Shown here: piece by piece, positions 1 through 64,000 of the stretch
Layout: every line of letters begins with the position of its first letter
Position numbering within the stretch: the first letter of the stretch is position 1
Assembly (NCBI GenBank): GCA_900316685.1
Contig: ONDS01000005.1
Coordinates: forward strand, 89,349 to 153,348
Direction: 5' to 3'
DNA length: 64,000 nucleotides
Source: an uncultured Prevotellaceae bacterium
GTDB lineage: Bacteria; Bacteroidota; Bacteroidia; Bacteroidales; Bacteroidaceae
Program-made: the position numbers and the translations under genes
The notes under the pieces: model-generated
The model's input: the letters and a program-made list of their open reading frames with translations, nothing else
Database searches by the model: none
Told to the model about the DNA's origin: nothing

Positions 1-119
1 TGACATATATAAGGTGCTTGGATGTGTTCAATTATTATCCAATTTGTAGCATTTTCCGGTTTGTTACATATGGAAAATAGAATGTGACAAAAGCTAAAGT
101 GACTTTTGGCAGAATAGTT

Positions 120-298
120 TACCTTTGCATCGCATAAGAAAGATTAAGAAAATATATCAGCAGATTTGTCTAATTGCAATACAAAGAGTTTTTGCTAATT
201 ATGATGCGTAGTAATTATTAGTTTATTTTAGTAATAGGTATAATATCGCTTTGTTAGAATGATGTAAGTGTCGCGTCGGGAGATGCGACACTTTTTTT
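120..298 (+). ncRNA. Candidate small transcript: promoter -7 element to intrinsic terminator
   Basis: TACCTTTG at 120-127 fits the Bacteroidota -7 consensus TAnnTTTG. About 140 nt further on there is a clear intrinsic terminator: stem AGTGTCGC/GCGACACT at 267-292 followed by seven T. No ORF of note lies between them; the only ATG pair (near 200) opens a six-codon frame. The stretch is AT-rich. It could be a small RNA, or the terminator could belong to a gene left of the window. No RNA family was recognised and no well-spaced -33 TTTG was found. Confidence 0.3.
267..298 (+). terminator. Intrinsic terminator
   Basis: Eight-base-pair stem (AGTGTCGC with GCGACACT), ten-base loop, then a run of seven T. 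It points rightward and sits at the far side of the convergent SEL1 gene. Confidence 0.75.
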
Positions 299-300
299 GT

Positions 301-361
301 TCCTCACCCCTCACTTGTCACTTGTCACTCGTCACTCGTCACTCGTCACCCCTCACCTCTC
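301..361. repeat. 7-bp tandem repeat tract (TCACNNN)
   Basis: About eight head-to-tail heptamers (TCACCCC, TCACTTG, TCACTCG, TCACCTC) lie between the terminator and the end of the SEL1 gene, which they slightly overlap. It belongs to the dispersed heptamer family described in the findings. Confidence 0.85.
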
Positions 362-978
362 AAGAAATCGATGGCGGGCTGGTAACCCTGTGCTGCTGCC
401 CGGCGTATCCACCGCAGCCCCATCTGTCTGTCTTCCTTCACCCCTCTGCCGTTCATCAGGAACCATCCGATGGCGAATTGCGCCTGGGGGTCTTTGCCCA
501 TGGCGGCCAGCTCATACCAGAAGGCGGCCTCGCCCTCATCGTGAGGAGCGCCGTCGCCGTTCCAGTGGGCGGCACCCACGTTCTTCTGCGACTGGATATG
601 TCCTTGGTAGGCGGCTTCGCGAAACCAGTGGTAGGCGCTCTCATGGTCCATCTCCACGCCTTGGCCTAAGTAATAGGCGTTGGCTATGTTCACTTGCGAC
701 TGCACATCACCCGCCACGGCGGCTTTCATATACCAACGGAAAGCCTCGGCATAGTCTTGTTCCACGCCCAACCCCTTGTAATAACATTCTGCCACGTTGA
801 AACAGGCATACATGTCGTTGAGCAGTGCGGCTTTCATGTACCATTCAAAGGCCAAGGCGGGGTTGGCTTTCACACCGCGTCCCCGCTCATAGCATACGCC
901 CAGGTTGTTCATCGCCTTGGCGTCGCCTTCATAAGCCGCCTTCCTATAACTGTCGGCCAGGTCTCTGTCCTTGTTCAT
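346..978 (-). CDS. SEL1-repeat (tetratricopeptide-like) protein
   Basis: The 210-aa protein consists almost entirely of SEL1 repeats of about 36 residues, recognisable by recurring G-x-G-V-x-x-D and A-x-x-W-Y/F-x-x-A-A patterns (for example YYKGLGVEQDYAEAF, YYLGQGVEMD, NGRGVKED). There is no signal peptide or membrane segment, so it is probably a cytoplasmic scaffold for protein-protein contacts. It starts 48 nt after the stop of the CHAT-domain gene on the same strand, so the two are probably co-transcribed. No catalytic residues are visible and the specific role is unknown. Its 3' end runs into a heptamer repeat tract. Confidence 0.8.
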   Translation of the reverse strand: MNKDRDLADSYRKAAYEGDAKAMNNLGVCYERGRGVKANPALAFEWYMKAALLNDMYACFNVAECYYKGLGVEQDYAEAFRWYMKAAVAGDVQSQVNIANAYYLGQGVEMDHESAYHWFREAAYQGHIQSQKNVGAAHWNGDGAPHDEGEAAFWYELAAMGKDPQAQFAIGWFLMNGRGVKEDRQMGLRWIRRAAAQGYQPAIDFLRGEG

Positions 979-1026
979 GTTATCGTTTGTCTAATACCAA
1001 AGACTATTCGCGCCTCAGTGCGGCAA

Positions 1027-4017
1027 CTACCTCTCCAACCCGTCTAATAGGACGAAGGCCGCCCAGTAGCGGGGCTCCTGCCATTGCGGTTGGCTGCGTA
1101 CGGCTGCCTTGGCGCGTTCCAGGGCGTCGTGCTTGGACATGTTGTCCTTCCAGTGGCGGTAGAACTCCGTCATCAGGTGCGTCGTGGCGGCATCGTCGAC
1201 CGACCAGAGCGACATGAGGATGGAGGAGGCTCCGGCTTTCTTGAATCCCCGTTGCAGGCCGAACACACCGTCGCCCGTCACCGTCCCCTGACCGGTCTGA
1301 CAGGCGGAGAGCGTCACCAGGTCCAGACCCCTGAGGTCGAGCGTGGCTATCTCCTCGGAGGTGAGCACACCATCATCCACTCCCACGGGAATCTGCAAGC
1401 CTCGAATCTTGTTGTCGGCTCCTGCCATGAAGAGTCCGCTGCATATCATGGCCATGTCTTCTTGCGTCATCCCCTCGCCGGGCGTGTAGCGGCTGGGGGC
1501 GTAATAGAACCCATGGGTTCCGATGTGTATCAGTCGTTTTTTCTGCCCGCTCAGGGCCTTGAATGATGCTTCGGTGCCCTTCTTGCCCTCAAGCGTCTCC
1601 ACCTTCATCATCGACGAACCCGAACCCGCCAGCAAGGCGCTCACCTTGTCGGCCTCTTCCTTCGTCCCGGTCAGGTAGGGGAGTCTTGTCTGCTTGGCGC
1701 CCCGTCCGTCGTCGAAGGAGAAGGGGTCGTGCACTGTTGTCTCCTCTCCTCGGGTCAATGTGTAGCTACGGGCGTCGGCAGCCAGTTCTCCCGTGCTGGT
1801 GCTGTAGATCAGACCGCCGTACACCACTCCGTCCTTGCCCGTGGCCTTCCTGTGGGTTGCCAACTCGCGGGTGGAGGAGAGACGATAGAGGTTGACGCGG
1901 TCGGACACGTATCCACTGCCCGACCAGTGGCCGAGCGATTCGATGGGCATGCCGTGCAACTTCCCTATGGGCGAGAAATAGATGTTCTTGATGCCGCCGC
2001 CCAACTGTTTGAGGATGGGTTTCCACAGGAGATGGGCGAAATAGTCGTCGCGCAAGGAGCCACCGAAATACAGGTCGCCGATGTCGTTCATGTCGAACAG
2101 GCGGAGCAACAGCGGCTCCTTCATCTGTCGGGTGAGCAGGATGGCGGCATAGACGTCTTCATTCCTCGTGCCCGATTGCCATAGGTGGAAGGTTTTGTCC
2201 TTATCGTATACATACGTGATTTCCTGTTCCACTTTCCTCACCTTGACAAATTCCACGGCTGCATCGTCGACACCGAGGTTTTTCTGCACGTCTTTCCAAT
2301 CCGTGACCAGTGCTTGGGTGTAGTCCTTGTATGATTGCAGCATACCGGCCAGTTGCTGTTGCTTGGCGTTGATGGATCGGTAAAGGGCATCGATAGGGAT
2401 GGTACGCTGTTCCTCGGGCAGTTGGAGCTGCTGTTTGAGCACCAATTTGTCGTGCAGGATTTCCTCGTACAGTTCCTTGCCCTTTCCGTCTTTCTGTTCT
2501 TGCAACGCCTCGCGCATGAGGTTTTCCGAATTGAGGAGTATGCCTTTGCTCAGCAGGGCGGCGTTGTAGCTGACTGCGGAAGGTGTCGACGATGCTCCGT
2601 TGGGCGCTATTCTTTGGAGTGCGCAAAAGGGTATAAGTTCCTGGTAGTAATGGTTGAAGAAGTTCCAGTACCGATGCTGCTCGTCAAGGGTCATCCCGAT
2701 GAAGTTGTTCCTGACATTGGATGTCTGGAGGTCATAGAACCTGCCATACAGCCTCTCCGCCTCGTCATTGCATGCCCTTCTCTTCTCGCTGTCCATATCC
2801 TTGGAAGGACGGGCGAGGTAATGTGCCAAGGCCAGGAGGGCGTTCACCGTTTCGGGATGTTCCGCCCCGAGATGGGCCTGCCGCCATTGGTAGCATTGGC
2901 GGGAGAGGCCGATCACCTCTTCGCTGGCCCGGGAGTCGACTTGGGAGTTTTCCCGGTATTGCACCTGGGCGTAGAGGAAACGTGCTTTGTCGTATTCGCG
3001 GCTGTCCTTCCCGAAAAGGCTGTCGGCCATGTGCAGGGCACGTTCGGCGTCTTTGATGGCACTGCCCAGAATGCCATAGTGCAGGAAACTGGAACATTCA
3101 AGCATCAGCGCTTCCAGATACAGACGGTCGTCCTTCTCGTCTGCCCCGTCCAGAATGTTCATGACCGTGCGGGCTTGGTCTTTGGCATCCACGGGATTGT
3201 CGAACTGTAGGGTGGCCAAGGCATAGATATAGTAACTCTTAGCGGCTTCGACGCTCTTGTCGCCGCACAGCTCATTCTTCTTCGGACCTCCATAGCAGAT
3301 CCACGCGAAGGCCCGCGACGAGTCGCGCACGGCGATGTAAGCCAGGGCCAGGCTGTCGACGGCATGGAGATAGGCGAGTGAGGTGCTGTCGCCCGAAGCC
3401 TCCATCCTGTCGACGATGCTACGGCGGGTGCGCAGGTATGCCAAGTCGGTGCCGCCATCCCATTGGCGCGACACATCCGTGTCGAACACCTCGGGCATGT
3501 TGATGGATACCATGCCTCCGTAATTCAGCTGGATGCCCTCGGCCTCCGCTTCCTCGCCCATGACCCTCAGTCGCGCAAAACCGTTCTCGTGCAGATAGTC
3601 TTGTCCTAATCGCGCATAAGAGCGGATGGCGAAGTTCTCATAACTGGTGCTCATGCCGTATTCGCTGCAGTCATAATAATAGGTGGCCAGGCTGACGCAC
3701 TGTTGGGCGTAGTCGATATGGCTGGTGCCATAGAGCCTTTGGATGAACGACAGGGCGCGTTCGCCATGGGTGATGGCTTCCCTCGGCTTGCCCAGTCGGT
3801 AGAGAGCCGAGGCCTTGTGGTTGAGGGCGAAGGCGTATTCCGCACGGAAGGTGTCGCCCTGTTGCTCATAGGCGTTGATGGCACGGTCCAGCAGAGTTAA
3901 GGCTTCGGCGTTGTCGCCATTGTCGTAGGCTCTTAGTCCCGCCTGGTAGTCGTCGTCCTGGGCCATGGCAGTGGCGGTGGCCAAGAGTGTCATGAGAAAT
4001 AGGAAAAGACGTGTCAT
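1027..4017 (-). CDS. Exported TPR protein with C-terminal CHAT (caspase-like) domain
   Basis: The open frame runs further upstream, but ATG at 4017 is preferred. It opens a signal peptide (MTRLFLFLMTLLATATAMAQ) and lies about 40 nt downstream of a minus-strand -7 element, CAAAAGTA at 4056-4063. The longer start would run across the next gene. The 996-aa protein has TPR-like helices in the first ~450 residues and a coiled-coil-like middle. A CHAT domain occupies the last ~250 residues, with catalytic His in HIGTHGFY (H835) and catalytic Cys in LSACQTGQG (C906). CHAT proteases are clan CD cysteine peptidases related to caspases and are often fused to TPRs. The substrate is unknown; an envelope location is inferred from the signal peptide. 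A SEL1 protein follows 48 nt downstream. Confidence 0.85.
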   Translation of the reverse strand: MTRLFLFLMTLLATATAMAQDDDYQAGLRAYDNGDNAEALTLLDRAINAYEQQGDTFRAEYAFALNHKASALYRLGKPREAITHGERALSFIQRLYGTSHIDYAQQCVSLATYYYDCSEYGMSTSYENFAIRSYARLGQDYLHENGFARLRVMGEEAEAEGIQLNYGGMVSINMPEVFDTDVSRQWDGGTDLAYLRTRRSIVDRMEASGDSTSLAYLHAVDSLALAYIAVRDSSRAFAWICYGGPKKNELCGDKSVEAAKSYYIYALATLQFDNPVDAKDQARTVMNILDGADEKDDRLYLEALMLECSSFLHYGILGSAIKDAERALHMADSLFGKDSREYDKARFLYAQVQYRENSQVDSRASEEVIGLSRQCYQWRQAHLGAEHPETVNALLALAHYLARPSKDMDSEKRRACNDEAERLYGRFYDLQTSNVRNNFIGMTLDEQHRYWNFFNHYYQELIPFCALQRIAPNGASSTPSAVSYNAALLSKGILLNSENLMREALQEQKDGKGKELYEEILHDKLVLKQQLQLPEEQRTIPIDALYRSINAKQQQLAGMLQSYKDYTQALVTDWKDVQKNLGVDDAAVEFVKVRKVEQEITYVYDKDKTFHLWQSGTRNEDVYAAILLTRQMKEPLLLRLFDMNDIGDLYFGGSLRDDYFAHLLWKPILKQLGGGIKNIYFSPIGKLHGMPIESLGHWSGSGYVSDRVNLYRLSSTRELATHRKATGKDGVVYGGLIYSTSTGELAADARSYTLTRGEETTVHDPFSFDDGRGAKQTRLPYLTGTKEEADKVSALLAGSGSSMMKVETLEGKKGTEASFKALSGQKKRLIHIGTHGFYYAPSRYTPGEGMTQEDMAMICSGLFMAGADNKIRGLQIPVGVDDGVLTSEEIATLDLRGLDLVTLSACQTGQGTVTGDGVFGLQRGFKKAGASSILMSLWSVDDAATTHLMTEFYRHWKDNMSKHDALERAKAAVRSQPQWQEPRYWAAFVLLDGLER

Positions 4018-4055
4018 AAAGGTTTCGCTTGGATGAATGGTCTGTTTGCTGAAGG

Positions 4056-4063
4056 CAAAAGTA
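4056..4063 (-). promoter_or_regulatory. Promoter -7 element of the CHAT gene
   Basis: Read on the minus strand, TACTTTTG matches TAnnTTTG. It lies about 40 nt before the ATG at 4017 and decides the start of the CHAT gene. Confidence 0.65.
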
Positions 4064-4146
4064 CAAAATATTATCATATTATCCAAAACACTTGACCAAA
4101 TCCTTTTTTTTCTTTTTTTTGCAAGCCCAATCTTCATTATCCAACA

Positions 4147-5352
4147 ATGAATACCGCTATCTACACACTTACGTCGGCACTGCACGACGAAAAGGCCATC
4201 AAAGCGCAGACACAGGAGTTCCTCGACAGCCTGAAGATAGACTACCTGCTGCGTGGCGACGATTTCTCCGATTTCGGCCAACATACGCTCAATCTCATCT
4301 ATGTGCGCACCGGAGGCACCGAAGGTATCTTCCTGAAGATGTTCACCGACCTGACAAAAAGATGTCCGCACCCCATCTATCTGCTTACCTCGGGCAAGAG
4401 CAACTCGCTCGCCGCCTCGATGGAGATACTCTCCTTCCTCCGACAACAACGACTGGAAGGCGAGATCATCCATGGAACGCCAGAATATATCGCCCAAAGA
4501 ATCAAGGAACTGGAACAGCAGTGCCTCATCAGGCAGCGGCTCCGTGGCTGCCGCCTCGGCATCATCGGACAGCCTTCCGACTGGCTCATCTCCAGCCATG
4601 CTTGTCCGGAAGAACTGAGATGTCGTCTGGGCGTCGAATTGGTGGATGTGCCCATGGAGGAACTGCTCGCCGAGATCGACAAGGCGTCTGATGTGTTGCC
4701 TCCGCCCATCACCGCCAAGGGCTCCGAGCAGGTGGTGGCATCGCTTGCCGGCGCCGCCAAGATTTACCACGCGCTGAAAACCATCGTCAAGAGATTCGGA
4801 TTGAAGGGCTTCACCTTGCGTTGCTTCGACCTTCTCTCCGCTGTCCATAACACGGGATGTCTGGCCTTGGCCAAACTTAACAGCGAGGGCGTCATAGCCG
4901 GCTGCGAGGGCGATGTGCCGGCGATGGTCTCCATGGCGGTGGCGCAGGCAACCACGGGCGGCACGGGATTCCAGGCCAATCCCTCGAGTATCGACCCACA
5001 GACGGGTCGTATCACCTTCGCCCATTGCACCATACCGCTGGATATGGTGGAGCGTTATGAGCTCGACACACATTTCGAGTCGGGTATCGGCGTGGGCATA
5101 CGGGGATATGTGAAGCCGGGCCCCATCACTATCTTCAAGCTCGCCGGCAACCTGTCGCGATCATTCATAGCCGAGGGGGCATTGCTGGAATGTCAGGACA
5201 AACCCGACCTGTGCCGTACGCAGATGCTCATACAGCTTGACGACCCAACACTCACGTCTTATTTCCTCTCCAACCCGATAGGCAACCACCATATCATCAT
5301 TCCCGGCCGTCATAAGATGGCTCTCACACATATCCTTCATGCAAATGATTGA
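4147..5352 (+). CDS. L-fucose isomerase-like protein
   Basis: The 401-aa protein resembles the fucose/arabinose isomerase fold family: an N-terminal Rossmann-like half (residues ~1-150) and a C-terminal half. The latter includes CEGDVPAMVSMAVAQ, FAHCTIPLDM and a late glycine-rich HFESGIGVGIRG segment, as seen in FucI-like C-terminal domains. It is shorter than classical FucI (~590 aa), so the sugar substrate cannot be assigned; it could be a sugar isomerase or a diverged relative. It is cytoplasmic, with no signal peptide. The last 14 nt overlap the start of the RNA methyltransferase gene, which implies translational coupling. The upstream gap is T-rich and no clean TAnnTTTG is seen. Confidence 0.65.
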   Translation: MNTAIYTLTSALHDEKAIKAQTQEFLDSLKIDYLLRGDDFSDFGQHTLNLIYVRTGGTEGIFLKMFTDLTKRCPHPIYLLTSGKSNSLAASMEILSFLRQQRLEGEIIHGTPEYIAQRIKELEQQCLIRQRLRGCRLGIIGQPSDWLISSHACPEELRCRLGVELVDVPMEELLAEIDKASDVLPPPITAKGSEQVVASLAGAAKIYHALKTIVKRFGLKGFTLRCFDLLSAVHNTGCLALAKLNSEGVIAGCEGDVPAMVSMAVAQATTGGTGFQANPSSIDPQTGRITFAHCTIPLDMVERYELDTHFESGIGVGIRGYVKPGPITIFKLAGNLSRSFIAEGALLECQDKPDLCRTQMLIQLDDPTLTSYFLSNPIGNHHIIIPGRHKMALTHILHAND

Positions 5353-6142
5353 AATAACATCGCTACAGCAACCAGGTGTCGATATCTTCGCTTCGCTCAC
5401 CGAGGCACAACTGCGCAACCGGCTCGACCCACAACGGGGACTGTTCATCGCCGAGAGTCCCAAAGTGATACATGTGGCGCTCAACGCAGGTTATGAACCC
5501 GTGGCATTGCTATGCGAACGTAAACATATCACAGGCGATGCCGCCGAGATCATCGCCCGCTGTGGCGATATCCCCGTGTATACCGGCGACCGTGAGGTGC
5601 TGGCGCAACTCACGGGCTACACGCTCACCCGCGGTGTGCTCTGTGCCATGCGCCGACGACCGATGCTCACCGTCGGCGAGGTGTGTCGCGAGGCACGCCG
5701 CATCGTAGTCATCGATGGGGTGGTGGACACCACCAATATCGGGGCTATCTTCCGTTCGGCGGCGGCATTGGGCATCGACGGGGTACTGCTTACCACCGAT
5801 TCCTGCGACCCGCTCAACCGTAGGGCCATACGCGTGTCGATGGGCTCGGTGTTCCTGGTGCCGTGGACTTGGCTCGATGGTCCCGTCAACCGTCTGCATG
5901 AGTGGGACTTCCGCACGGTGGCCATGGCGCTCACCGACAGGTCCATACCTTTGGATGCACCTGTGCTGCAACAGGAACCACGGCTGGCCATCATCATGGG
6001 AACGGAAGGTGATGGCCTGCCTCAGGAAACCATCACCTCCGCCGATTATGTGGTGCGAATACCCATGGCCCACCATGTCGACTCGCTCAACGTGGCTGCC
6101 GCCGCGGCCGTCGCCTTCTGGGAGCTGAGAGTGAAGTGTTGA
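5339..6142 (+). CDS. TrmH/SpoU-family RNA 2'-O-methyltransferase
   Basis: The 267-aa protein carries the three SPOUT motifs: motif 1 NIGAIFRSA (about residue 138), motif 2 MGTEGDGL, and motif 3 IPM...VDSLNVAAAAAVAFWE near the C-terminus, which forms the SAM-binding knot. An N-terminal substrate-binding domain precedes them, as in TrmH/RlmB-like enzymes. It methylates a ribose 2'-OH of tRNA or rRNA using SAM; the target base cannot be read from sequence. Two in-frame ATGs (5339 and 5345) are possible starts. It overlaps the preceding gene by 14 nt. A long heptamer tract begins at its 3' end. Confidence 0.85.
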   Translation: MQMIEITSLQQPGVDIFASLTEAQLRNRLDPQRGLFIAESPKVIHVALNAGYEPVALLCERKHITGDAAEIIARCGDIPVYTGDREVLAQLTGYTLTRGVLCAMRRRPMLTVGEVCREARRIVVIDGVVDTTNIGAIFRSAAALGIDGVLLTTDSCDPLNRRAIRVSMGSVFLVPWTWLDGPVNRLHEWDFRTVAMALTDRSIPLDAPVLQQEPRLAIIMGTEGDGLPQETITSADYVVRIPMAHHVDSLNVAAAAAVAFWELRVKC

Positions 6143-6342
6143 GTGTTTAGTGTTGAGTGTTGAGTGTTTAGTGTTTAGTGTTGAGTGTTTAGTGTTAAGT
6201 GTTAAGTGTTGAGTGTTAAGTGTTGATTGTTGAGTGTTAAGTGTTGAGTGGTGAGTGGTGAGAAGTGGAGACATTACTCCGCTGTGGACATATCTCTCAC
6301 CCCTCACCCCTCACCTCTCACCTCTCACCTCTCACCTCTCCT
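6134..6342. repeat. Two opposed heptamer tracts flanking a ~30-bp core
   Basis: From 6134 to about 6262 the plus strand reads AGTGTTG/AGTGTTT/AGTGTTA heptamers ending in GGTGAGT units. A non-repetitive core containing ACTCCGCTGTGGACATATC follows (6266-6296). From 6297 to 6342 the heptamers have the opposite polarity (TCACCCC, TCACCTC). The block lies between the convergent ends of the methyltransferase and hydrolase genes. The core recurs in inverted orientation at about 9280-9325. Confidence 0.8.
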
Positions 6343-6345
6343 ATC

Positions 6346-7233
6346 TCATTCAAAGATGGCGTTTTTCTCAATCTTCCATCCCTCGCGCTTCAGCAGCCCG
6401 CAGTCGGGACCCTTGAACATCTTCGCTGCCTCTAAGTCGCCCTTCATCTGCCAGTCGAGCCACGCCAGCGCGGCGATGGTGAACTCGCCGCCGTGAGGCT
6501 GGCCGTAGGTGCCGCCATGTCCTACAGGATAGTTGATGGCGCAGGCGGGCACATGGCTGATACGGTGGAAATCGTCCATGCCGTTGCCATAGGCGATATC
6601 TTCCTCTCCGCCCAGCATATACATGACAGGTGTGTGTATCTCCTGCAACTTCTCTTTCGGGGGCATGGGCATACCGCCCACGGCACTGCCGGCGTTCTGC
6701 TGGTTGAACAGGCCACTGTTGCATATCATCAGCAGGGTGATGCGCGGGTCGGCGCAGTTGAAGAGGGTCTGCAGACCACCGCACGACATGCCTGCCACGC
6801 AGATGTTCTTCACGTCGATCTTGTTGTAATAGGGTGAGTGTTCATCGGCGTTCTGTGCCATCACCCAGTCGATGGACTCTATCTGTTGCTCGCTCTTCGA
6901 CATCGGTCCGTGATACCATTCGTCGGTCATGGGGATGAACCCCGTGGCCACCACGATATAGCCATGCGAGGCTATCTCGTTGAGGAACTTGATGTGCTCG
7001 AAAGGAGAGTTGTTGCACGCTCCGTTGCCCCATACCAGCACGGGCAGGCGATGGCCGGGACCGAATGGTGTCAGGTCCTGCGGGACGATCACGGTATGCG
7101 CCTCCAGCGAAGGCTCCTCTTTCATGATGGCTTTATACTGGCCCAGGCCACCTTCTTCAATCACACGTGTCTTCTGGCCGTTGGCCATGCCTACGATGGC
7201 CAACACCGCTAAAGTTGATAATAGTCTTTTCAT
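6346..7233 (-). CDS. Secreted alpha/beta hydrolase
   Basis: The 295-aa protein has a signal peptide (MKRLLSTLAVLAIVGMANGQ) and an alpha/beta-hydrolase core. Visible features are the oxyanion region VLVWGNGACNN, the nucleophile elbow GMSCG (G-x-S-x-G, Ser150), an acidic candidate in MLGGEEDIAYG, and a late His in PVGHGG. It is therefore probably an esterase acting in the periplasm or outside the cell, perhaps on acetylated or feruloylated polysaccharide given the GH5 enzyme nearby; the substrate is inferred, not seen. Its minus-strand -7 element TATTTTTG (7264-7271) faces away from the copper ATPase promoter, so the two genes are divergent. Confidence 0.75.
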   Translation of the reverse strand: MKRLLSTLAVLAIVGMANGQKTRVIEEGGLGQYKAIMKEEPSLEAHTVIVPQDLTPFGPGHRLPVLVWGNGACNNSPFEHIKFLNEIASHGYIVVATGFIPMTDEWYHGPMSKSEQQIESIDWVMAQNADEHSPYYNKIDVKNICVAGMSCGGLQTLFNCADPRITLLMICNSGLFNQQNAGSAVGGMPMPPKEKLQEIHTPVMYMLGGEEDIAYGNGMDDFHRISHVPACAINYPVGHGGTYGQPHGGEFTIAALAWLDWQMKGDLEAAKMFKGPDCGLLKREGWKIEKNAIFE

Positions 7234-7263
7234 ACGTTTTTTAGGTTATAGAATTTACTCGTG

Positions 7264-7321
7264 CAAAAATAATGAAAAATTTCGTATTCTTTTGTCTTCA
7301 TCCTGTTTTTTCGTATTTTTG
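7264..7321. promoter_or_regulatory. Divergent promoters: hydrolase (-) and copper ATPase (+)
   Basis: On the minus strand TATTTTTG lies at 7264-7271. On the plus strand TTTG at 7291-7294 is followed after 19 nt by TATTTTTG at 7314-7321. The plus-strand promoter excludes the upstream ATG at 7272 as start and supports 7341. Confidence 0.7.
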
Positions 7322-7340
7322 CAATCATATTAAAAGGGAA

Positions 7341-9254
7341 ATGAAACAAACGATACCTGTAGTGGGCATGGCCTGCGCTTCCTGCCAAGCCCATGTGGAA
7401 AAGACCTTGCGCGAGCTGCAAGGCATCAACGAGGTGCAGGTGAGTCTTACCGCCCGTCATGCCGTGGTCGACTACGACCCTGCCGTCATTACGCCGGGGC
7501 AGATGAAAGAGGCCGTCAATGCCATCGGCTTCGACCTAGTGGTCGAGGAGGAGCAACGGTTGGAGGAACTGGAACGGTCGGAATACCGCCGTCTGTTGCG
7601 TTCCACCATCCTTGCCTGGGTGCTCGCTGCCTTGGTCATGGCCTTGTCGATGGGATGGCTCGATGTGGGCGGGCGCGATGCCGCCAACCAACTCTCTCTT
7701 GTGCTTGCCCTCGTGGCGATGGCTGTCTGTGGACGCTCGTTCTATGTGCGTGCCGCCAAGCAGGCTCGCCATGGCATGTTGTCCATGGATTCGCTCGTGG
7801 CGCTTTCCACCTCCATCGCCTTCCTCTTCAGCGTGGTCAATACGTTCTGGGGCGACAGGCTCTGGGGCTCCCATGGGTGGCACACCTATTACGATGCCTC
7901 GGTCATGATCATCGCCTTCGTGCTCTTGGGGAGGGTACTCGAACAACGTGCACGGAGGGCTACGGCGGGCAGCCTGCGTCGACTCATGTCGCTGGCTCCC
8001 AAAACGGCGCGTCTGGTGCGCGACGGGCAGGTCGACGAGGTGCCCATCTCCACCATCACCGTGGGCGATGTGCTCGAGGTGCGTGCAGGTGAGAAGATAC
8101 CCGTCGATGGCTCGGTTGCCCAGGCGGAGAGTTTCATGACCGCCGATGCCGCCTACGTCGACGAGTCGATGCTTACGGGCGAGCCGGCTCCCGTGGCCAA
8201 ACGGCGGGCCGACCCTTTGATGGCGGGCACGATGCTCCGTCAAGGTAAGATGTTGATGCGCGCCCGACGCACGGGCGAACAGACGGCGGTGGCGCAGATG
8301 ATCGAACAGGTGCGCCGCGCACAGGACAGCAAGGCACCCGTGCAGCGGGTGGCCGACCGCATGGCGGCGGTCTTCGTGCCCGTGGTGCTCGCCTTGGCGT
8401 TGCTCACGTTCGTATTGTGGTGGGTCATCGGTGGATCGGCCTATCTCTCCCAGGCCATCCTCTCGGCGGTGGCGGTCATGGTGGTAGCCTGTCCGTGTGC
8501 CATGGGCTTGGCCACGCCTACGGCGCTTATGGTGGGCATCGGCAAGGCTGCGGAGAAGAACATGCTCATCAAGGATGCTGCGGCGTTGGAGAACATCAGG
8601 AAGATCGATGCGCTGGTCATCGACAAGACGGGCACGCTCACCATACCCAACCAACAGGTGGACTTCACTAAGATAGACAACCTGCCCATCGAGGAGCGCG
8701 AGACGCTCAAGCCGCATGCCGCCGAGGCGATGAAGACGTTGGCCGACATGGGCATAGAGGTCTATCTCATGAGTGGCGACCGCGAGGAGGCAGTGTCGCA
8801 CTGGGCACATCTCGTGGGCATCGACCATTGGCAGAGCGGGGTGAAACCCGACGACAAGGAGGCCTTGGTGCGCCGGCTGCAGCAGGAGGGGCATCGTGTA
8901 GCGATGGTGGGCGACGGCATCAACGATTCGGCGGCCATCGTCCTCGCCGATGTGGGCATAGCCATGGCCAAGGGAGCCGATGTGGCCATCGATGTGGCGC
9001 AACTCACACTTATGGGCGACGACCTGCGCCGCCTGCCCCAGGCGGTGGATCTCTCACGGCGCACGGTGTCGATGATCCACCAGAACCTCTTCTGGGCGTT
9101 CATCTACAACCTTGTGAGCATCCCTTTGGCGGCGGGAGCCCTACGGCTCTTCGGCATCGATTTCCAACTCACGCCCATGTGGGCGAGCGCCCTCATGGCG
9201 TGTTCCAGCCTGAGCGTGGTGCTCAACAGCCTGAGGCTGAAGGGCGAGATGTGA
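7341..9254 (+). CDS. copA: Copper-type P1B ATPase with shortened cytoplasmic loop
   Basis: ATG 7341 is chosen because it follows the promoter and begins directly with a heavy-metal-associated domain (GMACASC, Cys12 and Cys15). The 637-aa protein then shows transmembrane helices, an actuator-domain TGEP motif, the metal-site CPC (residues 384-386) in membrane helix 6, the phosphorylated Asp in DKTGT (D428), and the hinge GDGIND (D525). CPC plus HMA indicates Cu(I) export across the inner membrane. Only about 97 residues separate D428 from D525, roughly half of what standard CopA has, and no SEHP nucleotide-binding motif is present. The N-domain therefore seems to be missing or drastically reduced. 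I believe compact forms occur in Bacteroidales, but this needs checking. Confidence 0.85.
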   Translation: MKQTIPVVGMACASCQAHVEKTLRELQGINEVQVSLTARHAVVDYDPAVITPGQMKEAVNAIGFDLVVEEEQRLEELERSEYRRLLRSTILAWVLAALVMALSMGWLDVGGRDAANQLSLVLALVAMAVCGRSFYVRAAKQARHGMLSMDSLVALSTSIAFLFSVVNTFWGDRLWGSHGWHTYYDASVMIIAFVLLGRVLEQRARRATAGSLRRLMSLAPKTARLVRDGQVDEVPISTITVGDVLEVRAGEKIPVDGSVAQAESFMTADAAYVDESMLTGEPAPVAKRRADPLMAGTMLRQGKMLMRARRTGEQTAVAQMIEQVRRAQDSKAPVQRVADRMAAVFVPVVLALALLTFVLWWVIGGSAYLSQAILSAVAVMVVACPCAMGLATPTALMVGIGKAAEKNMLIKDAAALENIRKIDALVIDKTGTLTIPNQQVDFTKIDNLPIEERETLKPHAAEAMKTLADMGIEVYLMSGDREEAVSHWAHLVGIDHWQSGVKPDDKEALVRRLQQEGHRVAMVGDGINDSAAIVLADVGIAMAKGADVAIDVAQLTLMGDDLRRLPQAVDLSRRTVSMIHQNLFWAFIYNLVSIPLAAGALRLFGIDFQLTPMWASALMACSSLSVVLNSLRLKGEM

Positions 9255-9330
9255 GGAGCAAGGGGCAAGGAGCAAGAGGCAAGAGATGTGTTCACAGCGG
9301 AGTATTGTCTTCACTCCTCCACTTTTCACT
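9255..9330. repeat. Heptamer tract (GCAAGRN) and inverted copy of the 6266-6296 core
   Basis: Four GCAAG-type heptamers (about 9256-9287) are followed by a core whose reverse complement matches that at 6266-6296 (ACTCCGCTGTG-[AG]-ACA-[CT]-ATCTCT) and then TCACTCC-like units. The pair brackets the hydrolase and copper ATPase genes in inverted orientation. Confidence 0.65.
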
Positions 9331-9364
9331 CCATTTGAGTTTAATAACAATAAAAAGATAATCA

Positions 9365-11065
9365 ATGAGAAAAAGTCTTCTTTCGGCATGTCTGTTGCTG
9401 ATGGGTATGAACATACAGGCACAGTCTTTTGAGACGGCTGCTCAAGCGGTGGAACACATGGGCATAGGGTGGAACCTTGGCAATACACTCGACGCCCACG
9501 ACGGTAACCTTTGCCCGGATATCGTCAAGTCGGAAACGATGTGGGGACAGCCTGTCACCCGTCCCGAACTGATGGCGATGATGAAGGAAGCGGGATTCAT
9601 GACCATCCGTGTGCCTGTCACCTGGTATCCTCACATGGATGAAAATGGCAAGGTAGACGAGGTGTGGATGCAACGGGTGCACGAGGTAGTCGATTATGTC
9701 ATCGACCAAGGGATGTATTGCGTGCTCAATGTGCACCACGACACGGGCGATGGTCCGCAGTGGCTGCATGCCAGCATGGAGGTGTACGAAGCACAGAAAA
9801 GCCGGTTTGAATACTTGTGGACGCAGATTGCCGAGGAGTTTCGCGACTACGACCACCACCTGCTCTTCGAGGCATACAACGAGATGCTCGACAAATACAA
9901 CTCTTGGTGCTTCGCTTCGTTCGCACGCACCGGTGGTTACAATGCCGCCGACGCCTCCGACGCCTACCAAGCCATCAACAGCTATGCGCAGAGCTTCGTC
10001 GATGCTGTGCGCGCCACAGGGGGCAACAACAGCCAGCGCAACCTGGTGGTCAACACCTATGCGGCAACTTGCGGGTCGGGCACATGGAACGCGCATCTCG
10101 CAGATCCTCTCAAGGAGATGGCACTGCCCGACGACCCTGCAGGCAGCGGACATATCGCCTTCGAGGTGCATTGCTATCCTTCCATCTTCAAGGAGGATAA
10201 CAGCATCCGACCCATGAGCGAGATAAAGACCGAGGTGAACCAGGCGGTCAGCCGGATCAACAGCCACCTCGTCGGCAAGGGGGCGCCGGTCATCATCGGC
10301 GAATGGGCGGGAACCTATGTCAACAAAACGGAGCAGAACTACGAGCAGCGCCATCAGCACCTCATCGACTTCGTCGACTTCTTTGTCAAGACGATGAAAG
10401 ACAACCATATCGCCACCATAGAATGGATGGGGCTGAGCGACGGGGCGTTCCGCTCCGATCCGGTGTTCAGCCAACCCGACCTGGCTGCGGCCATCGCCAA
10501 GGCCTATCATGGTGATGACTACCAGGGACTTTGGCCCAGTCTGGACGACAGGACGGAATATGTGGCGTTTGAGGGAGACAAGACGCTCTACTGGGGCAAG
10601 GGCATACATATCGGGGCGGCCATCTTCGCAGCCATGGACAAGACGCTGCAACTCCACCTCACCTATGCCTCCAACGGACAACTCAACGACTGCATCCAAC
10701 TGTATGATGGCAACTGGGGAGAGAAAACGCCGTTCTACGTCGATGGCAAGTCTTTCAACGGCGATTTCAACCCCAACCAGTATTATGCGCCGAGTGCCGA
10801 AAGCCGCACCACCGTGCTGACCTTCAGTCCGGAGGTGTATGATATATTGGCACAGAAGGGCCTCATCATCCATGGCGAGGGCATCACGCTCACGCGGGCG
10901 GTACTCGTCAACACCACGACGGGGATAACGGAAACGATTGTCGAACAACCGAACGACGCACCCGTCTACGACCTTAGTGGGCGTAGGGTGACCCATCCCC
11001 AACGGGGAATCTATATCCGTCGGGGCAAGAAGTTCGTGGTCAGTACTACTGCGAATAGTCGCTGA
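9365..11065 (+). CDS. Secreted GH5 endoglucanase with C-terminal secretion-tail motif
   Basis: The 566-aa protein starts with a signal peptide ending at IQAQ. The GH5 catalytic domain spans about residues 25-390. It has the opening MGIGWNLGNTLDA, the FEAYNEM strand with acid/base Glu173, and IIGEWAG with nucleophile Glu313. A beta-sandwich-like region (about 400-525) follows, which may be carbohydrate-binding. The last ~30 residues (YDLSGRR...RGIYIRRGKK) look like the C-terminal tails of Bacteroidota secreted enzymes, related to type IX sorting domains. It probably cleaves internal beta-1,4 bonds in cellulose, glucomannan or similar polymer; the exact subfamily is uncertain. The gene is preceded by an A-rich leader (AATAACAATAAAAAG). 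Confidence 0.85.
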   Translation: MRKSLLSACLLLMGMNIQAQSFETAAQAVEHMGIGWNLGNTLDAHDGNLCPDIVKSETMWGQPVTRPELMAMMKEAGFMTIRVPVTWYPHMDENGKVDEVWMQRVHEVVDYVIDQGMYCVLNVHHDTGDGPQWLHASMEVYEAQKSRFEYLWTQIAEEFRDYDHHLLFEAYNEMLDKYNSWCFASFARTGGYNAADASDAYQAINSYAQSFVDAVRATGGNNSQRNLVVNTYAATCGSGTWNAHLADPLKEMALPDDPAGSGHIAFEVHCYPSIFKEDNSIRPMSEIKTEVNQAVSRINSHLVGKGAPVIIGEWAGTYVNKTEQNYEQRHQHLIDFVDFFVKTMKDNHIATIEWMGLSDGAFRSDPVFSQPDLAAAIAKAYHGDDYQGLWPSLDDRTEYVAFEGDKTLYWGKGIHIGAAIFAAMDKTLQLHLTYASNGQLNDCIQLYDGNWGEKTPFYVDGKSFNGDFNPNQYYAPSAESRTTVLTFSPEVYDILAQKGLIIHGEGITLTRAVLVNTTTGITETIVEQPNDAPVYDLSGRRVTHPQRGIYIRRGKKFVVSTTANSR

Positions 11066-11219
11066 AAGGTTGTTGACAACTACATGCACCAACCATACTT
11101 TTGACACGATACTGGCATGAATATGTTCTTATGTTCATGTTCGAAAAAACAATCCATGTGTCTGAAAAACTGTTCATCTGTTGAAATTTTGTTTTTTTAA
11201 GCTTTAATCGGCAGATACG

Positions 11220-11251
11220 TTTGGTTTTCTCTTTTTCTTGCCGTATCTTTG
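11220..11251 (+). promoter_or_regulatory. Promoter of the SUMF1-like gene
   Basis: TTTG at 11220-11223, 20 nt spacer, TATCTTTG at 11244-11251. It places the start codon at 11295 and not at the upstream in-frame ATG. Confidence 0.75.
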
Positions 11252-11294
11252 CAAACTCAATTCGGAAATAGGAAAAAACGATAATAACAATCAA

Positions 11295-12092
11295 ATGAAA
11301 AAACTAATGATGGCGTTGGCCTTGATGGTGACAGTTGCCTTAGGAGCCAACGCCCAGCAACAAGTGAAGTATTCTGCATCAGTCAATGGGGTGACCTTCT
11401 ATATGCTACCCGTGGAAGGGGGAACGTTCAATATGGGACACGATGTCACCTCCGATATGTTCTACCATAACGACAGCCCGGCACACGAGGTGGCGGTGGA
11501 AAGCTTTCTCATCGGCGAGACGGAGGTGACACAGGCTCTCTGGAAAGCGGTGATGGGAGAGAACCCCTCACGATTCACCGAATCCGACGACAACCCTGTG
11601 GAAGGGGTGAACTGGGGGCAATGCCAGCGCTTCATCTCTCGGCTGAACGAACTGACCAACCTCAATTTCCGGCTGCCCACAGAGGCGGAGTGGGAGTTCG
11701 CGGCGCGTGGCGGCAACCTCTCCAAGGGAACACTCTATGCCGGTTCCGACGACTATGAGGACGTGGCATGGATAGGGGAGAACGATGGCAAGCAAACCCA
11801 TCCCGTGGGAGGAAAGAAACCCAATGAGCTGGGACTGTACGACATGACAGGCAACGTGTGGGAATGGACCTCGTCGGGATTCTCACGATATGGGACGGAA
11901 CCGAAGCTCCAACCCACGGATGGCGGCTATCTCTTCGTATACCGTGGCGGCGGCTACATCAGCAGCGACCGACAATCCAGCGTCTACCACCGCTCCTATG
12001 GACAGCTCACCGATTCCAATCATTACATCGGCCTGCGTCTCGCCCTTTCGATGCCGCAAAAGCAGGAAGAGGGGCAAAGCCAGAACCAGTGA
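11295..12092 (+). CDS. Secreted formylglycine-generating-enzyme-like (SUMF1-fold) protein
   Basis: The chosen start gives a 265-aa protein with a signal peptide (MKKLMMALALMVTVALGANAQ). The rest is a SUMF1/FGE-sulfatase fold: VEGGTFNMGHD, the ETEVTQALWKAVMG segment, FRLPTEAEWEFAARGG, LGLYDMTGNVWEW and the closing RGGGYISSDRQSS...GLRLAL. The paired cysteines that bind copper in true formylglycine-generating enzymes are not present near RGGG, so oxidase activity is unlikely. Such proteins in Bacteroidota may bind ligands or act with neighbouring hydrolases; that is inference. It sits between the GH5 and GH36 genes and ends in a strong terminator. Confidence 0.8.
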   Translation: MKKLMMALALMVTVALGANAQQQVKYSASVNGVTFYMLPVEGGTFNMGHDVTSDMFYHNDSPAHEVAVESFLIGETEVTQALWKAVMGENPSRFTESDDNPVEGVNWGQCQRFISRLNELTNLNFRLPTEAEWEFAARGGNLSKGTLYAGSDDYEDVAWIGENDGKQTHPVGGKKPNELGLYDMTGNVWEWTSSGFSRYGTEPKLQPTDGGYLFVYRGGGYISSDRQSSVYHRSYGQLTDSNHYIGLRLALSMPQKQEEGQSQNQ

Positions 12093-12156
12093 TTTGCAAA
12101 TAAAACGTCATCTATTGCCCAATGATGATACTTTTTTGATGTCAGCATAAAATAGT

Positions 12157-12189
12157 AAGGTCAATCTATGGAAAGGTTGACCTTTTTTT
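12157..12189 (+). terminator. Intrinsic terminator after the SUMF1-like gene
   Basis: Eight-base-pair stem AAGGTCAA/TTGACCTT with a 12-base loop, followed by a T run. Confidence 0.85.
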
Positions 12190-12235
12190 ATTACTTTTGT
12201 CGTGAATCAATATCCATCACATTATCAAACTACCA

Positions 12236-14434
12236 ATGAAACGAACACTCAATCTCCTCTGGATGGCCATAGCCGCAGTATGCTGCATGGCCAACCCCGT
12301 CACCATCCAAACGAAAAGCATCGCCTTGGTGATCAAGGCAGAAAATGGAGCACAACCCGAATATGTGTATTTCGGAAAGAAACTGCCAGGCTCCGACCTC
12401 AACCATGTGCAACCGCACGTGTTCGGGCGCATGGATGCCTATCCCGCCTATGGTATGAATACCCCGGCCGAGGCGGCACTCGCCATACGTCATGCCGATG
12501 GCAACATGAGCACGCAGCTGACGGTCACGGGCACTTCCACCGAAGCCGAAAAGGGCGGCACCATCACCCGCATACACCTCAAGGACAAGGTCTATCCCGT
12601 CAGCGTCGACCTCTGCTATAAGGCTTACAACGATGTCGACATGATCGAGGCATGGACGGAAATCACCAACAACGAGAAATCCACCGTCACGCTTACACAG
12701 TTCGCCTCGGCCATGCTCCCCATACGGCGGGGCAACGTGTGGCTCTCACATTTCTATGGTTCATGGGCCAACGAGGCCCGATTGGCGGAGGAACCCATCC
12801 TGCCAGGGCAGAAGGTAATCAAGAACAAGGATGGAACGCGCAACTCGCATACCGACCATGCCGAGGTGATGTTCTCGCTCGACGGCAAGGCACGTGAGAA
12901 CCAGGGAGCGGTCATCGGAGCGGCCCTCTGCTACAGCGGCAATTACCGCCTGAAGATTGAGACGGATGACACCGACTACCACTATTTCTTCGCAGGCATC
13001 AATGAAGACAACTCAGAGTATCACTTGAAGAAAGGAGAGACGTTTGTCACCCCGCGTCTCGCCCTTTCCTATTCAGACGAGGGACTCTCGGGCGTGTCGC
13101 GCAACTTCCATAAGTGGGGGCGCAAATACATGATGATGCACGGCGACCGCGAACGTAAGATATTGCTCAACTCATGGGAAGGCGTCTACTTCGACATCAA
13201 TCAGCAGGGCATGGACCAGATGATGGGCGACATCGCCGACATGGGGGGCGAACTGTTCGTCATGGATGATGGGTGGTTCGGCGTGAAGTATCCACGCAAG
13301 ACCGACAATTCATCGCTCGGCGACTGGGAGATAGACCGCACCAAACTGCCGGAGGGCATCGAGGGGCTCATCCGCGATGCGAAGAAACATGGCATCAAGT
13401 TCGGTATATGGATCGAACCGGAGATGACCAACACGGTGAGTGAGCTCTATGAGAAACACCCCGACTGGGTCATCAAGGCACCGCAACGCGACGCCGTGGT
13501 CGGTAGAGGTGGCACACAGCTGGTGCTCGACCTGTCCAACCCCAAGGTGCAGGACTTCGTGTTCGGGGTGGTGGACCGTCTGATGACGCAGTATCCGGAA
13601 ATCGATTACATCAAGTGGGATGCCAACATGGCTATCATGAACCACGGAAGCCAATACCTGCCGGCGGCTGACCAGAGCCATCTCTACATTGCTTATCATC
13701 GAGGCTTCGAGGCCACATGCAAACGAATACGCGAGAAATATCCCGACCTCACCATACAGGCCTGTGCCAGTGGCGGCGGTAGGGCCAACTGGGGCGTCAT
13801 GCCTTACTTCGACGAGTTCTGGGTGAGCGACAATACCGATGCGCTGCAACGTATCTATATGCAGTGGGGAACATCTTATTTCTTCCCGGCCATCGCCATG
13901 GCAAGCCATATCTCGGCCACACCCAACCATACGGTGTTCCGCACCACGGCACTCAAATACCGCATCGATGTGGCTATGAGCGGACGATTAGGCATGGAGA
14001 TACAACCCAAGAACATGACCGACGAGGAGAAGACGCTCTGCCGCAATGCCATAGCCGAATATAAGCAGATACGACCCATCGTGCAGTTCGGCAATATCTA
14101 TCGGCTGGTGTCGCCTTACGACCATTTGGGCGTGGCGTCGCTCATGTACGTCACTGAGCAAAAAGACAAGGCGGTATTCTATTGGTGGAAGACGGAGTCG
14201 TTCCAAAACGAGCATCTCCCGCGTGTAAAGATGGCTGGCCTCAATGCCAACCGCTACTATCGTGTGCATGAACTCAACCGCATAGACCTCCAACCGCTCG
14301 ACTGCGAGGGACAGGTCTACTCAGGTGAGTATCTCATGAGCCGTGGACTTGAGATGCCTCATCTCAACGAGACGGAATGGGGCAAGAAAAGCGACTGGTC
14401 GAGCCGTGTGATCCTGCTCGAAGCCGACCACTGA
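12236..14434 (+). CDS. Secreted GH36 alpha-galactosidase
   Basis: The 732-aa protein has a signal peptide and the usual GH36 architecture: an N-terminal beta-supersandwich (about 20-320), a TIM barrel (about 330-640) and a C-terminal beta domain. Signature segments are EGVYFDIN, DDGWFG, YIKWDAN with nucleophile Asp462, CASGGGRAN, and FWVSDNTDALQR with acid/base Asp532. Length matches the GH36 family. It removes alpha-1,6-galactose from raffinose-type sugars or galactomannan, in the periplasm or at the cell surface. Together with the GH5 endoglucanase it would fit galactomannan/glucomannan use, which is inference. Promoter elements are not clear in the short gap after the terminator. Confidence 0.9.
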   Translation: MKRTLNLLWMAIAAVCCMANPVTIQTKSIALVIKAENGAQPEYVYFGKKLPGSDLNHVQPHVFGRMDAYPAYGMNTPAEAALAIRHADGNMSTQLTVTGTSTEAEKGGTITRIHLKDKVYPVSVDLCYKAYNDVDMIEAWTEITNNEKSTVTLTQFASAMLPIRRGNVWLSHFYGSWANEARLAEEPILPGQKVIKNKDGTRNSHTDHAEVMFSLDGKARENQGAVIGAALCYSGNYRLKIETDDTDYHYFFAGINEDNSEYHLKKGETFVTPRLALSYSDEGLSGVSRNFHKWGRKYMMMHGDRERKILLNSWEGVYFDINQQGMDQMMGDIADMGGELFVMDDGWFGVKYPRKTDNSSLGDWEIDRTKLPEGIEGLIRDAKKHGIKFGIWIEPEMTNTVSELYEKHPDWVIKAPQRDAVVGRGGTQLVLDLSNPKVQDFVFGVVDRLMTQYPEIDYIKWDANMAIMNHGSQYLPAADQSHLYIAYHRGFEATCKRIREKYPDLTIQACASGGGRANWGVMPYFDEFWVSDNTDALQRIYMQWGTSYFFPAIAMASHISATPNHTVFRTTALKYRIDVAMSGRLGMEIQPKNMTDEEKTLCRNAIAEYKQIRPIVQFGNIYRLVSPYDHLGVASLMYVTEQKDKAVFYWWKTESFQNEHLPRVKMAGLNANRYYRVHELNRIDLQPLDCEGQVYSGEYLMSRGLEMPHLNETEWGKKSDWSSRVILLEADH

Positions 14435-14499
14435 TCTTCACGAATGTTGATATCGAACACGAATAGCACTAATCTTCACGAATGTTGATATCGAACACG
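14434..14499. repeat. 28-bp direct repeat
   Basis: The segment beginning ATCTTCACGAATG and ending ATCGAACACG occurs twice, about 38 bp apart (about 14436-14462 and 14473-14500). Related CACGAAT words occur at about 15975, 39885 and 42250. It lies directly after the alpha-galactosidase stop codon. Confidence 0.8.
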
Positions 14500-14589
14500 G
14501 TTGTAGTGTAGTAATCTGGGGCGCTTATCATTTGTAAATATGAGAAACAGGAAAATTTTATATTCTGAAATACAAAAACTACCTAAAAA

Positions 14590-14621
14590 TTTGTATTTGC
14601 AAATATAAATTATTAACTTTG
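14590..14621 (+). promoter_or_regulatory. Promoter of the AAA ATPase gene
   Basis: TTTG at 14590-14593, 20-nt spacer, TAACTTTG at 14614-14621. The spacer contains ATTTGCAAAT, a short palindrome that could be an operator. Confidence 0.7.
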
Positions 14622-14704
14622 CACCAAAATCCTGATAAAGCGAGGGCAAAGAAAGTTTCTTTCAACTTGCAGAGCGTGAAGGATTTATCTAAATTTTTTA
14701 AACT

Positions 14705-15910
14705 ATGGAGTCGATAGAATTACAGCCCCTTTTCAACAATTATCATCGTAAGATTGCCAGAATAGACTTGCGGTTTAAACGTTACCTGTACGACCAAATC
14801 AATTGGAGCGCCAGGATTATCAGCATCAAGGGCGCGCGTGGCGTGGGAAAGACCACAATGCTCTTGCAGCATATTCTTGAAAACTATGAGGACATCGACA
14901 AGACGCTCTACGCTTCGTTGGATGATTTGTGGTTTTCCACTCACTCCCTGATAGATTTGGTGGATTGGGCAGACCAGCATGGTATGCAAAGATTATACCT
15001 TGACGAAGTACACAAATATGAAAGATGGAAGGAAACGCTGAAGAATATCTACGACAGTTATCCCGACATGAGCATTGTCTATACCAGCAGCTCGCTGCTC
15101 ATCATGGATAATGCCACGGTAGACCTTTCACGTCGGCAGACTGCTTATACGCTTTACGGATTGTCATTCAGGGAGTTCCTGGCATTTGAGAATATCCTTC
15201 AATATCCTGCCATAGCTCTTGAAGACCTTTTGCAGAACCATGTTCGCCATGCTATGCAGATTGTGCAGAATGTGAAGGTGGCATCCTACTTTGAAAATTA
15301 TCTGGAGCATGGATACTATCCTTTCTATCGTGAGGTGGGCGAAGATTTTGCATCACGGCTAAGGGAAATTGTATCTGTGGTTATCGATAGCGATTTGCCT
15401 GCCGTAGAGAACATGACGTTTGAGACCATACAAAAGGTGAAGAAGCTGGTGATGATTATCAGCGAGCGTGTGCCTTTTGAGCCCAAGATGTCAGATCTGT
15501 GGACACAGTTGGCTACAAATAACGAGTTGGGACTACGTATGCTTTATGCTCTTGACAAAGCACAGATTCTAGCCTTACTTACCTCAAAAGCGAAGAATTA
15601 CAAATTCTTATATAAGCCCGACAAGATCTTCTTGGGAAATCCAAACTTGATGCATGCCCTATGTCCCGTGGTGAATAAGGGCAATGAGCGAGAGACATTG
15701 TTTTGCTGCCAGTTGCAGGTAAATAATGATGTGAAGCATCCTCTTAAAGGTGATTTCCTGGTTAATGACAAGTATCTCTTTGAAGTTGGAGGAAGGAAGA
15801 AATCGTTTGAGCAGATAGCAGATGTTCCCAACAGCTTCCTTGCTGTGGATGATACCGAAGTTGGACATGGCAATCGTATCCCTTTATGGCTCTTTGGTTT
15901 TACCTATTGA
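14705..15910 (+). CDS. AAA_14/DUF4143-type ATPase
   Basis: The 401-aa protein has a Walker A motif GARGVGKTT (residues 43-51) and Walker B LYLDEVHK (97-104), a sensor-like YTSSS segment, and a C-terminal region resembling DUF4143. The late KGDFLVNDKYLFEVGG stretch is like the PD-(D/E)xK-type core seen in this family. Such ATPases are widespread orphan genes in gut bacteria, often on mobile DNA; their function is not established. Codon use is visibly more AT-rich than in the neighbours, direct repeats precede it, and CACGAAT-type words follow it, so acquisition by transfer is plausible. It stands alone between convergent neighbours. Confidence 0.8.
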   Translation: MESIELQPLFNNYHRKIARIDLRFKRYLYDQINWSARIISIKGARGVGKTTMLLQHILENYEDIDKTLYASLDDLWFSTHSLIDLVDWADQHGMQRLYLDEVHKYERWKETLKNIYDSYPDMSIVYTSSSLLIMDNATVDLSRRQTAYTLYGLSFREFLAFENILQYPAIALEDLLQNHVRHAMQIVQNVKVASYFENYLEHGYYPFYREVGEDFASRLREIVSVVIDSDLPAVENMTFETIQKVKKLVMIISERVPFEPKMSDLWTQLATNNELGLRMLYALDKAQILALLTSKAKNYKFLYKPDKIFLGNPNLMHALCPVVNKGNERETLFCCQLQVNNDVKHPLKGDFLVNDKYLFEVGGRKKSFEQIADVPNSFLAVDDTEVGHGNRIPLWLFGFTY

Positions 15911-15992
15911 TTAATCTACAAACGTCACGAGGTCAGAATATATACGATAACGAGCCTATCCGTGTCGATTCGTGAAGATTCGTGTTCGTTCT

Positions 15993-16787
15993 TCACCTCA
16001 CCATATCCACTTCGTCAACGGGCAGGGAGATGCTTTGCACCTTCTCGCCCTTGGCGGTGTAGATATGCAGGATGGGAAGCAGGTGTTGCTTGTAGATATA
16101 CGTAAACTCCTTGTTTTCCTCCAACGGCACCTCTTCGGAACGCAGCTCGGTGCTCGTCGTGATGATATAGTCCTGGGCCAGGTTCATCTCAGCGGCCATG
16201 AGCATGTTGGTGAGCGTATGGGAGACCGACACGAACAGCTCATTCTCCAACACCTTCACCTCCTGGGTGTAGGGATAGACAAGTAGTGTGCTCTGAAGGG
16301 CGTGCATCGTGCCGTTGAACTCCTCGACATTGACCACCACCACGGGAGCCTCGCCGAAATCCTGTAACATCACGGTCTGGCCGCTGCCCTCAACCGTATG
16401 CTCAAGGTATCTCGGCTGCTTGTCCACCAGGCAGTAGATGCCTTTGATGAGCAGGTCGTGGTAATGACCCTCCTGACTCAACACCTTCACCACCTGGTCC
16501 TTCCACGAGGCATACATCCATAGGTTGATGTGATAGAAATCATCGTCGGCGGCTTTTGGCAGACGCTCCACGAAAAAAGTGTACTGGTCTTCCAGACCGG
16601 GATAGGTGCTGTTCTCGCAGTCCTGGTCCGTGAAGGGATGAGGAACATCGGCGAACAGATCCTCGAAATACTTGCTGGCGGCCACCGCGCCCTGGGGGAG
16701 TCCCAACTGATGCAGGTGAGCCATGTCGATGGCCATCGACACGCTGGCGATGAGCATGATGGCAATGGTAAGAAGGGTTCTTTTCAT
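15993..16787 (-). CDS. Secreted protein of unknown function
   Basis: The 264-aa protein has a signal peptide (MKRTLLTIAIMLIASVSMA) and no recognisable catalytic motif. It contains a Cys pair candidate (CENSTY... and CLVDK), an alternating beta-strand pattern in the middle (QTVMLQDFGEAPVVVVNVEEFNG), and ends with a short strand-rich segment. It is probably a periplasmic or outer-membrane-associated protein specific to Bacteroidales. A minus-strand TATCTTTG (16816-16823) lies about 30 nt before the ATG. It is divergent from the TonB-domain gene and faces the AAA ATPase gene. Confidence 0.65.
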   Translation of the reverse strand: MKRTLLTIAIMLIASVSMAIDMAHLHQLGLPQGAVAASKYFEDLFADVPHPFTDQDCENSTYPGLEDQYTFFVERLPKAADDDFYHINLWMYASWKDQVVKVLSQEGHYHDLLIKGIYCLVDKQPRYLEHTVEGSGQTVMLQDFGEAPVVVVNVEEFNGTMHALQSTLLVYPYTQEVKVLENELFVSVSHTLTNMLMAAEMNLAQDYIITTSTELRSEEVPLEENKEFTYIYKQHLLPILHIYTAKGEKVQSISLPVDEVDMVR

Positions 16788-16815
16788 GGATGACGTTTTT
16801 TTGACGTTGACGCTA

Positions 16816-16894
16816 CAAAGATAATCTTTTAATTCCTATTCCGTTTGTTTTTTCATCCTTTTTTTTCTTAATCCTCGGATTTTCCTTATCTTTG
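16816..16894. promoter_or_regulatory. Divergent promoters for 15993 (-) and 16919 (+)
   Basis: Minus-strand TATCTTTG at 16816-16823 and plus-strand TATCTTTG at 16887-16894 face away from each other. Each lies 25-30 nt from its start codon. Confidence 0.65.
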
Positions 16895-16918
16895 CACCAT
16901 ATCAACACATCATAGACG

Positions 16919-18073
16919 ATGAAAAACCTGATCATACTACTATTCATTCTCGCCGTCACTCAAGCGCAGGCGCAGGACGGCTACACCTCATCCCCCTATG
17001 CCGTAGAACAGCAGACAAATCTGTCGGAGCGCAACAGGGTGATCTATCATCAGCAGCAGTACCTCTACCGACAGGGACAGTCGCTCTATTTCATCAGGAT
17101 GGATCTGGAATGGCCGCGTTTCCTCAGCTATTCGCCCATGACCGTCTTGCAGCGCTACCTCACTCGCGAGATCTTCGGGGTGGAGAGCGAGTCGATGGAG
17201 ACGGCGCGGGAGCAATACCTCGCCACGAAAGGGGAACGGTTGGACAGGGTGCCCGATGAGGAGGGATTGCACTCTTATTATATCTTCCTTAGTGTCAACG
17301 AGATGGAATATATCCCTAATCGTTATGTGTCGTTGCGGGTCATCTCACGTACCGAACCGAAGGATACCGCCGAGCAGGTGGTCGAAAGCCACAAGCTCAT
17401 CACCTACGATATTGCCGGCGACCAGCTGCTCACCACGCGCGACCTGCTTCAGAAGTCGGCGCAGCATACGGACAGGGAACTGGGCATCGAGCTGGCGGAG
17501 TTGCTGCTCATGAGGACCGACACCGACGATCCGCAATGGGTCATTGACTGCTTCCCCGGCGAGATGTGTCTCATGCGGGCGGGAGCGTACTACGACCTTA
17601 ACCTGTATCAGGGAAACGACGACTATCATGCGCTGACCATCATACTCAACGACGAGTTGCAACATTTCATCAACAAGAAAACGAAACAGATGCTCAAGGC
17701 GGAGGTCGCCGACCGCCAACCGGTGCCCGTGGCCTACCGCCCATGGTATGCCGATACGGCGCAGGTCTATAGCGTGGCGGAACAGATGCCCTCCTTCCGG
17801 GGTTCCAATGAGGAACTGTATAAGTATCTGAGCGACAACTGCCAGTATCCGCCCATTGAGGAGGCATTAGGCATCGACGGTAGGGTGGTGGTTCAGTTCG
17901 TGGTGGAGAAAGACGGCAACATCTCGTCGCCCACCGTGGTGGCTCCCGTCAGTCCCGGACTCGACCGCGAGGCTGTGCGCTTGGTCATGGCCATGCCACG
18001 GTGGCAACCCGCACTGCGCGACGGACTCCCCGTACGTACCATCGTCAGCCTGCCCATAGGTTTTGCAAAATAA
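16919..18073 (+). CDS. Exported protein with DUF3298-like region and TonB C-terminal domain
   Basis: The 384-aa protein has a signal peptide (MKNLIILLFILAVTQAQAQ). The middle (about 120-260) resembles RsiV/DUF3298-type periplasmic domains: alternating strands around ISRTEPKDTAEQVVESHKLITYD and HALTIILNDELQ. The last ~100 residues form a TonB C-terminal domain (SVAEQMPSFRG, YPPIEEALGIDGRVVVQFVVEKDG, AVRLVMAMPRWQPAL). Unlike true TonB it has no membrane anchor followed by a Pro-rich spanner, so it is probably a periplasmic adaptor or degenerate relative and not the main energy transducer. It ends about 85 nt before the phage-like promoter of the terminase gene. Confidence 0.75.
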   Translation: MKNLIILLFILAVTQAQAQDGYTSSPYAVEQQTNLSERNRVIYHQQQYLYRQGQSLYFIRMDLEWPRFLSYSPMTVLQRYLTREIFGVESESMETAREQYLATKGERLDRVPDEEGLHSYYIFLSVNEMEYIPNRYVSLRVISRTEPKDTAEQVVESHKLITYDIAGDQLLTTRDLLQKSAQHTDRELGIELAELLLMRTDTDDPQWVIDCFPGEMCLMRAGAYYDLNLYQGNDDYHALTIILNDELQHFINKKTKQMLKAEVADRQPVPVAYRPWYADTAQVYSVAEQMPSFRGSNEELYKYLSDNCQYPPIEEALGIDGRVVVQFVVEKDGNISSPTVVAPVSPGLDREAVRLVMAMPRWQPALRDGLPVRTIVSLPIGFAK

Positions 18074-18157
18074 GGTATAAGCTGTAATATATTCGGACTA
18101 ACTCAAGAAATTTTTGGGTAATTATTCTAATTATTCTAATTTCTTCCAGAAAAACAT

Positions 18158-18203
18158 AGTTAAACGGATGACAAACTACTTCGGTTTTTTCCTGCTATCT
18201 TTG
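18158..18203 (+). promoter_or_regulatory. Phage-regulon promoter A (terminase)
   Basis: An 18-bp element AGTTAAACGGATGACAAA at 18158-18175 lies exactly 20 nt before TATCTTTG (18196-18203). The same element with the same spacing precedes the capsid gene (37453) and, with three mismatches, the putative scaffold gene (34162). GACAAA occupies the place of the usual -33 TTTG. Confidence 0.75.
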
Positions 18204-18238
18204 CGCCTGAAAACAAGATAACAGGATAATATCATACC

Positions 18239-20326
18239 ATGACCAACACAAATCTTCAGGAGATGCTCGACGAGAACGAGCGTCGAAACCGCCTTATCCG
18301 TGCTCTTTTCGACCCGCTCACAGGCGAGGGCAGCACGGGCGAACGGATGGTCGTCACACTGAACGATGTCTACGACCGGCCTACCTCCTTCCACCTCCCC
18401 CTGCCGATGATGAACGAACCGATGGCTCGCGAGGCTTCGCAGTGTGGCTCCATCCTCGCGGCGGCGCAACGGCTACACCTCGGCATCGTTTCGCTGGTGG
18501 ATGCGCGCGATGTGTTTCACCGACTGCGCTGCCGCTACGATTTCCCTTACTGGGCGGCAAGCCATGTGCGCATCAAACCCAAGCAGGGGGGCGACGATGT
18601 GCCCTTCGTGCTCAACCGACCGCAGCGGCGCTTGGTGGAGGCGTTCGAGGAGATGCGCCTCGCCGGACAGCCCATCCGCATCATCGTGCTCAAGGCACGG
18701 CAGTGGGGCGGCTCCACCGTCACGCAAATCTATATGGCGTGGCTCCAACTTATCCAGGCCACGGGCCTCAACTCGCTCATCGTGGGGCATGTGAAGACGG
18801 CGTCGGCTGAGGTCTGCGGTATGTTCGACAAACTGATGGAGGGCTATCCCGAGGCTATGCTCTATCCGCACGGACGGAAACCGCGCAAGGGGGCGAAGAA
18901 AATGACCGGCGACCGCAACACGCGCTTGCTCCGACATATTCCCGCTCGCAACTGTAAGATCAAGGTGGGCTCGGCAGAGACTCCCGACTCGGCGCGAGGT
19001 GGCGACTCGGCGTTGGTGCATTGCACCGAGGTGGCTTTCTGGCGCAAGACACAGAACAAACAACCCGAGGACATCATCCGCTCGGCTTGCTCGGGAGCAG
19101 GCTACCTGAGGGGCACGATGATCGTGTATGAATCGACGGCCAACGGCACGGGCAATTTCTTCCACCGCGAATACGAGGCGGCGAAGAAGGGCTGCTCGCA
19201 GTTCCGACCGCTGTTCGTGGCGTGGTGGCAGATAGAACAGTATGTGTTGCCCTTCGCCTCCGAGGAGGAGCGTGAACGCTTCGCCCAGTCGTTGCTAGAA
19301 GGCAGGGAGAGCGATACGACCCAGGAGAGGGCGCTCTCGGGCCGTCATCTCTGGCGCCTGTGGACGATGGGGGCCACGCTTGAGGCACTTCATTGGTATA
19401 CGCTCGAACGGCGCAAATACACCGACGAGGCTGACCTGGCTGCGGAGTTCCCTTCCGACGATATCGAGGCGTTCAAGCATTCGGGTGCCAACGTGTTCGA
19501 CAGTGCCGTGGTGGAACGCCTGCGTCCGGGGTGTCGTCAGCCGGCGATGAAGGGCGAGGTGCTGGCCGTGGCGGAGAAGGGGCGCGAGGCACTGCTCGAC
19601 CTCCATTTCGTAGATAATCCCTATGGTCTGCTGTGGGTGTGGCAACTGCCCGAAACGGCCGACGGTGAAAAGGTGACCGACCGGTATATGGTGGTGGTGG
19701 ATATCGGCGGACGGTCGGCGAAAAGTGATTGGTCCGTCATCGTGGTCTTCGACCGCCGACCGCTCCTCGACGATGGGTGCCCCGAGGTCTGCGCCCAATG
19801 GTATGGACATATCGACATGGACCGTCTGGCATGGAAGGCGGCGCAGATAGCGTGCTTCTACGACCAGGCACTGCTGGTTATTGAGTCGAACACCTTGGAG
19901 ACGCACGGACAACAGGCCTTCGGCTTCGAGGGCGGCGACCAGAGCACCTTCATCTTGCGGGAGATACGCGAGGAGTACGACAACCTGTACGCCCGCCAAC
20001 AGAGTGCTGACGAGATACGTCAACGGGCTCCCGTGCGTTATGGCTTCCATACCAATGTGCGCACCAAACCGGCCATCATCTCGACTCTCATCGCCGTAGT
20101 ACGTGATGGGTTGTATGTGGAGCGCGACGAACGTTGTCTCGACGAGTTACTCACCTACGAACGCCGGCCCAACGGGTCGTACGGTGCCATCGACGGTTGT
20201 CACGACGACTTGCTCATGACACGTGCCATCGCCCTCCATCTCTCTTATCATGAACTGCCCATGCCCTGCCTCATCAACCATAAACTGGCCCGTCCACACC
20301 GTCCACAGATAAGGTTTAGGGTTTAG
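18239..20326 (+). CDS. terL: Phage terminase large subunit
   Basis: The 695-aa protein shows the two-domain terminase layout. The N-terminal ATPase has a Walker A-like KARQWGGST (about residue 157), a Walker B-like segment ending in CTEVAFW, and the coupling motif YESTANG. The C-terminal RNase H-like nuclease has acidic clusters in VVVDIGGRSAKSDWS, VIESNT and DGCHDDLLM. It would cut and pump DNA into procapsids. An N-terminal extension of ~120 residues precedes the ATPase core. The frame is intact with all key residues visible. It is driven by promoter A and separated from the portal gene by a heptamer tract, whereas intact phages usually have tight spacing here. Confidence 0.85.
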   Translation: MTNTNLQEMLDENERRNRLIRALFDPLTGEGSTGERMVVTLNDVYDRPTSFHLPLPMMNEPMAREASQCGSILAAAQRLHLGIVSLVDARDVFHRLRCRYDFPYWAASHVRIKPKQGGDDVPFVLNRPQRRLVEAFEEMRLAGQPIRIIVLKARQWGGSTVTQIYMAWLQLIQATGLNSLIVGHVKTASAEVCGMFDKLMEGYPEAMLYPHGRKPRKGAKKMTGDRNTRLLRHIPARNCKIKVGSAETPDSARGGDSALVHCTEVAFWRKTQNKQPEDIIRSACSGAGYLRGTMIVYESTANGTGNFFHREYEAAKKGCSQFRPLFVAWWQIEQYVLPFASEEERERFAQSLLEGRESDTTQERALSGRHLWRLWTMGATLEALHWYTLERRKYTDEADLAAEFPSDDIEAFKHSGANVFDSAVVERLRPGCRQPAMKGEVLAVAEKGREALLDLHFVDNPYGLLWVWQLPETADGEKVTDRYMVVVDIGGRSAKSDWSVIVVFDRRPLLDDGCPEVCAQWYGHIDMDRLAWKAAQIACFYDQALLVIESNTLETHGQQAFGFEGGDQSTFILREIREEYDNLYARQQSADEIRQRAPVRYGFHTNVRTKPAIISTLIAVVRDGLYVERDERCLDELLTYERRPNGSYGAIDGCHDDLLMTRAIALHLSYHELPMPCLINHKLARPHRPQIRFRV

Positions 20327-20396
20327 GGTTTAGTGTTGAGTGTGTAGTGTTGAGTGTTAAGGGTTGAGTGTTTAGTGTTGAGTGTTGAGAGTTGAA
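20314..20396. repeat. Heptamer tract (GGGTTTA/AGTGTTG) between terminase and portal
   Basis: Starting inside the last codons of the terminase gene, the plus strand reads GGTTTAG units and then AGTGTTG/AGTGTGT/AGTGTTA heptamers up to about 20396. The C-terminal terminase residues RFRV are encoded by the tract's beginning. Confidence 0.8.
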
Positions 20397-20463
20397 TTGT
20401 CGCTTTGCGATGATGAATTTTAGAATTATAAAATTTCGTATTTCCTATTTCATATTTCATATC

Positions 20464-22011
20464 ATGTTTCCCATCCTTCAACAGGCGGCCCAATATTGGC
20501 TTGCCATGCAACAGTTCCGTAATCAACGTGATCGCTGCAAGCGTTACACCTTCGGCGACCAATGGCACGACCGTATCTGTGTTGACGGTCAGTGGATGAC
20601 GGAAGAAGAGTATATCCGTCAGCAAGGTAACGAACCGCTCAAAAACAATCTCATCCGGCGGCTCGTTCGCAATGTCGTAGGTCTTTATCGTTCCCAGCAA
20701 TCCGCTAATTATTCCGCCTCGTCTCCCCAATCCGCTATCATCTCCCCTTCCTTGGGAGGGGGGCGGGGGGAGGTTTCCATCTCCCCCTCCTTGGGAGGGG
20801 GCAGGGGGGAGGCCTTGCGTGGGGAGGCTTCCCTTCTTGAGGCGCGCGCCTTGGAAGAGTTCCTCATCTCGGGCTTGGCGGTGGTACGCAAGTCGTTCGG
20901 CAACCGCCATGCTGTCGTGGGATGCTGGACCGACTTGGTGTCGCCAGGCTCCTTCTTCATCGACAACCGTATGCGCGACCCTCGAGGGTGGGATGTGTCG
21001 TGCTTGGGCGAGCTCCACGACCTGACCTTCGCCGCTCTCTGCCGCCACTTCGCCAAGTCGCCCGATGACGTGAAGCGCTTGCAACGGATCTATGCGGCTC
21101 ACGACTACGACGACCGCATAGCCGATGCGGCGAGAGCTTTCGGACAGTATCAGCCGATGGCAGATTTCTTCCATCCGAAAGGCAACCTGTGCAGGGTGGT
21201 CGAGGTGTGGCGACTCGAACAACAAGAGCGTTACCTCTGCCACGACACGGCGGCAGGCGACCTCTTCTGGGTCGATGCTGACGATTACCCTTCGGTGGTG
21301 ACAGCTGAAAACGAGCGGCGCATCAACCTCGGTCGCCGTCATGGGAAAAAGAAACAGGAGGTGGCGCTCATCCAATCCCAATGGGACATCGGCGAGCAGT
21401 GGCATTATTATTTTCTCTCGCCTTTCGGCGATGTGCTCCAAGAGGGTGTGTCGCCGTATGCCGACGGCGGCCATCCCTATGTGTTCAAGGCTTACCCGTT
21501 CATCGACGGCGAGATACACTCGTTCGTGGCTGACCTTATCGACCAACAGCGTTACACCAACCGGCTCATCACGCTCTACGACTGGATCATGCGCTCCTCG
21601 GCCAAGGGCGTGCTCCTCGTGCCCGAAGAGTCGATACCCGATGGCTACTCATTGGCGGATTTCGCCGACGAATGGGCGCGTTTCAACGGGGTGATAGCCA
21701 TACGAACGAAAAACGGGGCGCAGATGCCGCAACAGGTGGCGATGAACGCCACCAATGTGGGCATAAAAGACTTGCTGCAGACGCAACTCAACTTCTTTGA
21801 AGATATCTCGGGCGTGGCGGGAGTGCTCCAGGGAAAGCGCGACAATAACTCCAACAATGCGTCGCTCTTCGCCTACCAAACGAACAACGCCACATTGTCA
21901 CTGCTTGATATCCTTGAGACGTTCCGCTCCTTCGTAGAGGAATCACACCTCAAGGACCAACAGCTCTACCGCCAGTTCGGCACCCATTTCTCCAACTCTA
22001 TATCCTTGTAA
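20464..22011 (+). CDS. Phage portal protein, probably 3'-truncated and repeat-interrupted
   Basis: ATG 20464 is preferred over the upstream in-frame ATG (20392), which lies in repeat-derived AT-rich sequence. The 515-aa protein has portal-like features: an RYTFGDQW start, PLKNNLIRRLVRNVVG, a central beta/alpha region, and the helical AATNVGIKDLLQTQLNFFEDISGVAGVLQGKRDNNSNN-like stem region near residues 430-475 (quoted only in part). Residues ~93-120 are an in-frame low-complexity insert (SPSLGGGRGE twice) encoded by a GC-rich intergenic-type repeat. The last ~12 residues are read from DNA antisense to the 3' end of the convergent esterase gene. The true portal C-terminus therefore seems lost. 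Function as a packaging ring is doubtful. Confidence 0.65.
   Translation: MFPILQQAAQYWLAMQQFRNQRDRCKRYTFGDQWHDRICVDGQWMTEEEYIRQQGNEPLKNNLIRRLVRNVVGLYRSQQSANYSASSPQSAIISPSLGGGRGEVSISPSLGGGRGEALRGEASLLEARALEEFLISGLAVVRKSFGNRHAVVGCWTDLVSPGSFFIDNRMRDPRGWDVSCLGELHDLTFAALCRHFAKSPDDVKRLQRIYAAHDYDDRIADAARAFGQYQPMADFFHPKGNLCRVVEVWRLEQQERYLCHDTAAGDLFWVDADDYPSVVTAENERRINLGRRHGKKKQEVALIQSQWDIGEQWHYYFLSPFGDVLQEGVSPYADGGHPYVFKAYPFIDGEIHSFVADLIDQQRYTNRLITLYDWIMRSSAKGVLLVPEESIPDGYSLADFADEWARFNGVIAIRTKNGAQMPQQVAMNATNVGIKDLLQTQLNFFEDISGVAGVLQGKRDNNSNNASLFAYQTNNATLSLLDILETFRSFVEESHLKDQQLYRQFGTHFSNSISL
20742..20812. repeat. Two copies of a 32-bp GC-rich repeat inside the portal gene
   Basis: CTCCCC[TC]TCCTTGGGAGGGG-type units occur at 20742-20773 and 20781-20812; a third copy is intergenic at 38952-38983. 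Each contains a CTCCC...GGGAGG hairpin. Both gene copies keep the reading frame, adding about 28 residues. Confidence 0.85.
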
Positions 22012-23228
22012 CTGTCGGGAGCGATGCGCACCTTGGTGTCGACACCGTCCTTGCCAAGGAGGAACCGGTCGAGATAGGCACCCAACTCGGGGAACTGCAC
22101 CTCGGGCAGTTGGCAGTGGCCATGTCCGGGCACGATGGAGTAGCCCACGCGGTCGTCGATGCCATACTGCTGCCACACCTTGATGGCGGCGTTCATCGAC
22201 ACATAAGCCGAGGGGTCGGCCAACCACACATAGTCGGGGTTGCCGAACATCAAGAGGGCGCGCGGGCAGATCATCGCCACCAACTCATGGTGGTCGTAGG
22301 GCAGATAGGCCACATCGTCCTCGGCGTATTGTTCACGCAGACTCTCCTTAAACCAGTGGTAGTCGGTGTTGTCCAGTCCTTCCACCTTCTCGGCATCGGG
22401 TTGGGTGTTCAGCCAACGTGAGTAGCGCCAGGCGGCACAACCGCCGCCACCGGGCTCTTGGGCGATGGTCAGGGCGATGCGCTCGTCGAAGGCACCACAG
22501 AACAGGGCCATCTTGCCGGCATACGAACAGCCGCTCACTCCGATATGGCGGGTGTCGATCTTCGTCACCTCGGGACCCAACTGCTCCAGTCCGTCGATGA
22601 GCCGGCTCAGTCCCCATGCCCATTCGCTATAGGCACCGTTGTCCACCAACTCGGGATAGAGACGGTCGAACTCGTAGTTGCCACGACCGGCGGGATGGCC
22701 GAACTGGCTGTAGTTGTTCACCTGCCGCTCTGAGAAAGCCATCGTGGCGATAGGTCGGTCGGCGACGGGTGGGAACATCGGTGGGAAGGTAATGCCGATG
22801 ATCAGGGGGTAGGGGGCCTCGCCCGTCTTGGGATAATGGATGAGTGAACTCAGGTGGAGCGTCTGGCCGTTCACCGTTACGTCTACCTTCAGCGTGTCGC
22901 CATCCATCCGCGCTTTTACGGCGGAAGGGTCGACGGCAGGCTTCCGTCCTATCTCGTAGTGTTGTATCTCCTGGGCTATCTCGCCGCGCCGCCTCCACCA
23001 GTCCTTGAAGTTGGTGGCTCGTCCGCTACCGTCCGACCATTCCAACGGGTCGGGCAGTGCCTCCACCTTCTTCCCCTCCGCTTTCGTGGGCAATACAGGG
23101 CTGACGGAGGCTCCGCTGTTCTCCACCTCGTAAACCAATGGTATCTCACTTTTCTTGGTCGTTTCTTGTGCTTGGGCACTGAGACCGAACACGGTCGTCA
23201 GTAGGATGATGCAGGTCTTTCTTATCAT
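21966..23228 (-). CDS. CE15 glucuronoyl esterase
   Basis: The 420-aa protein has a signal peptide (ends SAQAQ) and a full CE15 domain: LEWSDGSGRATNFKDW near residue 62, nucleophile motif GCSYAGK (Ser235), catalytic Glu258 in QEPGGGG, and His in VPGHGHCQLP (about residue 371). CE15 enzymes hydrolyse the ester between 4-O-methylglucuronic acid of xylan and lignin alcohols. It is followed upstream on the same strand by a much larger paralogue (23526-26855), and this copy may be the single-domain partner. Its last ~45 nt overlap the 3' end of the convergent portal gene. Its own promoter is TATCTTTG (minus strand, 23251-23258). Confidence 0.88.
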   Translation of the reverse strand: MIRKTCIILLTTVFGLSAQAQETTKKSEIPLVYEVENSGASVSPVLPTKAEGKKVEALPDPLEWSDGSGRATNFKDWWRRRGEIAQEIQHYEIGRKPAVDPSAVKARMDGDTLKVDVTVNGQTLHLSSLIHYPKTGEAPYPLIIGITFPPMFPPVADRPIATMAFSERQVNNYSQFGHPAGRGNYEFDRLYPELVDNGAYSEWAWGLSRLIDGLEQLGPEVTKIDTRHIGVSGCSYAGKMALFCGAFDERIALTIAQEPGGGGCAAWRYSRWLNTQPDAEKVEGLDNTDYHWFKESLREQYAEDDVAYLPYDHHELVAMICPRALLMFGNPDYVWLADPSAYVSMNAAIKVWQQYGIDDRVGYSIVPGHGHCQLPEVQFPELGAYLDRFLLGKDGVDTKVRIAPDSYKDIELEKWVPNWR

Positions 23229-23250
23229 AGGTTAAGCTGTTTGATTTCTG

Positions 23251-23258
23251 CAAAGATA
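23251..23258 (-). promoter_or_regulatory. Promoter -7 element of the single-domain CE15 gene
   Basis: Minus-strand TATCTTTG lies about 23 nt before the start codon at 23228. The gene is therefore probably transcribed separately from the upstream paralogue, from which a strong hairpin also separates it. Confidence 0.65.
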
Positions 23259-23368
23259 ATAATCTTTCTTGTATTCTATTTTCTCCTGTGTATTATTTTT
23301 TTCCTTGTTTGTATCACTCCTCACCTTTGGGCGGACATCAACTAAGCCCCTAAACGTGGAGGTAACCC

Positions 23369-23426
23369 CTCACCTCTCACCTCTCACCCCTCACCTCTCA
23401 CCCCTCACCTCTCACCCCTCACCCCT
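23369..23426. repeat. Heptamer tract (TCACCYC)
   Basis: Eight tandem TCACCTC/TCACCCC heptamers lie between the two CE15 genes. They are preceded by an AAGCCCCTAAACGTGG segment related to the elements at 47489 and 51874. Confidence 0.85.
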
Positions 23427-23435
23427 TATATATAC

Positions 23436-23466
23436 AAAGCGGGCGCGCCGCACGGCGCACCCGCTT
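23436..23466. terminator. Long GC-rich hairpin between the CE15 genes
   Basis: AAAGCGGG...CCCGCTTT arms form a nearly perfect stem of about 14 bp around a very short loop. It can act as a terminator for the minus-strand multidomain esterase gene ending at 23526. Confidence 0.65.
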
Positions 23467-23525
23467 TCTGCGAAAATAACGAGATAATAACTACATAATA
23501 ACTACTGTTGCGGTTAACATCCAAT

Positions 23526-26500
23526 CTATTTCATCATTATCTTTCTCGTCCTTACCTTGCCATTGCTGAGCGTCTCGCGAACGATGTTCACACCCTTCTG
23601 CAGATGGCTCTGCACCTGGCCCGACAAGTTGTATATCTGTACCTTCAGCACTTCGATGGCCGCTGTGCTCTCCATATCGGTTATCTCGGTGAGCGTGGGG
23701 TCGATCTCGCATATCTCACGGGTGATGCGGTTGAAGTGGATGGCAGGTGTTCCCTCACCGATGTATTGCAGGGCGAGGAAGGTGTAGTCATCGTATACAT
23801 CGAAGCTGTATTCATTGCCCGTGGCTTCCACGGCGGTGGTCTGTGCGTCTTCGCCTATCACGGTGATCATCTGGAAGTCGGCGGGGATGGGCGCATCGGT
23901 GTAGAAGGTGAATCGGTGGAAGGTGCCCATATCCACGGTGCCGCTGTAGGGACCCACATAGGCGTACTGCTGCGTGAAGTCGACGGTGCCCTCATATACG
24001 GGTTCCGAACCGAAGGGGACGATGGTGGCGGGGTTCCAGCCGTTGGCCACCAATCCACTCGTTGCCACGGGGCTATTGTCGGTCTTGTAGAGTGTCACGT
24101 CCTTGACCACGGTCTCCACTGTGTTGCCGGTCATATTCTGCAAGGCGAACTGCACCACCACGGGGTCGTCGCCCAGGTCGTCGGGATTGAACGCCCCTTC
24201 CATCACGGTCTGGTCGGCGGCGAAGGGGTAGTAATGACCGCCGTAGGCATCGGCCTGTGCTTGGTTGCGCACGAACATCTGGAGGAGTCCGTCGCTGCCG
24301 GGAGCTTGTTCCAATTCGATGCGGTAGCGCGGATATTCATTGATGTCGAAGGCCTCGCCCCACAGTTTCACGTCGCCCCAATTGCCGGGGATGCTTACAG
24401 TGGCGGGCAGTCCGTTCGGGCTGGTCTCATGACCCTCGATCTCCGCTCCGTAGTCGACGAGCACCTGCAGGTCTTCGCTCGACGGGGTGAAGTTGGTCAG
24501 ATAGACGTCGCGTGTGGCGGAGAGTATCTCGATGGGGTCGATGGCGCTGCTGCTATAACGCTGCACGGCGAGGTACCAGTAGCTCTGTTCGAGGGTGATC
24601 TTGCATTCGTTGCCGTTGATCTCGATGGCGGGGTAGGTCTCGCCCAGGTTCTCGCCATACTCATCCTTGTAGCCGAGTTTCCACTGCAGTCCTTCGGGTA
24701 TGGGCTGGGCGCATCTCACGGTAATCACGTGCTTGGTGCCCTCGGTCACGTCAGCTCCCCAGGCCTTGCCGCCCACTTCGCCCCACTGACCGCGGAAATT
24801 CACGGTGCCGCTGTAGATATTGCCGTCGGCGGCGGCCTCGCCGGTCACGGTGCTCGACCAGTTGCCTACCAGAGGTAGCTGTTGCTCGGTGCCAGCCTCC
24901 GGACCCTCATACACCACCGGGTCGGCTCCGAATTCCTCGGGCTCGCGCTGTCCCCACCAGCCAATCCACCAGTCGAGGTTGATATTGCTGTAGCTGCTCG
25001 GGGCGATGCGCACCTCGGTGTCTACATCGTCTTTGCCTAAGAGGTACTTGTCGATGAAGGCTTCCACCTCGGGATATTGCACCTCCGGCAACTGGCAATG
25101 GCCATGGCCGGGCACGATGGAATAGCCCACACGGTCCTCGATGCCGAACTGTTCCCACACTTTCATGGCACCATTCATCGATACATAGCCCGAGGGATCG
25201 GCCAACCACGTGTAGTCGGGATTGCCCAACATCAGCAGGGCGCGCGGACAGACCATGGCCGCCAACTCATGATGGTCGTGAGGCAGGTAGCTCACGTTCT
25301 TGCCATTGTAGGTATCGCGCAGGCTGTTCATAAACCAGTTGTAGTCGGTGTTGTCCAGTCCTTCCACCGACTCGGCGTCGGGCTGGGCGTTCATCCATCG
25401 CGAGTAACGCCAGGCGGCAGCACCACCTCCTCCGGGTTCCTGGGCGATGGTCAGTGCCACACGCTCGTCGAAGGCACCGCAGAAGAGTGCCATCTTGCCG
25501 GCATACGAACAACCGGTCACACCGATGTGCGCCATGTCGATCTTGGTCACTTCGGGACCTAACTGCTGCAGTCCGTCCAACAGTCGGCTCAATCCCCAGG
25601 CCCACTCGCTGTAGGCTCCGTTGTTCACCAACTCGGGATACAGACGGTCGAACTCATAATTGCCCCTGCCGGGAGCACTGCCCATCTGCGAGTAACTGTT
25701 TACCTGACTTTCCGAGAAGGTCATCGTGGCGATGGGGCGTGAGGAGTAGACGGCGGAGGGCAGTGAGATGCCACTCGTGCCGATCATCAGGGCGTAGGGT
25801 GCGGTGCCCGTGCTGGGGTAGTTGATGGTGGCGCTCAGGTGCAGCGTCTCGCCGTTCACCGTCACGTCGACATTCAGAGTGTTGCCGTCCATCGACGCAC
25901 TGATGGCGGAGGGGTCCACCTCAGGTTTCGTACCTATCTCGTAATGCTGTATCTCGCGTGCTATCTCGCCGCGGCGCAGCGACCAGTCGCTGAAGTCGGT
26001 CACACGCCCGCTGCCGTCAGACCATTCCAGAGGGTCGGGCAGTGGGTCTACCTTCTTTGCCTCATCCTTCGAGGGCAGCACGGGGTTGGCGGCTGCTCCG
26101 GTGTTCTCTACATTGTAGACGAGGGGGATGTCGCCCACCACCTTCGTCTTCACCACCACGTTGTACGAGGCACTGCCCGGGGCATATTCCTCGTTGCCGG
26201 CGAAGGTGGCGGTCACGGTGCCGTTGCCTTCACCCTCACCCAGAGTGGCCACACCAGTCGTGTTGTTCACCGTCAGCAGTCCTTCCGGATTGGAAGTGGC
26301 CGTATAGGTCACGGGCAGCCCATGGGGGTTGTTGAGCACGGGGGCCGTGAAGGGCTCGCCGGGCTGCAGGCGTACGCTCGCGGGTGTGAACGACAGTTCG
26401 GGTTTGAGCCGTTCTCCTTCTTTCACGCGCTCCACGCTGAGCACATGGATGGTCACCGACTCCGATTTGGTCCATTGTAGCGAGAGGAAGGTGTAGGTCT

Positions 26501-26855
26501 GGTCGAACTCGAAACTGAAGGAGGTCTGTCCGGCGTCGAACGACACATATTGGGCGTTGTCGTCGGAGGTGTCCACGTAGTTCACTTTCCACTGGAAGCC
26601 TTCGGGCAGAGGCTCGGCCACATTGATGGTGATGGTGTGCTTGCCACCGGGCGACACTTCGCCGCCCCAGGCTCCGCCACCCATGTCGCCCCACTGGCCG
26701 GTCAGGGTCACGTCGCCGCTGTAGATCTTACCGTCGGCAGAGGCTGTCCCCGTGGTCGTGAAACGCCAGTTGCCTACCAACGGCAACAGCTCCTGTGCCT
26801 GTATGCCGAAGCAACAACACAGGAGGAGAAGGGTAATGTAAATAATTTTCTTCAT
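23526..26855 (-). CDS. Multidomain secreted CE15 glucuronoyl esterase with three repeated accessory domains
   Basis: The 1109-aa protein has a signal peptide. By eye the order is: accessory domain A (24-145), a BACON/Ig-like domain (about 151-237), and the CE15 domain (about 243-635) with GCSYAGK (Ser450), Glu473 and His near 587. Domain B (660-785) is clearly homologous to A, with shared LPLVGNW, ADGxIYSG, GQWG and AWG. A further beta-sandwich follows (about 787-925), then domain C (about 953-1045), a weaker copy. The C-terminal secretion tail is IYNLSGQ...KGVNIVR. The CE15 part is closely similar to the neighbour at 21966, so the pair is a duplication. It probably works on glucuronoxylan-lignin esters at the cell surface. 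The accessory domains may bind carbohydrate; this is inference. Confidence 0.88.
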   Translation of the reverse strand: MKKIIYITLLLLCCCFGIQAQELLPLVGNWRFTTTGTASADGKIYSGDVTLTGQWGDMGGGAWGGEVSPGGKHTITINVAEPLPEGFQWKVNYVDTSDDNAQYVSFDAGQTSFSFEFDQTYTFLSLQWTKSESVTIHVLSVERVKEGERLKPELSFTPASVRLQPGEPFTAPVLNNPHGLPVTYTATSNPEGLLTVNNTTGVATLGEGEGNGTVTATFAGNEEYAPGSASYNVVVKTKVVGDIPLVYNVENTGAAANPVLPSKDEAKKVDPLPDPLEWSDGSGRVTDFSDWSLRRGEIAREIQHYEIGTKPEVDPSAISASMDGNTLNVDVTVNGETLHLSATINYPSTGTAPYALMIGTSGISLPSAVYSSRPIATMTFSESQVNSYSQMGSAPGRGNYEFDRLYPELVNNGAYSEWAWGLSRLLDGLQQLGPEVTKIDMAHIGVTGCSYAGKMALFCGAFDERVALTIAQEPGGGGAAAWRYSRWMNAQPDAESVEGLDNTDYNWFMNSLRDTYNGKNVSYLPHDHHELAAMVCPRALLMLGNPDYTWLADPSGYVSMNGAMKVWEQFGIEDRVGYSIVPGHGHCQLPEVQYPEVEAFIDKYLLGKDDVDTEVRIAPSSYSNINLDWWIGWWGQREPEEFGADPVVYEGPEAGTEQQLPLVGNWSSTVTGEAAADGNIYSGTVNFRGQWGEVGGKAWGADVTEGTKHVITVRCAQPIPEGLQWKLGYKDEYGENLGETYPAIEINGNECKITLEQSYWYLAVQRYSSSAIDPIEILSATRDVYLTNFTPSSEDLQVLVDYGAEIEGHETSPNGLPATVSIPGNWGDVKLWGEAFDINEYPRYRIELEQAPGSDGLLQMFVRNQAQADAYGGHYYPFAADQTVMEGAFNPDDLGDDPVVVQFALQNMTGNTVETVVKDVTLYKTDNSPVATSGLVANGWNPATIVPFGSEPVYEGTVDFTQQYAYVGPYSGTVDMGTFHRFTFYTDAPIPADFQMITVIGEDAQTTAVEATGNEYSFDVYDDYTFLALQYIGEGTPAIHFNRITREICEIDPTLTEITDMESTAAIEVLKVQIYNLSGQVQSHLQKGVNIVRETLSNGKVRTRKIMMK

Positions 26856-27216
26856 ACTGCTAAAACATTATTAAGTTAGTAAATATCGCTTTTCGGATTA
26901 TTATTAGGTAGGTTATGAAAATGTCGTATATCGCTATGTGATGTTGTGGGTAGTTGAATGATAAATTTCGGTATTATTTTCGAGTTGTATTTGCCTCCTC
27001 CCGAAATCGTTGTTGCAAATTTAGTGATAGCTGTCTTTTTGTCGGCGAAAAAATATTGAAAAGGTTTTTGCTTTTGTTTCATACCGGAAAAAACTTTTTC
27101 ATGAAACGAATTTCGCTTTTTTTCGTTCATTATTTTACTTTCTTGTTCAAGTTCCTGGAGTTAAATACTTGAGCAAGATATTTGCGCGGTTGGAAAGAAA
27201 TGTATATTTTTGTGGC
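26856..27216. other. Intergenic region with divergent promoters
   Basis: No gene is seen. A minus-strand TAAATTTG (27016-27023) would give the large esterase a leader of about 155 nt, long enough for regulation, though no riboswitch was recognised. On the plus strand TATTTTTG at 27205-27212 is immediately before the SEL1 gene. The rest is AT-rich. Confidence 0.5.
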
Positions 27217-28026
27217 ATGAAAAGTATCATCCTGTTTTTGTTCCTTGCGATGATGGCCTGTGAGACACTATTCGCACAGCCCAAGAGCCCCATCAACATG
27301 ATGGAACTGGTGCAGCGGGCGGAAGAGGGCGACACTGCCGCCCAATATGCCGTGGCCTATTGCTACGACCGCGGATTGGGTTTCAAGAAGGATGTCAAGA
27401 TGGCGGCGCGATGGTACGAGGTGGCCGCCATGCAGGGTCATGCCGCCGCGCAGTATGCCATAGGTGATTGCTACGCCCAGGGCGACGGCGTGGAGCGCGA
27501 CGATATCAAGGCGGCGCAATGGATGGAGAAGGCGGCACGCCAAGGGCACATGGCGGCGCAGTATTCCATGGGAGTGATTTGCCTCAATGGGGTAGGGATG
27601 GCGCGTGACCCGCGGGCTGCCGTCAGCTGGTTCCGTCAAGCGGCGGCGCAGGGCGATGCCGACTCGCAGTTCAATCTTGGCTATTGCCTGGAGCAGGGCA
27701 TAGGCATAGAACGCGATGCCAAGAAAGCGGTATTCTGGTACACCGAGGCGGCTTCGCAGGGTATGCCCGAGGCTCTTTACAACCTGGGGCGTTGTGCCAT
27801 GGAGGGTGTAGGCATGATGAAGGATGTGAAGCAGGGACTTTTCTGGTTGGAAGAGGGTGCCAAGCGCCATGACGTGCGTTGCATGACCTACTTGGCTGAA
27901 ATCTATGAATCGGGCGAAGGCGTGAGGCGCGATGCCTCCAAGGCGCGCAAATGGCGCAAGAAGGCCGAAAAGGCCTCAGCTGGCGAGCATTTACGCTATA
28001 CGCCTCTCGACGACACCGAAGAATGA
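27217..28026 (+). CDS. Secreted SEL1-repeat protein
   Basis: ATG 27217 is preferred over 27169: it opens a signal peptide (MKSIILFLFLAMMACETLFAQ), and a -7-like TATTTTTG at 27205-27212 lies within the longer frame. If that element is used, the mRNA would be nearly leaderless. The 269-aa protein has about six SEL1 repeats (DRGLGFKKDVKMAARWYEVAA, GDGVERDD, NGVGMARD, QGIGIERDAKKAV, EGVGMMKD, SGEGVRRDASKARKW). The cysteine in MMAC could make it a lipoprotein. It is a paralogue in type of the cytoplasmic SEL1 protein at 346. It ends with a Lys/Arg-rich tail. No enzymatic domain is seen. Confidence 0.8.
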   Translation: MKSIILFLFLAMMACETLFAQPKSPINMMELVQRAEEGDTAAQYAVAYCYDRGLGFKKDVKMAARWYEVAAMQGHAAAQYAIGDCYAQGDGVERDDIKAAQWMEKAARQGHMAAQYSMGVICLNGVGMARDPRAAVSWFRQAAAQGDADSQFNLGYCLEQGIGIERDAKKAVFWYTEAASQGMPEALYNLGRCAMEGVGMMKDVKQGLFWLEEGAKRHDVRCMTYLAEIYESGEGVRRDASKARKWRKKAEKASAGEHLRYTPLDDTEE

Positions 28027-28098
28027 ACAATCGCCATCCTCATTCCCTGTCGCTCTTGACAAAAAAGTATGTTTTGATATTTCTTTTACATTATTTAA

Positions 28099-28275
28099 TA
28101 TGGTAAGTCATCTGAGGAAGTCACGGGAATCGCTACGGTACCTGGCGACGGGATGAAGACCGATGATGGTTGGTACACCCTCGATGGCCGCCGACTCTTA
28201 GGCAAGCCGACACAGCGAGGCATCTTCATCAACAATGGAGAGAAAAGACTGCTCAGGATGCGCTGTGCCATGTAG
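28099..28275 (+). pseudogene. Orphan C-terminal tail of a secreted protein
   Basis: In one frame from just after a TAA (28096-28098) to TAG (28273-28275), 58 codons encode EEVTGI...DDGWYTLDGRRLLGKPTQRGIFINNGEK. This is the C-terminal secretion-tail module (TGI, WYTLDGRR, GIFINNGxK) found at the ends of large Prevotella-type secreted proteins. No start codon, signal peptide or N-terminal domain precedes it, so it looks like the remnant of a deleted gene. A few extra residues (RMRCAM) follow the usual end. Confidence 0.7.
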
Positions 28276-28357
28276 GAGGTTGGAATATTAATAGGCCGTT
28301 GGAATGTAAGACGAAAAATTTTTTGCTTTACGATGATGGATTTTTGCTTTTTTTGTT

Positions 28358-28365
28358 TAACTTTG
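28358..28365 (+). promoter_or_regulatory. Promoter -7 element of the FHA gene
   Basis: TAACTTTG matches TAnnTTTG about 35 nt before the ATG at 28401. No well-spaced -33 TTTG is seen. Confidence 0.55.
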
Positions 28366-28400
28366 CAGAATCGGAATATTAATCATTAAAAACACACTTC

Positions 28401-29114
28401 ATGAAAATCATCATAGGAAGAGAAGAACAAGGTTCCAGGCTCCATCTCGTGGCTTACAACGACCAGGGGCAGATGACCAAGGACATCTGCCACGGACAGC
28501 AACAGAGCGTCAACCAGTCCGTCAGCCGACAGCACCTTAGCCTCACACTCAACGACGACGGCTCGTTCACACTTGAAAACCTCAAGATGCAGAACATCAC
28601 TTTCGTCAACGGCATGCAGGTGAACCGCACACGCGTGACAAAGGACGACCGCATCGAAATGGGGCACGAACGCTATCTCTTCGACTGGGCGGCCATCAAG
28701 CCGCTGCTGCCTAAGATACACGACGCCAGACCACTCAAACAGGTGTTCGAGGACTACGACCAGCAGATAGCCAACCTCAACAAGCGACAGCAAGTGTTCA
28801 ACGCCATGCGAGGCGGCACGAGTATTCTCACCATGGGTGCCATCGCCGTGGGTTTCATCTTCGGACGCGACGGAGGATTCAGCACGCTCACCGCCATACT
28901 TTACGGACTGGCTCTCTTCGCCTCGCTCTTCTTCACTGTCAAGTCGTTCATCGATGCCAGCAAACTGCCGGCACAGCGCAAACGCATCACCGATGAGTTC
29001 CGCCAGCATTGCGTCTGCCCCAACGACGAGTGCCGCCATTTCCTTGGCAACTACCAGTTCTACGACAACCTCCCCAAGAAATGCCCTCACTGCCAGACGC
29101 AGTTTATTAAATAA
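28401..29114 (+). CDS. FHA-domain membrane protein with C-terminal zinc ribbon
   Basis: The 237-aa protein has an N-terminal FHA domain (about 1-100; GRE start, SVSRQHLSLTL and NGMQVNRTRV hallmark segments) that would bind phosphothreonine peptides. A linker helix and two membrane segments follow (about 138-160 and 163-182). A cytoplasmic zinc ribbon closes the protein (CPNDEC...CPHC, about 211-232). It is the first gene of a same-strand set with a repeat membrane protein, a second FHA/zinc-ribbon protein and a PP2C phosphatase. This context suggests readout of Ser/Thr phosphorylation at the inner membrane. No kinase gene is found in the window. Confidence 0.82.
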   Translation: MKIIIGREEQGSRLHLVAYNDQGQMTKDICHGQQQSVNQSVSRQHLSLTLNDDGSFTLENLKMQNITFVNGMQVNRTRVTKDDRIEMGHERYLFDWAAIKPLLPKIHDARPLKQVFEDYDQQIANLNKRQQVFNAMRGGTSILTMGAIAVGFIFGRDGGFSTLTAILYGLALFASLFFTVKSFIDASKLPAQRKRITDEFRQHCVCPNDECRHFLGNYQFYDNLPKKCPHCQTQFIK

Positions 29115-29115
29115 G

Positions 29116-29144
29116 TGGTGAGTGGTGAGTGGTGAGAGGTGAGT
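29116..29144. repeat. Short heptamer tract (GTGGTGA)
   Basis: Four GGTGAGT/GGTGAGA heptamers follow the FHA gene stop codon. A second period-7 tract (ATTCAAA/ATTCAAC) lies at about 29221-29256 in the same gap. Confidence 0.7.
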
Positions 29145-29306
29145 GGTTGCTTCGTATGTAGGAGCATCAAATTCCCTGTCGAAATTATTCCAATTATTCT
29201 AATTTCTTTCCGAAAAAACATTCAAAATTCAACATTCAAAATTCAACATCCAAAACTCCCAACTCATCCCATAATCTCACCATTTCATGGAAAACGACCC
29301 TATTTC

Positions 29307-29338
29307 CTTGCATTCGGCCCGATAAGTCATTATCTTTG
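29307..29338 (+). promoter_or_regulatory. Promoter of the repeat-module membrane protein
   Basis: CTTG at 29307-29310, 20 nt spacer, TATCTTTG at 29331-29338; the start codon follows about 39 nt downstream. Confidence 0.65.
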
Positions 29339-29376
29339 CATCAGAAAAATCAATCAAATCATTAATAATTACCACT

Positions 29377-30543
29377 ATGAATACAAACGATCAAACCCAG
29401 TATGTGGGACCCGAGAACAGCAACCCCGTGAATAACCAGTCCAGCACTTCGCAGCCTCCTGTGTTCGAAGAGAAACAAGGTGGCTCCAACACCTGGAAGT
29501 ATGTCACCATCGGTGGCGCCGCCGCTCTGCTCGTTGGCGCAGGCACCGTTTATGCTACCGATGCCTTCGGTGCTCGTACCGCCATCTTCGGCGATGATGC
29601 TGCCGACACCAGTGCAGCTCCCGCCGCTGCCGCCACTCCTGAAGTGGCTGCCGAGACCACGGAGACCGCTGCCGACAAGACTGCCGACGAGGCCGTGGAA
29701 AAGACCACAGAGACCGCAGAGACTACTGTCGAGGCCACAGCCGAACCTGCAGCTGCCGCCACAGGCATTGATGTGGAAATCTACGACCATGCTCCCGTGG
29801 CGCATGTGGGTCAGCACCTCAGTTTTGCCGATGCTTTCGCCGCAGCCCGCGCTCAGGTGGGTCCCGGTGGCGTCTTCCACTGGCACGGACACGACTATGG
29901 CACCTACTATGAAACCGAATGGGATGCCATGAGCGACAGCCAGCAAGCCCAGTACGAGGCAAGCGCAGCATCACCTCAGTCGGCCGTTCAGCCTGTCACT
30001 CCTCATTTCGTGGCCGAGGCTCCCGTGGCTCATGTGAGCGATGCTCTCAGCTTCGCCGACGCTTTCGCAGCAGCCCGCGCACAGGTGGGCGCCGGAGGTG
30101 TGTTCGAATGGCATGGTGGCGTGTTCAGCACCTATTATGAAACGGAATGGGACGGCATGACCCCGCAGCAGCAACATCTCTTTACCGCTCAGGTACATAC
30201 CGAGCATGTGCCCCATCACACACATTATTATGCCGATGCCGATGGCGGCGTCCACTTCAAGTCGGTGGAAACCTTCGGTACTGAGCAGTACGACGAGGTG
30301 ACGGCCAAGGTACTTGACAACGCTCCCGACCACGACGAGGCTTACCACGCCACGGTGAAAGAGGTGGAAGGTACGACCGACGACATGCACATCGATGTGG
30401 CTGATTCGGGTGTCGCTTACGTAGATGTCGAGAACGATGGACTGGTCGACATGACCTTCACACCCATCGAAAGTGCCGACCCGCTGGATGTGGCCCAGGC
30501 CTCCGACACAGCCCTGCTCGACGATGGCACGCTCCTGATCTAA
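29377..30543 (+). CDS. Single-pass membrane protein with duplicated SFADAF...TYYETEWD module
   Basis: The 388-aa protein has a disordered N-terminus (1-40) and one membrane segment (about 42-62). A long Ala/Thr/Glu linker (about 65-130) leads to two copies of a ~48-residue module, at 139-186 and 215-262. Both read APVAHV...LSFADAFAAARAQVG-GGVF-WHG...TYYETEWD-M. A His-rich stretch (HTEHVPHHTHYY) and an acidic tail follow. I do not recognise the module; conserved His, Trp and Tyr could bind a ligand, a metal or peptidoglycan. Topology suggests the modules lie in the periplasm, but this was not proven. It lies between two FHA genes, so it may be the membrane partner of that signalling set. Confidence 0.75.
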   Translation: MNTNDQTQYVGPENSNPVNNQSSTSQPPVFEEKQGGSNTWKYVTIGGAAALLVGAGTVYATDAFGARTAIFGDDAADTSAAPAAAATPEVAAETTETAADKTADEAVEKTTETAETTVEATAEPAAAATGIDVEIYDHAPVAHVGQHLSFADAFAAARAQVGPGGVFHWHGHDYGTYYETEWDAMSDSQQAQYEASAASPQSAVQPVTPHFVAEAPVAHVSDALSFADAFAAARAQVGAGGVFEWHGGVFSTYYETEWDGMTPQQQHLFTAQVHTEHVPHHTHYYADADGGVHFKSVETFGTEQYDEVTAKVLDNAPDHDEAYHATVKEVEGTTDDMHIDVADSGVAYVDVENDGLVDMTFTPIESADPLDVAQASDTALLDDGTLLI

Positions 30544-30558
30544 GCCTCTTGCCAAACC

Positions 30559-31059
30559 ATGAAGAAAATACCTGTACAGTGTACCTGCGGACAACAGTTC
30601 GTGGCAACCTTTCAGGACGACAATACCGCTGCGGGAACAGTAAAATGTCCCGCATGCGGTACTCGTTTGAAGGTTATCGTGCCCCGTTCCAAACCGCCTA
30701 TACCGCAAGCCGGCATGGAGACCAAACTACCGCAGGGACAGTTCGGACAACCTGGCATGCTCGTCTGCCAGGGCCGTGAATATCCGCTCTCCGTGGGCGA
30801 TAATATAGTAGGTCGCAAGGCGGCCAACTCCATGGCGCATATCCAACTCGAGGTCGACGACCCCTACATGAGCCGTTCCCACCTGCTCGTCAGGGTGGTG
30901 CGCAGTGGCGACGGCGGACTAACTACCTTCGTATCCAACTATAAGAACATGAACACCACGATGGTCAACAACCGCCTGCTCGGCGACATCGACGAGGTGG
31001 TCATCAACAATGGCGACCTTCTCCAACTGGCCAACACCGTCGTTCAGTTCAAACAGTAA
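30559..31059 (+). CDS. Zinc-ribbon/FHA-domain protein
   Basis: The 166-aa soluble protein has an N-terminal zinc ribbon (CTCG...CPACG, about residues 8-34), a Pro-rich linker and a C-terminal FHA domain (about 72-166). FHA signatures are IVGRKA, the phosphothreonine-binding SRSHL segment, and NNRLL near the end. It starts 15 nt after the previous gene, so both are co-transcribed. It shares the FHA plus zinc-ribbon combination with 28401 but in reversed order and without a membrane anchor. It is probably a phosphothreonine reader whose target could be the PP2C-regulated substrate. Confidence 0.85.
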   Translation: MKKIPVQCTCGQQFVATFQDDNTAAGTVKCPACGTRLKVIVPRSKPPIPQAGMETKLPQGQFGQPGMLVCQGREYPLSVGDNIVGRKAANSMAHIQLEVDDPYMSRSHLLVRVVRSGDGGLTTFVSNYKNMNTTMVNNRLLGDIDEVVINNGDLLQLANTVVQFKQ

Positions 31060-31060
31060 C

Positions 31061-31112
31061 TCCTCACCTCTCACCCCTCACCTCTCACCTCTCACCCCTC
31101 ACCCCTCACCTC
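31061..31112. repeat. Heptamer tract (TCACCYC) within the FHA/PP2C gene set
   Basis: Seven TCACCTC/TCACCCC heptamers fill the gap between the FHA stop codon and the PP2C start. The tract is presumably transcribed as part of the mRNA. Confidence 0.85.
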
Positions 31113-31120
31113 TTATAAAT

Positions 31121-32581
31121 ATGAACATCACCTTATCCAAACCGCTTTTCATCCACGAATTGGGCAAACGGTCCAATCAGGAGGATTCGTATTTCATCCC
31201 CGCCGAGGCAGCAGAATCTTCGGCGCAGTTCTTCATGGTGTGCGATGGCATGGGAGGACATGAGAGAGGCGAGGTGGCGAGTTCCCTCGTCTGCAAGACG
31301 ATGGCTGAGCAGGTGACGGCGCAGCTCAATGAGGGTAAGCCCTTTGACGATGGCGTGCTCAATCAGGCGTTGCAGCAGACTTATGCCGAGCTCGACAAGT
31401 TGACGAGTGAAGGCAAGCGACCGGGCACCACCTTCACCTTCGTCTGCTTCCATCCCTCGGGTGTCACCACGGCGAACATCGGTGACAGCCGCATCTACCA
31501 CTTGCGCCCTCGGGAACGAAAGATCCTCTTCCAGTCGCGCGACCACTCCCTCGTCTTCGACCTCTATCTCATGGGTGAGCTGTCGTACGACGAGATGGCC
31601 ACCTCGCCGCAGAAGAACGTCATCACCAAGGCACTCATGCCGGGGCAGGAGAATCACCATCGTGCCGACATCGTGCATATTGCCGACGTGCAACCGGGCG
31701 ACTGCTTCCTTCTGTGCTCCGACGGCTTGCTCGAACAGACGTCCAACGAGGAACTCATCGGCCTCTTCGCCAAGGCCGCCGATATGGAGCAGGTGCGGCA
31801 GGCTCTTATCGATGCTTCCGCCGACAACGCCGACAACCATACGGCGGTAATCCTACAGGTGGAGGCTGTGGAGGCGACACCTGACGAGACACTGCCCGAC
31901 GACGAGAAATCATCGCCGTTCAATGCGCTCAACGTGCGTCCCATCACCAAAAGCGATGAAACACTACAGGTCAGTGCCACCACGACAGCCGCCCCCACCT
32001 CTTCGGCAGCATCGGCTCCCACCTCCTCGGCAGCGGCTCCGTCATCATCATCGTCGGCTTCTTCGGCATCCTCAGGAGCTTCTGCCCGCCCGCAAAACGC
32101 CAAGCCTTCGGCATCTCCGAGAGCGGCCAAAGGCAAATCCGCACCAACGTCAAAGGCTAAATCCAAAAAGAGCATCTCACCCATGCTCTCCATCACCTTG
32201 GCAGTCCTGCTCGTCATCCTTATCGCTGTTATCGGCGTGCTCCTGCTGCGCAAGTCGTCCTCGAAAGCAACGGTTCCACCGGGTTATTCCGCAGTAGCCG
32301 CACCCGACACCCCCACAGTGGTCACACCCGTTGGGAGTCCCGCGCAAGAGCCCGATGAGAGTCCCATGGCAGAGCCAGAAGAAAGAGAAGACGTAGCGCC
32401 CGCTCCTGTAGCCAATCCCGCTCCTGTAGCCAATCCCGCTCCTGTAGCCAGTCCCGCTCCTGTAGCCAGTCCCGCTCCTGTAGCCAATCCCGCTCCTGTA
32501 GCCAGTCCCGCTCCGAGGCCATCCACTACACGCGCTCAGCAGAAAGACAACATGCGCGACCGTTCCAAAACGGGGCGTTGA
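31121..32581 (+). CDS. PP2C-type Ser/Thr phosphatase with membrane anchor and Pro/Ala-rich tail
   Basis: ATG 31121 is chosen because the upstream part of the frame is heptamer repeat and the 5' neighbour's coding region. The 486-aa protein has a PP2C domain (1-250) with metal-binding aspartates in SNQEDSYF (Asp22), MVCDGMGGHERGE (Asp42), NIGDSRIYH, CSDGLLEQ and ADNHTAVI. A Ser/Ala/Lys-rich linker and one membrane helix (about 352-375) follow. The tail contains six tandem PAPVA(N/S) units encoded by an 18-bp repeat. It would remove phosphate from Ser/Thr substrates read by the FHA proteins upstream. The repeated tail is probably periplasmic. Confidence 0.88.
   Translation: MNITLSKPLFIHELGKRSNQEDSYFIPAEAAESSAQFFMVCDGMGGHERGEVASSLVCKTMAEQVTAQLNEGKPFDDGVLNQALQQTYAELDKLTSEGKRPGTTFTFVCFHPSGVTTANIGDSRIYHLRPRERKILFQSRDHSLVFDLYLMGELSYDEMATSPQKNVITKALMPGQENHHRADIVHIADVQPGDCFLLCSDGLLEQTSNEELIGLFAKAADMEQVRQALIDASADNADNHTAVILQVEAVEATPDETLPDDEKSSPFNALNVRPITKSDETLQVSATTTAAPTSSAASAPTSSAAAPSSSSSASSASSGASARPQNAKPSASPRAAKGKSAPTSKAKSKKSISPMLSITLAVLLVILIAVIGVLLLRKSSSKATVPPGYSAVAAPDTPTVVTPVGSPAQEPDESPMAEPEEREDVAPAPVANPAPVANPAPVASPAPVASPAPVANPAPVASPAPRPSTTRAQQKDNMRDRSKTGR
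32401..32510. repeat. 18-bp coding tandem repeat (PAPVAN/S)
   Basis: Six near-identical copies of an 18-bp unit (GCTCCTGTAGCCA[AG]TCCC) encode PAPVAN or PAPVAS. Only one base varies. Copy number can change without frameshift, and near identity suggests recent expansion. Confidence 0.9.
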
Positions 32582-32731
32582 TGGGTATCGTTGGTGGTGA
32601 AACCAGCTCACCAAGAAGAGCAATCCCGCATCGTTTTTTTCATTGTTAATCGTGATTGTTTCGTTAGTTACGTTATTCCCGTTAATCCCGTTAATTTCGA
32701 AAGTAACAATAAAATCAAAATCAATTAAATC

Positions 32732-33487
32732 ATGGGAGTAAAGATTGGTTCTACTGCGGGTTATATGTATATGGATATGTGGGTGCTGTCAAGCATCATC
32801 CAGTTGGGGACATTTGGGTTTTGTCGTCGTTTCCTCAATCAGAAGAATGATCCCTGCGGGCGGCTTTTTGACCAAATGACTCAAGCGGCTCGATCCGGTC
32901 AGGCAAATATAGCCGAAGGTGTATCACGCCATCAAACCTCAATAGAGACAGAGATGAAACTGTTGGATGTGGCTCGCGCCAGCATTAATGAACTGAGCAA
33001 TGATTTCTCGTTTATTCTCATGGCCAACAAGCAGGTGGCATGGCGCAACAATGCTCCTGATGCTATTAGGGTGAGGGCTGTAAAACCAGACAGTCCGCAC
33101 TATGGCGAGGATATGCTGCATGACATGATGGAGCATGTGCTCAGGCAAAAAGAACGTTTTGACCCATGGATAGAGCATAGTGACATGAGCACGGCGTCTA
33201 ACGCATTGTTGATTCTTTGTGCACGTGTCAACAGCATGATAACACGATATCTGGAGAACAGCTTGGCGGCTTTCAAGCAGACGGGGGGATTCACTGAAAA
33301 CATGACTAAAGAACGCATTGAGACCCAGCGGCAGCAGAGCGTGGAAGAGGGAGCACCGTTATGTCCAAAGTGCGGTGCTCCGATGGTAAAGCGGTATGCC
33401 AAGCGGGGCAGCAATCAAGGCAAGGCTTTTTGGAGTTGTAGCAAATACACGGAAACTGGATGCAATGGCAGCAGAAGCATAAGCTAA
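32732..33487 (+). CDS. Four-helix-bundle protein with topoisomerase-type zinc finger
   Basis: The 251-aa protein has a helical N-terminal region typical of the four-helix-bundle (23S IVS-like/'four helix bundle suffix') family. Typical segments are FCRRFLNQKNDPCGRLFDQMTQAARSGQ-type, IAEG and ETEMKLLDVARASINEL (partial quotes). The C-terminal zinc finger resembles those of topoisomerase I (CPKCGAPM...FWSCSKY...GCNG; about 209-247). It may bind nucleic acid, but its function is not established. Codon use is more AT-rich than in neighbours. It stands alone after the PP2C gene; the upstream gap shows no clean TAnnTTTG. Confidence 0.75.
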   Translation: MGVKIGSTAGYMYMDMWVLSSIIQLGTFGFCRRFLNQKNDPCGRLFDQMTQAARSGQANIAEGVSRHQTSIETEMKLLDVARASINELSNDFSFILMANKQVAWRNNAPDAIRVRAVKPDSPHYGEDMLHDMMEHVLRQKERFDPWIEHSDMSTASNALLILCARVNSMITRYLENSLAAFKQTGGFTENMTKERIETQRQQSVEEGAPLCPKCGAPMVKRYAKRGSNQGKAFWSCSKYTETGCNGSRSIS

Positions 33488-33550
33488 CTTTTGTGGAAAG
33501 CCATGGCACATAGACAAAGTACTACATCAATACAACCCTTGACATCCATA

Positions 33551-33964
33551 TCAACACACTGATTCTTTCCTAATGCGATTGAGTATCACGTAGGCGCTCT
33601 TCTCCGTCAGGTAAAACTGAGGGGCGGGTTGGCTGATCACCTCCCATACGAGGCGATTGATGCGCTCACGGGGTTGTTGCCGCTGTATCTCTCTCACGCG
33701 CCTGACAATCTCGTCATACATCATCCGCTGCATGGGAAGCATGCGTGGCGGACAACCGTCCGTCATCCACTGGTTGACGACGCGCACGGCACGTTCCTCG
33801 CTCACGTAGAACCGGGGCGTGGGACTCTTGATGGCTGCTCTCACCGTGTCGCGTTCATTACTTAGGTCTTTTCTCGTAAATGCCTGTTTGTAAGCACAAA
33901 ACAGGTCGTGGTCGCGCTGCTCGTGATATTCCGAGCTCCCGCGCCGAATGGTGTGTTTCTTCAT
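33551..33964 (-). CDS. Small basic protein with two internal repeats, phage-associated by position
   Basis: The 137-aa, Arg-rich protein contains two similar ~30-residue units: one around SPTPRFYVSEERAVRVVNQW and one around QPAPQFYLTEKSAYVILNRI. Each could be a small helical DNA-binding or oligomerisation unit. No known domain was recognised. It lies next to and divergent from the putative scaffold gene of the phage-like set, so a regulator or small terminase-like role is possible, but nothing in the sequence proves this. No TAnnTTTG promoter is clear upstream. Confidence 0.6.
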   Translation of the reverse strand: MKKHTIRRGSSEYHEQRDHDLFCAYKQAFTRKDLSNERDTVRAAIKSPTPRFYVSEERAVRVVNQWMTDGCPPRMLPMQRMMYDEIVRRVREIQRQQPRERINRLVWEVISQPAPQFYLTEKSAYVILNRIRKESVC

Positions 33965-34161
33965 GGTGTGTCGTGAATTTCGTGGAAGGGAAAGAAATTG
34001 GAATAATTAGAATAATTATCCAAGAATCAGAGGGTTATTCGAGAAATTCGTTGCTTTTGAAATGATAAATTCGTGTCTATTGTCTATTGGTTCTTGTGTT
34101 CTTGTGTCTGAAAAAATGTTCTTCTGTTCTTATCCTGAATCGCACCACAAAATTACTCCAT

Positions 34162-34207
34162 AGTTCAATCGATGACAAATCCCTGCGCCGGAAAAATTGT
34201 ACTTTTG
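34162..34207 (+). promoter_or_regulatory. Phage-regulon promoter C (putative scaffold)
   Basis: AGTTCAATCGATGACAAA at 34162-34179, then exactly 20 nt, then TACTTTTG at 34200-34207. Compared with copies A and B, 15 of 18 element bases agree and the spacing is identical. It also sets the start of the downstream gene at 34230. Confidence 0.7.
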
Positions 34208-34229
34208 TCGCGAACCAAACAACAAAAAT

Positions 34230-34859
34230 ATGAACACAACAACACAAACAACTGAACAACAGGCGCTTGACGTGCTCAAGCAACAGGTGGTAGAACGAAT
34301 CAAGAAACACCATCCGCAACTCGACATCACCGACAGGACGGCTCTCCTGCAAGCCGTTTACGACGTTTACGACGAAAACGACGTGCTCCACGAACTCTAC
34401 GACGAACTGGTGGCGAACATGCAGCAACTCACCGAACAGAAGGCGGAGAAAGAAAAAGTTTACGATGAAAACCTCGACAGGACCATCGCCATCATCGAAC
34501 AGATGAAGCAAACCGAGGGCACCGACACCGAGGCGGTGGAGCAGGCGGTGGCGTGGCTTCAGAGGGTGGCCGACGAGGTGGCGCACGGTACCTTGGTCGC
34601 CGCCGACATCCTACTGGTGATGAAGGGCACCTCCTATGATGCCGACCTCGCCGCCGCCGACCATGAGGGAGAGGTGCGAGGGCGCAACTTCGTCATCGAC
34701 AACCATCTGCGTACCCGCAAGGCCTCAGGCGATGTGCCCGCCTTGATGGGCACGGGTGGCATTTCATCGATGCCTCACTCGGTGCTTTTGCCACTCGGGG
34801 CTCTCGCCTCCACCGCCCGACCCACCATCTGGGAGCGGGGCCGCGAGAGAAGATACTGA
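34230..34859 (+). CDS. Putative phage scaffold/head-assembly protein
   Basis: ATG 34230 is used because the in-frame ATG at 34197 lies inside the -7 element. The 209-aa protein is acidic and mainly helical, with coiled-coil-like stretches (QALDVLKQQVVERIKKHHP; LVANMQQLTEQKAEKEKVYDE) and a Pro/Gly-poor body. It has no known catalytic motif. Position between portal and capsid in the preserved head-gene order, helical acidic character, and a promoter shared with terminase and capsid all point to a scaffold or other head protein. This is inference; no family was recognised. The C-terminal ~40 residues (SSMPHSVLLPLGALAST...) look unstructured. Confidence 0.5.
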   Translation: MNTTTQTTEQQALDVLKQQVVERIKKHHPQLDITDRTALLQAVYDVYDENDVLHELYDELVANMQQLTEQKAEKEKVYDENLDRTIAIIEQMKQTEGTDTEAVEQAVAWLQRVADEVAHGTLVAADILLVMKGTSYDADLAAADHEGEVRGRNFVIDNHLRTRKASGDVPALMGTGGISSMPHSVLLPLGALASTARPTIWERGRERRY

Positions 34860-34918
34860 TGAAATGTAAAAAGGTAATAAGATAGGCTGCGGCTCGAACA
34901 AAAAAAGAATAGATTCTT

Positions 34919-34949
34919 TTTGTTCTTCCCTCGCATTGCACTATCTTTG
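34919..34949 (+). promoter_or_regulatory. Promoter of the TPR membrane regulator
   Basis: TTTG at 34919-34922, 19 nt spacer, TATCTTTG at 34942-34949. It rules out the in-frame ATG at 34936 and supports 34972. Confidence 0.75.
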
Positions 34950-34971
34950 CAGTGAAAAACGAACCAGTAGC

Positions 34972-36393
34972 ATGCGTCGTCTATTACTTCATATCATCTA
35001 CCTGTCGCTCCTCCTGCCATGTGTCTGTTTCATGGCTTGTAGTGGAGTGTCGTCGACTTCGCCACAAGCCGAGGCGGAGCAATGCCTCGACAGCGCCGTC
35101 TACTTCATCGACAGGACCGACTATACGCGCGCCATGCTACAACTCAAACGGGCGGAAAACCTCCTCCCGCAACTCTCCGACGATAAACAGAAATACCAGA
35201 TTTGTCAGTATATAGGGTGGATCAACGAACATAGCGGAGCCTTCTCCCTTGCCCTCGACTATCAGGAGAAGGCACTGCGGTATGCCGAGAAAACAAACCG
35301 TCCCGAACTGGTGGTCGATGTGCTCATCAATCAGGCCAACACGCTCTACAACATGCAACTCAACGACTCGGCGTGGCGTGTCAACCTCAGGGCTGCGGCT
35401 CATTATGCCGATGCCGACGACAGCCAACGGTCGTGCATCATGAAGAACATCGCCTATTACGAGTTTCTCAATGATTCGCTGCCCGAGGCGGAGAGACATG
35501 CCTATCGCGCAGCCCTCCTCGCACAGGACCCCTCGGCCATGGGCAACGCCCTCTCGCTCCTCGGCATGGTCTATATCCGTCAGGGACACGACGAGAAGGC
35601 GGAACTGCTCATGACCACCATACCCGAGGACGGCGGAGCAACGCTCCAGCGCAACCGTTTCCTGCTCAAGAGCGAATACTTAGAGCGCAAGGGCGACTAC
35701 AAAGGGGCGCTTGATGCTTATAAGCGATGGAAGACCATCGACGACTCCATCGCCGTCAGCCAGCAGAATGTGGAGATGGTGGCGTTGCAAAACCGCTACG
35801 ACCGTGAGTTGCTGGCTGCCGAGAAGGAACGTCAACGGTTGTGGTTTGTTGTGGCCCTGGTGGCTCTGTTGGCCCTCGTGCTTCTCATCACATGGTGGTT
35901 CGACCGCCGACAGCGCACGCTTACTCGACGTTTCCACGACTCGCTCCATGAGGTGCGCTCACTGCTCGGACAGAAAGAGCAGACCATCAGCCAGCTCAAA
36001 CAGACCATTGACAGCCGTGTCGACGAGCTGCAACACATGCAGCATCAGCTCTCGCAGTTCGCCTCGTCGGCACAGCGGCGCGAGGTGGAACGCCTCTTCA
36101 CCTCCATCGCCGATACCAAGGCAGGAGTCGACGTGCTCCATGCCTTAGTGTCGGGACAGAATATCAGTCAGTATGGTAAACGAGAGGAGACGGCGCTCAT
36201 GCAGGTGCTGCCCGCCATCAACCCCGATTTGGCGGAGGAACTGGCCAAGGCCAACGCTCCGCTCACTCCCAAGGAGACGTTCTACTGCGTGATGGAGCAT
36301 TACGGCATCGACGATACCCGCAAAGCCCTCGCCTTTTGTTGCTCCAACCAGGCATTGCGCAGTACCAAGAGCCGTCTCAACAAGAAATTCTGA
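34972..36393 (+). CDS. TPR lipoprotein/membrane protein with C-terminal HTH-like region
   Basis: The 473-aa protein begins with a signal/lipobox (MRRLLLHIIYLSLLLPCVCFMAC). A periplasmic TPR array (about 30-270), one membrane helix (about 291-311, LWFVVALVALLALVLLITWWF in short form), and a cytoplasmic coiled coil (about 325-380) follow. The C-terminal region LTPKETFYCVMEHYG...SNQALRSTKSRLNKKF is laid out like a degenerate LuxR-type HTH. This architecture (TPR-TM-coiled coil-HTH) is common for membrane-bound regulators in Bacteroidota. It lies between the putative scaffold and recombinase genes but has an ordinary host-type promoter, so it is probably not part of the phage regulon. Confidence 0.72.
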   Translation: MRRLLLHIIYLSLLLPCVCFMACSGVSSTSPQAEAEQCLDSAVYFIDRTDYTRAMLQLKRAENLLPQLSDDKQKYQICQYIGWINEHSGAFSLALDYQEKALRYAEKTNRPELVVDVLINQANTLYNMQLNDSAWRVNLRAAAHYADADDSQRSCIMKNIAYYEFLNDSLPEAERHAYRAALLAQDPSAMGNALSLLGMVYIRQGHDEKAELLMTTIPEDGGATLQRNRFLLKSEYLERKGDYKGALDAYKRWKTIDDSIAVSQQNVEMVALQNRYDRELLAAEKERQRLWFVVALVALLALVLLITWWFDRRQRTLTRRFHDSLHEVRSLLGQKEQTISQLKQTIDSRVDELQHMQHQLSQFASSAQRREVERLFTSIADTKAGVDVLHALVSGQNISQYGKREETALMQVLPAINPDLAEELAKANAPLTPKETFYCVMEHYGIDDTRKALAFCCSNQALRSTKSRLNKKF

Positions 36394-36401
36394 GTTTTGA
36401 A

Positions 36402-36458
36402 TTCAACACTCAACCCTCAACACTTAACCCTAAACACTCAACACTCAACCCTCAACTT
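36402..36458. repeat. Heptamer tract (CTCAACA/CTAAACA)
   Basis: Eight CTCAACA, CTCAACC, CTTAACC and CTAAACA heptamers lie between the convergent TPR-regulator and recombinase genes. The tract reaches the last codons of the recombinase gene. Confidence 0.85.
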
Positions 36459-37366
36459 ATCCTCGCTATCACCTTCTTGTTGAGTGTGAATAGGCGGCGT
36501 TCCGCATGGTCGCGTATGTAAATACGGGTCACGCGCGTGTCACTGTGTCCCAGTCCCTTGCTGATCACGTTCAGGTCGCCCTTCTGTTCAAAGGCCAGGG
36601 TGGCCCAGGAGTGACGGGCGCAGTACGACGACAGTTGGCTCCGAATGCCTGCCAACTGGCGTAGTTGGTGTAATGCCGTGTTGTAGTTGGACAACCGCTT
36701 CCTGTAGCCGAACTGTCTGCCTTTATAATATAGGATGGGGAAGAGGAACGGGCTGCTTGGCTCATGCCAACGGTCGATGATGTCGCGCATACACGGTTCG
36801 ATGCGCACTTCTACGGGATTGTCGGTCTTATGGCGATAATAAACTATGTATTTGTCGTCTGTCTTGTCGGTGCTCAGGTAGGCGAGGTCAACGAAAGGCA
36901 TGCCGCAGGCATACACGCTGAAGAGAAACAGGTCGCGGGCAAAGGCCAACTGACTGCCCTCGGGCAGGTCGAGGTTATGCAGCCGCATGATCTCCCTCAC
37001 GCTCAGCGACCGTTTCTTCGTGGCCTTCACTCCCGTGAACACATGGCGGAAGGGGTTGTGCATCTCTAATTCCCAACGCTCGCATATCTTATTGAACAAC
37101 GACCGCAACGAACGGATGTAACAACTGCTCGTGTTGTCGCACACACCTTGGGCGTGCAGCCATCGCTCGTAGTCTTTCATCAGGCCTGGCGTGAGATCTT
37201 CGAGGGCGGGTTCGCCGCCGAAATAACGGTTGAGTGAATGCAAGGCCATGAGGTAGTTGCTGGCCGTGCTTTGTGAATACTGGTGGATAAAAGGTTCCGC
37301 AGCCTGGCTGAACCCCATACTTGTCATCCTGCGACATCTCTGCCGCGATGTAGGTTTGTGTTTCAT
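36452..37366 (-). CDS. Tyrosine recombinase (Bacteroidota type) with altered Arg I
   Basis: The 304-aa protein has an N-terminal SAM-like core-binding domain (about 15-105) and a catalytic domain. Visible residues are K180 (YYRHKTDN), R251-H252 (ARHSWAT), H274 (GLGHSD) and nucleophile Y283 (RIYIRD). The first catalytic Arg expected in the (R/S)GM-F-D segment is Cys154 (ACGMPFVDLAYL), one transition away from Arg (TGC for CGC). The box II His is Tyr, common in this group. IntDOT also lacks canonical Arg I, so activity cannot be excluded. It may integrate or invert DNA; no att site or invertible repeat was identified. It is divergent from the capsid gene. Confidence 0.85.
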   Translation of the reverse strand: MKHKPTSRQRCRRMTSMGFSQAAEPFIHQYSQSTASNYLMALHSLNRYFGGEPALEDLTPGLMKDYERWLHAQGVCDNTSSCYIRSLRSLFNKICERWELEMHNPFRHVFTGVKATKKRSLSVREIMRLHNLDLPEGSQLAFARDLFLFSVYACGMPFVDLAYLSTDKTDDKYIVYYRHKTDNPVEVRIEPCMRDIIDRWHEPSSPFLFPILYYKGRQFGYRKRLSNYNTALHQLRQLAGIRSQLSSYCARHSWATLAFEQKGDLNVISKGLGHSDTRVTRIYIRDHAERRLFTLNKKVIARIS

Positions 37367-37393
37367 AGTAATTCTTTTTGGGTTATAGACGCT

Positions 37394-37401
37394 GCAAAGA
37401 T
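37394..37401 (-). promoter_or_regulatory. Promoter -7 element of the recombinase gene
   Basis: Minus-strand TATCTTTG about 28 nt before the ATG at 37366. The capsid promoter (37453-37498) points the other way, so the region is a divergent control site. Confidence 0.65.
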
Positions 37402-37452
37402 ACTATTTTTTCCCTCTTTTAATCCTTTAATCTTTTATTTTTCTAATCTCCC

Positions 37453-37498
37453 AGTTAAACGGATGACAAAGTTCTTCCGGCAAAAGCCATTATCTTTG
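37453..37498 (+). promoter_or_regulatory. Phage-regulon promoter B (capsid)
   Basis: AGTTAAACGGATGACAAA at 37453-37470 is identical to copy A. TATCTTTG at 37491-37498 again follows after exactly 20 nt. The spacer differs between copies, so selection seems to act on the 18-bp element and the spacing. Confidence 0.8.
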
Positions 37499-37552
37499 CA
37501 CCCGTTATCGGATAACAACACAAAAGTCTAACCTTTAAAACCAACCAACACA

Positions 37553-38902
37553 ATGTCTACAGAAAACAGATTGTACCAAGGGGGCGCAGAGAAGTACAAG
37601 GGAACCACCGAACCCGACCCCGAACAACCCAAGTTCACCGACAACCCCGACGGCATACTCACCGAAACGGTGGGGCGTGAACTCGCCGATCCGGAGATGT
37701 ATCAAAAGGACATCGACGAACGCATCACCAAGATACGCCCCATGGCCACTCCCGTCGACCAAATCTCGCGATTCGCCACGCTACAGCAGGCTTCATCCTT
37801 CGAGGTGAAATACTACAGCGTGGGCACACGACCCGTCAAGACCACACTCACCGAGGCAGTACAGGCCAGCCCCTCCGCCACCAGCGTAGCACTCACCGTG
37901 GCCGATCCCGACATGTTCACCCTCGACGACACCATACGTGTGGTAGATGTCAAGGCAGTGACCGACTACCGAGGTACGGCTTACGACCAAACCGATCCCT
38001 CCACACCCGACCTCTGTCTCTGTGTCTGCGGCAAGACATCGCAGGGCCAGCCCATCGTCTATGCCGTCAATGGCAATGTGGTGAACCGGCAGAGCATCGG
38101 CGTGCCCGACATCCCTGTCAACACCGTGCTCATACGCATGGGCAAGAGTTGCGGCGAACTGGATGTGCAGACCGGACGATTCAACAACCTGCCCACGTCG
38201 GAACTGCAGTACTGTCAGAACTTCATGGCACAGATCGAACAGTCCACGCTCGACAAGATAGCCAACAAGGAGGTGAACTGGGGATTCTCCGACCTCGAGG
38301 AAGACAGCATCTACGACATGCGACTGGCCATGGAGAACTCGTTCCTCTTCGGCGATATGAACATGGTCAAGCACACCACCAAGGACGGCATGGCGCAGTG
38401 GTTTACCAAAGGCATCTGGTGGCAGGCGGGCAAGGACATCGAGGTGGGAACAACCGTCGACGGGGTGACCACCATCACCGACAATGACCTTGTGGATATA
38501 TCGCGCGACCTGTTCGTGGGCACGGGCATAGGCAACAAACGGAAGGTGCTGCTCTGCGGTTCCGATTTCCTCGCCGCTCTCTCGAAGATCGATTCGGATA
38601 AGTTCCGTCTCAAGGACACCGTCGAGGTGTGGAACCTGAAGTTCAAAAGCTGGGAGACGGACTTCGGCGAAATTCTCGCCATGCACGACGAACTGTTCGA
38701 TATGAACGGCATGGCCGACTGTGCCTTCGCCCTCGATCCGGAGTTCCTCACCAAGAAGACCCACCTGAGTTGGAGCCGTAATATCCTCGACCTCAAGAAG
38801 GCGGGGGTGCGCAACACCGATGCAGTGGTCATTCAGGAAATCTCCTGTCTCTACCTGCGCTACGCCAAGGCCCACGCTCGCCTGCGTCTCGCTGCGGAAT
38901 AA
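37553..38902 (+). CDS. SU10-like (DUF5309-type) phage major capsid protein
   Basis: The 449-aa protein resembles the SU10 major capsid group with an HK97-type fold. It has an N-terminal arm (1-60), the P-domain helix region RPMATPVDQISRFA, a long beta insert (about 100-190), the helix ELQYCQNFMAQIEQSTLDKI, and the late strand/helix alternation ending FLTKKTHLSWSRNILDLKKAGV. Length matches the family. It is the most abundant structural protein expected for a phage head, driven by promoter B. Downstream genes follow on the same strand without separate recognisable promoters. The intact frame suggests it is still under selection. Confidence 0.75.
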   Translation: MSTENRLYQGGAEKYKGTTEPDPEQPKFTDNPDGILTETVGRELADPEMYQKDIDERITKIRPMATPVDQISRFATLQQASSFEVKYYSVGTRPVKTTLTEAVQASPSATSVALTVADPDMFTLDDTIRVVDVKAVTDYRGTAYDQTDPSTPDLCLCVCGKTSQGQPIVYAVNGNVVNRQSIGVPDIPVNTVLIRMGKSCGELDVQTGRFNNLPTSELQYCQNFMAQIEQSTLDKIANKEVNWGFSDLEEDSIYDMRLAMENSFLFGDMNMVKHTTKDGMAQWFTKGIWWQAGKDIEVGTTVDGVTTITDNDLVDISRDLFVGTGIGNKRKVLLCGSDFLAALSKIDSDKFRLKDTVEVWNLKFKSWETDFGEILAMHDELFDMNGMADCAFALDPEFLTKKTHLSWSRNILDLKKAGVRNTDAVVIQEISCLYLRYAKAHARLRLAAE

Positions 38903-38951
38903 GCTCCCTTTTCAACTCCCTTTTTCAATCAATGATCCATTTGCCATCCCT

Positions 38952-38983
38952 CACCCCCTCTTTGGGAGGGGGGCGGGGGGAGG
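38952..38983. repeat. GC-rich 32-bp repeat after the capsid gene
   Basis: CACCCCCTCTTTGGGAGG-type unit followed by GGGCGGGGGGAGG, matching the two copies inside the portal gene at 20742-20812. Confidence 0.85.
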
Positions 38984-38998
38984 CCCTATCACATCACC

Positions 38999-39184
38999 AT
39001 GAAAACATACGAAGCAAAATCCCATATCAGCATCAATGTCATGTTGCCGGGGGGCATGCGACACATCGCCTTCATACCGCGCACCTTAGGCACCAGTTAT
39101 TACACCACCGACGATCCCGTGCTCCAACAAGCTCTTGAAGCCCATCCCCGCTACGGCACACTCTTCATTTCTTCCGACACATGA
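38999..39184 (+). CDS. Small phage-associated protein
   Basis: The 61-aa protein (MKTYEAKSHISINVMLPGG...) is predicted to be a beta-strand-rich small domain with a C-terminal helix (DDPVLQQALEAHPRYG). Small proteins of this form sit just after the capsid gene in several Bacteroidales prophage-like clusters as I recall, and may be head decoration or completion proteins. No catalytic features. It lies 96 nt after the capsid gene, behind a GC-rich repeat. Confidence 0.55.
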   Translation: MKTYEAKSHISINVMLPGGMRHIAFIPRTLGTSYYTTDDPVLQQALEAHPRYGTLFISSDT

Positions 39185-39194
39185 ACATTTTTTT

Positions 39195-39258
39195 TAACTC
39201 TTAATTCTTAATTCTTAATTCTTAACTCTTAACTCTTAACTCTTAACTCTTAACTCTC
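39195..39258. repeat. Heptamer tract (TTAACTC/TTAATTC)
   Basis: Nine tandem TTAATTC or TTAACTC units fill the gap between the small protein and the connector-like gene, ending just before its start codon. Confidence 0.85.
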
Positions 39259-39261
39259 CCC

Positions 39262-39885
39262 ATGCTTCTCTCCACCATCCTCCGCGATGTCCGTATCGCT
39301 CTCAACATGAACCACTCTTGTCAGGCGCTCATCGACGAACATGACCTCGACACGCTCACTCTCGACGAGAGGATTACCAGTCTCGTCGAACCGATGGCCT
39401 GCGAGGTGCTGATGGCGGCTCCGCTTCTCGACCTTGGCGAGGGATCACCCATCTCCGATACTGTTCATTGGGATCATCGGCGTGGTCATGGTGCAGGCAC
39501 CATTATCCTGCCGCCCGACTTCCTCCGTCTCATCACCTTCCGCATGTCGGGGTGGGGGAGGGCCGCTACCATCATCCAAACCGACGACCCACGGGCCCTG
39601 TGGCAGCACTGTCCCTTTCCGGGTGTCCATGGCAATCCCCATAGGCCCGTGGCTTTCGTAGAACCGTCGTCCTTCGGGCCACGCCTTCATTTCTTCGCCT
39701 CTTATGATGGACACCATGCCCATATCGTCGAGGCGCGTTACATCCCCCGGCCTCGACTGCGCCCTCTCATCTCACCTGCCACCAACACCTCTACCTCACA
39801 ACTCGACCTTCCCTTCCCTTCGCGACTCTATCACCCGCTCATCCAATCTCTCGCGGAAAAAATCAATCAATGCAAACACGAATAA
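39262..39885 (+). CDS. Probable phage head-completion/connector protein
   Basis: The 207-aa protein starts with a helix (LLSTILRDVRIALNMN) and has a helical-then-strand pattern. In the middle IILPPDFLRLITFRMSGWGR is a hallmark seen in Bacteroidales phage connector or neck-like proteins. The C-terminus is SRLYHPLIQSLAEKI. Position two genes after the capsid fits an adaptor that seals the portal. No enzymatic domain. Assignment rests mostly on position and length, so it could also be another head protein. Confidence 0.5.
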   Translation: MLLSTILRDVRIALNMNHSCQALIDEHDLDTLTLDERITSLVEPMACEVLMAAPLLDLGEGSPISDTVHWDHRRGHGAGTIILPPDFLRLITFRMSGWGRAATIIQTDDPRALWQHCPFPGVHGNPHRPVAFVEPSSFGPRLHFFASYDGHHAHIVEARYIPRPRLRPLISPATNTSTSQLDLPFPSRLYHPLIQSLAEKINQCKHE

Positions 39886-39914
39886 CGCTAATCTACATGA
39901 ATCTTCTTTCCTAA

Positions 39915-40012
39915 CTACGTATTAAACGAATTAAACGAATTAAACGAATTTATACGTATGGTATTTTTCTTAACTCTTAACTCTTAATTCTTAATTCTTA
40001 ACTCTTAACTTC
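39915..40012. repeat. ATTAAACGA 9-mers and TTAACTC heptamers
   Basis: Three ATTAAACGA nonamers (about 39920-39950) are followed by TTAACTC/TTAATTC heptamers (39968-40012) directly before the fibre gene. Confidence 0.8.
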
Positions 40013-40013
40013 C

Positions 40014-42242
40014 ATGACTTCACTTCTAATCCATAAAGATTTGCATGTGGGTGGCCAACTCGTCGCCCATCACCATGTGCGCGTCATCGGCGACGTGCAG
40101 ATAGAGGGAGCCCTGTCCTGCTCGCAGGTCAACAACCTCGATTGTGGCTTCTTCCCCTCCGAAGAAGCTCTCTTGTCAGCCCAAGCCCTGCCTGCCGTGG
40201 GCATGCATGCCACCGTGCTCCGGCAAAACGGCGACCAGACGGCATCGGCCATCATATATGGCTGCGAACAGGCGGGACAATGGCGGCAGATAGCTTCGGA
40301 GGTGCCCGTCACCATACACTGGCAACGTAACGAACTGCCCGACCCCTCCTATAGCATATTGCTCTCGCATTTCGTAGTGCTGACTTCGCTCGACGACCTG
40401 CCTCGTCATCCGCTCGACCCCATGACGGGATTTGTGGTTGAGGGCACGGTATACGTCTTCGTGGGCAAGGGCGGCGACACCGACCATGGACGTTACCTGG
40501 CCTGCGGTCCACTACACGGCGTTCAGGGCGAACAGGGTGTGCAGGGGGAGCCAGGGCCACAGGGACCGCGCGGCGAGCAGGGGCCGCAGGGAGAAAAAGG
40601 TAACCCCGGCACATATATCGACCCCGCCAACACCGAGATTTTCCAACAGATGGACGACCTCGACGGCAAGACGACGACACAGCGGGCGGCGATGATAGCC
40701 AGCGGCAATGTGGTGGCCGATCTCACCAACACCATCGACGAGGTGGCGGCCAATGTCGATGAGACACTCCATGGCATGGCTGTGCCCGTGGCTGTCAAGC
40801 AGGGCTACGGTGTATGGAACGGCTCTGCCAGTCCCGCCAATATCGGCTCATGGCACACCTCGGTGGGCAATGCCACCTATGTGTTCAACGTGGAGGCGTT
40901 CGCAGGACAGAAGGTGAGGGTACATTATTATAATCTCTCGCCCAACTACTTCCGCTTCTCCTTTGTGGCCGATTGGCAGGCAATCATGACCGACACGCCG
41001 CGCACCGACAACGGATGGGACCAGAACTGTATCGCCACCCAGACGGCGCGTGAAAGCACGGCAGGCAGGGTGCACAACATGTTGCTCACCGTGCCCGACG
41101 GTGCCCGCTTCCTGATGCTCGGTTCCTACCACGGCAATGCGGCGACCATGGAGATACCTTGCTACGACACCATGCTCGACGATCTCGACCACCGTGTTGC
41201 CCTACTGGAGTCGGAGGCGGGGGAGGCCACGACCATACAACGGCTCAATCCCAAGACACTGTTCCTACCGAAGGTGAGAAACATGGTCATGCCGTATTAC
41301 TCCACCAGTCTGACACCACATACGCAGCCAGCTCCGCTCTTGCTGGCTCATTTCTCCGATGTGCATGGCAACGGCACGCAGATGGCTCGTATGATGGAGT
41401 GGCTCGACGACTATGCCGACCACGTGGACGATATCCTGCATACGGGCGATGCCGTGGAGAAGGATGTCCATAGTGGCATGGATTTCTGGAACGGGGTAAG
41501 TGGTTCGGAACGTATCCTCAATATCGTGGGCAACCACGATACGCACGATGGCAACCAGTTCGGCGGACTGACGCAGAAAGAGGTGTACGATTATCTTTTC
41601 GCTCCCTATATCGCCAACTGGGGGGTGACGCAGCCGGAGGGAGCGGCAGCCATGGGGCATTGCTATTGGTATAAGGACTATCCTGCCAAGAAGGTCAGAC
41701 TCATCGCCCTCGACTGCATGAACCATACGGTGGCGCAGTTGGAGTGGCTCAGGACTACGCTGGTGGGCGCTGCCGACCGTGGGCTCTCCGTGGCTATCGC
41801 CTACCACTGCGGACCGTCGGCGCATTACCGGCGCGTGGACTGTTGCTTCATGGGGTTTGCCATCACCAATACCATGCACGGGGCTTATCCCTGGGAGGCG
41901 GCGGTGTCGATGGTCGATGAGTTCAAGAGGGGCTCGCTTGAGGGGCAGACGGCACAGGGTGATTTCATCTGCTGGCTCGTGGGCCACTCGCACAAGGATT
42001 TCGTGTTCTGGGTGAACGACAGCCAATTGGTGGTGGGCATCGACTGCATGCAGTATACTGCCAACAACCGCGACCATGTGCTCTCACGCGAGGATAAGTC
42101 GCAGGACCTCTTCAACCTCGTGGCGTTCGACACCTACCGCCGTACCGTCAAGCTTCTGCGCGTGGGCAACGATGTCGACTATCAGCTCCGCCACATCTTG
42201 CAGTGCTGTATCCGCTACACCGATGGCATCGTTATGTATTAA
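40014..42242 (+). CDS. Phage fibre-like protein: collagen-like segment and metallophosphoesterase domain
   Basis: The 742-aa protein has an N-terminal beta-rich region (1-165) with an ADVQIEGAL-like repetitive start. A Gly-X-Y collagen-like segment (about 167-198; GVQGEQGVQGEP and so on) follows, then coiled-coil-like helices and a beta domain (about 250-400). A calcineurin-type metallophosphoesterase occupies about 440-720. Its metal motifs are SDVHGN, HTGDAVE, GNHD, a lone His region (YHCGPS), and GHSHKD. The Gly-X-Y segment suggests trimerisation, as in tail fibres. The enzyme could cleave phosphodiesters in surface polysaccharide during adsorption; that is inference. It is the largest protein of the phage-like set. 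Confidence 0.75.
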   Translation: MTSLLIHKDLHVGGQLVAHHHVRVIGDVQIEGALSCSQVNNLDCGFFPSEEALLSAQALPAVGMHATVLRQNGDQTASAIIYGCEQAGQWRQIASEVPVTIHWQRNELPDPSYSILLSHFVVLTSLDDLPRHPLDPMTGFVVEGTVYVFVGKGGDTDHGRYLACGPLHGVQGEQGVQGEPGPQGPRGEQGPQGEKGNPGTYIDPANTEIFQQMDDLDGKTTTQRAAMIASGNVVADLTNTIDEVAANVDETLHGMAVPVAVKQGYGVWNGSASPANIGSWHTSVGNATYVFNVEAFAGQKVRVHYYNLSPNYFRFSFVADWQAIMTDTPRTDNGWDQNCIATQTARESTAGRVHNMLLTVPDGARFLMLGSYHGNAATMEIPCYDTMLDDLDHRVALLESEAGEATTIQRLNPKTLFLPKVRNMVMPYYSTSLTPHTQPAPLLLAHFSDVHGNGTQMARMMEWLDDYADHVDDILHTGDAVEKDVHSGMDFWNGVSGSERILNIVGNHDTHDGNQFGGLTQKEVYDYLFAPYIANWGVTQPEGAAAMGHCYWYKDYPAKKVRLIALDCMNHTVAQLEWLRTTLVGAADRGLSVAIAYHCGPSAHYRRVDCCFMGFAITNTMHGAYPWEAAVSMVDEFKRGSLEGQTAQGDFICWLVGHSHKDFVFWVNDSQLVVGIDCMQYTANNRDHVLSREDKSQDLFNLVAFDTYRRTVKLLRVGNDVDYQLRHILQCCIRYTDGIVMY

Positions 42243-42379
42243 GCGAACACTAATCCCCACGAATCGTCACGAATTGATTTTTTTACTACGAATTAAACGA
42301 ATTTCACGAATAAAATAGTGAGCACGAATCTCTACAAATCAAATCGATGCGATACACCCTTTTAATCTTTTAATCTCCC
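42243..42379. repeat. CACGAAT-type degenerate repeats
   Basis: The gap between fibre and holin genes holds CACGAAT, ACGAATT and AAACGAATTTCACGAAT words related to those near 14436 and 39885. No gene is seen. Confidence 0.5.
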
Positions 42380-42592
42380 ATGTCTCTTCACACAAAAGAA
42401 AAAATCCAATATGGCTGTGCCATTGCCATGATAAGCAGTGGCATCATACTCTCTTTTCTCTCCTTCTTCCTCAACCACTACGACATAGCCGAGAGTGTGC
42501 TCTGGTATCTGGCGCAGGCCCTCACCTTCGCCGGCGGTGTCTTCGGCATCAACATCTACTTCAAGGCCAAATCCAAATCACGTAAACAGTAG
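42380..42592 (+). CDS. Holin-like small membrane protein
   Basis: The 70-aa protein has two hydrophobic helices (about 12-31 and 39-57) and a basic C-terminus (KAKSKSRKQ). This fits a class II holin-like layout. It directly precedes the DUF5675 lysin, the usual holin-lysin order. It would form lesions that release the lysin. Sequence alone cannot exclude an unrelated small membrane protein. Confidence 0.6.
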   Translation: MSLHTKEKIQYGCAIAMISSGIILSFLSFFLNHYDIAESVLWYLAQALTFAGGVFGINIYFKAKSKSRKQ

Positions 42593-42624
42593 AACTGGAA
42601 GTCTTGCCCTCTTTTGGTGATTCT

Positions 42625-42720
42625 CATCACTCGTCACTCGTCACTCGTCACTCATCACTCATCACTCGTCACTCGTCACTCGTCACTCATCACTCATCAC
42701 TCATCACTCAACACTCAACA
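42625..42720. repeat. Heptamer tract (TCACTCG/TCACTCA)
   Basis: About twelve TCACTCG and TCACTCA heptamers, then CTCAACA units, fill the gap between the holin-like and lysin genes. Confidence 0.9.
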
Positions 42721-42722
42721 TT

Positions 42723-43199
42723 ATGAAATCTCTCACGCTTCACCGCTCATACCGTCCTGCCGATGGAACCTATTCCATCGGCCACCTCTACGATGCCGAC
42801 GGTAATTATATCTGCGACACCATAGAAGACACTGACCGTGGACTCACCCAGGACATGCCTCTCGACACCATCAGACGTATCAAGGTAAAGAGCCGCACCG
42901 CCATACCACGGGGCACATATCGTATCTCCCTCGATGTGGTAAGTCCTAAGTTCTCTCTCAAACCTTATTACCGACAGTTCTGCGCGGGAAGGGTGCCTCG
43001 GTTGCTCAACGTGCCTGGTTTCGACGGCATACTCATACATCGCGGTATGTCGGAACGCTCCTCGGCAGGTTGCATCATTGTCGGGATGAACACCGTCCGC
43101 GGCAGGGTCACCGCTTCACAGTCATGTTTCGAACGTCTCTACCATCTCCTCGAAAGTTACCGCCGCCAGGGGCACACCGTCTACATCGAGATCAAGTGA
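42723..43199 (+). CDS. DUF5675-family phage lysin-like protein
   Basis: The 158-aa protein has the DUF5675 layout: an N-terminal beta region with GTYSIGHLY and CDTIEDTDRGL, then IPRGTY, and the signature IHRGMSERSSAGCIIVG with His106 and Cys117. This is reminiscent of L,D-transpeptidase-type active sites. Members are common at the end of Bacteroidales prophage clusters and are thought to act on the cell wall; the reaction is not established here. It is the last gene of the phage-like set. A clear host-type promoter follows for the next gene. Confidence 0.8.
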   Translation: MKSLTLHRSYRPADGTYSIGHLYDADGNYICDTIEDTDRGLTQDMPLDTIRRIKVKSRTAIPRGTYRISLDVVSPKFSLKPYYRQFCAGRVPRLLNVPGFDGILIHRGMSERSSAGCIIVGMNTVRGRVTASQSCFERLYHLLESYRRQGHTVYIEIK

Positions 43200-43318
43200 A
43201 CTGCTGATTATGGCTCGGATTGTCGTGAAGACATCCAGAAAACCTGTCCTTTTGTGTCCTTTTGCTATGATTTCATACTTTTTTCGGTAAAAAACTTTGA
43301 AATTCAAATTTATGTATG

Positions 43319-43326
43319 TATATTTG
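43319..43326 (+). promoter_or_regulatory. Promoter -7 element of the membrane AraC gene
   Basis: TATATTTG about 48 nt before the start codon. This host-type promoter marks the right end of the phage-like region. Confidence 0.6.
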
Positions 43327-43373
43327 CATAACTATTTGAAGATTTCAATAATACTTTTTTTGCGAGAATATTT

Positions 43374-44489
43374 ATGATATCTATTGTTGACCACTATTAT
43401 AGCCTTGCATGTTTCGTTTATATACTGTCATGCTTGTTTTTCGCCGCCATCAGGTGGTTTCATACTTGCAGGCCTTATGACAAACATGGAAAGTACTACT
43501 ATCCTGCCAGGGGATTGGCTTCGTGCCTCTTCATCTTGGCAGTTATCCTCCTTCCTTATGCTTTCCAGCCCGGTGATAACGATGCATGGCTGTTGGTCAG
43601 GGCTTTTTACCCGTTGGTTTATTTCCTCAACTGCGCCTCTCTGCTTCTCCGGTATTTTGGTAAGGTGAAAAAATGGACAAAATGGCACAGGCCGGCCATT
43701 ATTCTCGCCGTTCCGGTTGGCATATTGCTGATATTGCTTTTCGTGTACGCGATAAGTGGAACACTACAATGGTCGGCTGGAGAGGAAAAGGCGCTGATCT
43801 GGAGTGTTGTCGTCTTAGGTGCCGTAACTTCAGGATTTTGCATCTACGCCTGCAGTAGGGTGATGGCATGGCTGCGAATGGTGGACACCGACCTCTATTC
43901 CAATCCCGACGATTTCCCGTCTATATTCGCGCGAAAAATGTTGTTCTTCCCTCTATCGATATTTGTCATCGTGTGGGCGGTGTTCTTCATCGATCATCGA
44001 ATGGCAGCGGCTTGCATGCAGGTATATTTTACCCTTACCAATCTGGTGCTCCTACTCTTGATACTGCACCCCCAAAGGGAACGAAGCCTGGATGACTGGG
44101 AGAAAGAGGAGGAATCCATCGCGACGGAGCAACAGGGTGAAATGATTGACGATAAAGGGCAGGAGGTCTTATCGAAAACTGACAAGACACAGATGATCAA
44201 GCATTGCATCGTACAGTTCGTGGAGGTGGAGCGACATTTCCTCGACCCGCATCTCACCATACAGGATGTGGCGGATAGCTGTCACTACGGTCGTACCTAT
44301 GTGTCGAACGTGTTCAAACAGGAACTCGGAGGGTTCTTCCATTATGTCAATACGCTGCGCCTTCAATATGCCGAAGAATACAGGAAGAAGCATCCGCAAG
44401 CCACAGTCGATGATGTGGCCACTTCGTCGGGCTTCAATTCCCGGCAGACTCTCTACAATGTTAAGAAACGGATGGGTGATGGTATGTGA
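43374..44489 (+). CDS. Membrane-embedded AraC-family regulator
   Basis: The 371-aa protein has six predicted membrane helices in residues 1-225 and a charged linker (about 226-265). The C-terminal AraC/XylS DNA-binding domain (about 275-370) includes LTIQDVADSCHYGRTYVSNVFKQE and TVDDVATSSGFNSRQTLY, the two HTH units. Such proteins sense an envelope or membrane signal and bind DNA from the membrane. It is followed by a small acidic protein and a large secreted protein on the same strand. These are plausible targets, which is inference from proximity. Confidence 0.82.
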   Translation: MISIVDHYYSLACFVYILSCLFFAAIRWFHTCRPYDKHGKYYYPARGLASCLFILAVILLPYAFQPGDNDAWLLVRAFYPLVYFLNCASLLLRYFGKVKKWTKWHRPAIILAVPVGILLILLFVYAISGTLQWSAGEEKALIWSVVVLGAVTSGFCIYACSRVMAWLRMVDTDLYSNPDDFPSIFARKMLFFPLSIFVIVWAVFFIDHRMAAACMQVYFTLTNLVLLLLILHPQRERSLDDWEKEEESIATEQQGEMIDDKGQEVLSKTDKTQMIKHCIVQFVEVERHFLDPHLTIQDVADSCHYGRTYVSNVFKQELGGFFHYVNTLRLQYAEEYRKKHPQATVDDVATSSGFNSRQTLYNVKKRMGDGM

Positions 44490-44590
44490 TATACTTGACC
44501 TTTATCAATAATCAAGTCTTTTTTTTCTTGGTGTAGACCCATTTTTACACCTTTGTACTTGTTTTTACAGCACTAATGGTGGATATGTAT

Positions 44591-44598
44591 TAATTTTG
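44591..44598 (+). promoter_or_regulatory. Promoter -7 element of the small acidic protein operon
   Basis: TAATTTTG about 95 nt before the start codon at 44694, giving a long AT-rich leader. The gene pair 44694/44982 probably uses it. Confidence 0.5.
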
Positions 44599-44693
44599 TA
44601 GCGATTTGATTCGACTACGCATATTGTCGTGATTTTTTTTATGAGATGGTTTTTTTTATGATGTTTGAGAATAGTAAGTATATTGAAAAATAA

Positions 44694-44945
44694 ATGAAAA
44701 TGAATAACGAAAAAGAAAAAATTGGGTATGTGAAACCTGTTACGGAAGTGACAGGCTTGATCGGATTCAACCTGTTGAATCCGATATCTTGGAATCCTGA
44801 CACCGGTCATGGACCCAGCATTGAAATCATCGAAGGTGAAGATGATCCAGGTGATGGGAAAGGTGCCAATGAATCCTCTCTCTTCGATTTCGGAGAGGAT
44901 ACAGCAGGTGGTTCTCAAACCTTTGATCTATGGGATCAGTTTTAG
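44694..44945 (+). CDS. Small acidic protein, function unknown
   Basis: The 83-aa protein begins MKMNNEKEKIGYVKPVTEVTGLIG. It has a hydrophobic middle (LIGFNLLNPISW) and an Asp/Gly-rich acidic tail ending SQTFDLWDQF. The opening (YVKPVTEV) resembles short Bacteroidales proteins that often precede secreted or surface proteins; their role is unknown. It has no signal peptide. A second ATG at 44700 is also possible. It is 36 nt upstream of the 816-aa secreted protein gene, so the two form an operon. Confidence 0.6.
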   Translation: MKMNNEKEKIGYVKPVTEVTGLIGFNLLNPISWNPDTGHGPSIEIIEGEDDPGDGKGANESSLFDFGEDTAGGSQTFDLWDQF

Positions 44946-44981
44946 TCCGTTAGAAGTTATGGAATAATTAAATTACAGGAT

Positions 44982-47432
44982 ATGGAAAAAAGAAATATTT
45001 TTCTCGGCTTGACGATGCTCTTGACGATATTCACCGCCCAACAGGCATCGGCTCAAAAAGTGGATATGGAGACCGGACTTGTGGTTTGGGAGGGTTCGAC
45101 GGTCGCGCAGGCCGTGCAAATCACCCAAGAGGGCGGCTTCTTCTATCTCGTGGAATTCAAGAACCAACTCGATGTTGACGATAAGGAACTCTATGTGGCG
45201 GCGCGTGGCGCCTATGGCGTGCAGGGCGTGCTCTCGTCGGTGGGTATGAGGATGCAGATTGTGCAGTCCAGTAACACTGTAAACCTGAATGGCCAACCTA
45301 CACCCTGCTATCAGTTTATCTCGCGAATTGAAAACGCTGACAACCAAGCTGCTTATCTGGGCGATCGCATGGGTGTGGACTCTGAAGACGCCGGCGCCAA
45401 CGTGTTCCTTGACAGGTCTGACAAAAGGGCGTATTGGGAAGGAAACCAAAACAACTGTGTCAATTTCCCCAACTGGACTTTGGTGGAATCTACTTCCACT
45501 AAGACTAACATCAGATATAAGGGCGAGGCTGCTCCACACACTGTTAGTGTCAGGACTTACATCATCCAGAATACCGAAACCCAGGGCAGAAGGGGTAACG
45601 GCACTTATAATGGCACTTATAAACCCATATATATCACTGTGAACAACGGAAAACTGGTGACCACCGAATACCAAAACCGGGCCACCAAGTTCGTCATCGT
45701 TTCCGAGGACGACTTCAACGATGCGATGCAGCAGGTGACCTGGGGAGAGGTGGACTTGGGCGTGTTCGTTCAGGATGCCACCTTCGGGCGCGACAACAAA
45801 GACGGTATCTACTGGGTCTGGGAAAATGCAGAGGTGGATGACAAAGGCAAGACCTTGGACGAAATCGACCTGGCCAACAACCATTGGCACCAGCGCAACC
45901 AGGACGTGATGTGCAACGGCGTGATGTTGCAGAACGGTATCAGTCGTGACAAGATTGGACGTAATGTGGCGGGCACAGGTGGCGATGTCAACCATGATGG
46001 GTTCCGCAACAGTTACGGTCAGTATTATTCCGCTGAGATCTACAATGAGGTGAACTCACTGACACAGACGCTACATGGCGGAAAGATTCCCAACTTGGTG
46101 GACGGTCTCTACAAACTGACGGCACAGGCCATCTATTATGATGATGAGGAAGGACTGACCAATGATGGCGTGGCCTATTTCGTGGTCAAGCGCGATGTGC
46201 TGGGTGATGACGGGGTGACCATCGTGGAATCCACCACCGAATATATGCCCATCACGGCGATGAACAAGGAATCGAACAACATCACGCCGCATAGCGGTGT
46301 GTCGGCGGGTTACGTGTTCAACAATAATGAGAATGCCTATCTGCTCACCACCTTCGTGGAAATCAATGGTAAGGTGAACCTCACCATCGGTATTCAGCAG
46401 CGCCAAGCCAAAGGATGGACGGTTATCGGCAATGTGCACCTCTTCGCACATGGCAAACAGGCCATGTATGTGGATGAGGACTGGGACACCACCGAAACAC
46501 TGACCTATATAGAGGGTGATGTGTCAAAGACCGAAACGGGCAATCCTTATTCCATGGCCCGTTGGCACGACAACTACAACTATCCTTCCACCGTGTACTA
46601 TCAGCGTACGTTCACCGTAGGCGAGTGGAATCCTATCTGTATGCCTCTGAACCTCACGGGTCGCCAGGTGCGTCAGGCTTTCGGTTCCGATGCCAAGGTG
46701 TGCGCCTTCATCGGACAAAAGGACGACGACCCCAACGGTTGCATCTTCTTCCAAAGGGCTCTCGATTTGGACAAGGCGGAGAATATGGATGTGACCGTCA
46801 TCGAGGCGGGTGTTCCTTATATCATCTATGTGTCCAACACCCCGCAATATCCCAATGGCATCACCGCCGAGGTGGGCAATGGTGCGCTCAACCATACCAT
46901 CACCATCGAAGATGGCACCTATGCCATACCGGGCGTACTCAAGGAGCAACTCACGGCTTATCAGGACAAGGTGGGCGATGATTATGTGTTGAGGGCTCCG
47001 CAGGTGGTTTCATGCAGTACGGGCATGTCGTTCGTCGGCTCGTTCTATCACACGAAGATCCTCAAGGAGAATGTGAACTGCGAGGTGGATGGCGAGGTGC
47101 TCAAGTCGGGTGCTAACGACTACTGGGTGCTCACCAAGGGTAATATGTATCACCTTACGGGTGCCAACGATTACAACATCTGGGCCACCTACGCATATCT
47201 TTACATGCCGGTGTCGGGAAGGACGACTACTCCCGCCAACTTCACCTTCGCCATCGACGAAGATGGTGTGTCGGAACCCACTACCATCGAAGGACTTTTC
47301 ATCGACCGCGGACAGGGTATTGAGTCGGATGCTGTTTACACGCTCTCCGGCCAGAAGGTGGCCAATGGCACACTGCAGGGACTGCCCAAAGGCGTCTATG
47401 TGGTGAAAGGCAGGAAATATGTGGTGAAATAA
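44982..47432 (+). CDS. Large secreted surface protein with C-terminal secretion tail
   Basis: The 816-aa protein has a signal peptide (MEKRNIFLGLTMLLTIFTAQQASAQ). The body is mainly beta-strand, with many Asn/Thr/Gly turns and no catalytic motif. Its last 35 residues (YTLSGQKVANGTLQGLPKGVYVVKGRK) are the same tail module as in the GH5 and large CE15 proteins. It is probably exposed at the cell surface and could be an adhesin or polysaccharide-binding protein. Nothing more specific is seen. It lies in an operon with the small acidic protein and after the AraC-type regulator. Confidence 0.7.
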   Translation: MEKRNIFLGLTMLLTIFTAQQASAQKVDMETGLVVWEGSTVAQAVQITQEGGFFYLVEFKNQLDVDDKELYVAARGAYGVQGVLSSVGMRMQIVQSSNTVNLNGQPTPCYQFISRIENADNQAAYLGDRMGVDSEDAGANVFLDRSDKRAYWEGNQNNCVNFPNWTLVESTSTKTNIRYKGEAAPHTVSVRTYIIQNTETQGRRGNGTYNGTYKPIYITVNNGKLVTTEYQNRATKFVIVSEDDFNDAMQQVTWGEVDLGVFVQDATFGRDNKDGIYWVWENAEVDDKGKTLDEIDLANNHWHQRNQDVMCNGVMLQNGISRDKIGRNVAGTGGDVNHDGFRNSYGQYYSAEIYNEVNSLTQTLHGGKIPNLVDGLYKLTAQAIYYDDEEGLTNDGVAYFVVKRDVLGDDGVTIVESTTEYMPITAMNKESNNITPHSGVSAGYVFNNNENAYLLTTFVEINGKVNLTIGIQQRQAKGWTVIGNVHLFAHGKQAMYVDEDWDTTETLTYIEGDVSKTETGNPYSMARWHDNYNYPSTVYYQRTFTVGEWNPICMPLNLTGRQVRQAFGSDAKVCAFIGQKDDDPNGCIFFQRALDLDKAENMDVTVIEAGVPYIIYVSNTPQYPNGITAEVGNGALNHTITIEDGTYAIPGVLKEQLTAYQDKVGDDYVLRAPQVVSCSTGMSFVGSFYHTKILKENVNCEVDGEVLKSGANDYWVLTKGNMYHLTGANDYNIWATYAYLYMPVSGRTTTPANFTFAIDEDGVSEPTTIEGLFIDRGQGIESDAVYTLSGQKVANGTLQGLPKGVYVVKGRKYVVK

Positions 47433-47488
47433 GTTTCCCGCGTTCCATGCTCATTCAATGAGGTAAACAACGAACAGACAGCTATCGA

Positions 47489-47544
47489 CCAAGCCTCTAC
47501 ACGTGGCGGAAAAACCGACAGGGCTTCCACGTGTAGGGGCTTGG
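47489..47544. repeat. Inverted-repeat element (CCAAGCC...GGCTTGG)
   Basis: An 18-bp arm CCAAGCCTCTACACGTGG at 47489-47506 is repeated inverted at 47527-47544 with one mismatch. It may be a terminator for the secreted-protein operon or a MITE-like element. GTGTAGGGGCTTRGTT is shared with 51874. Confidence 0.7.
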
Positions 47545-47657
47545 TTGGCATACTCCCTTCAAGAGACGATAGGACTTGGTTGGTCTGTGGGAGATGTCCT
47601 TCCCTCCGCAGAAATCAAAAAAAAACTAAAAAAAAAGTGTTAATCCATTTTTTTTCA

Positions 47658-47665
47658 TATATTTG
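47658..47665 (+). promoter_or_regulatory. Promoter -7 element of the lipoprotein gene
   Basis: TATATTTG about 32 nt before ATG 47697. It excludes the upstream in-frame ATG (47541). Confidence 0.65.
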
Positions 47666-47696
47666 CACTTTGTATTTACGGCAAATGTTTCAAACT

Positions 47697-48803
47697 ATGA
47701 AAAAAGTATCGTTTTTCTTGTTTCTCGCCGGAGCTCTCGTGATGATGGCTTGCGGCAAATCGTCAAAAGCAGGGGCACAGTTTCTCGAAAATCTCGGCAT
47801 CGATGGCGGGCAGGTGCAGATGCTCGGCGATACGATCGATGTGAGAATCGACACCACACTTTTCCATCTCAATACCGAACAGGGCAGGGCGTTGCTCGGA
47901 GGCATCGTGCCCGAGTGGGCGCAGGACACCGCCGAGGTGGAGAACGTGGCGAGTATCGCAGCCTTCAAGACCCTCGACAACGGCATCTCACTCGCATTCC
48001 TATGGCAGGAATGGGGTGATGGGGGCTCGATGTATGTCTGCTCTTACGACAAGCAGGGAAAATTCGTCGATGGCGTGGAATACATCAACTGGCACGCGCT
48101 CAACCAGAGCTCATTGGAGGAGGGCAGCTCGTTCTTCCTCAACTGGGAGGAGCGTTGCGGCGGCAACTTCACCCCCGAGGGCTTCACCATACATCGTATA
48201 TATAAGGGTATGCGTACCGACAGTGAGATGTCGGACTTCGTGCCACAGTGGACCATCGAGAAAAAATATGTATACAAAGTCGACGACAAGGGCGTGATGA
48301 CACTCGCGGAGATTCAGCCCGCACAGGTGGGCAAGGTGCCCGCCGAGGTGCTCACACTCGACGACCTGCGCGATATGGCGAAGCTGCCGGCATCCGACAA
48401 GCAGGCTCTTGACAAACTCAATAAGAAAGCGGCGGCCAACGGCGTGGCCCAGGCTGACGAATCGTCGAAAATATTCTCAGAGGTGGAGAATGCCATAGGC
48501 ACCATCTTCGAACGTCACCCGCTGGAATTCCTGCAGTGGATGATCAACCACCCAGGCGAGCAGAGTTCTCTCAACCGCTTTATCGAGAAGGCAGATGGCT
48601 ATGGATATATCGACCGTGCCACATTCGATGCCCAACTGGAGAAACTCACCGACGAGGCTGGCAAGGAATACCTGAGCAACCTGACCAAGAACTGGTTCAA
48701 CTCAGAGAAAGAGGCAGTGGTGGCAGAGGATGATTTCGGCGATGATATGTCGTACGAAGATTCCCAAGCCGTCTACGACGAGGAGGGCAACCTCGTACAG
48801 TAA
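47697..48803 (+). CDS. Lipoprotein of unknown function
   Basis: The start at 47697 gives a 368-aa protein with a lipobox signal (MKKVSFFLFLAGALVMMAC; Cys19). The mature part alternates beta strands and charged helices, with no recognised domain. It is acidic and rich in Glu and Asp at the end (VVAEDDFGDDMSYEDSQ). It is probably anchored in the outer or inner membrane of Bacteroidales. No close partner genes are obvious. Confidence 0.65.
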   Translation: MKKVSFFLFLAGALVMMACGKSSKAGAQFLENLGIDGGQVQMLGDTIDVRIDTTLFHLNTEQGRALLGGIVPEWAQDTAEVENVASIAAFKTLDNGISLAFLWQEWGDGGSMYVCSYDKQGKFVDGVEYINWHALNQSSLEEGSSFFLNWEERCGGNFTPEGFTIHRIYKGMRTDSEMSDFVPQWTIEKKYVYKVDDKGVMTLAEIQPAQVGKVPAEVLTLDDLRDMAKLPASDKQALDKLNKKAAANGVAQADESSKIFSEVENAIGTIFERHPLEFLQWMINHPGEQSSLNRFIEKADGYGYIDRATFDAQLEKLTDEAGKEYLSNLTKNWFNSEKEAVVAEDDFGDDMSYEDSQAVYDEEGNLVQ

Positions 48804-48994
48804 ACTTCTGCCTTCCCGCGTATCGGAAAGGAATTAGAATAATTCAACTTCCGCATCTTTAGAAGATAAAGGAAGATAAATGAAGATAGCCGCTTTTCGG
48901 CAGCGGAAGATAGAGGACATTACCCCGTTTGCAGTGTTTATGCAGCAAAACTAATGTCTTTTATCTTCCTCTGTCTTCTTCTAACTCCTTTTAT

Positions 48995-49033
48995 CTACTT
49001 CCGCAAGCGGAGCTTGCGGAAGTAGATTTTTTT
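48995..49033 (+). terminator. Intrinsic terminator with perfect 14-bp stem
   Basis: CTACTTCCGCAAGC pairs with GCTTGCGGAAGTAG around GGA and is followed by eight T. It is the last part of the palindromic region after the lipoprotein gene. Confidence 0.85.
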
Positions 49034-49143
49034 TAATTTCATTTCTAAAATCCATTTTTTTATTTCTTTCCCCAAAAAACTTTAATCATTTATTTTTTTA
49101 ATCTTTTAATCTTCTAATATTCCTTCTTCTCCTTGTTTTTTTA

Positions 49144-49151
49144 TAATTTTG
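49144..49151 (+). promoter_or_regulatory. Promoter -7 element of the DUF1846 gene
   Basis: TAATTTTG 25 nt before the start codon. Confidence 0.55.
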
Positions 49152-49175
49152 CAGCCATAATTATTTGGAACTATT

Positions 49176-50669
49176 ATGGTGATTGGTTTTGACAATGAGA
49201 AATATGTGAAGATACAGTCCGAAAACATCCGGAAACGTATCTCCGAGTTTGGCGGAAAACTCTACCTCGAGTTAGGTGGAAAGTTGTTCGACGACAATCA
49301 TGCCTCGCGCGTGCTGCCGGGATTCAAACCCGATAGCAAACTGTCGATGTTGCAACAACTCACCGACAGCATCGAGATAGTCATTGTCATCAGTGCTGAG
49401 GACATCGAGGCGAACAAGACAAGGGCCGATCTCGGCATCACCTACGACGAGGATGTGCTCCGACTGCGCGACGCCTTCATCGAACGAGGATTCATGGTTG
49501 GGTCGGTGGTTATCACCCACTACTCCGGACAGCGCACGGCCGACACTTTCCGACACAGGTTGCAACGCCTCAATATCAAGACCTACATACATTACCTCAT
49601 CGAGGGTTATCCCCATAATGTGTCACTCATAGCATCCGACGAGGGCTTTGGCAAGAACGAGTTCGTAGAAACGGAGCGACCGCTCGTCATCGTCACCGCT
49701 CCGGGACCGGGAAGTGGCAAGATGGCGGTTTGTCTCAGCCAACTCTACGGCGAGAACAAACGAGGCGTGAGAGCAGGATATGCCAAGTTTGAGACCTTCC
49801 CGGTATGGAGCCTGCCGCTCAAACACCCGGTCAACGTGGCATACGAGGCGGCAACGGCCGACCTCAACGATGTGAACATGATCGACCCTTTCCATCTCGA
49901 TGCTTATGGCAAGGTGGCGGTCAACTACAATCGCGACATAGAGATCTTCCCTGTGCTCAACGCCCTCTTCGAGGGTATCTATGGCTCCAACCCCTATAAG
50001 TCGCCCACCGACATGGGGGTCAACATGGTGGGATTCTGCATTTCCGACGACGAGGTGTGCCGCAAGGCGTCCGAGGCGGAAATCATCAGACGCTACTATG
50101 CCGCCACCAATAAGCTGGCAGACGGGGCGTGCAACGAGAGCGAGGTACATAAGATACAGATGCTCTTCAACCAACTCAAGATTTCCACTGACAACCGGCG
50201 GACCACCGTGGCGGCCAATGAGCGCAAGCGCACAAGCGGACATACATCGGCGGCCATAGAACTGGAGGATGGCACCATCATCACATCGCAGTCGAGTCCA
50301 CTACTGGGTTGTTGCGCGGCGCTGTTGCTCAATGTCACCAAGCATCTCGCGGGCATCGACCATCAGGTGAAACTCATACCGCAGAGCATGATCGAACCCA
50401 TACAGAAGACCAAGATAGAATATCTCGGGGCGCGTAACCCGCGACTGCATACCGACGAGGTGCTCGTGGCTCTCTCGGTGCTCTCACCTCATGACGACAA
50501 CTGCCGACGCGCACTCGAAAGCCTGCCTAAGTTGAGGGGATGCCAGATCCATTGTACCGTGATGCTGAGCGAGGTGGACCGCAAGATCCTGAAAAAACTG
50601 GGTTGCGACCTCACCTGCGAACCCGTAAGGAAAACCCCCTCTCCCATCAGCGGCTCAAACGACGATTAG
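49176..50669 (+). CDS. DUF1846-family protein
   Basis: The 497-aa protein matches the DUF1846 family in length and landmarks: the IGFDNEKYVKIQSENIRKRI start, LGGKLFDDNHASRVLPGF, APGPGSGKMAVCLSQLY (P-loop-like), FETFPVWSLPLKHPVN, and INHDIEIFPVL-like segments. Family members are cytoplasmic and occur in many anaerobes. Structures suggest a nucleotide-related or ATP-grasp-like fold, but no reaction is established that I can name. A single gene with its own promoter; no clear partners. Confidence 0.85.
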   Translation: MVIGFDNEKYVKIQSENIRKRISEFGGKLYLELGGKLFDDNHASRVLPGFKPDSKLSMLQQLTDSIEIVIVISAEDIEANKTRADLGITYDEDVLRLRDAFIERGFMVGSVVITHYSGQRTADTFRHRLQRLNIKTYIHYLIEGYPHNVSLIASDEGFGKNEFVETERPLVIVTAPGPGSGKMAVCLSQLYGENKRGVRAGYAKFETFPVWSLPLKHPVNVAYEAATADLNDVNMIDPFHLDAYGKVAVNYNRDIEIFPVLNALFEGIYGSNPYKSPTDMGVNMVGFCISDDEVCRKASEAEIIRRYYAATNKLADGACNESEVHKIQMLFNQLKISTDNRRTTVAANERKRTSGHTSAAIELEDGTIITSQSSPLLGCCAALLLNVTKHLAGIDHQVKLIPQSMIEPIQKTKIEYLGARNPRLHTDEVLVALSVLSPHDDNCRRALESLPKLRGCQIHCTVMLSEVDRKILKKLGCDLTCEPVRKTPSPISGSNDD

Positions 50670-50972
50670 AAAAATAGTTACTAACAGCGAATTATACTAA
50701 TCCCACGGATTATTTTCCATGATTCGTGAGTAATTATTCCAATTATTCTAATTTCTTTCCTAACCACGAATTGATTTCCCAATTCTTACTTTTCAATTCG
50801 TCATTCAACAATCGCCGCAGGCGACAATTCAACAATCAACATTCAACATTCAAAACTCTAATAGGGTTTTTCCTACGCCGTTTTAGGTCTTCTCCTTTGT
50901 GCCGTCATCTTTTTCATCCTATCTTTGCAGTAGAAACAAAGAGTTAATCTCATTCGTTGAACCATTTAAAAA
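50670..50972. other. Intergenic region: repeat words and promoter of unit 1
   Basis: CACGGAT/CACGAAT words, then period-7 ATTCAAC tracts (about 50795-50855), lead to a conserved block AATAGGGTTTTTCCTAC (50860-50887). The promoter is TTTG (50896-50899), 20 nt, TATCTTTG (50920-50927). The whole arrangement recurs at 52000-52137. Confidence 0.75.
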
Positions 50973-51626
50973 ATGACGATTATGAAAAAGATGATGACAC
51001 TGGCTGTGATGATGACGATAGCCATCTCCGCCTCGGCAATGACATACACCCAGGCTCGCAACGAAGCCTTGTTCCTCAGCGACAAGATGGCCTATGAACT
51101 GGGTCTGACGGCAGAGCAGTATGCCGACGTGTATGAAATCAACTTCGACTATTTCTACAACGTGGGGACATGGGCCGACGTGAACGGCACCAACTGGACA
51201 CGGCGCAACATGGATCTCCGTTATGTGCTCACCGCCTACCAATACGATAGGTATATGGCGGCCACCTACTTCTATCGCCCGATAGGGTGGAGCGGCAACC
51301 ACTTCACGTTCCATATCTATTCGCGCTACGTCGACCGCAACCGTTTCTACATGTCCCATCCTACCTCTTACGTCACCTATCGCGGTGGCAACAACAGGGG
51401 GAAGACGAGCTACTATGTAGGGCGGACCTATAGGGCTGCGACACCGCACAAGGAGCCGACGCGCACGACCAACCACGGCGCTCTGCAATATGGGGGTTCT
51501 ACGGGGGCTGCCACCTCGTTCCACCACGGCGGAGCAACCGCAGGCTCGCGCACATCGAGCACTTCCTCCAGGGCGCACGCCTCCAGCAGGACCAGCGGTT
51601 CTCGTTCCTTCGGTGGTCACAGATAA
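50973..51626 (+). CDS. Secreted protein with His/Ser/Arg/Gly-rich tail
   Basis: The 217-aa protein has a signal peptide (MKKMMTLAVMMTIAISASA from ATG 50982). A helical domain follows (about 28-100; QARNEALFLSDKMAYELGLT), then aromatic/basic segments and a low-complexity C-terminal tail (about 150-217) rich in Gly, Ser, Arg, His and Thr. No catalytic motif. Two starts (50973 and 50982) are possible; 50982 opens directly on the signal peptide. It is enclosed in a promoter/terminator unit that recurs downstream without the gene. The role is unknown; the helical part resembles small Bacteroidales periplasmic proteins with conserved YDRYMA-type segments. Confidence 0.65.
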   Translation: MTIMKKMMTLAVMMTIAISASAMTYTQARNEALFLSDKMAYELGLTAEQYADVYEINFDYFYNVGTWADVNGTNWTRRNMDLRYVLTAYQYDRYMAATYFYRPIGWSGNHFTFHIYSRYVDRNRFYMSHPTSYVTYRGGNNRGKTSYYVGRTYRAATPHKEPTRTTNHGALQYGGSTGAATSFHHGGATAGSRTSSTSSRAHASSRTSGSRSFGGHR

Positions 51627-51693
51627 TGCTTCATGAAAAGTTAGGTTTGTAAAAATAATTAGGTTATTTCTAATACCACACAAAAGCTGAATT

Positions 51694-51759
51694 GTTACAT
51701 ATAAGGGTTTAAAGATTTGTTTTCGCCGTGCTCCGAAGTGATTCGGGGCATGGTTTTTT
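51694..51759 (+). terminator. Conserved block and terminator ending unit 1
   Basis: GTTACATATAAGGGTTTAA (51694-51712), then stem CCGTGCTCCGAA / TTCGGGGCATGG around GTGA (51726-51753), then a T run. The same block recurs at 52218-52284. Confidence 0.85.
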
Positions 51760-51760
51760 A

Positions 51761-51873
51761 ATGTTTAGTGTTGAGTGTTGAGTGTTGAGTGTTGAGTGTT
51801 TAGTGTTGAGTGTTGAGTGTTGAGTGATGAGTGATGAGTAATGAGTGATGAGTGATGAGTGATGAGTGTTGAG
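51761..51873. repeat. Heptamer tract (AGTGTTG/AGTGATG)
   Basis: About fifteen AGTGTTG, AGTGTTT, AGTGATG and AGTAATG heptamers follow the terminator and run into the element at 51874. Confidence 0.9.
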
Positions 51874-51931
51874 TGTAGGGGCTTAGTTTATCTATGCCCA
51901 ACGGAGGGCAGACACAAGGTCAGCCCCTACA
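51874..51931. mobile_element. 58-bp MITE-like element with TGTAGGGGCT terminal inverted repeats
   Basis: TGTAGGGGCT at 51874-51883 and its exact reverse complement AGCCCCTACA at 51922-51931 bound a 58-bp segment with an internal CC...GG stem. Related GTAGGGGCTT sequence is at 47533-47542 and (reversed) near 23337. No transposase is seen. Confidence 0.55.
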
Positions 51932-52435
51932 GCAGACCACCTTATCCACATAGCATCTTACAGAACCATTTATTCTATTTTTTCCCTAACGACGAATTTC
52001 GAATTGATTTCCCAATTCTTAATTTCCAATTCTTCATTTCCAATTCAACAATCAACATTCAACATTCAAATAGGGTTTTTCCTACTCCGTTTTAGGAATT
52101 ATCCCCTTGTGCCATTGCCATCTTCGTCGTATCTTTGCAGCAGAAAAAGAAAACAACAGTCTGAAATTGAAATTTATCTGTTTTGTCGCAATACTAAAAA
52201 CACACAAGAACTAAACGGTTACATATAAGGGTTTAATAATTTTCTTCATCCGTGCTCCGAAGTGATTCGGGGCACGGACTTTTTATTGACGTATTCAACT
52301 CTTCCCCCATGTCTTTGAGTCGTTTCTTTCCTAATCTATCCGTTGGCAGAACCGTTACGTATCCGATTGTGAAAAGCAAATGGAACTTAGGGGAGATAAG
52401 CCGTTGGCTTAACTACTTGACTACTGACTCGTTAA
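51932..52435. other. Gene-less copy of the promoter/terminator unit (unit 2) with flanks
   Basis: From about 52000 the sequence parallels 50767-50927: GAATTGATTTCCCAATTC, ATTCAAC repeats, AATAGGGTTTTTCCTAC block (52069-52096), CTTG-N20-TATCTTTG (52106-52137). Only about 80 unrelated nt follow before the conserved GTTACATATAAGGGTTTAA block (52218-52236) and terminator. The predicted transcript is about 140 nt with no coding frame. After the terminator there is no gene up to the macroglobulin stop at 52436. Confidence 0.7.
52250..52284 (+). terminator. Terminator of unit 2
   Basis: Perfect stem CCGTGCTCCGAA / TTCGGGGCACGG with GTGA loop, then ACTTTTT. It pairs better than the unit-1 copy, which has a G-U pair. 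Confidence 0.85.
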
Positions 52436-55400
52436 CTACTTCGGAGACATGAGATGGGCGTTGACCACCAATCCGTAGTCCTCGCCGATGGCTGAGTATT
52501 CCGGAGCGTAGGCACACTGTGCGGTGATGGTGCCACTACGGTAAGAGCCTTCACGATCTACGAAATACTCTTTCTCCAGCACATGCGTTCCTTTACTGAG
52601 TTTAGTGATGAAATATTGGGTGGTACAGTCACGGTTGTTCACATAACAGCCATAAGAGTAACCACTCAGCGCCTCCACGGGTTCCAGACAGGCGGCACGG
52701 CGGTCGTTCACCTGCACGAAGTCAAGGTCACGCGCCGCGGTGAGCGTGATGCGCACCCTCACCTTGTCACCCACACGTAGTTGTCCTTTGTGCGAAGCGA
52801 TGATCTCTCGTTTCACGGTAAGGTCGCTGCCCGAAGCCTTCACTTCGCTGCTACGTTGGGTGTACAGGGCGTAAAGGGCACCCCATGCCGTCTGCTTACC
52901 CTGCTTGTCGATGCTCACATCGCCTATCTGCTCCTGGTCGACGCACGTCTTCAGGTAGCCGAGCACACTCGTGGCGGAAGAGGTGTCCAAGGATTGCCCG
53001 TTGATGTCGATGCGCGGCATGTCAGTGGCAGAGAGGCTTTCCATGTTGCCGTTGAGGTAAGCATAGATGGCATTGGCCGACTGGATGGAGGTGACCCAGT
53101 ATTGCGTTCGTTTCTCCTGCAACAACCATTGCCGCATCTCGTCGATGGTCTGTCTGTCGGTGGGTCGTATGCGCTGCAATGCCTCGATGACCATCACCTG
53201 TGTTGGAATCTTGTAGTCACACCAGGAATAAGGAGCGAGGTAACTATCGAAGTAACGGCCCCGCTCGGGATGATGCACGGTGAGCGCCAGTATCTGGTCG
53301 AGTAGCTGATCCGCTCCCTTCTCGTGGAACGCATTCAGTACGATGGCCTTGACTGCTGCCAGGTAGATATCGGTGATGTCGTTATTCTTAGCATCGCGGC
53401 GGAGAGCCTTCAATTCACGTTTCACCTCCCTGCGCAACGAGTCGGCGGGATTTCGACCATCCAGAGCGCAGAGATATAGATAATGCAGGCCCGCCCCATC
53501 GCGGGCGATGAAATCAAAAGCCTTGTCGAGCATGATTTGCGTATCAGGCTGCTTGCCACAGAGCACATTGCGACGCACGAGCAGTTCGGCGACGGAACGG
53601 GTGATGAGGCTGCTGCCCGACATCCCAGGGAACCAACTCCACGACCCGTCATCATGTTGCATGGTGATAAGAGCCGCCAGTGCCTTGTTCTGTTTCTTAT
53701 TCATGGCGGTATAGTCCAACAGTTCAACGAGTTGGTGCTTCTGGTCTGTCTCCTTGTCGGCGGCCACCATCCATGGTGTTTCTTCCAAGAGGATGTTCTT
53801 CAGTTCGTCATTGCGTTTGAGGGAGGAAAGCAGGGTCTTGGTACTGTCCTTCTCCGCGCCCCATTTCTCCACCACACCTTTCACCTCGGGTTGGTCGAGC
53901 AGTGTGGTGGATACTTTCTGCGAGAAGAGGGCCATGGCCTGACAGATGGAACACTCGTCCACGGGATGGGCATATTCGTGCAAGGCCTGTATCAAGAGCC
54001 AAGCGGGATGATTGGTGTATTCGAGGATGAGCCGGCGGTCGCCGCTTCCCTTTGGGAAGAGAGCCTTGGCATTTAGGGTGGTCCGTTGGGACGTGTGAAG
54101 GGTGAAGGGAAGAGTGCGCATCTGCGGTTCGGTGGCTGGCAGAATAGGCAGATAGTGCTGCTCACCATCGCTCATGCCATCAGCACTCACCCCCACCTTG
54201 CAAGCGAGCAGGGTCGGTGTCTGTTCCCCAGGTGTGTAACAGAAGGAGAGCGTTGCCGTGCTGTCCGCTTTCACCGAGAAGGGCTGGCTGACGGTGTAGA
54301 CGATGCGGTCGGTCTCGGGGTCTACAAGTTGCAGGGTGCCCGTACCACGCAAAGTCTTTCCGGAGGTGTTGCTGACGCGCGACGAGATGGTTCCCTTGTC
54401 GTTCGTCCTTAGGAATCGTGGCATATTAGGCAGCACCATCAGTTCCTTCCGGGCTACGGTGGAAGTCTCTATGATAGTATGGTCCATCTCTCGTGTATGG
54501 GCGGAGCCGAGGAAGCGCCAAGAGGTGACACTCTCGGGCAACGTGAAGTCGATACGTATCTCACCATTGGCATCGGTGCGCAAGGTGGGATAGAAAAAGG
54601 CCGTTTCCGACAGGTTTTCACGCATGGCCACGGACAGTGGGGTGGGCTGACCCGCAGGCGAGGTGGCCAAAGGATGCTGGTTGGTCGTGATGACCACCAC
54701 ACCGGCTGCCGCACGTGCCCCATAGATTCCTACGGCATCGCTGCCCTTGAGCACCTCCATGCTGATGATGCTTGACGCGGGAATGTCCGGCTGACCTTCC
54801 ACTACAACACCATCAACGACATAAATGGGCGATGAGTCCTCGTCGACAGAAGCTGTTCCCCGCACACGGATGGAAGTGTTATTATCCACGGCCACACCAT
54901 TCACGCGCCCTGTCATAAAACTCTTCTTACTCACCCCGTAGCCCACGACCACCACTTCATCCAAGGCGGCACTGTCATCTTCCATCATGACGTTGAGGGT
55001 CTGGGCTATCACACGAAGTCGTTTGGTCGTATAACCGATGTAAGCGAAAGTGAGTTGGCCACCGGCTGGAGCCATGAGCGAATAGTGACCATCCAGGTCG
55101 GTCACGGTGCCTCCCCTGCTGCCCGCCAACATGACACTGACTCCAATGAGCGGTTCGCCTGTGGCATCACACACCCTACCGCTCACTGGCACGGACATAC
55201 CCATATTGCCCACTCCGAAGTTGAGCCAGCTCATCTGAAGTTCCTCCACTGGTTGTCGTTTCAACTTGGGTATCTCAAAGGTATGTAAATACTTGCGGGG
55301 TTGGTACACGTCGATATCTGCCATACGATGGGTGAGTTGGGGGTGCCACGACCACCGATGAGGATACAGCTCATCGAGCGACTGGTCGTAGAGCGTGGCT

Positions 55401-58120
55401 ATCATCCGGGCATCTGCGGGTTGTCCGTCGGGATGGGTGAGCCTCAACCGCCAGGTCTCTTCCGTGCCAGGCACCAACTGGTCGCGGAAGGTGGACCATT
55501 GGGCCGTAAGACGTTTATCTGGTTTGGGAACTTCGAACTTGGCTTCATCGTAAAACAATATGCCGTCCTTGTACCAAGAATAAAGGATGGTGATGCCATC
55601 GCCGTATTCTTCGCGATAATGGAAATCCTGCCTGACGATGCTGTCGCTCAGATGGAGCTGTCCGCGTTGCAACAAGCTGTCGGCGTTGAATACCGAATAG
55701 AAGATATTGACGTCATGAGCCGAACTGCCTATCCACACACTGCAGGGTTGACGACCGCTCTGATCGAAGGTTTTGCCGGATGTGTCGAACCAATTGTCGG
55801 TAACCACACAGGGACGGGTGTCCTGGCGGTCGTAGACGGTGAAGTGCTGTTGGAGCGTGTCACCCTCATGGATGAGTGTCAGAACATGACTGCCAGTAGG
55901 CAGGTGGGGAGCCTTGAAGACACAGCTGTCGCCGGGTTTGCCATCGAGCAGATGGTGGATGGGCACCTGCACCTCCTTGCCACAGAAGTTAGTGGCGCTG
56001 ACAAAGAAAGAGAAGTCCTGCAAGTCTGCCCGTTCAAAAATCTTGCCGTCGACGTTGCTATGCAGGCGCAACCCTTTCTCCGTGAAATGGAAATGTTTCT
56101 CCACATCATGGCTCTCTCCCTTGTCGTCGGTCACATTAGCATGGATCTCGGTCATGAAGACATCATCCTTTCTTGTAAGGTAAGGATTCCGACTGGAGAT
56201 AGGTAGATGGAGGATGAACTGCCCCTGCGCATCGGTAGCGAGTGTGTCGGCCACTGTGCGGAGCATACGCTGCCAATCGCGCATGCTCTTGATCTGAGCC
56301 GACCAAGCCACGGTGGCCTGGCGCAGCGGTTCGCCGGTAATGGAGATGGCACGCCCCTTCAGGTGCAAGGTGTCGCCGATGCGCACCAAGTCGTGATTGT
56401 CGTCGATGGTCACCCTGAACGTGGGTCGCTTGTACTCTTCCACCTTGATGGTGCACTCGGGCCTTCCCGCCAAATTGTATTTCAGACGGGAGCGTTTCTC
56501 TGACGTGGTGAAATGATAGTTACCCAAAGGTGACATCTGGGACAGTTGATGGTTGATATGGGCGGTTCCGAAATCGTCGGTGGTCACCACGAGCGAGTCC
56601 ACCTCTCTCCGTTGCGGATTCTCAAGGCTGATGACGAAGGTTTGTCCTCTGATGGCATGGATGTCGCACCCTTTCTTCTGGTAGGCTACCAGCGCGAGGT
56701 GTACGGTCTGTCCCGGACGGTAGATGCTTCTGTCGGTCATCAGTTCAGCCACAATCTGTTCGGCATCATCACCCGTGCTATCGAAATGGCTTAATTCCCC
56801 AAGAGAGAACAAAGGCAGAGCAGTATCGCCCTCGGTAAAGACGAGACCGTCCACCATGTCGTCCATCACGATGTTTCCCTGCCCGTCCATCGCCACGGGT
56901 TCTCCATCCTCTTCCATGAAGTAAGCATTCTTCAGTGGCTCACCGCTGATGGCATCAACCGCCGTGATGAGACAGGAGTCGTTGGGCAACGCTGTGATGA
57001 GGGCACGCACATCGCTCACCATCAGTAGGTGCCGCAGAGGTTCTGAGGCTGGAGATGTTTTCGGCTTCACCTCTAATATATAGATGCCCACGGGTAGAGG
57101 TCCGACACTGACAGTTTGGCTGACGAGGGCTAACATGGAATCGTTGGTCTGTGTCAGTTCTTGCCGCTGGGATTTCACCTCGCTCAGACTATATTTCCTC
57201 TTTAACTTCTTGAATGTTTTTCCGTCCACTTCCCTATACGTACTGTATATCAGTCCACTATTCCGATCTTCTGTCAAATCACGGTTGGTGATGTTGGTGC
57301 GATAGATACTCAGGGTTGCCTCATTCACGTTCTTATGCTGATAGAGCAGCTGGATGGTGTCTTGCGACGTGTAGAGGTAGGAAGGGGCTTCTATGCGGGT
57401 ACTCGGCTGCGTCAGTTGACCGTAGGCGTTGACGAGCTGGGCGATGCGTTTGTAACGGCGGTATTTGTCGATGTTGGTTTTCAGGAAAGACTGTTTTTCC
57501 GTATCCGACACATCGCGGGCTTTTTCCATGAATGTGTAGCGCTCTATGGCCAGTTCGGCGGCTAAGTCAAGGTCGCCGTAAACGGCCATCAAAGAGTCGA
57601 GTGTGTGGAGGTAAGTGGAACCGGCTGTCTGCCGTGATTCTCGGTCGGGGCGTAGCCGTAGCGATTCAAGGGCGCAGAGCAGGGAGGCTTCACGGTTGCC
57701 GTGACGCTCGTAATAGTCGTGCAACAACTTGTATTCACCAAGTTCATAACCTATCACACTAAGCATATCATCATGGAAATATTTGCCCATGGGCATTCTC
57801 TTCACCAGTGTGGAATGGTCCTTGGCACGTGCCTGTGCCAAGAGATCCAGATCGCTGAGAGCCAGGTCGTGGTAAATGTGACTCAGACTGTCGGTCGTCT
57901 GCAACGAGAGCAACGTCTGTAAAACGGCGGCTTCCACTCGGTTGCTCGCACGAAGTGTTTGTTCTCGCTGCATGAAACGGGCTAAAAGGGCATCCACGCT
58001 GTCGGCAGACACCTTCGCTTTCTCACCCAACTCGGTATAATCGATAGACTGTGCTCTTGTGCTGAACGAAAAGCACATCAACACGATAGTGAAAAAACTT
58101 TTGAGGGCGATTCTTTTCAT
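52436..58120 (-). CDS. Alpha-2-macroglobulin-like protein with inserted carboxypeptidase-regulatory and TonB-plug domains
   Basis: The 1894-aa protein has a signal peptide. Macroglobulin domains include the MG2 landmark TDRSIYRPGQTVHLALVAY (about residue 460). In the middle, at about 975, lies a carboxypeptidase D regulatory-like repeat (VSGRVCDATGEPLIGVSV...GGTVTDLDGHYSL), followed (about 1035-1120) by a SusC-type plug (VVVVGYG, RVRGTAS, PIYVVDGVVV, YGARAAAGVVVITT). The A2M central domain (SETAFFYPTLRTDANG) and thioester-type alpha/alpha region follow. The thioester CxEQ is absent (HPVDECSICQ). It probably lies in the periplasm or outer membrane as a protease trap or surface scaffold. Which partner the plug contacts is unknown. 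Confidence 0.82.
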   Translation of the reverse strand: MKRIALKSFFTIVLMCFSFSTRAQSIDYTELGEKAKVSADSVDALLARFMQREQTLRASNRVEAAVLQTLLSLQTTDSLSHIYHDLALSDLDLLAQARAKDHSTLVKRMPMGKYFHDDMLSVIGYELGEYKLLHDYYERHGNREASLLCALESLRLRPDRESRQTAGSTYLHTLDSLMAVYGDLDLAAELAIERYTFMEKARDVSDTEKQSFLKTNIDKYRRYKRIAQLVNAYGQLTQPSTRIEAPSYLYTSQDTIQLLYQHKNVNEATLSIYRTNITNRDLTEDRNSGLIYSTYREVDGKTFKKLKRKYSLSEVKSQRQELTQTNDSMLALVSQTVSVGPLPVGIYILEVKPKTSPASEPLRHLLMVSDVRALITALPNDSCLITAVDAISGEPLKNAYFMEEDGEPVAMDGQGNIVMDDMVDGLVFTEGDTALPLFSLGELSHFDSTGDDAEQIVAELMTDRSIYRPGQTVHLALVAYQKKGCDIHAIRGQTFVISLENPQRREVDSLVVTTDDFGTAHINHQLSQMSPLGNYHFTTSEKRSRLKYNLAGRPECTIKVEEYKRPTFRVTIDDNHDLVRIGDTLHLKGRAISITGEPLRQATVAWSAQIKSMRDWQRMLRTVADTLATDAQGQFILHLPISSRNPYLTRKDDVFMTEIHANVTDDKGESHDVEKHFHFTEKGLRLHSNVDGKIFERADLQDFSFFVSATNFCGKEVQVPIHHLLDGKPGDSCVFKAPHLPTGSHVLTLIHEGDTLQQHFTVYDRQDTRPCVVTDNWFDTSGKTFDQSGRQPCSVWIGSSAHDVNIFYSVFNADSLLQRGQLHLSDSIVRQDFHYREEYGDGITILYSWYKDGILFYDEAKFEVPKPDKRLTAQWSTFRDQLVPGTEETWRLRLTHPDGQPADARMIATLYDQSLDELYPHRWSWHPQLTHRMADIDVYQPRKYLHTFEIPKLKRQPVEELQMSWLNFGVGNMGMSVPVSGRVCDATGEPLIGVSVMLAGSRGGTVTDLDGHYSLMAPAGGQLTFAYIGYTTKRLRVIAQTLNVMMEDDSAALDEVVVVGYGVSKKSFMTGRVNGVAVDNNTSIRVRGTASVDEDSSPIYVVDGVVVEGQPDIPASSIISMEVLKGSDAVGIYGARAAAGVVVITTNQHPLATSPAGQPTPLSVAMRENLSETAFFYPTLRTDANGEIRIDFTLPESVTSWRFLGSAHTREMDHTIIETSTVARKELMVLPNMPRFLRTNDKGTISSRVSNTSGKTLRGTGTLQLVDPETDRIVYTVSQPFSVKADSTATLSFCYTPGEQTPTLLACKVGVSADGMSDGEQHYLPILPATEPQMRTLPFTLHTSQRTTLNAKALFPKGSGDRRLILEYTNHPAWLLIQALHEYAHPVDECSICQAMALFSQKVSTTLLDQPEVKGVVEKWGAEKDSTKTLLSSLKRNDELKNILLEETPWMVAADKETDQKHQLVELLDYTAMNKKQNKALAALITMQHDDGSWSWFPGMSGSSLITRSVAELLVRRNVLCGKQPDTQIMLDKAFDFIARDGAGLHYLYLCALDGRNPADSLRREVKRELKALRRDAKNNDITDIYLAAVKAIVLNAFHEKGADQLLDQILALTVHHPERGRYFDSYLAPYSWCDYKIPTQVMVIEALQRIRPTDRQTIDEMRQWLLQEKRTQYWVTSIQSANAIYAYLNGNMESLSATDMPRIDINGQSLDTSSATSVLGYLKTCVDQEQIGDVSIDKQGKQTAWGALYALYTQRSSEVKASGSDLTVKREIIASHKGQLRVGDKVRVRITLTAARDLDFVQVNDRRAACLEPVEALSGYSYGCYVNNRDCTTQYFITKLSKGTHVLEKEYFVDREGSYRSGTITAQCAYAPEYSAIGEDYGLVVNAHLMSPK

Positions 58121-58147
58121 AGACTTTATCTTTTATCACGGCATCGG

Positions 58148-58155
58148 CAAAGGTA
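58148..58155 (-). promoter_or_regulatory. Promoter -7 element of the macroglobulin-like gene
   Basis: Minus-strand TACCTTTG about 28 nt before the start codon at 58120. Confidence 0.65.
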
Positions 58156-58233
58156 AACAAAAGCAAGAGAAAAACCAAATTTTATTTGGTCTTTTATGAA
58201 AGGTGTCAACCTCTTTGAATCCATTCCTAATCA

Positions 58234-58295
58234 TGACAAAATGTTCTTTCCTTATGTCAAAATGGCAGTTCGCCTGTCTGGGCATGATTGTTGAA
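58234..58295 (+). promoter_or_regulatory. Putative stress-type control region of clpB
   Basis: TGACAAAATG at 58234-58243 and TGTCAAAATG at 58255-58264 are spaced 21 bp (two helical turns). They are followed by CTGGGCATGATTGTTGA, which partly resembles a sigma-54 -24/-12 promoter (GG-N10-GA in place of GC). No TAnnTTTG is seen before clpB. Confidence 0.4.
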
Positions 58296-58350
58296 ATGAT
58301 GAATGGTGAATAACAAATCGGAATAACAAACAAAGAAAGGAGACTACATA

Positions 58351-60945
58351 ATGACACTCGACAAATTTACCATCAAGGCGCAAGAGGCAGTGCAGGAAGC
58401 ACTCAACAGCGCGGAGCGTAATGGCCAACAGGCCATTGAACCCATCCATCTACTCAAGGGTATTCTACAGAAAGGACGCGACGTGGTGAACTTCGTGTTC
58501 CAGAAAACGGGTCTCAACCTGCAACAGATCGAGACGGTGACCGACCAGGCCATCGCTCACCTGCCACGTGTGCAGGGGGGCGGACAACCGTACTTCTCCA
58601 ACGAGGGCAACCAGGTGATACAACGCACACTCGACATCTCGCAGAAGATGGGCGACGAATATGTGTCCATCGAACCTTTGCTGTTGGCTTTGTTGGAAGT
58701 GAACAGCACGGCAAGCCGCATACTCAAGGATGCAGGACTGACCAAGGCTGATGCGCAGAAGGCCATCGACGAACTGCGCAAGGGCAACAAGGTGAACACC
58801 GCCTCGGGCGACGAAAACTATCAGGCGCTCGAAAAATACGCTAAAAACCTCATCGAGGATGCGCGGGCGGGCAAACTCGACCCTGTGATAGGACGCGACG
58901 ACGAGATACGTCGGTTGCTGCAGATCCTCTCGCGACGCACCAAGAACAATCCTATCCTCATCGGTGAACCGGGAACGGGCAAGACGGCTATCGTCGAGGG
59001 ACTGGCACAGCGTATCGTGCGTGGCGACGTGCCCGAGAACCTCAAGAACAAACAGCTATACACGCTCGATATGGGTCTGCTCATCGCAGGTGCCAAATAC
59101 AAGGGTGAGTTCGAGGAACGACTCAAGAGCGTCATCCAGGAGGTGACGAAGAGCGAGGGCGGCATCATTCTCTTCATCGACGAGATCCACACGCTGGTGG
59201 GTGCCGGCGGTGGCGAGGGGGCCATGGATGCCGCCAACATCCTCAAACCGGCCTTGGCGCGTGGCGAACTGAGGGCTATCGGTGCCACCACACTCAATGA
59301 ATACCAGAAATATTTCGAAAAGGACAAGGCCCTCGAACGACGTTTCCAGACGGTGATGGTCGATGAGCCGGATGAGCTGAGCGCCATCTCCATACTGCGT
59401 GGCCTGAAGGAACGTTACGAAAACCACCACAAGGTGCGTATACAGGATGATGCGTGCATCGCCGCCGTACAACTCTCCGAACGCTATATCAGCGAACGGT
59501 TCCTGCCCGACAAGGCCATCGACCTGATGGACGAGGCGGCGGCCAAACTGCGTATGGAGCACGACTCGGTGCCCGAGGAACTCGACGAGATAACCCGTAG
59601 GCGGGCGCAATTAGAGATAGAGCGCGAGGCCATCAAACGCGAACAGGACCAAGAGGCCAAACTGGCGCAACTCGACAAGGAGATAGCCGAACTGAAGGAC
59701 CAGGAGCAGTCGTTCCGCGCCCGCTGGGAAGGCGAACGGGGCATCATCAACCATATCCAACAGAACAAGCAGGAGATGGAGCAGTTGCGCTTCGAGGCCG
59801 AACGGGCCGAACGTGAAGGCAACTATGGCAGGGTGGCGGAGATACGCTATGGCAAGTTGCAGGCCCTGACCGACGAGATAGACCGCTTGCAGAAGCAACT
59901 GCACGAATCGCAGGAGGGCGAGGCCATGGTGCGTGAGGAGGTGACAGCCGACGATATCGCCGAGGTGGTGAGCCGTTGGACGGGCATTCCCGTGCAGCGC
60001 ATGATGCAGAGCGAACGCGAGAAACTGCTCCACTTAGAGGAGGAGCTCCATAAGAGGGTGGTAGGCCAGGATGAAGCCATCGAGGCGGTGGCGGATGCCG
60101 TGCGACGCTCGCGGGCGGGACTGCAAGACCCCAAACGACCCATCGCGTCGTTTATCTTCCTCGGTACCACGGGCGTGGGTAAGACGGAACTGGCGAAGGC
60201 TTTGGCTGAATACCTGTTCAACGACGAGAGCATGATGACGCGTATCGACATGAGCGAGTATCAGGAGAAGCATACGGTGAGCCGGCTTATCGGAGCCCCT
60301 CCGGGATATGTGGGCTACGACGAGGGCGGACAGCTCACCGAGGCGGTCAGGAGAAAACCCTACAGCGTGGTGCTCTTCGACGAGATAGAAAAGGCGCATC
60401 CCGATGTGTTCAATATTCTGCTCCAGGTGCTCGACGACGGACGGTTGACGGACAACAAGGGCCGCACGGCCAACTTCAAGAACACCATCATCATCATGAC
60501 GTCGAACCTGGGCGGACAGCTCATCCGTGAGTTCATCGAACAGAGGGGCGGCTCGCTGACGCCGGAACAGACGGCAACGCTCAACAACCAGTTGATGACG
60601 ATGCTCAAGCAGACCATAAGGCCGGAATTCCTCAACCGTATTGACGAGACCATCATGTTCCTGCCGCTCAACAAGACACAGATAGCCGATGTGGTGCGCC
60701 TCCAACTCAATGGGGTGAAGAAGATGCTGCAAACTCAGGGCTTCTCGCTCGATGCTACACCGCAAGCCATCGACTTCCTGGCCGAGGAGGGCTACGATCC
60801 GGAGTTCGGCGCACGACCGGTGAAAAGGGCCATACAGCGGCTTGTGCTCAACGAGTTGTCGAAACGCTTGCTCGCCGGTGAGGTAGACGCCGACAAGCCC
60901 ATCATCATCGACAGCTTCGGCGAAGGACTGGTGTTCCGCAATTAA
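58351..60945 (+). CDS. clpB: ATP-dependent disaggregase ClpB
   Basis: The 864-aa protein has the full ClpB layout: N-domain (about 1-145), NBD1 with Walker A GEPGTGKT (residue 205 onward) and Walker B-type LFIDEIHTLVGAGGGEGAMDAANILKP segment (partial), and a coiled-coil middle domain (about 410-530). NBD2 has Walker A GTTGVGKT (about 605-612), an LFDEIEKAHPDVFN region and a C-terminal D2-small domain. The IGL/IGF ClpP-binding loop is absent, as expected for ClpB. With DnaK it rescues aggregated proteins after heat stress. The start is the first ATG after GGAGACTACATA. It is followed by a very long hairpin terminator. Confidence 0.97.
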   Translation: MTLDKFTIKAQEAVQEALNSAERNGQQAIEPIHLLKGILQKGRDVVNFVFQKTGLNLQQIETVTDQAIAHLPRVQGGGQPYFSNEGNQVIQRTLDISQKMGDEYVSIEPLLLALLEVNSTASRILKDAGLTKADAQKAIDELRKGNKVNTASGDENYQALEKYAKNLIEDARAGKLDPVIGRDDEIRRLLQILSRRTKNNPILIGEPGTGKTAIVEGLAQRIVRGDVPENLKNKQLYTLDMGLLIAGAKYKGEFEERLKSVIQEVTKSEGGIILFIDEIHTLVGAGGGEGAMDAANILKPALARGELRAIGATTLNEYQKYFEKDKALERRFQTVMVDEPDELSAISILRGLKERYENHHKVRIQDDACIAAVQLSERYISERFLPDKAIDLMDEAAAKLRMEHDSVPEELDEITRRRAQLEIEREAIKREQDQEAKLAQLDKEIAELKDQEQSFRARWEGERGIINHIQQNKQEMEQLRFEAERAEREGNYGRVAEIRYGKLQALTDEIDRLQKQLHESQEGEAMVREEVTADDIAEVVSRWTGIPVQRMMQSEREKLLHLEEELHKRVVGQDEAIEAVADAVRRSRAGLQDPKRPIASFIFLGTTGVGKTELAKALAEYLFNDESMMTRIDMSEYQEKHTVSRLIGAPPGYVGYDEGGQLTEAVRRKPYSVVLFDEIEKAHPDVFNILLQVLDDGRLTDNKGRTANFKNTIIIMTSNLGGQLIREFIEQRGGSLTPEQTATLNNQLMTMLKQTIRPEFLNRIDETIMFLPLNKTQIADVVRLQLNGVKKMLQTQGFSLDATPQAIDFLAEEGYDPEFGARPVKRAIQRLVLNELSKRLLAGEVDADKPIIIDSFGEGLVFRN

Positions 60946-61001
60946 CGCCATCTATCCATCACCTTTTCAGTGCGTCTCCGTGTTTTCCGAGAGACACCTT
61001 T

Positions 61002-61073
61002 TCTGCGCATCTCTGCGCCTTCTGCGAGACAATAACCGCTCGCAGAATCCGCGGAGAGGCGCAGATTTTTTTT
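61002..61073 (+). terminator. Long imperfect hairpin terminator after clpB
   Basis: Arms TCTGCGC...TCTGCGAG and CTCGCAGA...GCGCAGA form a stem of about 26 bp with small bulges around a nine-base loop, then eight T. Confidence 0.9.
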
Positions 61074-61120
61074 GTATTGCAAATTTTACGAAAAAAAGTC
61101 CTCCTTTCCCTTTTTTTCAT

Positions 61121-61128
61121 TACTTTTG
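61121..61128 (+). promoter_or_regulatory. Promoter -7 element of the protease gene
   Basis: TACTTTTG about 23 nt before the start codon, inside a TTACTTTTGCAAAAAGTAA palindrome. Confidence 0.65.
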
Positions 61129-61150
61129 CAAAAAGTAATAACGATCTATC

Positions 61151-62557
61151 ATGTTCAACAGACATTTACTCATCTTACTGCTCCTCATTTGTGCTTGCTC
61201 CCTGCCCACGACAACATGGGCTTACCAAGCCCCGGAAGGATATCCATGGGGCAAATGCTTCATGTATCGTATCTATCTGAAAGACAAGGTGCTGACGGAG
61301 TATAAACTCAACAAGCCTGAACGATTCCTCTCAAAAAAAGCACTCGAAAGAAGGAAGAGACAACGCCTCGAAGTCGACTCTACCGACCTGCCCATACCGC
61401 GCTCATATCTGCGGCAGATAGAAGCGCAAGGGGTGAAGGTGATGAGCCAAAGCAAGTGGAACAACACCGTGGTGGTACGTGTGGCTAACCATCAGCAGAT
61501 GGAACAGGTGAGGGCGTTGTCCTTCGTCGACCGTATCCTCAAGGTGTGGTCGTCGCCCGACTCGCTCAAGATGGAACACCGCACGAAATATGCCGATGCG
61601 TTCGCCGAATCGAACCGCAACGAAGGACATTACTATGGTGCGGCGGGGGCGCAGATAGGACTGCTCAACGGCAAACCGCTGCACGATGCGGGATTCAAGG
61701 GCGAAGGGATGACCATCGCCATTCTCGATGGGGGATTCAAGAACGCCGACCGCATACCGATGCTCAAGAACATCAGCATACTGGGGTATCGCGACTTTGT
61801 AGCAACACCCTGCGAATCGATATTCGCCGAGACGGAACATGGCACCATGGTGCTCTCGACCATGGGCATGAACAAACCGGAATATTTCGTGGGCACGGCA
61901 CCCAAGGCGGACTACTGGCTCATCCGCTCGGAAGACTCCGCCTCGGAGACACTTGTCGAGGAGGACTACTGGGCGGCGGCGGTGGAGTTCGCCGACAGCG
62001 TGGGCGTGGATGTCATCAACAGTTCGCTGGGATACCAGGACTTCGACGAGGCGGAAATGGACCATGGCTATCATGAACTCGACGGACGGACGGCGCTTAT
62101 CTCGCGCACGGCGTCGATGCTGGCGCATAAAGGCATTATACACGTCAACAGCGCGGGCAACGATGGCATGAGCGTGTGGAAGAAGATCAATTTCCCCGCC
62201 GACGCACACGACATACTGGCGGTGGGAGCGGTCAACATGCTCAAGAACAATGCGGCGTTCAGCAGCGTGGGACCCTCCGACGACGGACGGGTGAAACCCG
62301 ATGTGATGGCATTAGGCAGTCCGGCGGCGGTTGTCAGCGGACGGGGAGAAATCGACTACAATATGGGCACGTCGTTCTCAGCACCTATCGTCGCGGGCAT
62401 GGTGGCTTGCCTCTGGCAGGCGCTACCCGACAAGAATGCCTTCGAGATCATGGACCTCATCCGGCGCAGCGGCAGCAATTTCGAGACACCCAACAATGTG
62501 ATGGGGTATGGCATACCTGATTTCGGAAAGGCATGGAACGAGGGAAAGACGAGATAA
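61151..62557 (+). CDS. Secreted subtilisin-like (S8) serine protease
   Basis: The 468-aa protein has a signal peptide ending at TTTWA and a propeptide-like region (about 25-145). The S8 catalytic domain carries Asp193 (AILDGGF), His230 (EHGTMV), the oxyanion Asn in HVNSAGNDG, and Ser408 (GTSFSAP). It would act in the envelope or outside the cell. Its 3' end overlaps the xseA start by 25 nt, giving translational coupling, although the two functions are unrelated. Bacteroidales genomes often keep this protease next to xseA, as far as I recall. Confidence 0.9.
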   Translation: MFNRHLLILLLLICACSLPTTTWAYQAPEGYPWGKCFMYRIYLKDKVLTEYKLNKPERFLSKKALERRKRQRLEVDSTDLPIPRSYLRQIEAQGVKVMSQSKWNNTVVVRVANHQQMEQVRALSFVDRILKVWSSPDSLKMEHRTKYADAFAESNRNEGHYYGAAGAQIGLLNGKPLHDAGFKGEGMTIAILDGGFKNADRIPMLKNISILGYRDFVATPCESIFAETEHGTMVLSTMGMNKPEYFVGTAPKADYWLIRSEDSASETLVEEDYWAAAVEFADSVGVDVINSSLGYQDFDEAEMDHGYHELDGRTALISRTASMLAHKGIIHVNSAGNDGMSVWKKINFPADAHDILAVGAVNMLKNNAAFSSVGPSDDGRVKPDVMALGSPAAVVSGRGEIDYNMGTSFSAPIVAGMVACLWQALPDKNAFEIMDLIRRSGSNFETPNNVMGYGIPDFGKAWNEGKTR

Positions 62558-63867
62558 GCGCTCGTGGGGCACTCTCGCTCTATGAGCTGAATACGCTGGT
62601 GGCGGAAACCATCGCCACCACGCTCGACCGCGACTTCTGGGTGGTGGCGGAGTTGTCCGACGTGCATGAGCGCGGCGGACATTGCTATATGGACCTCATC
62701 GAAAAGGATGAACGCTCCAACACACCCATAGCCCGGGCGCAGGCGCGGTGCTGGCGCAGCCGATGGATGCTGGTGAAGATGCACTTCGAACGTACCACGC
62801 GACAGCCCTTCGCGGCGGGCATCAAGGTGATGCTCAAGGTCAGGGCGCAATTTCATGAGAACTATGGTTTCTCGTGGATAGTCAGCGATGTCGACCCATC
62901 GTACACTATGGGCGATATGGCTCGCCGCCGTCAGGAGATATTGCGCACACTGCAAGAGGAGGGGGTGATCGACGACAACAAACAACTGCCCATGCCGATG
63001 TTCGCCCAACGCATAGCGGTCATCTCAAGTCAGGGAGCGGCAGGCTACGGCGACTTCCAGCATCAGTTGCTCGCCAATGAGTATGGACTGCGCTTCGTCA
63101 CCACACTCTTCCCCTCCATCATGCAGGGCGAGGGGGTGTCGCAGGGCATCGTGGCGGCGCTCAACGCCATCAACCATCGACTCGACGAGTTCGATGTGGT
63201 GGTCATCATCAGGGGTGGAGGGGCCACCAGCGATCTCAGCGGTTTCGATACGCTCGAACTGGCACGTCATGTGGCCAACTTCCCGTTGCCCATCATCACA
63301 GGCATAGGGCACGACCGCGACGAGTGCGTGCTCGACATCGTGGCGCACCAAAGGGTGAAGACTCCCACGGCGGCGGCCGTCTTCCTGGTGGAGCATCTCA
63401 AAAGGGTGGCGGAGCATATACAGGAATTGCAACAGACCGTCACCAACCGCGTGCGACTGGCCATGGAGCGTGAACGGATGAGATTGCTGCGACTCGGCTC
63501 GCTCATACCGCAAAAGGTGGGCACCACGCTCATGGGCGAACGCAATAGGGTGGGGATGCTGACGGCGCGCATCGACGGGGCGATGAAAAACACCGTCGTC
63601 AACCAACGTCACCGCATACAGATGCTGCATCAGCGACTATGGCCGCTGGCGCAATATCGGCTCTCCGAGGAGCGTCATCGCATTGACATGCTCACGCAGC
63701 GTGTCAAGACCCTCGATCCCGACCTGCCACTCAAAAGGGGCTACAGCATCACCCTCCACAACGGACACGTGCTCCGCGATGCCTCTTCCATCCAACCGGG
63801 CGACATCATCACCACACGTCTCGCTAACGGCACCATAGAATCAACTACGTTGAACATTGAACATTGA
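62533..63867 (+). CDS. xseA: Exodeoxyribonuclease VII large subunit
   Basis: The 444-aa protein has an N-terminal OB-fold (about 10-110; FWVVAELSDVHERGGHCYMDLIEKD in part) and the catalytic core with ISSQGAAGYGDF and VVVIIRGGGATSDLSGFD, ITGIGHDRDECVLD, KTPTAAA. A coiled-coil segment (about 285-400) and the closing PLKRGYSIT...DIITTRL complete it. With XseB it degrades single-stranded DNA. It starts within the protease gene. The small subunit gene xseB, often just downstream, is not recognisable in the remaining 130 bp. Confidence 0.93.
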   Translation: MERGKDEISARGALSLYELNTLVAETIATTLDRDFWVVAELSDVHERGGHCYMDLIEKDERSNTPIARAQARCWRSRWMLVKMHFERTTRQPFAAGIKVMLKVRAQFHENYGFSWIVSDVDPSYTMGDMARRRQEILRTLQEEGVIDDNKQLPMPMFAQRIAVISSQGAAGYGDFQHQLLANEYGLRFVTTLFPSIMQGEGVSQGIVAALNAINHRLDEFDVVVIIRGGGATSDLSGFDTLELARHVANFPLPIITGIGHDRDECVLDIVAHQRVKTPTAAAVFLVEHLKRVAEHIQELQQTVTNRVRLAMERERMRLLRLGSLIPQKVGTTLMGERNRVGMLTARIDGAMKNTVVNQRHRIQMLHQRLWPLAQYRLSEERHRIDMLTQRVKTLDPDLPLKRGYSITLHNGHVLRDASSIQPGDIITTRLANGTIESTTLNIEH

Positions 63868-64000
63868 CATGACAACCACTTATGCATACTTGAAGGTAAC
63901 TTCTCCCCTCCTTTTCCAAAGGAGGGGTAATCTATATTAAGAGGCAAGCAAATTAACACTTTTAACATTTTCTTCCGTTGTGAAGATTTTTTCAGGGTTG
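63868..64000. other. Post-xseA region with palindromic repeat
   Basis: A short frame from ATG 63870 (MTTTYAYLKV) quickly enters the palindrome CCCCTCCTTTTCCAAAGGAGGGG (63905-63927), which resembles the GC-rich repeats at 20742 and 38952. No full gene is seen before the window ends. Confidence 0.5.

Follow-up and report, generated by a model that had tools for sequence, protein, structure and literature searches.

Dispersed phage-type genes with a shared promoter-like element in Prevotella: a candidate gene-transfer-agent-like viriform

The window, a 64,000-nucleotide stretch of contig ONDS01000005.1 (assembly GCA_900316685.1, an uncultured Prevotellaceae bacterium), carries phage-type head, packaging and lysis genes separated by cellular genes. 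Judging from related genomes and phages, these genes are probably part of a scattered, co-regulated and host-kept viriform that resembles a gene transfer agent (GTA) and is derived from a podovirus-type Bacteroidales phage. In two groups of Prevotella, packaging, head, connector-position, fibre and lysis-type genes, a repressor and one further phage gene now stand scattered among chromosomal genes; on the best reading, the phage has been dispersed nearly gene by gene. GTAs are defined by particle proteins of caudoviricete ancestry, encapsidation of mostly random pieces of host DNA, a genome of their own that is not fully packageable, delivery of the packaged DNA to other cells, and mostly vertical inheritance with co-diversification with the host (PMC9662315). 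Caudoviricete ancestry was found here in the families of the large terminase (TerL), portal and major capsid protein (MCP) and in their phage homologues.

Phage-type genes in the window and in related genomes

The head, packaging and lysis genes named in the first-pass annotation are all present in the order given there, with open frames and profile matches, and the interrupting esterase, FHA, PP2C, TPR and tyrosine recombinase genes are likewise real (Table 1). Neither a small terminase nor a tail hub was recognised. The repressor, which had been thought lacking, was found on another contig: the phage-type genes of genome G000 lie on contigs C17 and C18, and the latter holds the repressor together with a further phage gene, phrog_32516 (TAIL32516). 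Inspection of the repressor by eye revealed no Ala-Gly cleavage pair.

Table 1. Features of the window (positions in the 64,000-nucleotide stretch)
Feature	Position	Strand	Profile match (E-value) or remark
Promoter-like element, ATGACA-N22-TATCTTTG	18168..18203	+	35 bp 5' of TerL
Large terminase (TerL)	18239..20326	+	phrog_2 1.5e-20; T4 gp17 3ezk 0.001
Portal protein	20464..22011	+	P22_portal 2.3e-17; phrog_156 2.7e-44; ATG at 20464, frame open already from TTG 20392
Two glucuronyl esterase genes (GCE_fung)	21966..26855	-	
FHA - SEL1-like - FHA - PP2C cassette	28401..32581	+	
Phage protein phrog_27246, function unknown	33551..33964	-	4.8e-24
Promoter-like element	34172..34207	+	22 bp 5' of ATG of scaffold-position gene
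Scaffold-position protein (phrog_22323)	34230..34859	+	7.8e-23; alternative start 34197
TPR protein	34936..36393	+	
Tyrosine recombinase	36452..37366	-	
Promoter-like element	37463..37498	+	54 bp 5' of MCP
Major capsid protein (MCP), SU10-like	37553..38902	+	SU10_MCP 6.5e-33; phrog_26635 1.7e-210; solved capsid 9in6 1.7e-5
Small head-region protein (phrog_23743), short form	38999..39184	+	
Connector-position protein (phrog_22135)	39262..39885	+	1.1e-28
Fibre, collagen repeats and Metallophos_2 domain	40014..42242	+	
Holin-like phrog_8278 protein	42380..42592	+	
DUF5675 lysin-like protein	42723..43199	+	5.8e-20
AraC-type regulator, downstream of cluster	43374..44489	+	

The putative scaffold role of the phrog_22323 protein is read from gene position; the protein lies immediately 5' of MCP in prophages G143, G053 and G298. 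The phrog_27246 and phrog_22135 proteins are present in 85 and 119 of the 137 related loci, respectively, and the holin-like protein has homologues in G009, G086 and G049 at 60-65% identity. The AraC-type regulator is 44% identical to its counterpart in the near relative G019. A structure search had been proposed for the connector-position protein; the profile search against solved structures (PDB) gave no convincing match, nor did the same type of search find a convincing relative of TAIL32516.

The esterase pair was probably inserted later, because G019 has no such genes between its portal and FHA genes, and so probably was the recombinase, which is missing between the TPR and MCP genes in G019 and G182. 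The FHA-SEL1-like-FHA-PP2C order, however, is conserved in G019 (and stands on the opposite strand in G182), and the TPR protein adjoins MCP in both relatives.

Among 398 same-genus genomes searched, 23 carry genes of one clade, D (TerL in 23, portal in 23 and MCP in 22); these were picked by identity out of 37 TerL-positive genomes, ahead of tree building. The FHA gene is present in 16 of the 23 and in none of eight other genomes searched, a weak contrast because five of those eight were picked as prophage carriers. TerL, portal and MCP of the D genomes lie tens to hundreds of kb apart with host genes between them. On one contig, G063:C67, TerL lies at 43.6 kb, portal at 101 kb and MCP at 221 kb, a TerL-MCP span of about 175 kb versus 64-68 kb for entire related Bacteroides phages, which have contiguous structural genes and giant proteins. 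In 11 species the portal gene sits in a single chromosomal slot, marked by f8, GrpE-like and LysM genes; TerL adjoins portal in host group A and is separate in most of group B. An assembly artefact was rejected, as the same slots recur in many separate MAGs. An intact prophage would have a contiguous genome, an integrase and a replication module; on the mapped D contigs, host genes stand between the phage genes.

Homologues of MCP occur in Bacteroides phages BKO1-TP3 (PQ571269), BS-TP4 and BF1-TP2, and those of TerL and portal in BKO1-TP3 and BF1-TP2. The prophages in G143 and G298 have the scaffold-position, small and connector-position proteins. Contiguous relatives, which the first-pass annotation would have taken as a sign of simple decay, do exist (G143, G298 and BKO1-TP3), but the MCP, TerL and portal trees all place them outside clade D. 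The relatives encode a polyvalent phage protein of 5.8 kaa; a search with a conserved fragment of it gave no match in any of the 23 D genomes and matches in three of five prophage-type genomes, one of which had supplied the query. No integrase is common to D and its nearest relatives.

That the window holds a phage satellite, or a helper-using phage that is still mobile, is hardly probable at all, although the relatives are phages and a recombinase lies in the window. A satellite would lack its own capsid and terminase set and depend on a helper, whereas D has its own TerL, portal and MCP, and the recombinase is not shared with G019 or G182. The window's own genome, which is 90% complete, yielded one MCP match and one TerL match, so no resident helper of that family was seen. 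None of the 80 listed IMG/VR loci has a D-like MCP (identities of 59-71%), but one at 74-93% identity is present on 30 of the 57 named genome contigs, all titled Prevotella or Prevotellaceae.

A promoter-like element shared by the dispersed genes

The promoter-like element is 36 nt long, with the consensus ATGACA-N22-TAnnTTTG. In 1.12 Mb of fetched D contigs, 32 of 34 exact matches stand ahead of D phage genes (SCAF 9, MCP 9, portal 7, TerL 6, f26-TAIL32516 1), a share that stems partly from contig choice because these contigs were fetched for holding the genes in question. Mononucleotide shuffling of the D contigs gave two matches. No exact match occurs in the 85 phage loci scanned (1.28 Mb), in the scanned prophage contigs, or in the 0.46 Mb of the 27 named loci outside D. 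The unbiased count over whole genomes was 116 matches in the 23 D genomes (backwards control 4) and 29 in 33 non-D genomes (backwards control 12); the exact element is missing from four D genomes, and at least one copy occurs in 21 of the 33 others. With a weight matrix trained on 24 matches, seven non-D sites exceeded 13 bits, the best at 19.8 versus 55 for the best D site. Groups A and B have the identical element, spacing and target genes. A dyad search for a repressor operator gave nothing clear, and its 9-mer part pointed to the element.

At other sites in the D genomes, the genes behind the element are of phage replication, spanin-like and amidase types. We fetched 72 of the 73 further element loci listed; in 33 of them, BLAST clustering placed the first gene in the replication type. 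Subfamily profiles confirm 28 of these (15 being the profiles' own seeds), one more is assigned by a BLAST match to the Lin1244_N protein of G143, and four are doubtful. The other first genes were spanin-like (six, one by features only), scaffold-position (three), amidase, small-head-like and f26-TAIL32516 (one each); altogether, 41 of the 72 loci were assigned to phage-type genes and 31 are doubtful or unassigned. The element-bearing replication-type families (Lin1244_N/DUF7833, DUF6291 and HTH_36) are dispersed, multi-copy in several genomes, and several of the genes hold iteron-like repeats within the gene.

These targets also bear on the idea that a domesticated capsid stays unreleased inside the cell and serves as a compartment for storage, stress or defence. 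Among the structural genes compared, MCP is conserved best, and the giant-protein fragment was not found, as such a role would allow; nevertheless, the retention of TerL, portal, fibre and lysis-type genes and the presence of the element at spanin-like and amidase genes make it quite improbable.

Descent, host phylogeny and selection

D forms one clade in the trees of MCP (20 rows, SH-aLRT 98), TerL (23 rows, 100) and portal (21 rows, 100). For the MCP and TerL trees, 29 loci were chosen from the 137 related ones, and genome rows had to reach 350 aa (MCP) or 500 aa (TerL). The portal set was built without G176 and G355, the TAIL32516 set without G200 and G280, and the motif alignment without G379 and G114; ClpB was unusable in G238, G280 and G311, and that of G375 was dropped.

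Inside each of the two host groups, gene-tree branching mirrors that of host ClpB. Mantel r against ClpB was 0.85 for MCP (n = 18), 0.91 for TerL (20), 0.81 for portal (18), 0.66 for the repressor (18) and 0.87 for TAIL32516 (17), with permutation counts of 0/2000 for each. Vertical inheritance and co-diversification, as in the GTA definition, were thus found inside groups A and B, with ClpB alone as the host tree. The dN/dS check that had been suggested revealed purifying selection: 0.042-0.069 for MCP (7 pairs), 0.087-0.174 for TerL (13), 0.079-0.181 for portal (13), 0.037-0.088 for the repressor (10) and 0.206-0.306 for TAIL32516 (8), with 0.020-0.055 for the ClpB control (11). Low dN/dS by itself would equally fit an active phage. 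Alphaproteobacterial GTAs carry a signature of amino-acid cheapness; the cost test here was mixed, with a lower cost for TerL, a higher one for MCP and no significant difference for portal, and with a difference in ClpB as well.

Relics of a decayed prophage, split by insertions, were one of the two readings first offered for the head genes. Broken members do occur: MCP is 268 aa in G063, where the small, connector and fibre genes were not found behind it, and only 190 aa in G311, while portal is split in G355 and disrupted in G176; the esterase and recombinase insertions of the window are also unseen in G019. Decay would entail relaxed selection and general frame damage, yet the damage is confined to a few members, TerL has 694-743 aa in all 23 D genomes and dN/dS is far below 1. 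The split is moreover common to species with shared slots, co-diverges with the hosts inside the groups, and has the clade-specific element before the dispersed genes. Decay is therefore very improbable, and the other early reading, domestication of the head genes, is supported by the same purifying selection, within-group co-divergence and shared element.

Some gene exchange is likely since dS scatters relative to ClpB. For G019-G363, dS was 0.73 (portal), 0.82 (repressor) and 0.99 (TAIL32516) versus 0.23 for ClpB; for G049-G200, the repressor gave 0.13 versus 0.40. A first ClpB tree of 42 rows had favoured a placement of non-D rows close to G000, and adding 20 more non-D rows moved groups A and B apart. 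In the 62-row tree, non-D hosts lie between the groups and D is joined in 0% of bootstrap trees; joining D was not rejected by the AU test (p 0.088). G243, which has no TerL match, falls within group A on a long branch. With the groups apart, a single domestication requires losses; otherwise, there was intergroup transfer or two domestications. The separation slightly lowered our confidence in the GTA-like reading and in the multi-origin extension described below.

Two domestications of related phages, or movement of a domesticated set between groups A and B, have a chance we put somewhat below even; either would alter the history and not the proposed function, and both are compatible with a GTA-like viriform. 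The separation by ClpB, the TerL-portal adjacency of group A that is mostly absent in B, and the dS scatter speak for such a history, while the single D clade in three gene trees and the equally spaced element before equal genes in both groups speak against it.

Proposed function and comparison with known systems

In the GTA-like viriform that we favour, an S24-type repressor would silence the regulon until induction, when a factor would recognise the ATGACA element. The TerL, portal, scaffold and capsid genes would then fire jointly from separate sites, heads would form, and the terminase would fill them with host chromosome. Lysis genes would free the DNA-carrying particles. Packaging and delivery of host DNA are inferred.

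A domesticated killing particle of PBSX type, with or without DNA, would kill relatives and transfer no genes. Of the genes compared, the fibre (39% identical in G000 and G019) and TAIL32516 show the fastest evolution, as expected of weapons whose targets change, and PBSX itself is described as packaging DNA that it does not inject (PMC12946183). The conserved core, however, is TerL, portal and MCP, which a tail-only weapon does not need, and the annotated loci yielded no recognisable contractile tail gene; we regard this role as unlikely.

The GTA-like viriform resembles RcGTA-type GTAs in being phage-derived, multi-locus and vertically inherited with packaging and structural genes kept (PMC9662315, PMC11841831). 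It differs in its phage ancestor (P22-type portal, SU10-like MCP) and phylum, in a dispersal that is nearly gene by gene in group B, and in its single shared promoter-like element. FpGTA of Faecalibacterium is likewise a podovirus-type GTA-like element of gut anaerobes (PMC12946183), but FpGTA I forms a single operon of 10.5 kb and belongs to Bacillota, whereas D is dispersed and in Bacteroidota. BaGTA of Bartonella, with its run-off replication region, also has particle genes and phage-derived replication genes at separate sites (PMC3610622); in D, several genomes have multiple copies of the replication-type genes, which stand behind the same element as the structural genes. A tentative and rather doubtful extension is that the phage came apart as a chromosome-wide regulon in which induction would fire many phage-type origins and amplify host DNA for packaging; such a multi-origin, run-off-replication GTA would be the first known in Bacteroidota in the literature searched.

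No GTA in Prevotella or Bacteroidota was described in that literature. If the GTA-like reading is true, Bacteroidota and a common rumen genus would join the few lineages with GTA-like viriforms, with a different phage ancestor, and the 36-nt element offers a sequence signature for finding scattered systems without synteny. These Prevotella would then have a built-in route of gene exchange, and why bacteria keep GTAs could be tested in a clade that includes one apparent loss (G063) and has related hosts without the system.

Chromosomal setting and dispersal

The genome that carries the window comprises 3.15 Mb in 42 contigs (89.8% complete), and both window ends are ordinary chromosome, with genes for a CHAT protein, SpoU methylase, P-type ATPase, glycosidases, DUF1846, A2M, ClpB, S8 peptidase and ExoVII. 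The phage-like set reported by the first-pass annotation was recovered, namely terminase, portal, scaffold-position, SU10-like capsid, small, connector-position, fibre, holin-like and DUF5675 genes. Its statement that a repressor is lacking holds for the window and fails for the genome, in which an S24-type repressor and TAIL32516 (the phrog_32516 protein) lie on another contig.

The large terminase (TerL) was detected in 37 of 398 same-genus genomes, 23 of which were assigned to clade D (G000, G009, G019, G036, G049, G063, G070, G086, G176, G182, G200, G228, G236, G238, G280, G311, G319, G325, G355, G363, G369, G376 and G393). All 23 carry TerL and portal genes and 22 the major capsid protein (MCP); that of G363 may be unassembled, because its contig stops 3.4 kb past the portal. 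TerL adjoins the portal gene in host group A (G000, G019, G182, G363, G228, G369 and G311); in most group B genomes the two are separated. Eleven group B species share a portal slot with gene f8, a GrpE-like gene and a LysM gene alongside, and fumarase plus an M16 peptidase on the opposite side in five. MCP often lies behind an LRR gene roughly 1900 aa long, and TerL adjoins clpB or is one gene off in G063, G200 and G376. The MCP of G063 is shortened, an apparent loss inside clade D.

The repressor is present at 55% identity or more in 20 of the 23 genomes, with the presumed Ser/Lys dyad (residues assigned by eye) unchanged in all 20 aligned proteins; among the rest, G036 has a weak match (31%) and G311 and G393 none. 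TAIL32516 was likewise found in 20 of the 23, not in G036, G311 or G393, and may be virion-type, judging solely by weak PHROG matches of its G143 homologue (E 0.0015-0.0048).

Features and their locations
Feature	Location	Remark
Window	G000:C17:89349-153348	
CHAT-TPR protein	window 1027-5073	1348 aa; possible defence gene
Element copy	window 18168	TerL
GTTGAGTGTT-like repeat run	window 20326-20390	TerL-portal intergenic gap
Glucuronyl esterase pair	window 21966-26855	separates portal from FHA cassette; not found at that spot in G019
Element copy	window 34172	scaffold
Element copy	window 37463	MCP
AraC gene	window 43374	
Extra element copy, one	G000:C6:19822-19857	ahead of Lin1244_N gene
Repressor and TAIL32516	G000:C18:155580-160429	both within
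Shortened MCP	G063:C67:221164-222060	268 aa; small, connector, fibre genes not found behind
Polyvalent protein, 5782 aa	L110:668-15667	G143 prophage; InPase, ddrB-ParB, Strawberry-notch (DarB-type) helicase, methylase

Relatives, descent and selection

Capsid homologues occur in 3 of 50,697 named phage records (Bacteroides phages BKO1-TP3, BS-TP4 and BF1-TP2); in the two examined, small structural-type genes are lined up with MCP, and portal and giant proteins are encoded close by. IMG/VR gave 86 relatives, with 59-71% identity among the 80 listed. Named genome contigs gave 57 loci, of which 30 have 74-93% identity, every title being Prevotella or Prevotellaceae and several naming rumen or omasum; the other 27 (72% or less) belong to a range of Bacteroidales, along with some MAGs that bear odd labels. 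The TerL motifs of the D proteins are common to those of the phages.

G143 and G298 carry contiguous prophages whose giant protein measures 5782 or 6169 aa. Polyvalent proteins with domains such as those in G143 are thought to enter the cell with injected phage DNA. A conserved piece of the giant protein was found in none of the 23 D genomes and in three of five prophage-type genomes, the query's own included.

Clade D forms a single clade in each of the MCP, TerL and portal trees. In trees of the host reference gene ClpB, group B is a single clade of 14 rows, all D (support 100/100), and in the 62-row tree six D rows plus G243 make up group A (100/100). Pairings such as G009-G086, G393-G376 and G049-G200-G063 are alike in ClpB and phage-gene trees. 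Non-D hosts fall between A and B in the 62-row tree, and since the two groups do not join, co-divergence holds within each group; joining them was not rejected by the AU test (p 0.088). Further back there may have been a single domestication followed by losses, a transfer, or two separate domestications. In Mantel tests of five genes, none of 2000 permutations was as high, likewise within group B. Over 13 close pairs (Nei-Gojobori), MCP, TerL, portal and repressor have a low dN/dS and TAIL32516 a higher one, and dS of D genes varies up to about fourfold around that of ClpB. At 0.56-0.59, the GC of D genes is close to the 0.57 of ClpB.

The shared promoter-like element

Comparison of upstream regions revealed AAAATGACA with TAnnTTTG at a constant distance downstream. 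Of 36 matches on the 1.12 Mb of D contigs (spacers of 18-23 nt allowed), 34 have a spacer of exactly 22 nt, and 32 of these 34 precede projected starts of the scaffold-position gene (9), MCP (9), portal (7), TerL (6) and f26-TAIL32516 (1); one of the remaining two lies 22 bp ahead of a scaffold-position frame. The element had no match in 85 phage loci (1.28 Mb), prophage-type contigs (228 kb) or 27 non-D named loci; of the 30 D-like named loci, 14 carry it, with 15 matches in all. Whole-genome scans gave 116 matches in the 23 D genomes (5.0 each; backwards control 4), with at least one in 19, and 29 in 33 other genomes (0.9 each; control 12), with at least one in 21. It was not found in D genomes G228, G311, G325 and G369, and weaker GATACC-type versions lie upstream of TerL in G311 and G369. 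PMC7366714 gives TAnnTTTG as the -7 box for sigma-ABfr of Bacteroides and places a TTTG near -33. The unusual part of the element is its ATGACA half.

Further genes and a proposed mechanism

The first downstream gene was classified at 72 other D matches fetched with their loci. It is replication-type in 29, with support chiefly from profiles (representatives matching Pfam Lin1244_N, DUF7833, HTH_36 and DUF6291) and spanin-like in 6, with an N-terminal lipobox (by eye) and a C-terminal hydrophobic segment; scaffold-position (3), amidase (1), small-head-like (1) and f26-TAIL32516 (1) genes also occur. The Lin1244_N and amidase genes have homologues in the G143 prophage.

Replication-type genes (Lin1244_N, DUF6291, HTH_36) are dispersed behind the element (fetched loci L460-L531 and the extra copy in the window's genome), with several copies in some genomes, e.g. 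G200 and G319. Nine fetched loci share a second gene, about 235 aa long; the one copy tested had no Pfam match. Of the 33 clustered replication-type genes, 12 contain a 9-mer that recurs at least six times inside 250 bp, with one mismatch tolerated, versus 14 of 200 background genes; nine of the 12 have a TGTGAC-type repeat and the others A-rich runs or different words. In L460, L463, L465-L467 and L513, 8-13 TGTGAC-type copies per 250 bp lie inside the frames and code for VT-rich stretches. These intragenic repeats are possible iterons, which we offer only as a lead.

The gene transfer agent (GTA) definition used is that of PMC9662315; GTAs spread over multiple loci are described in PMC11841831, and BaGTA includes a phage-derived origin (PMC3610622). 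In searches of open-licence PMC papers, judged by titles and abstract openings, no comparable GTA came up for Prevotella, Bacteroidetes or Bacteroidota. Candidate readers of the element are the S24 repressor, the FHA/PP2C cassette and the AraC gene. The clade D genes are dispersed, host-kept and under selection, many behind one element; those that bear it would be induced together, heads would assemble from the products of dispersed genes, host DNA would be packaged into them, and lysis would follow.
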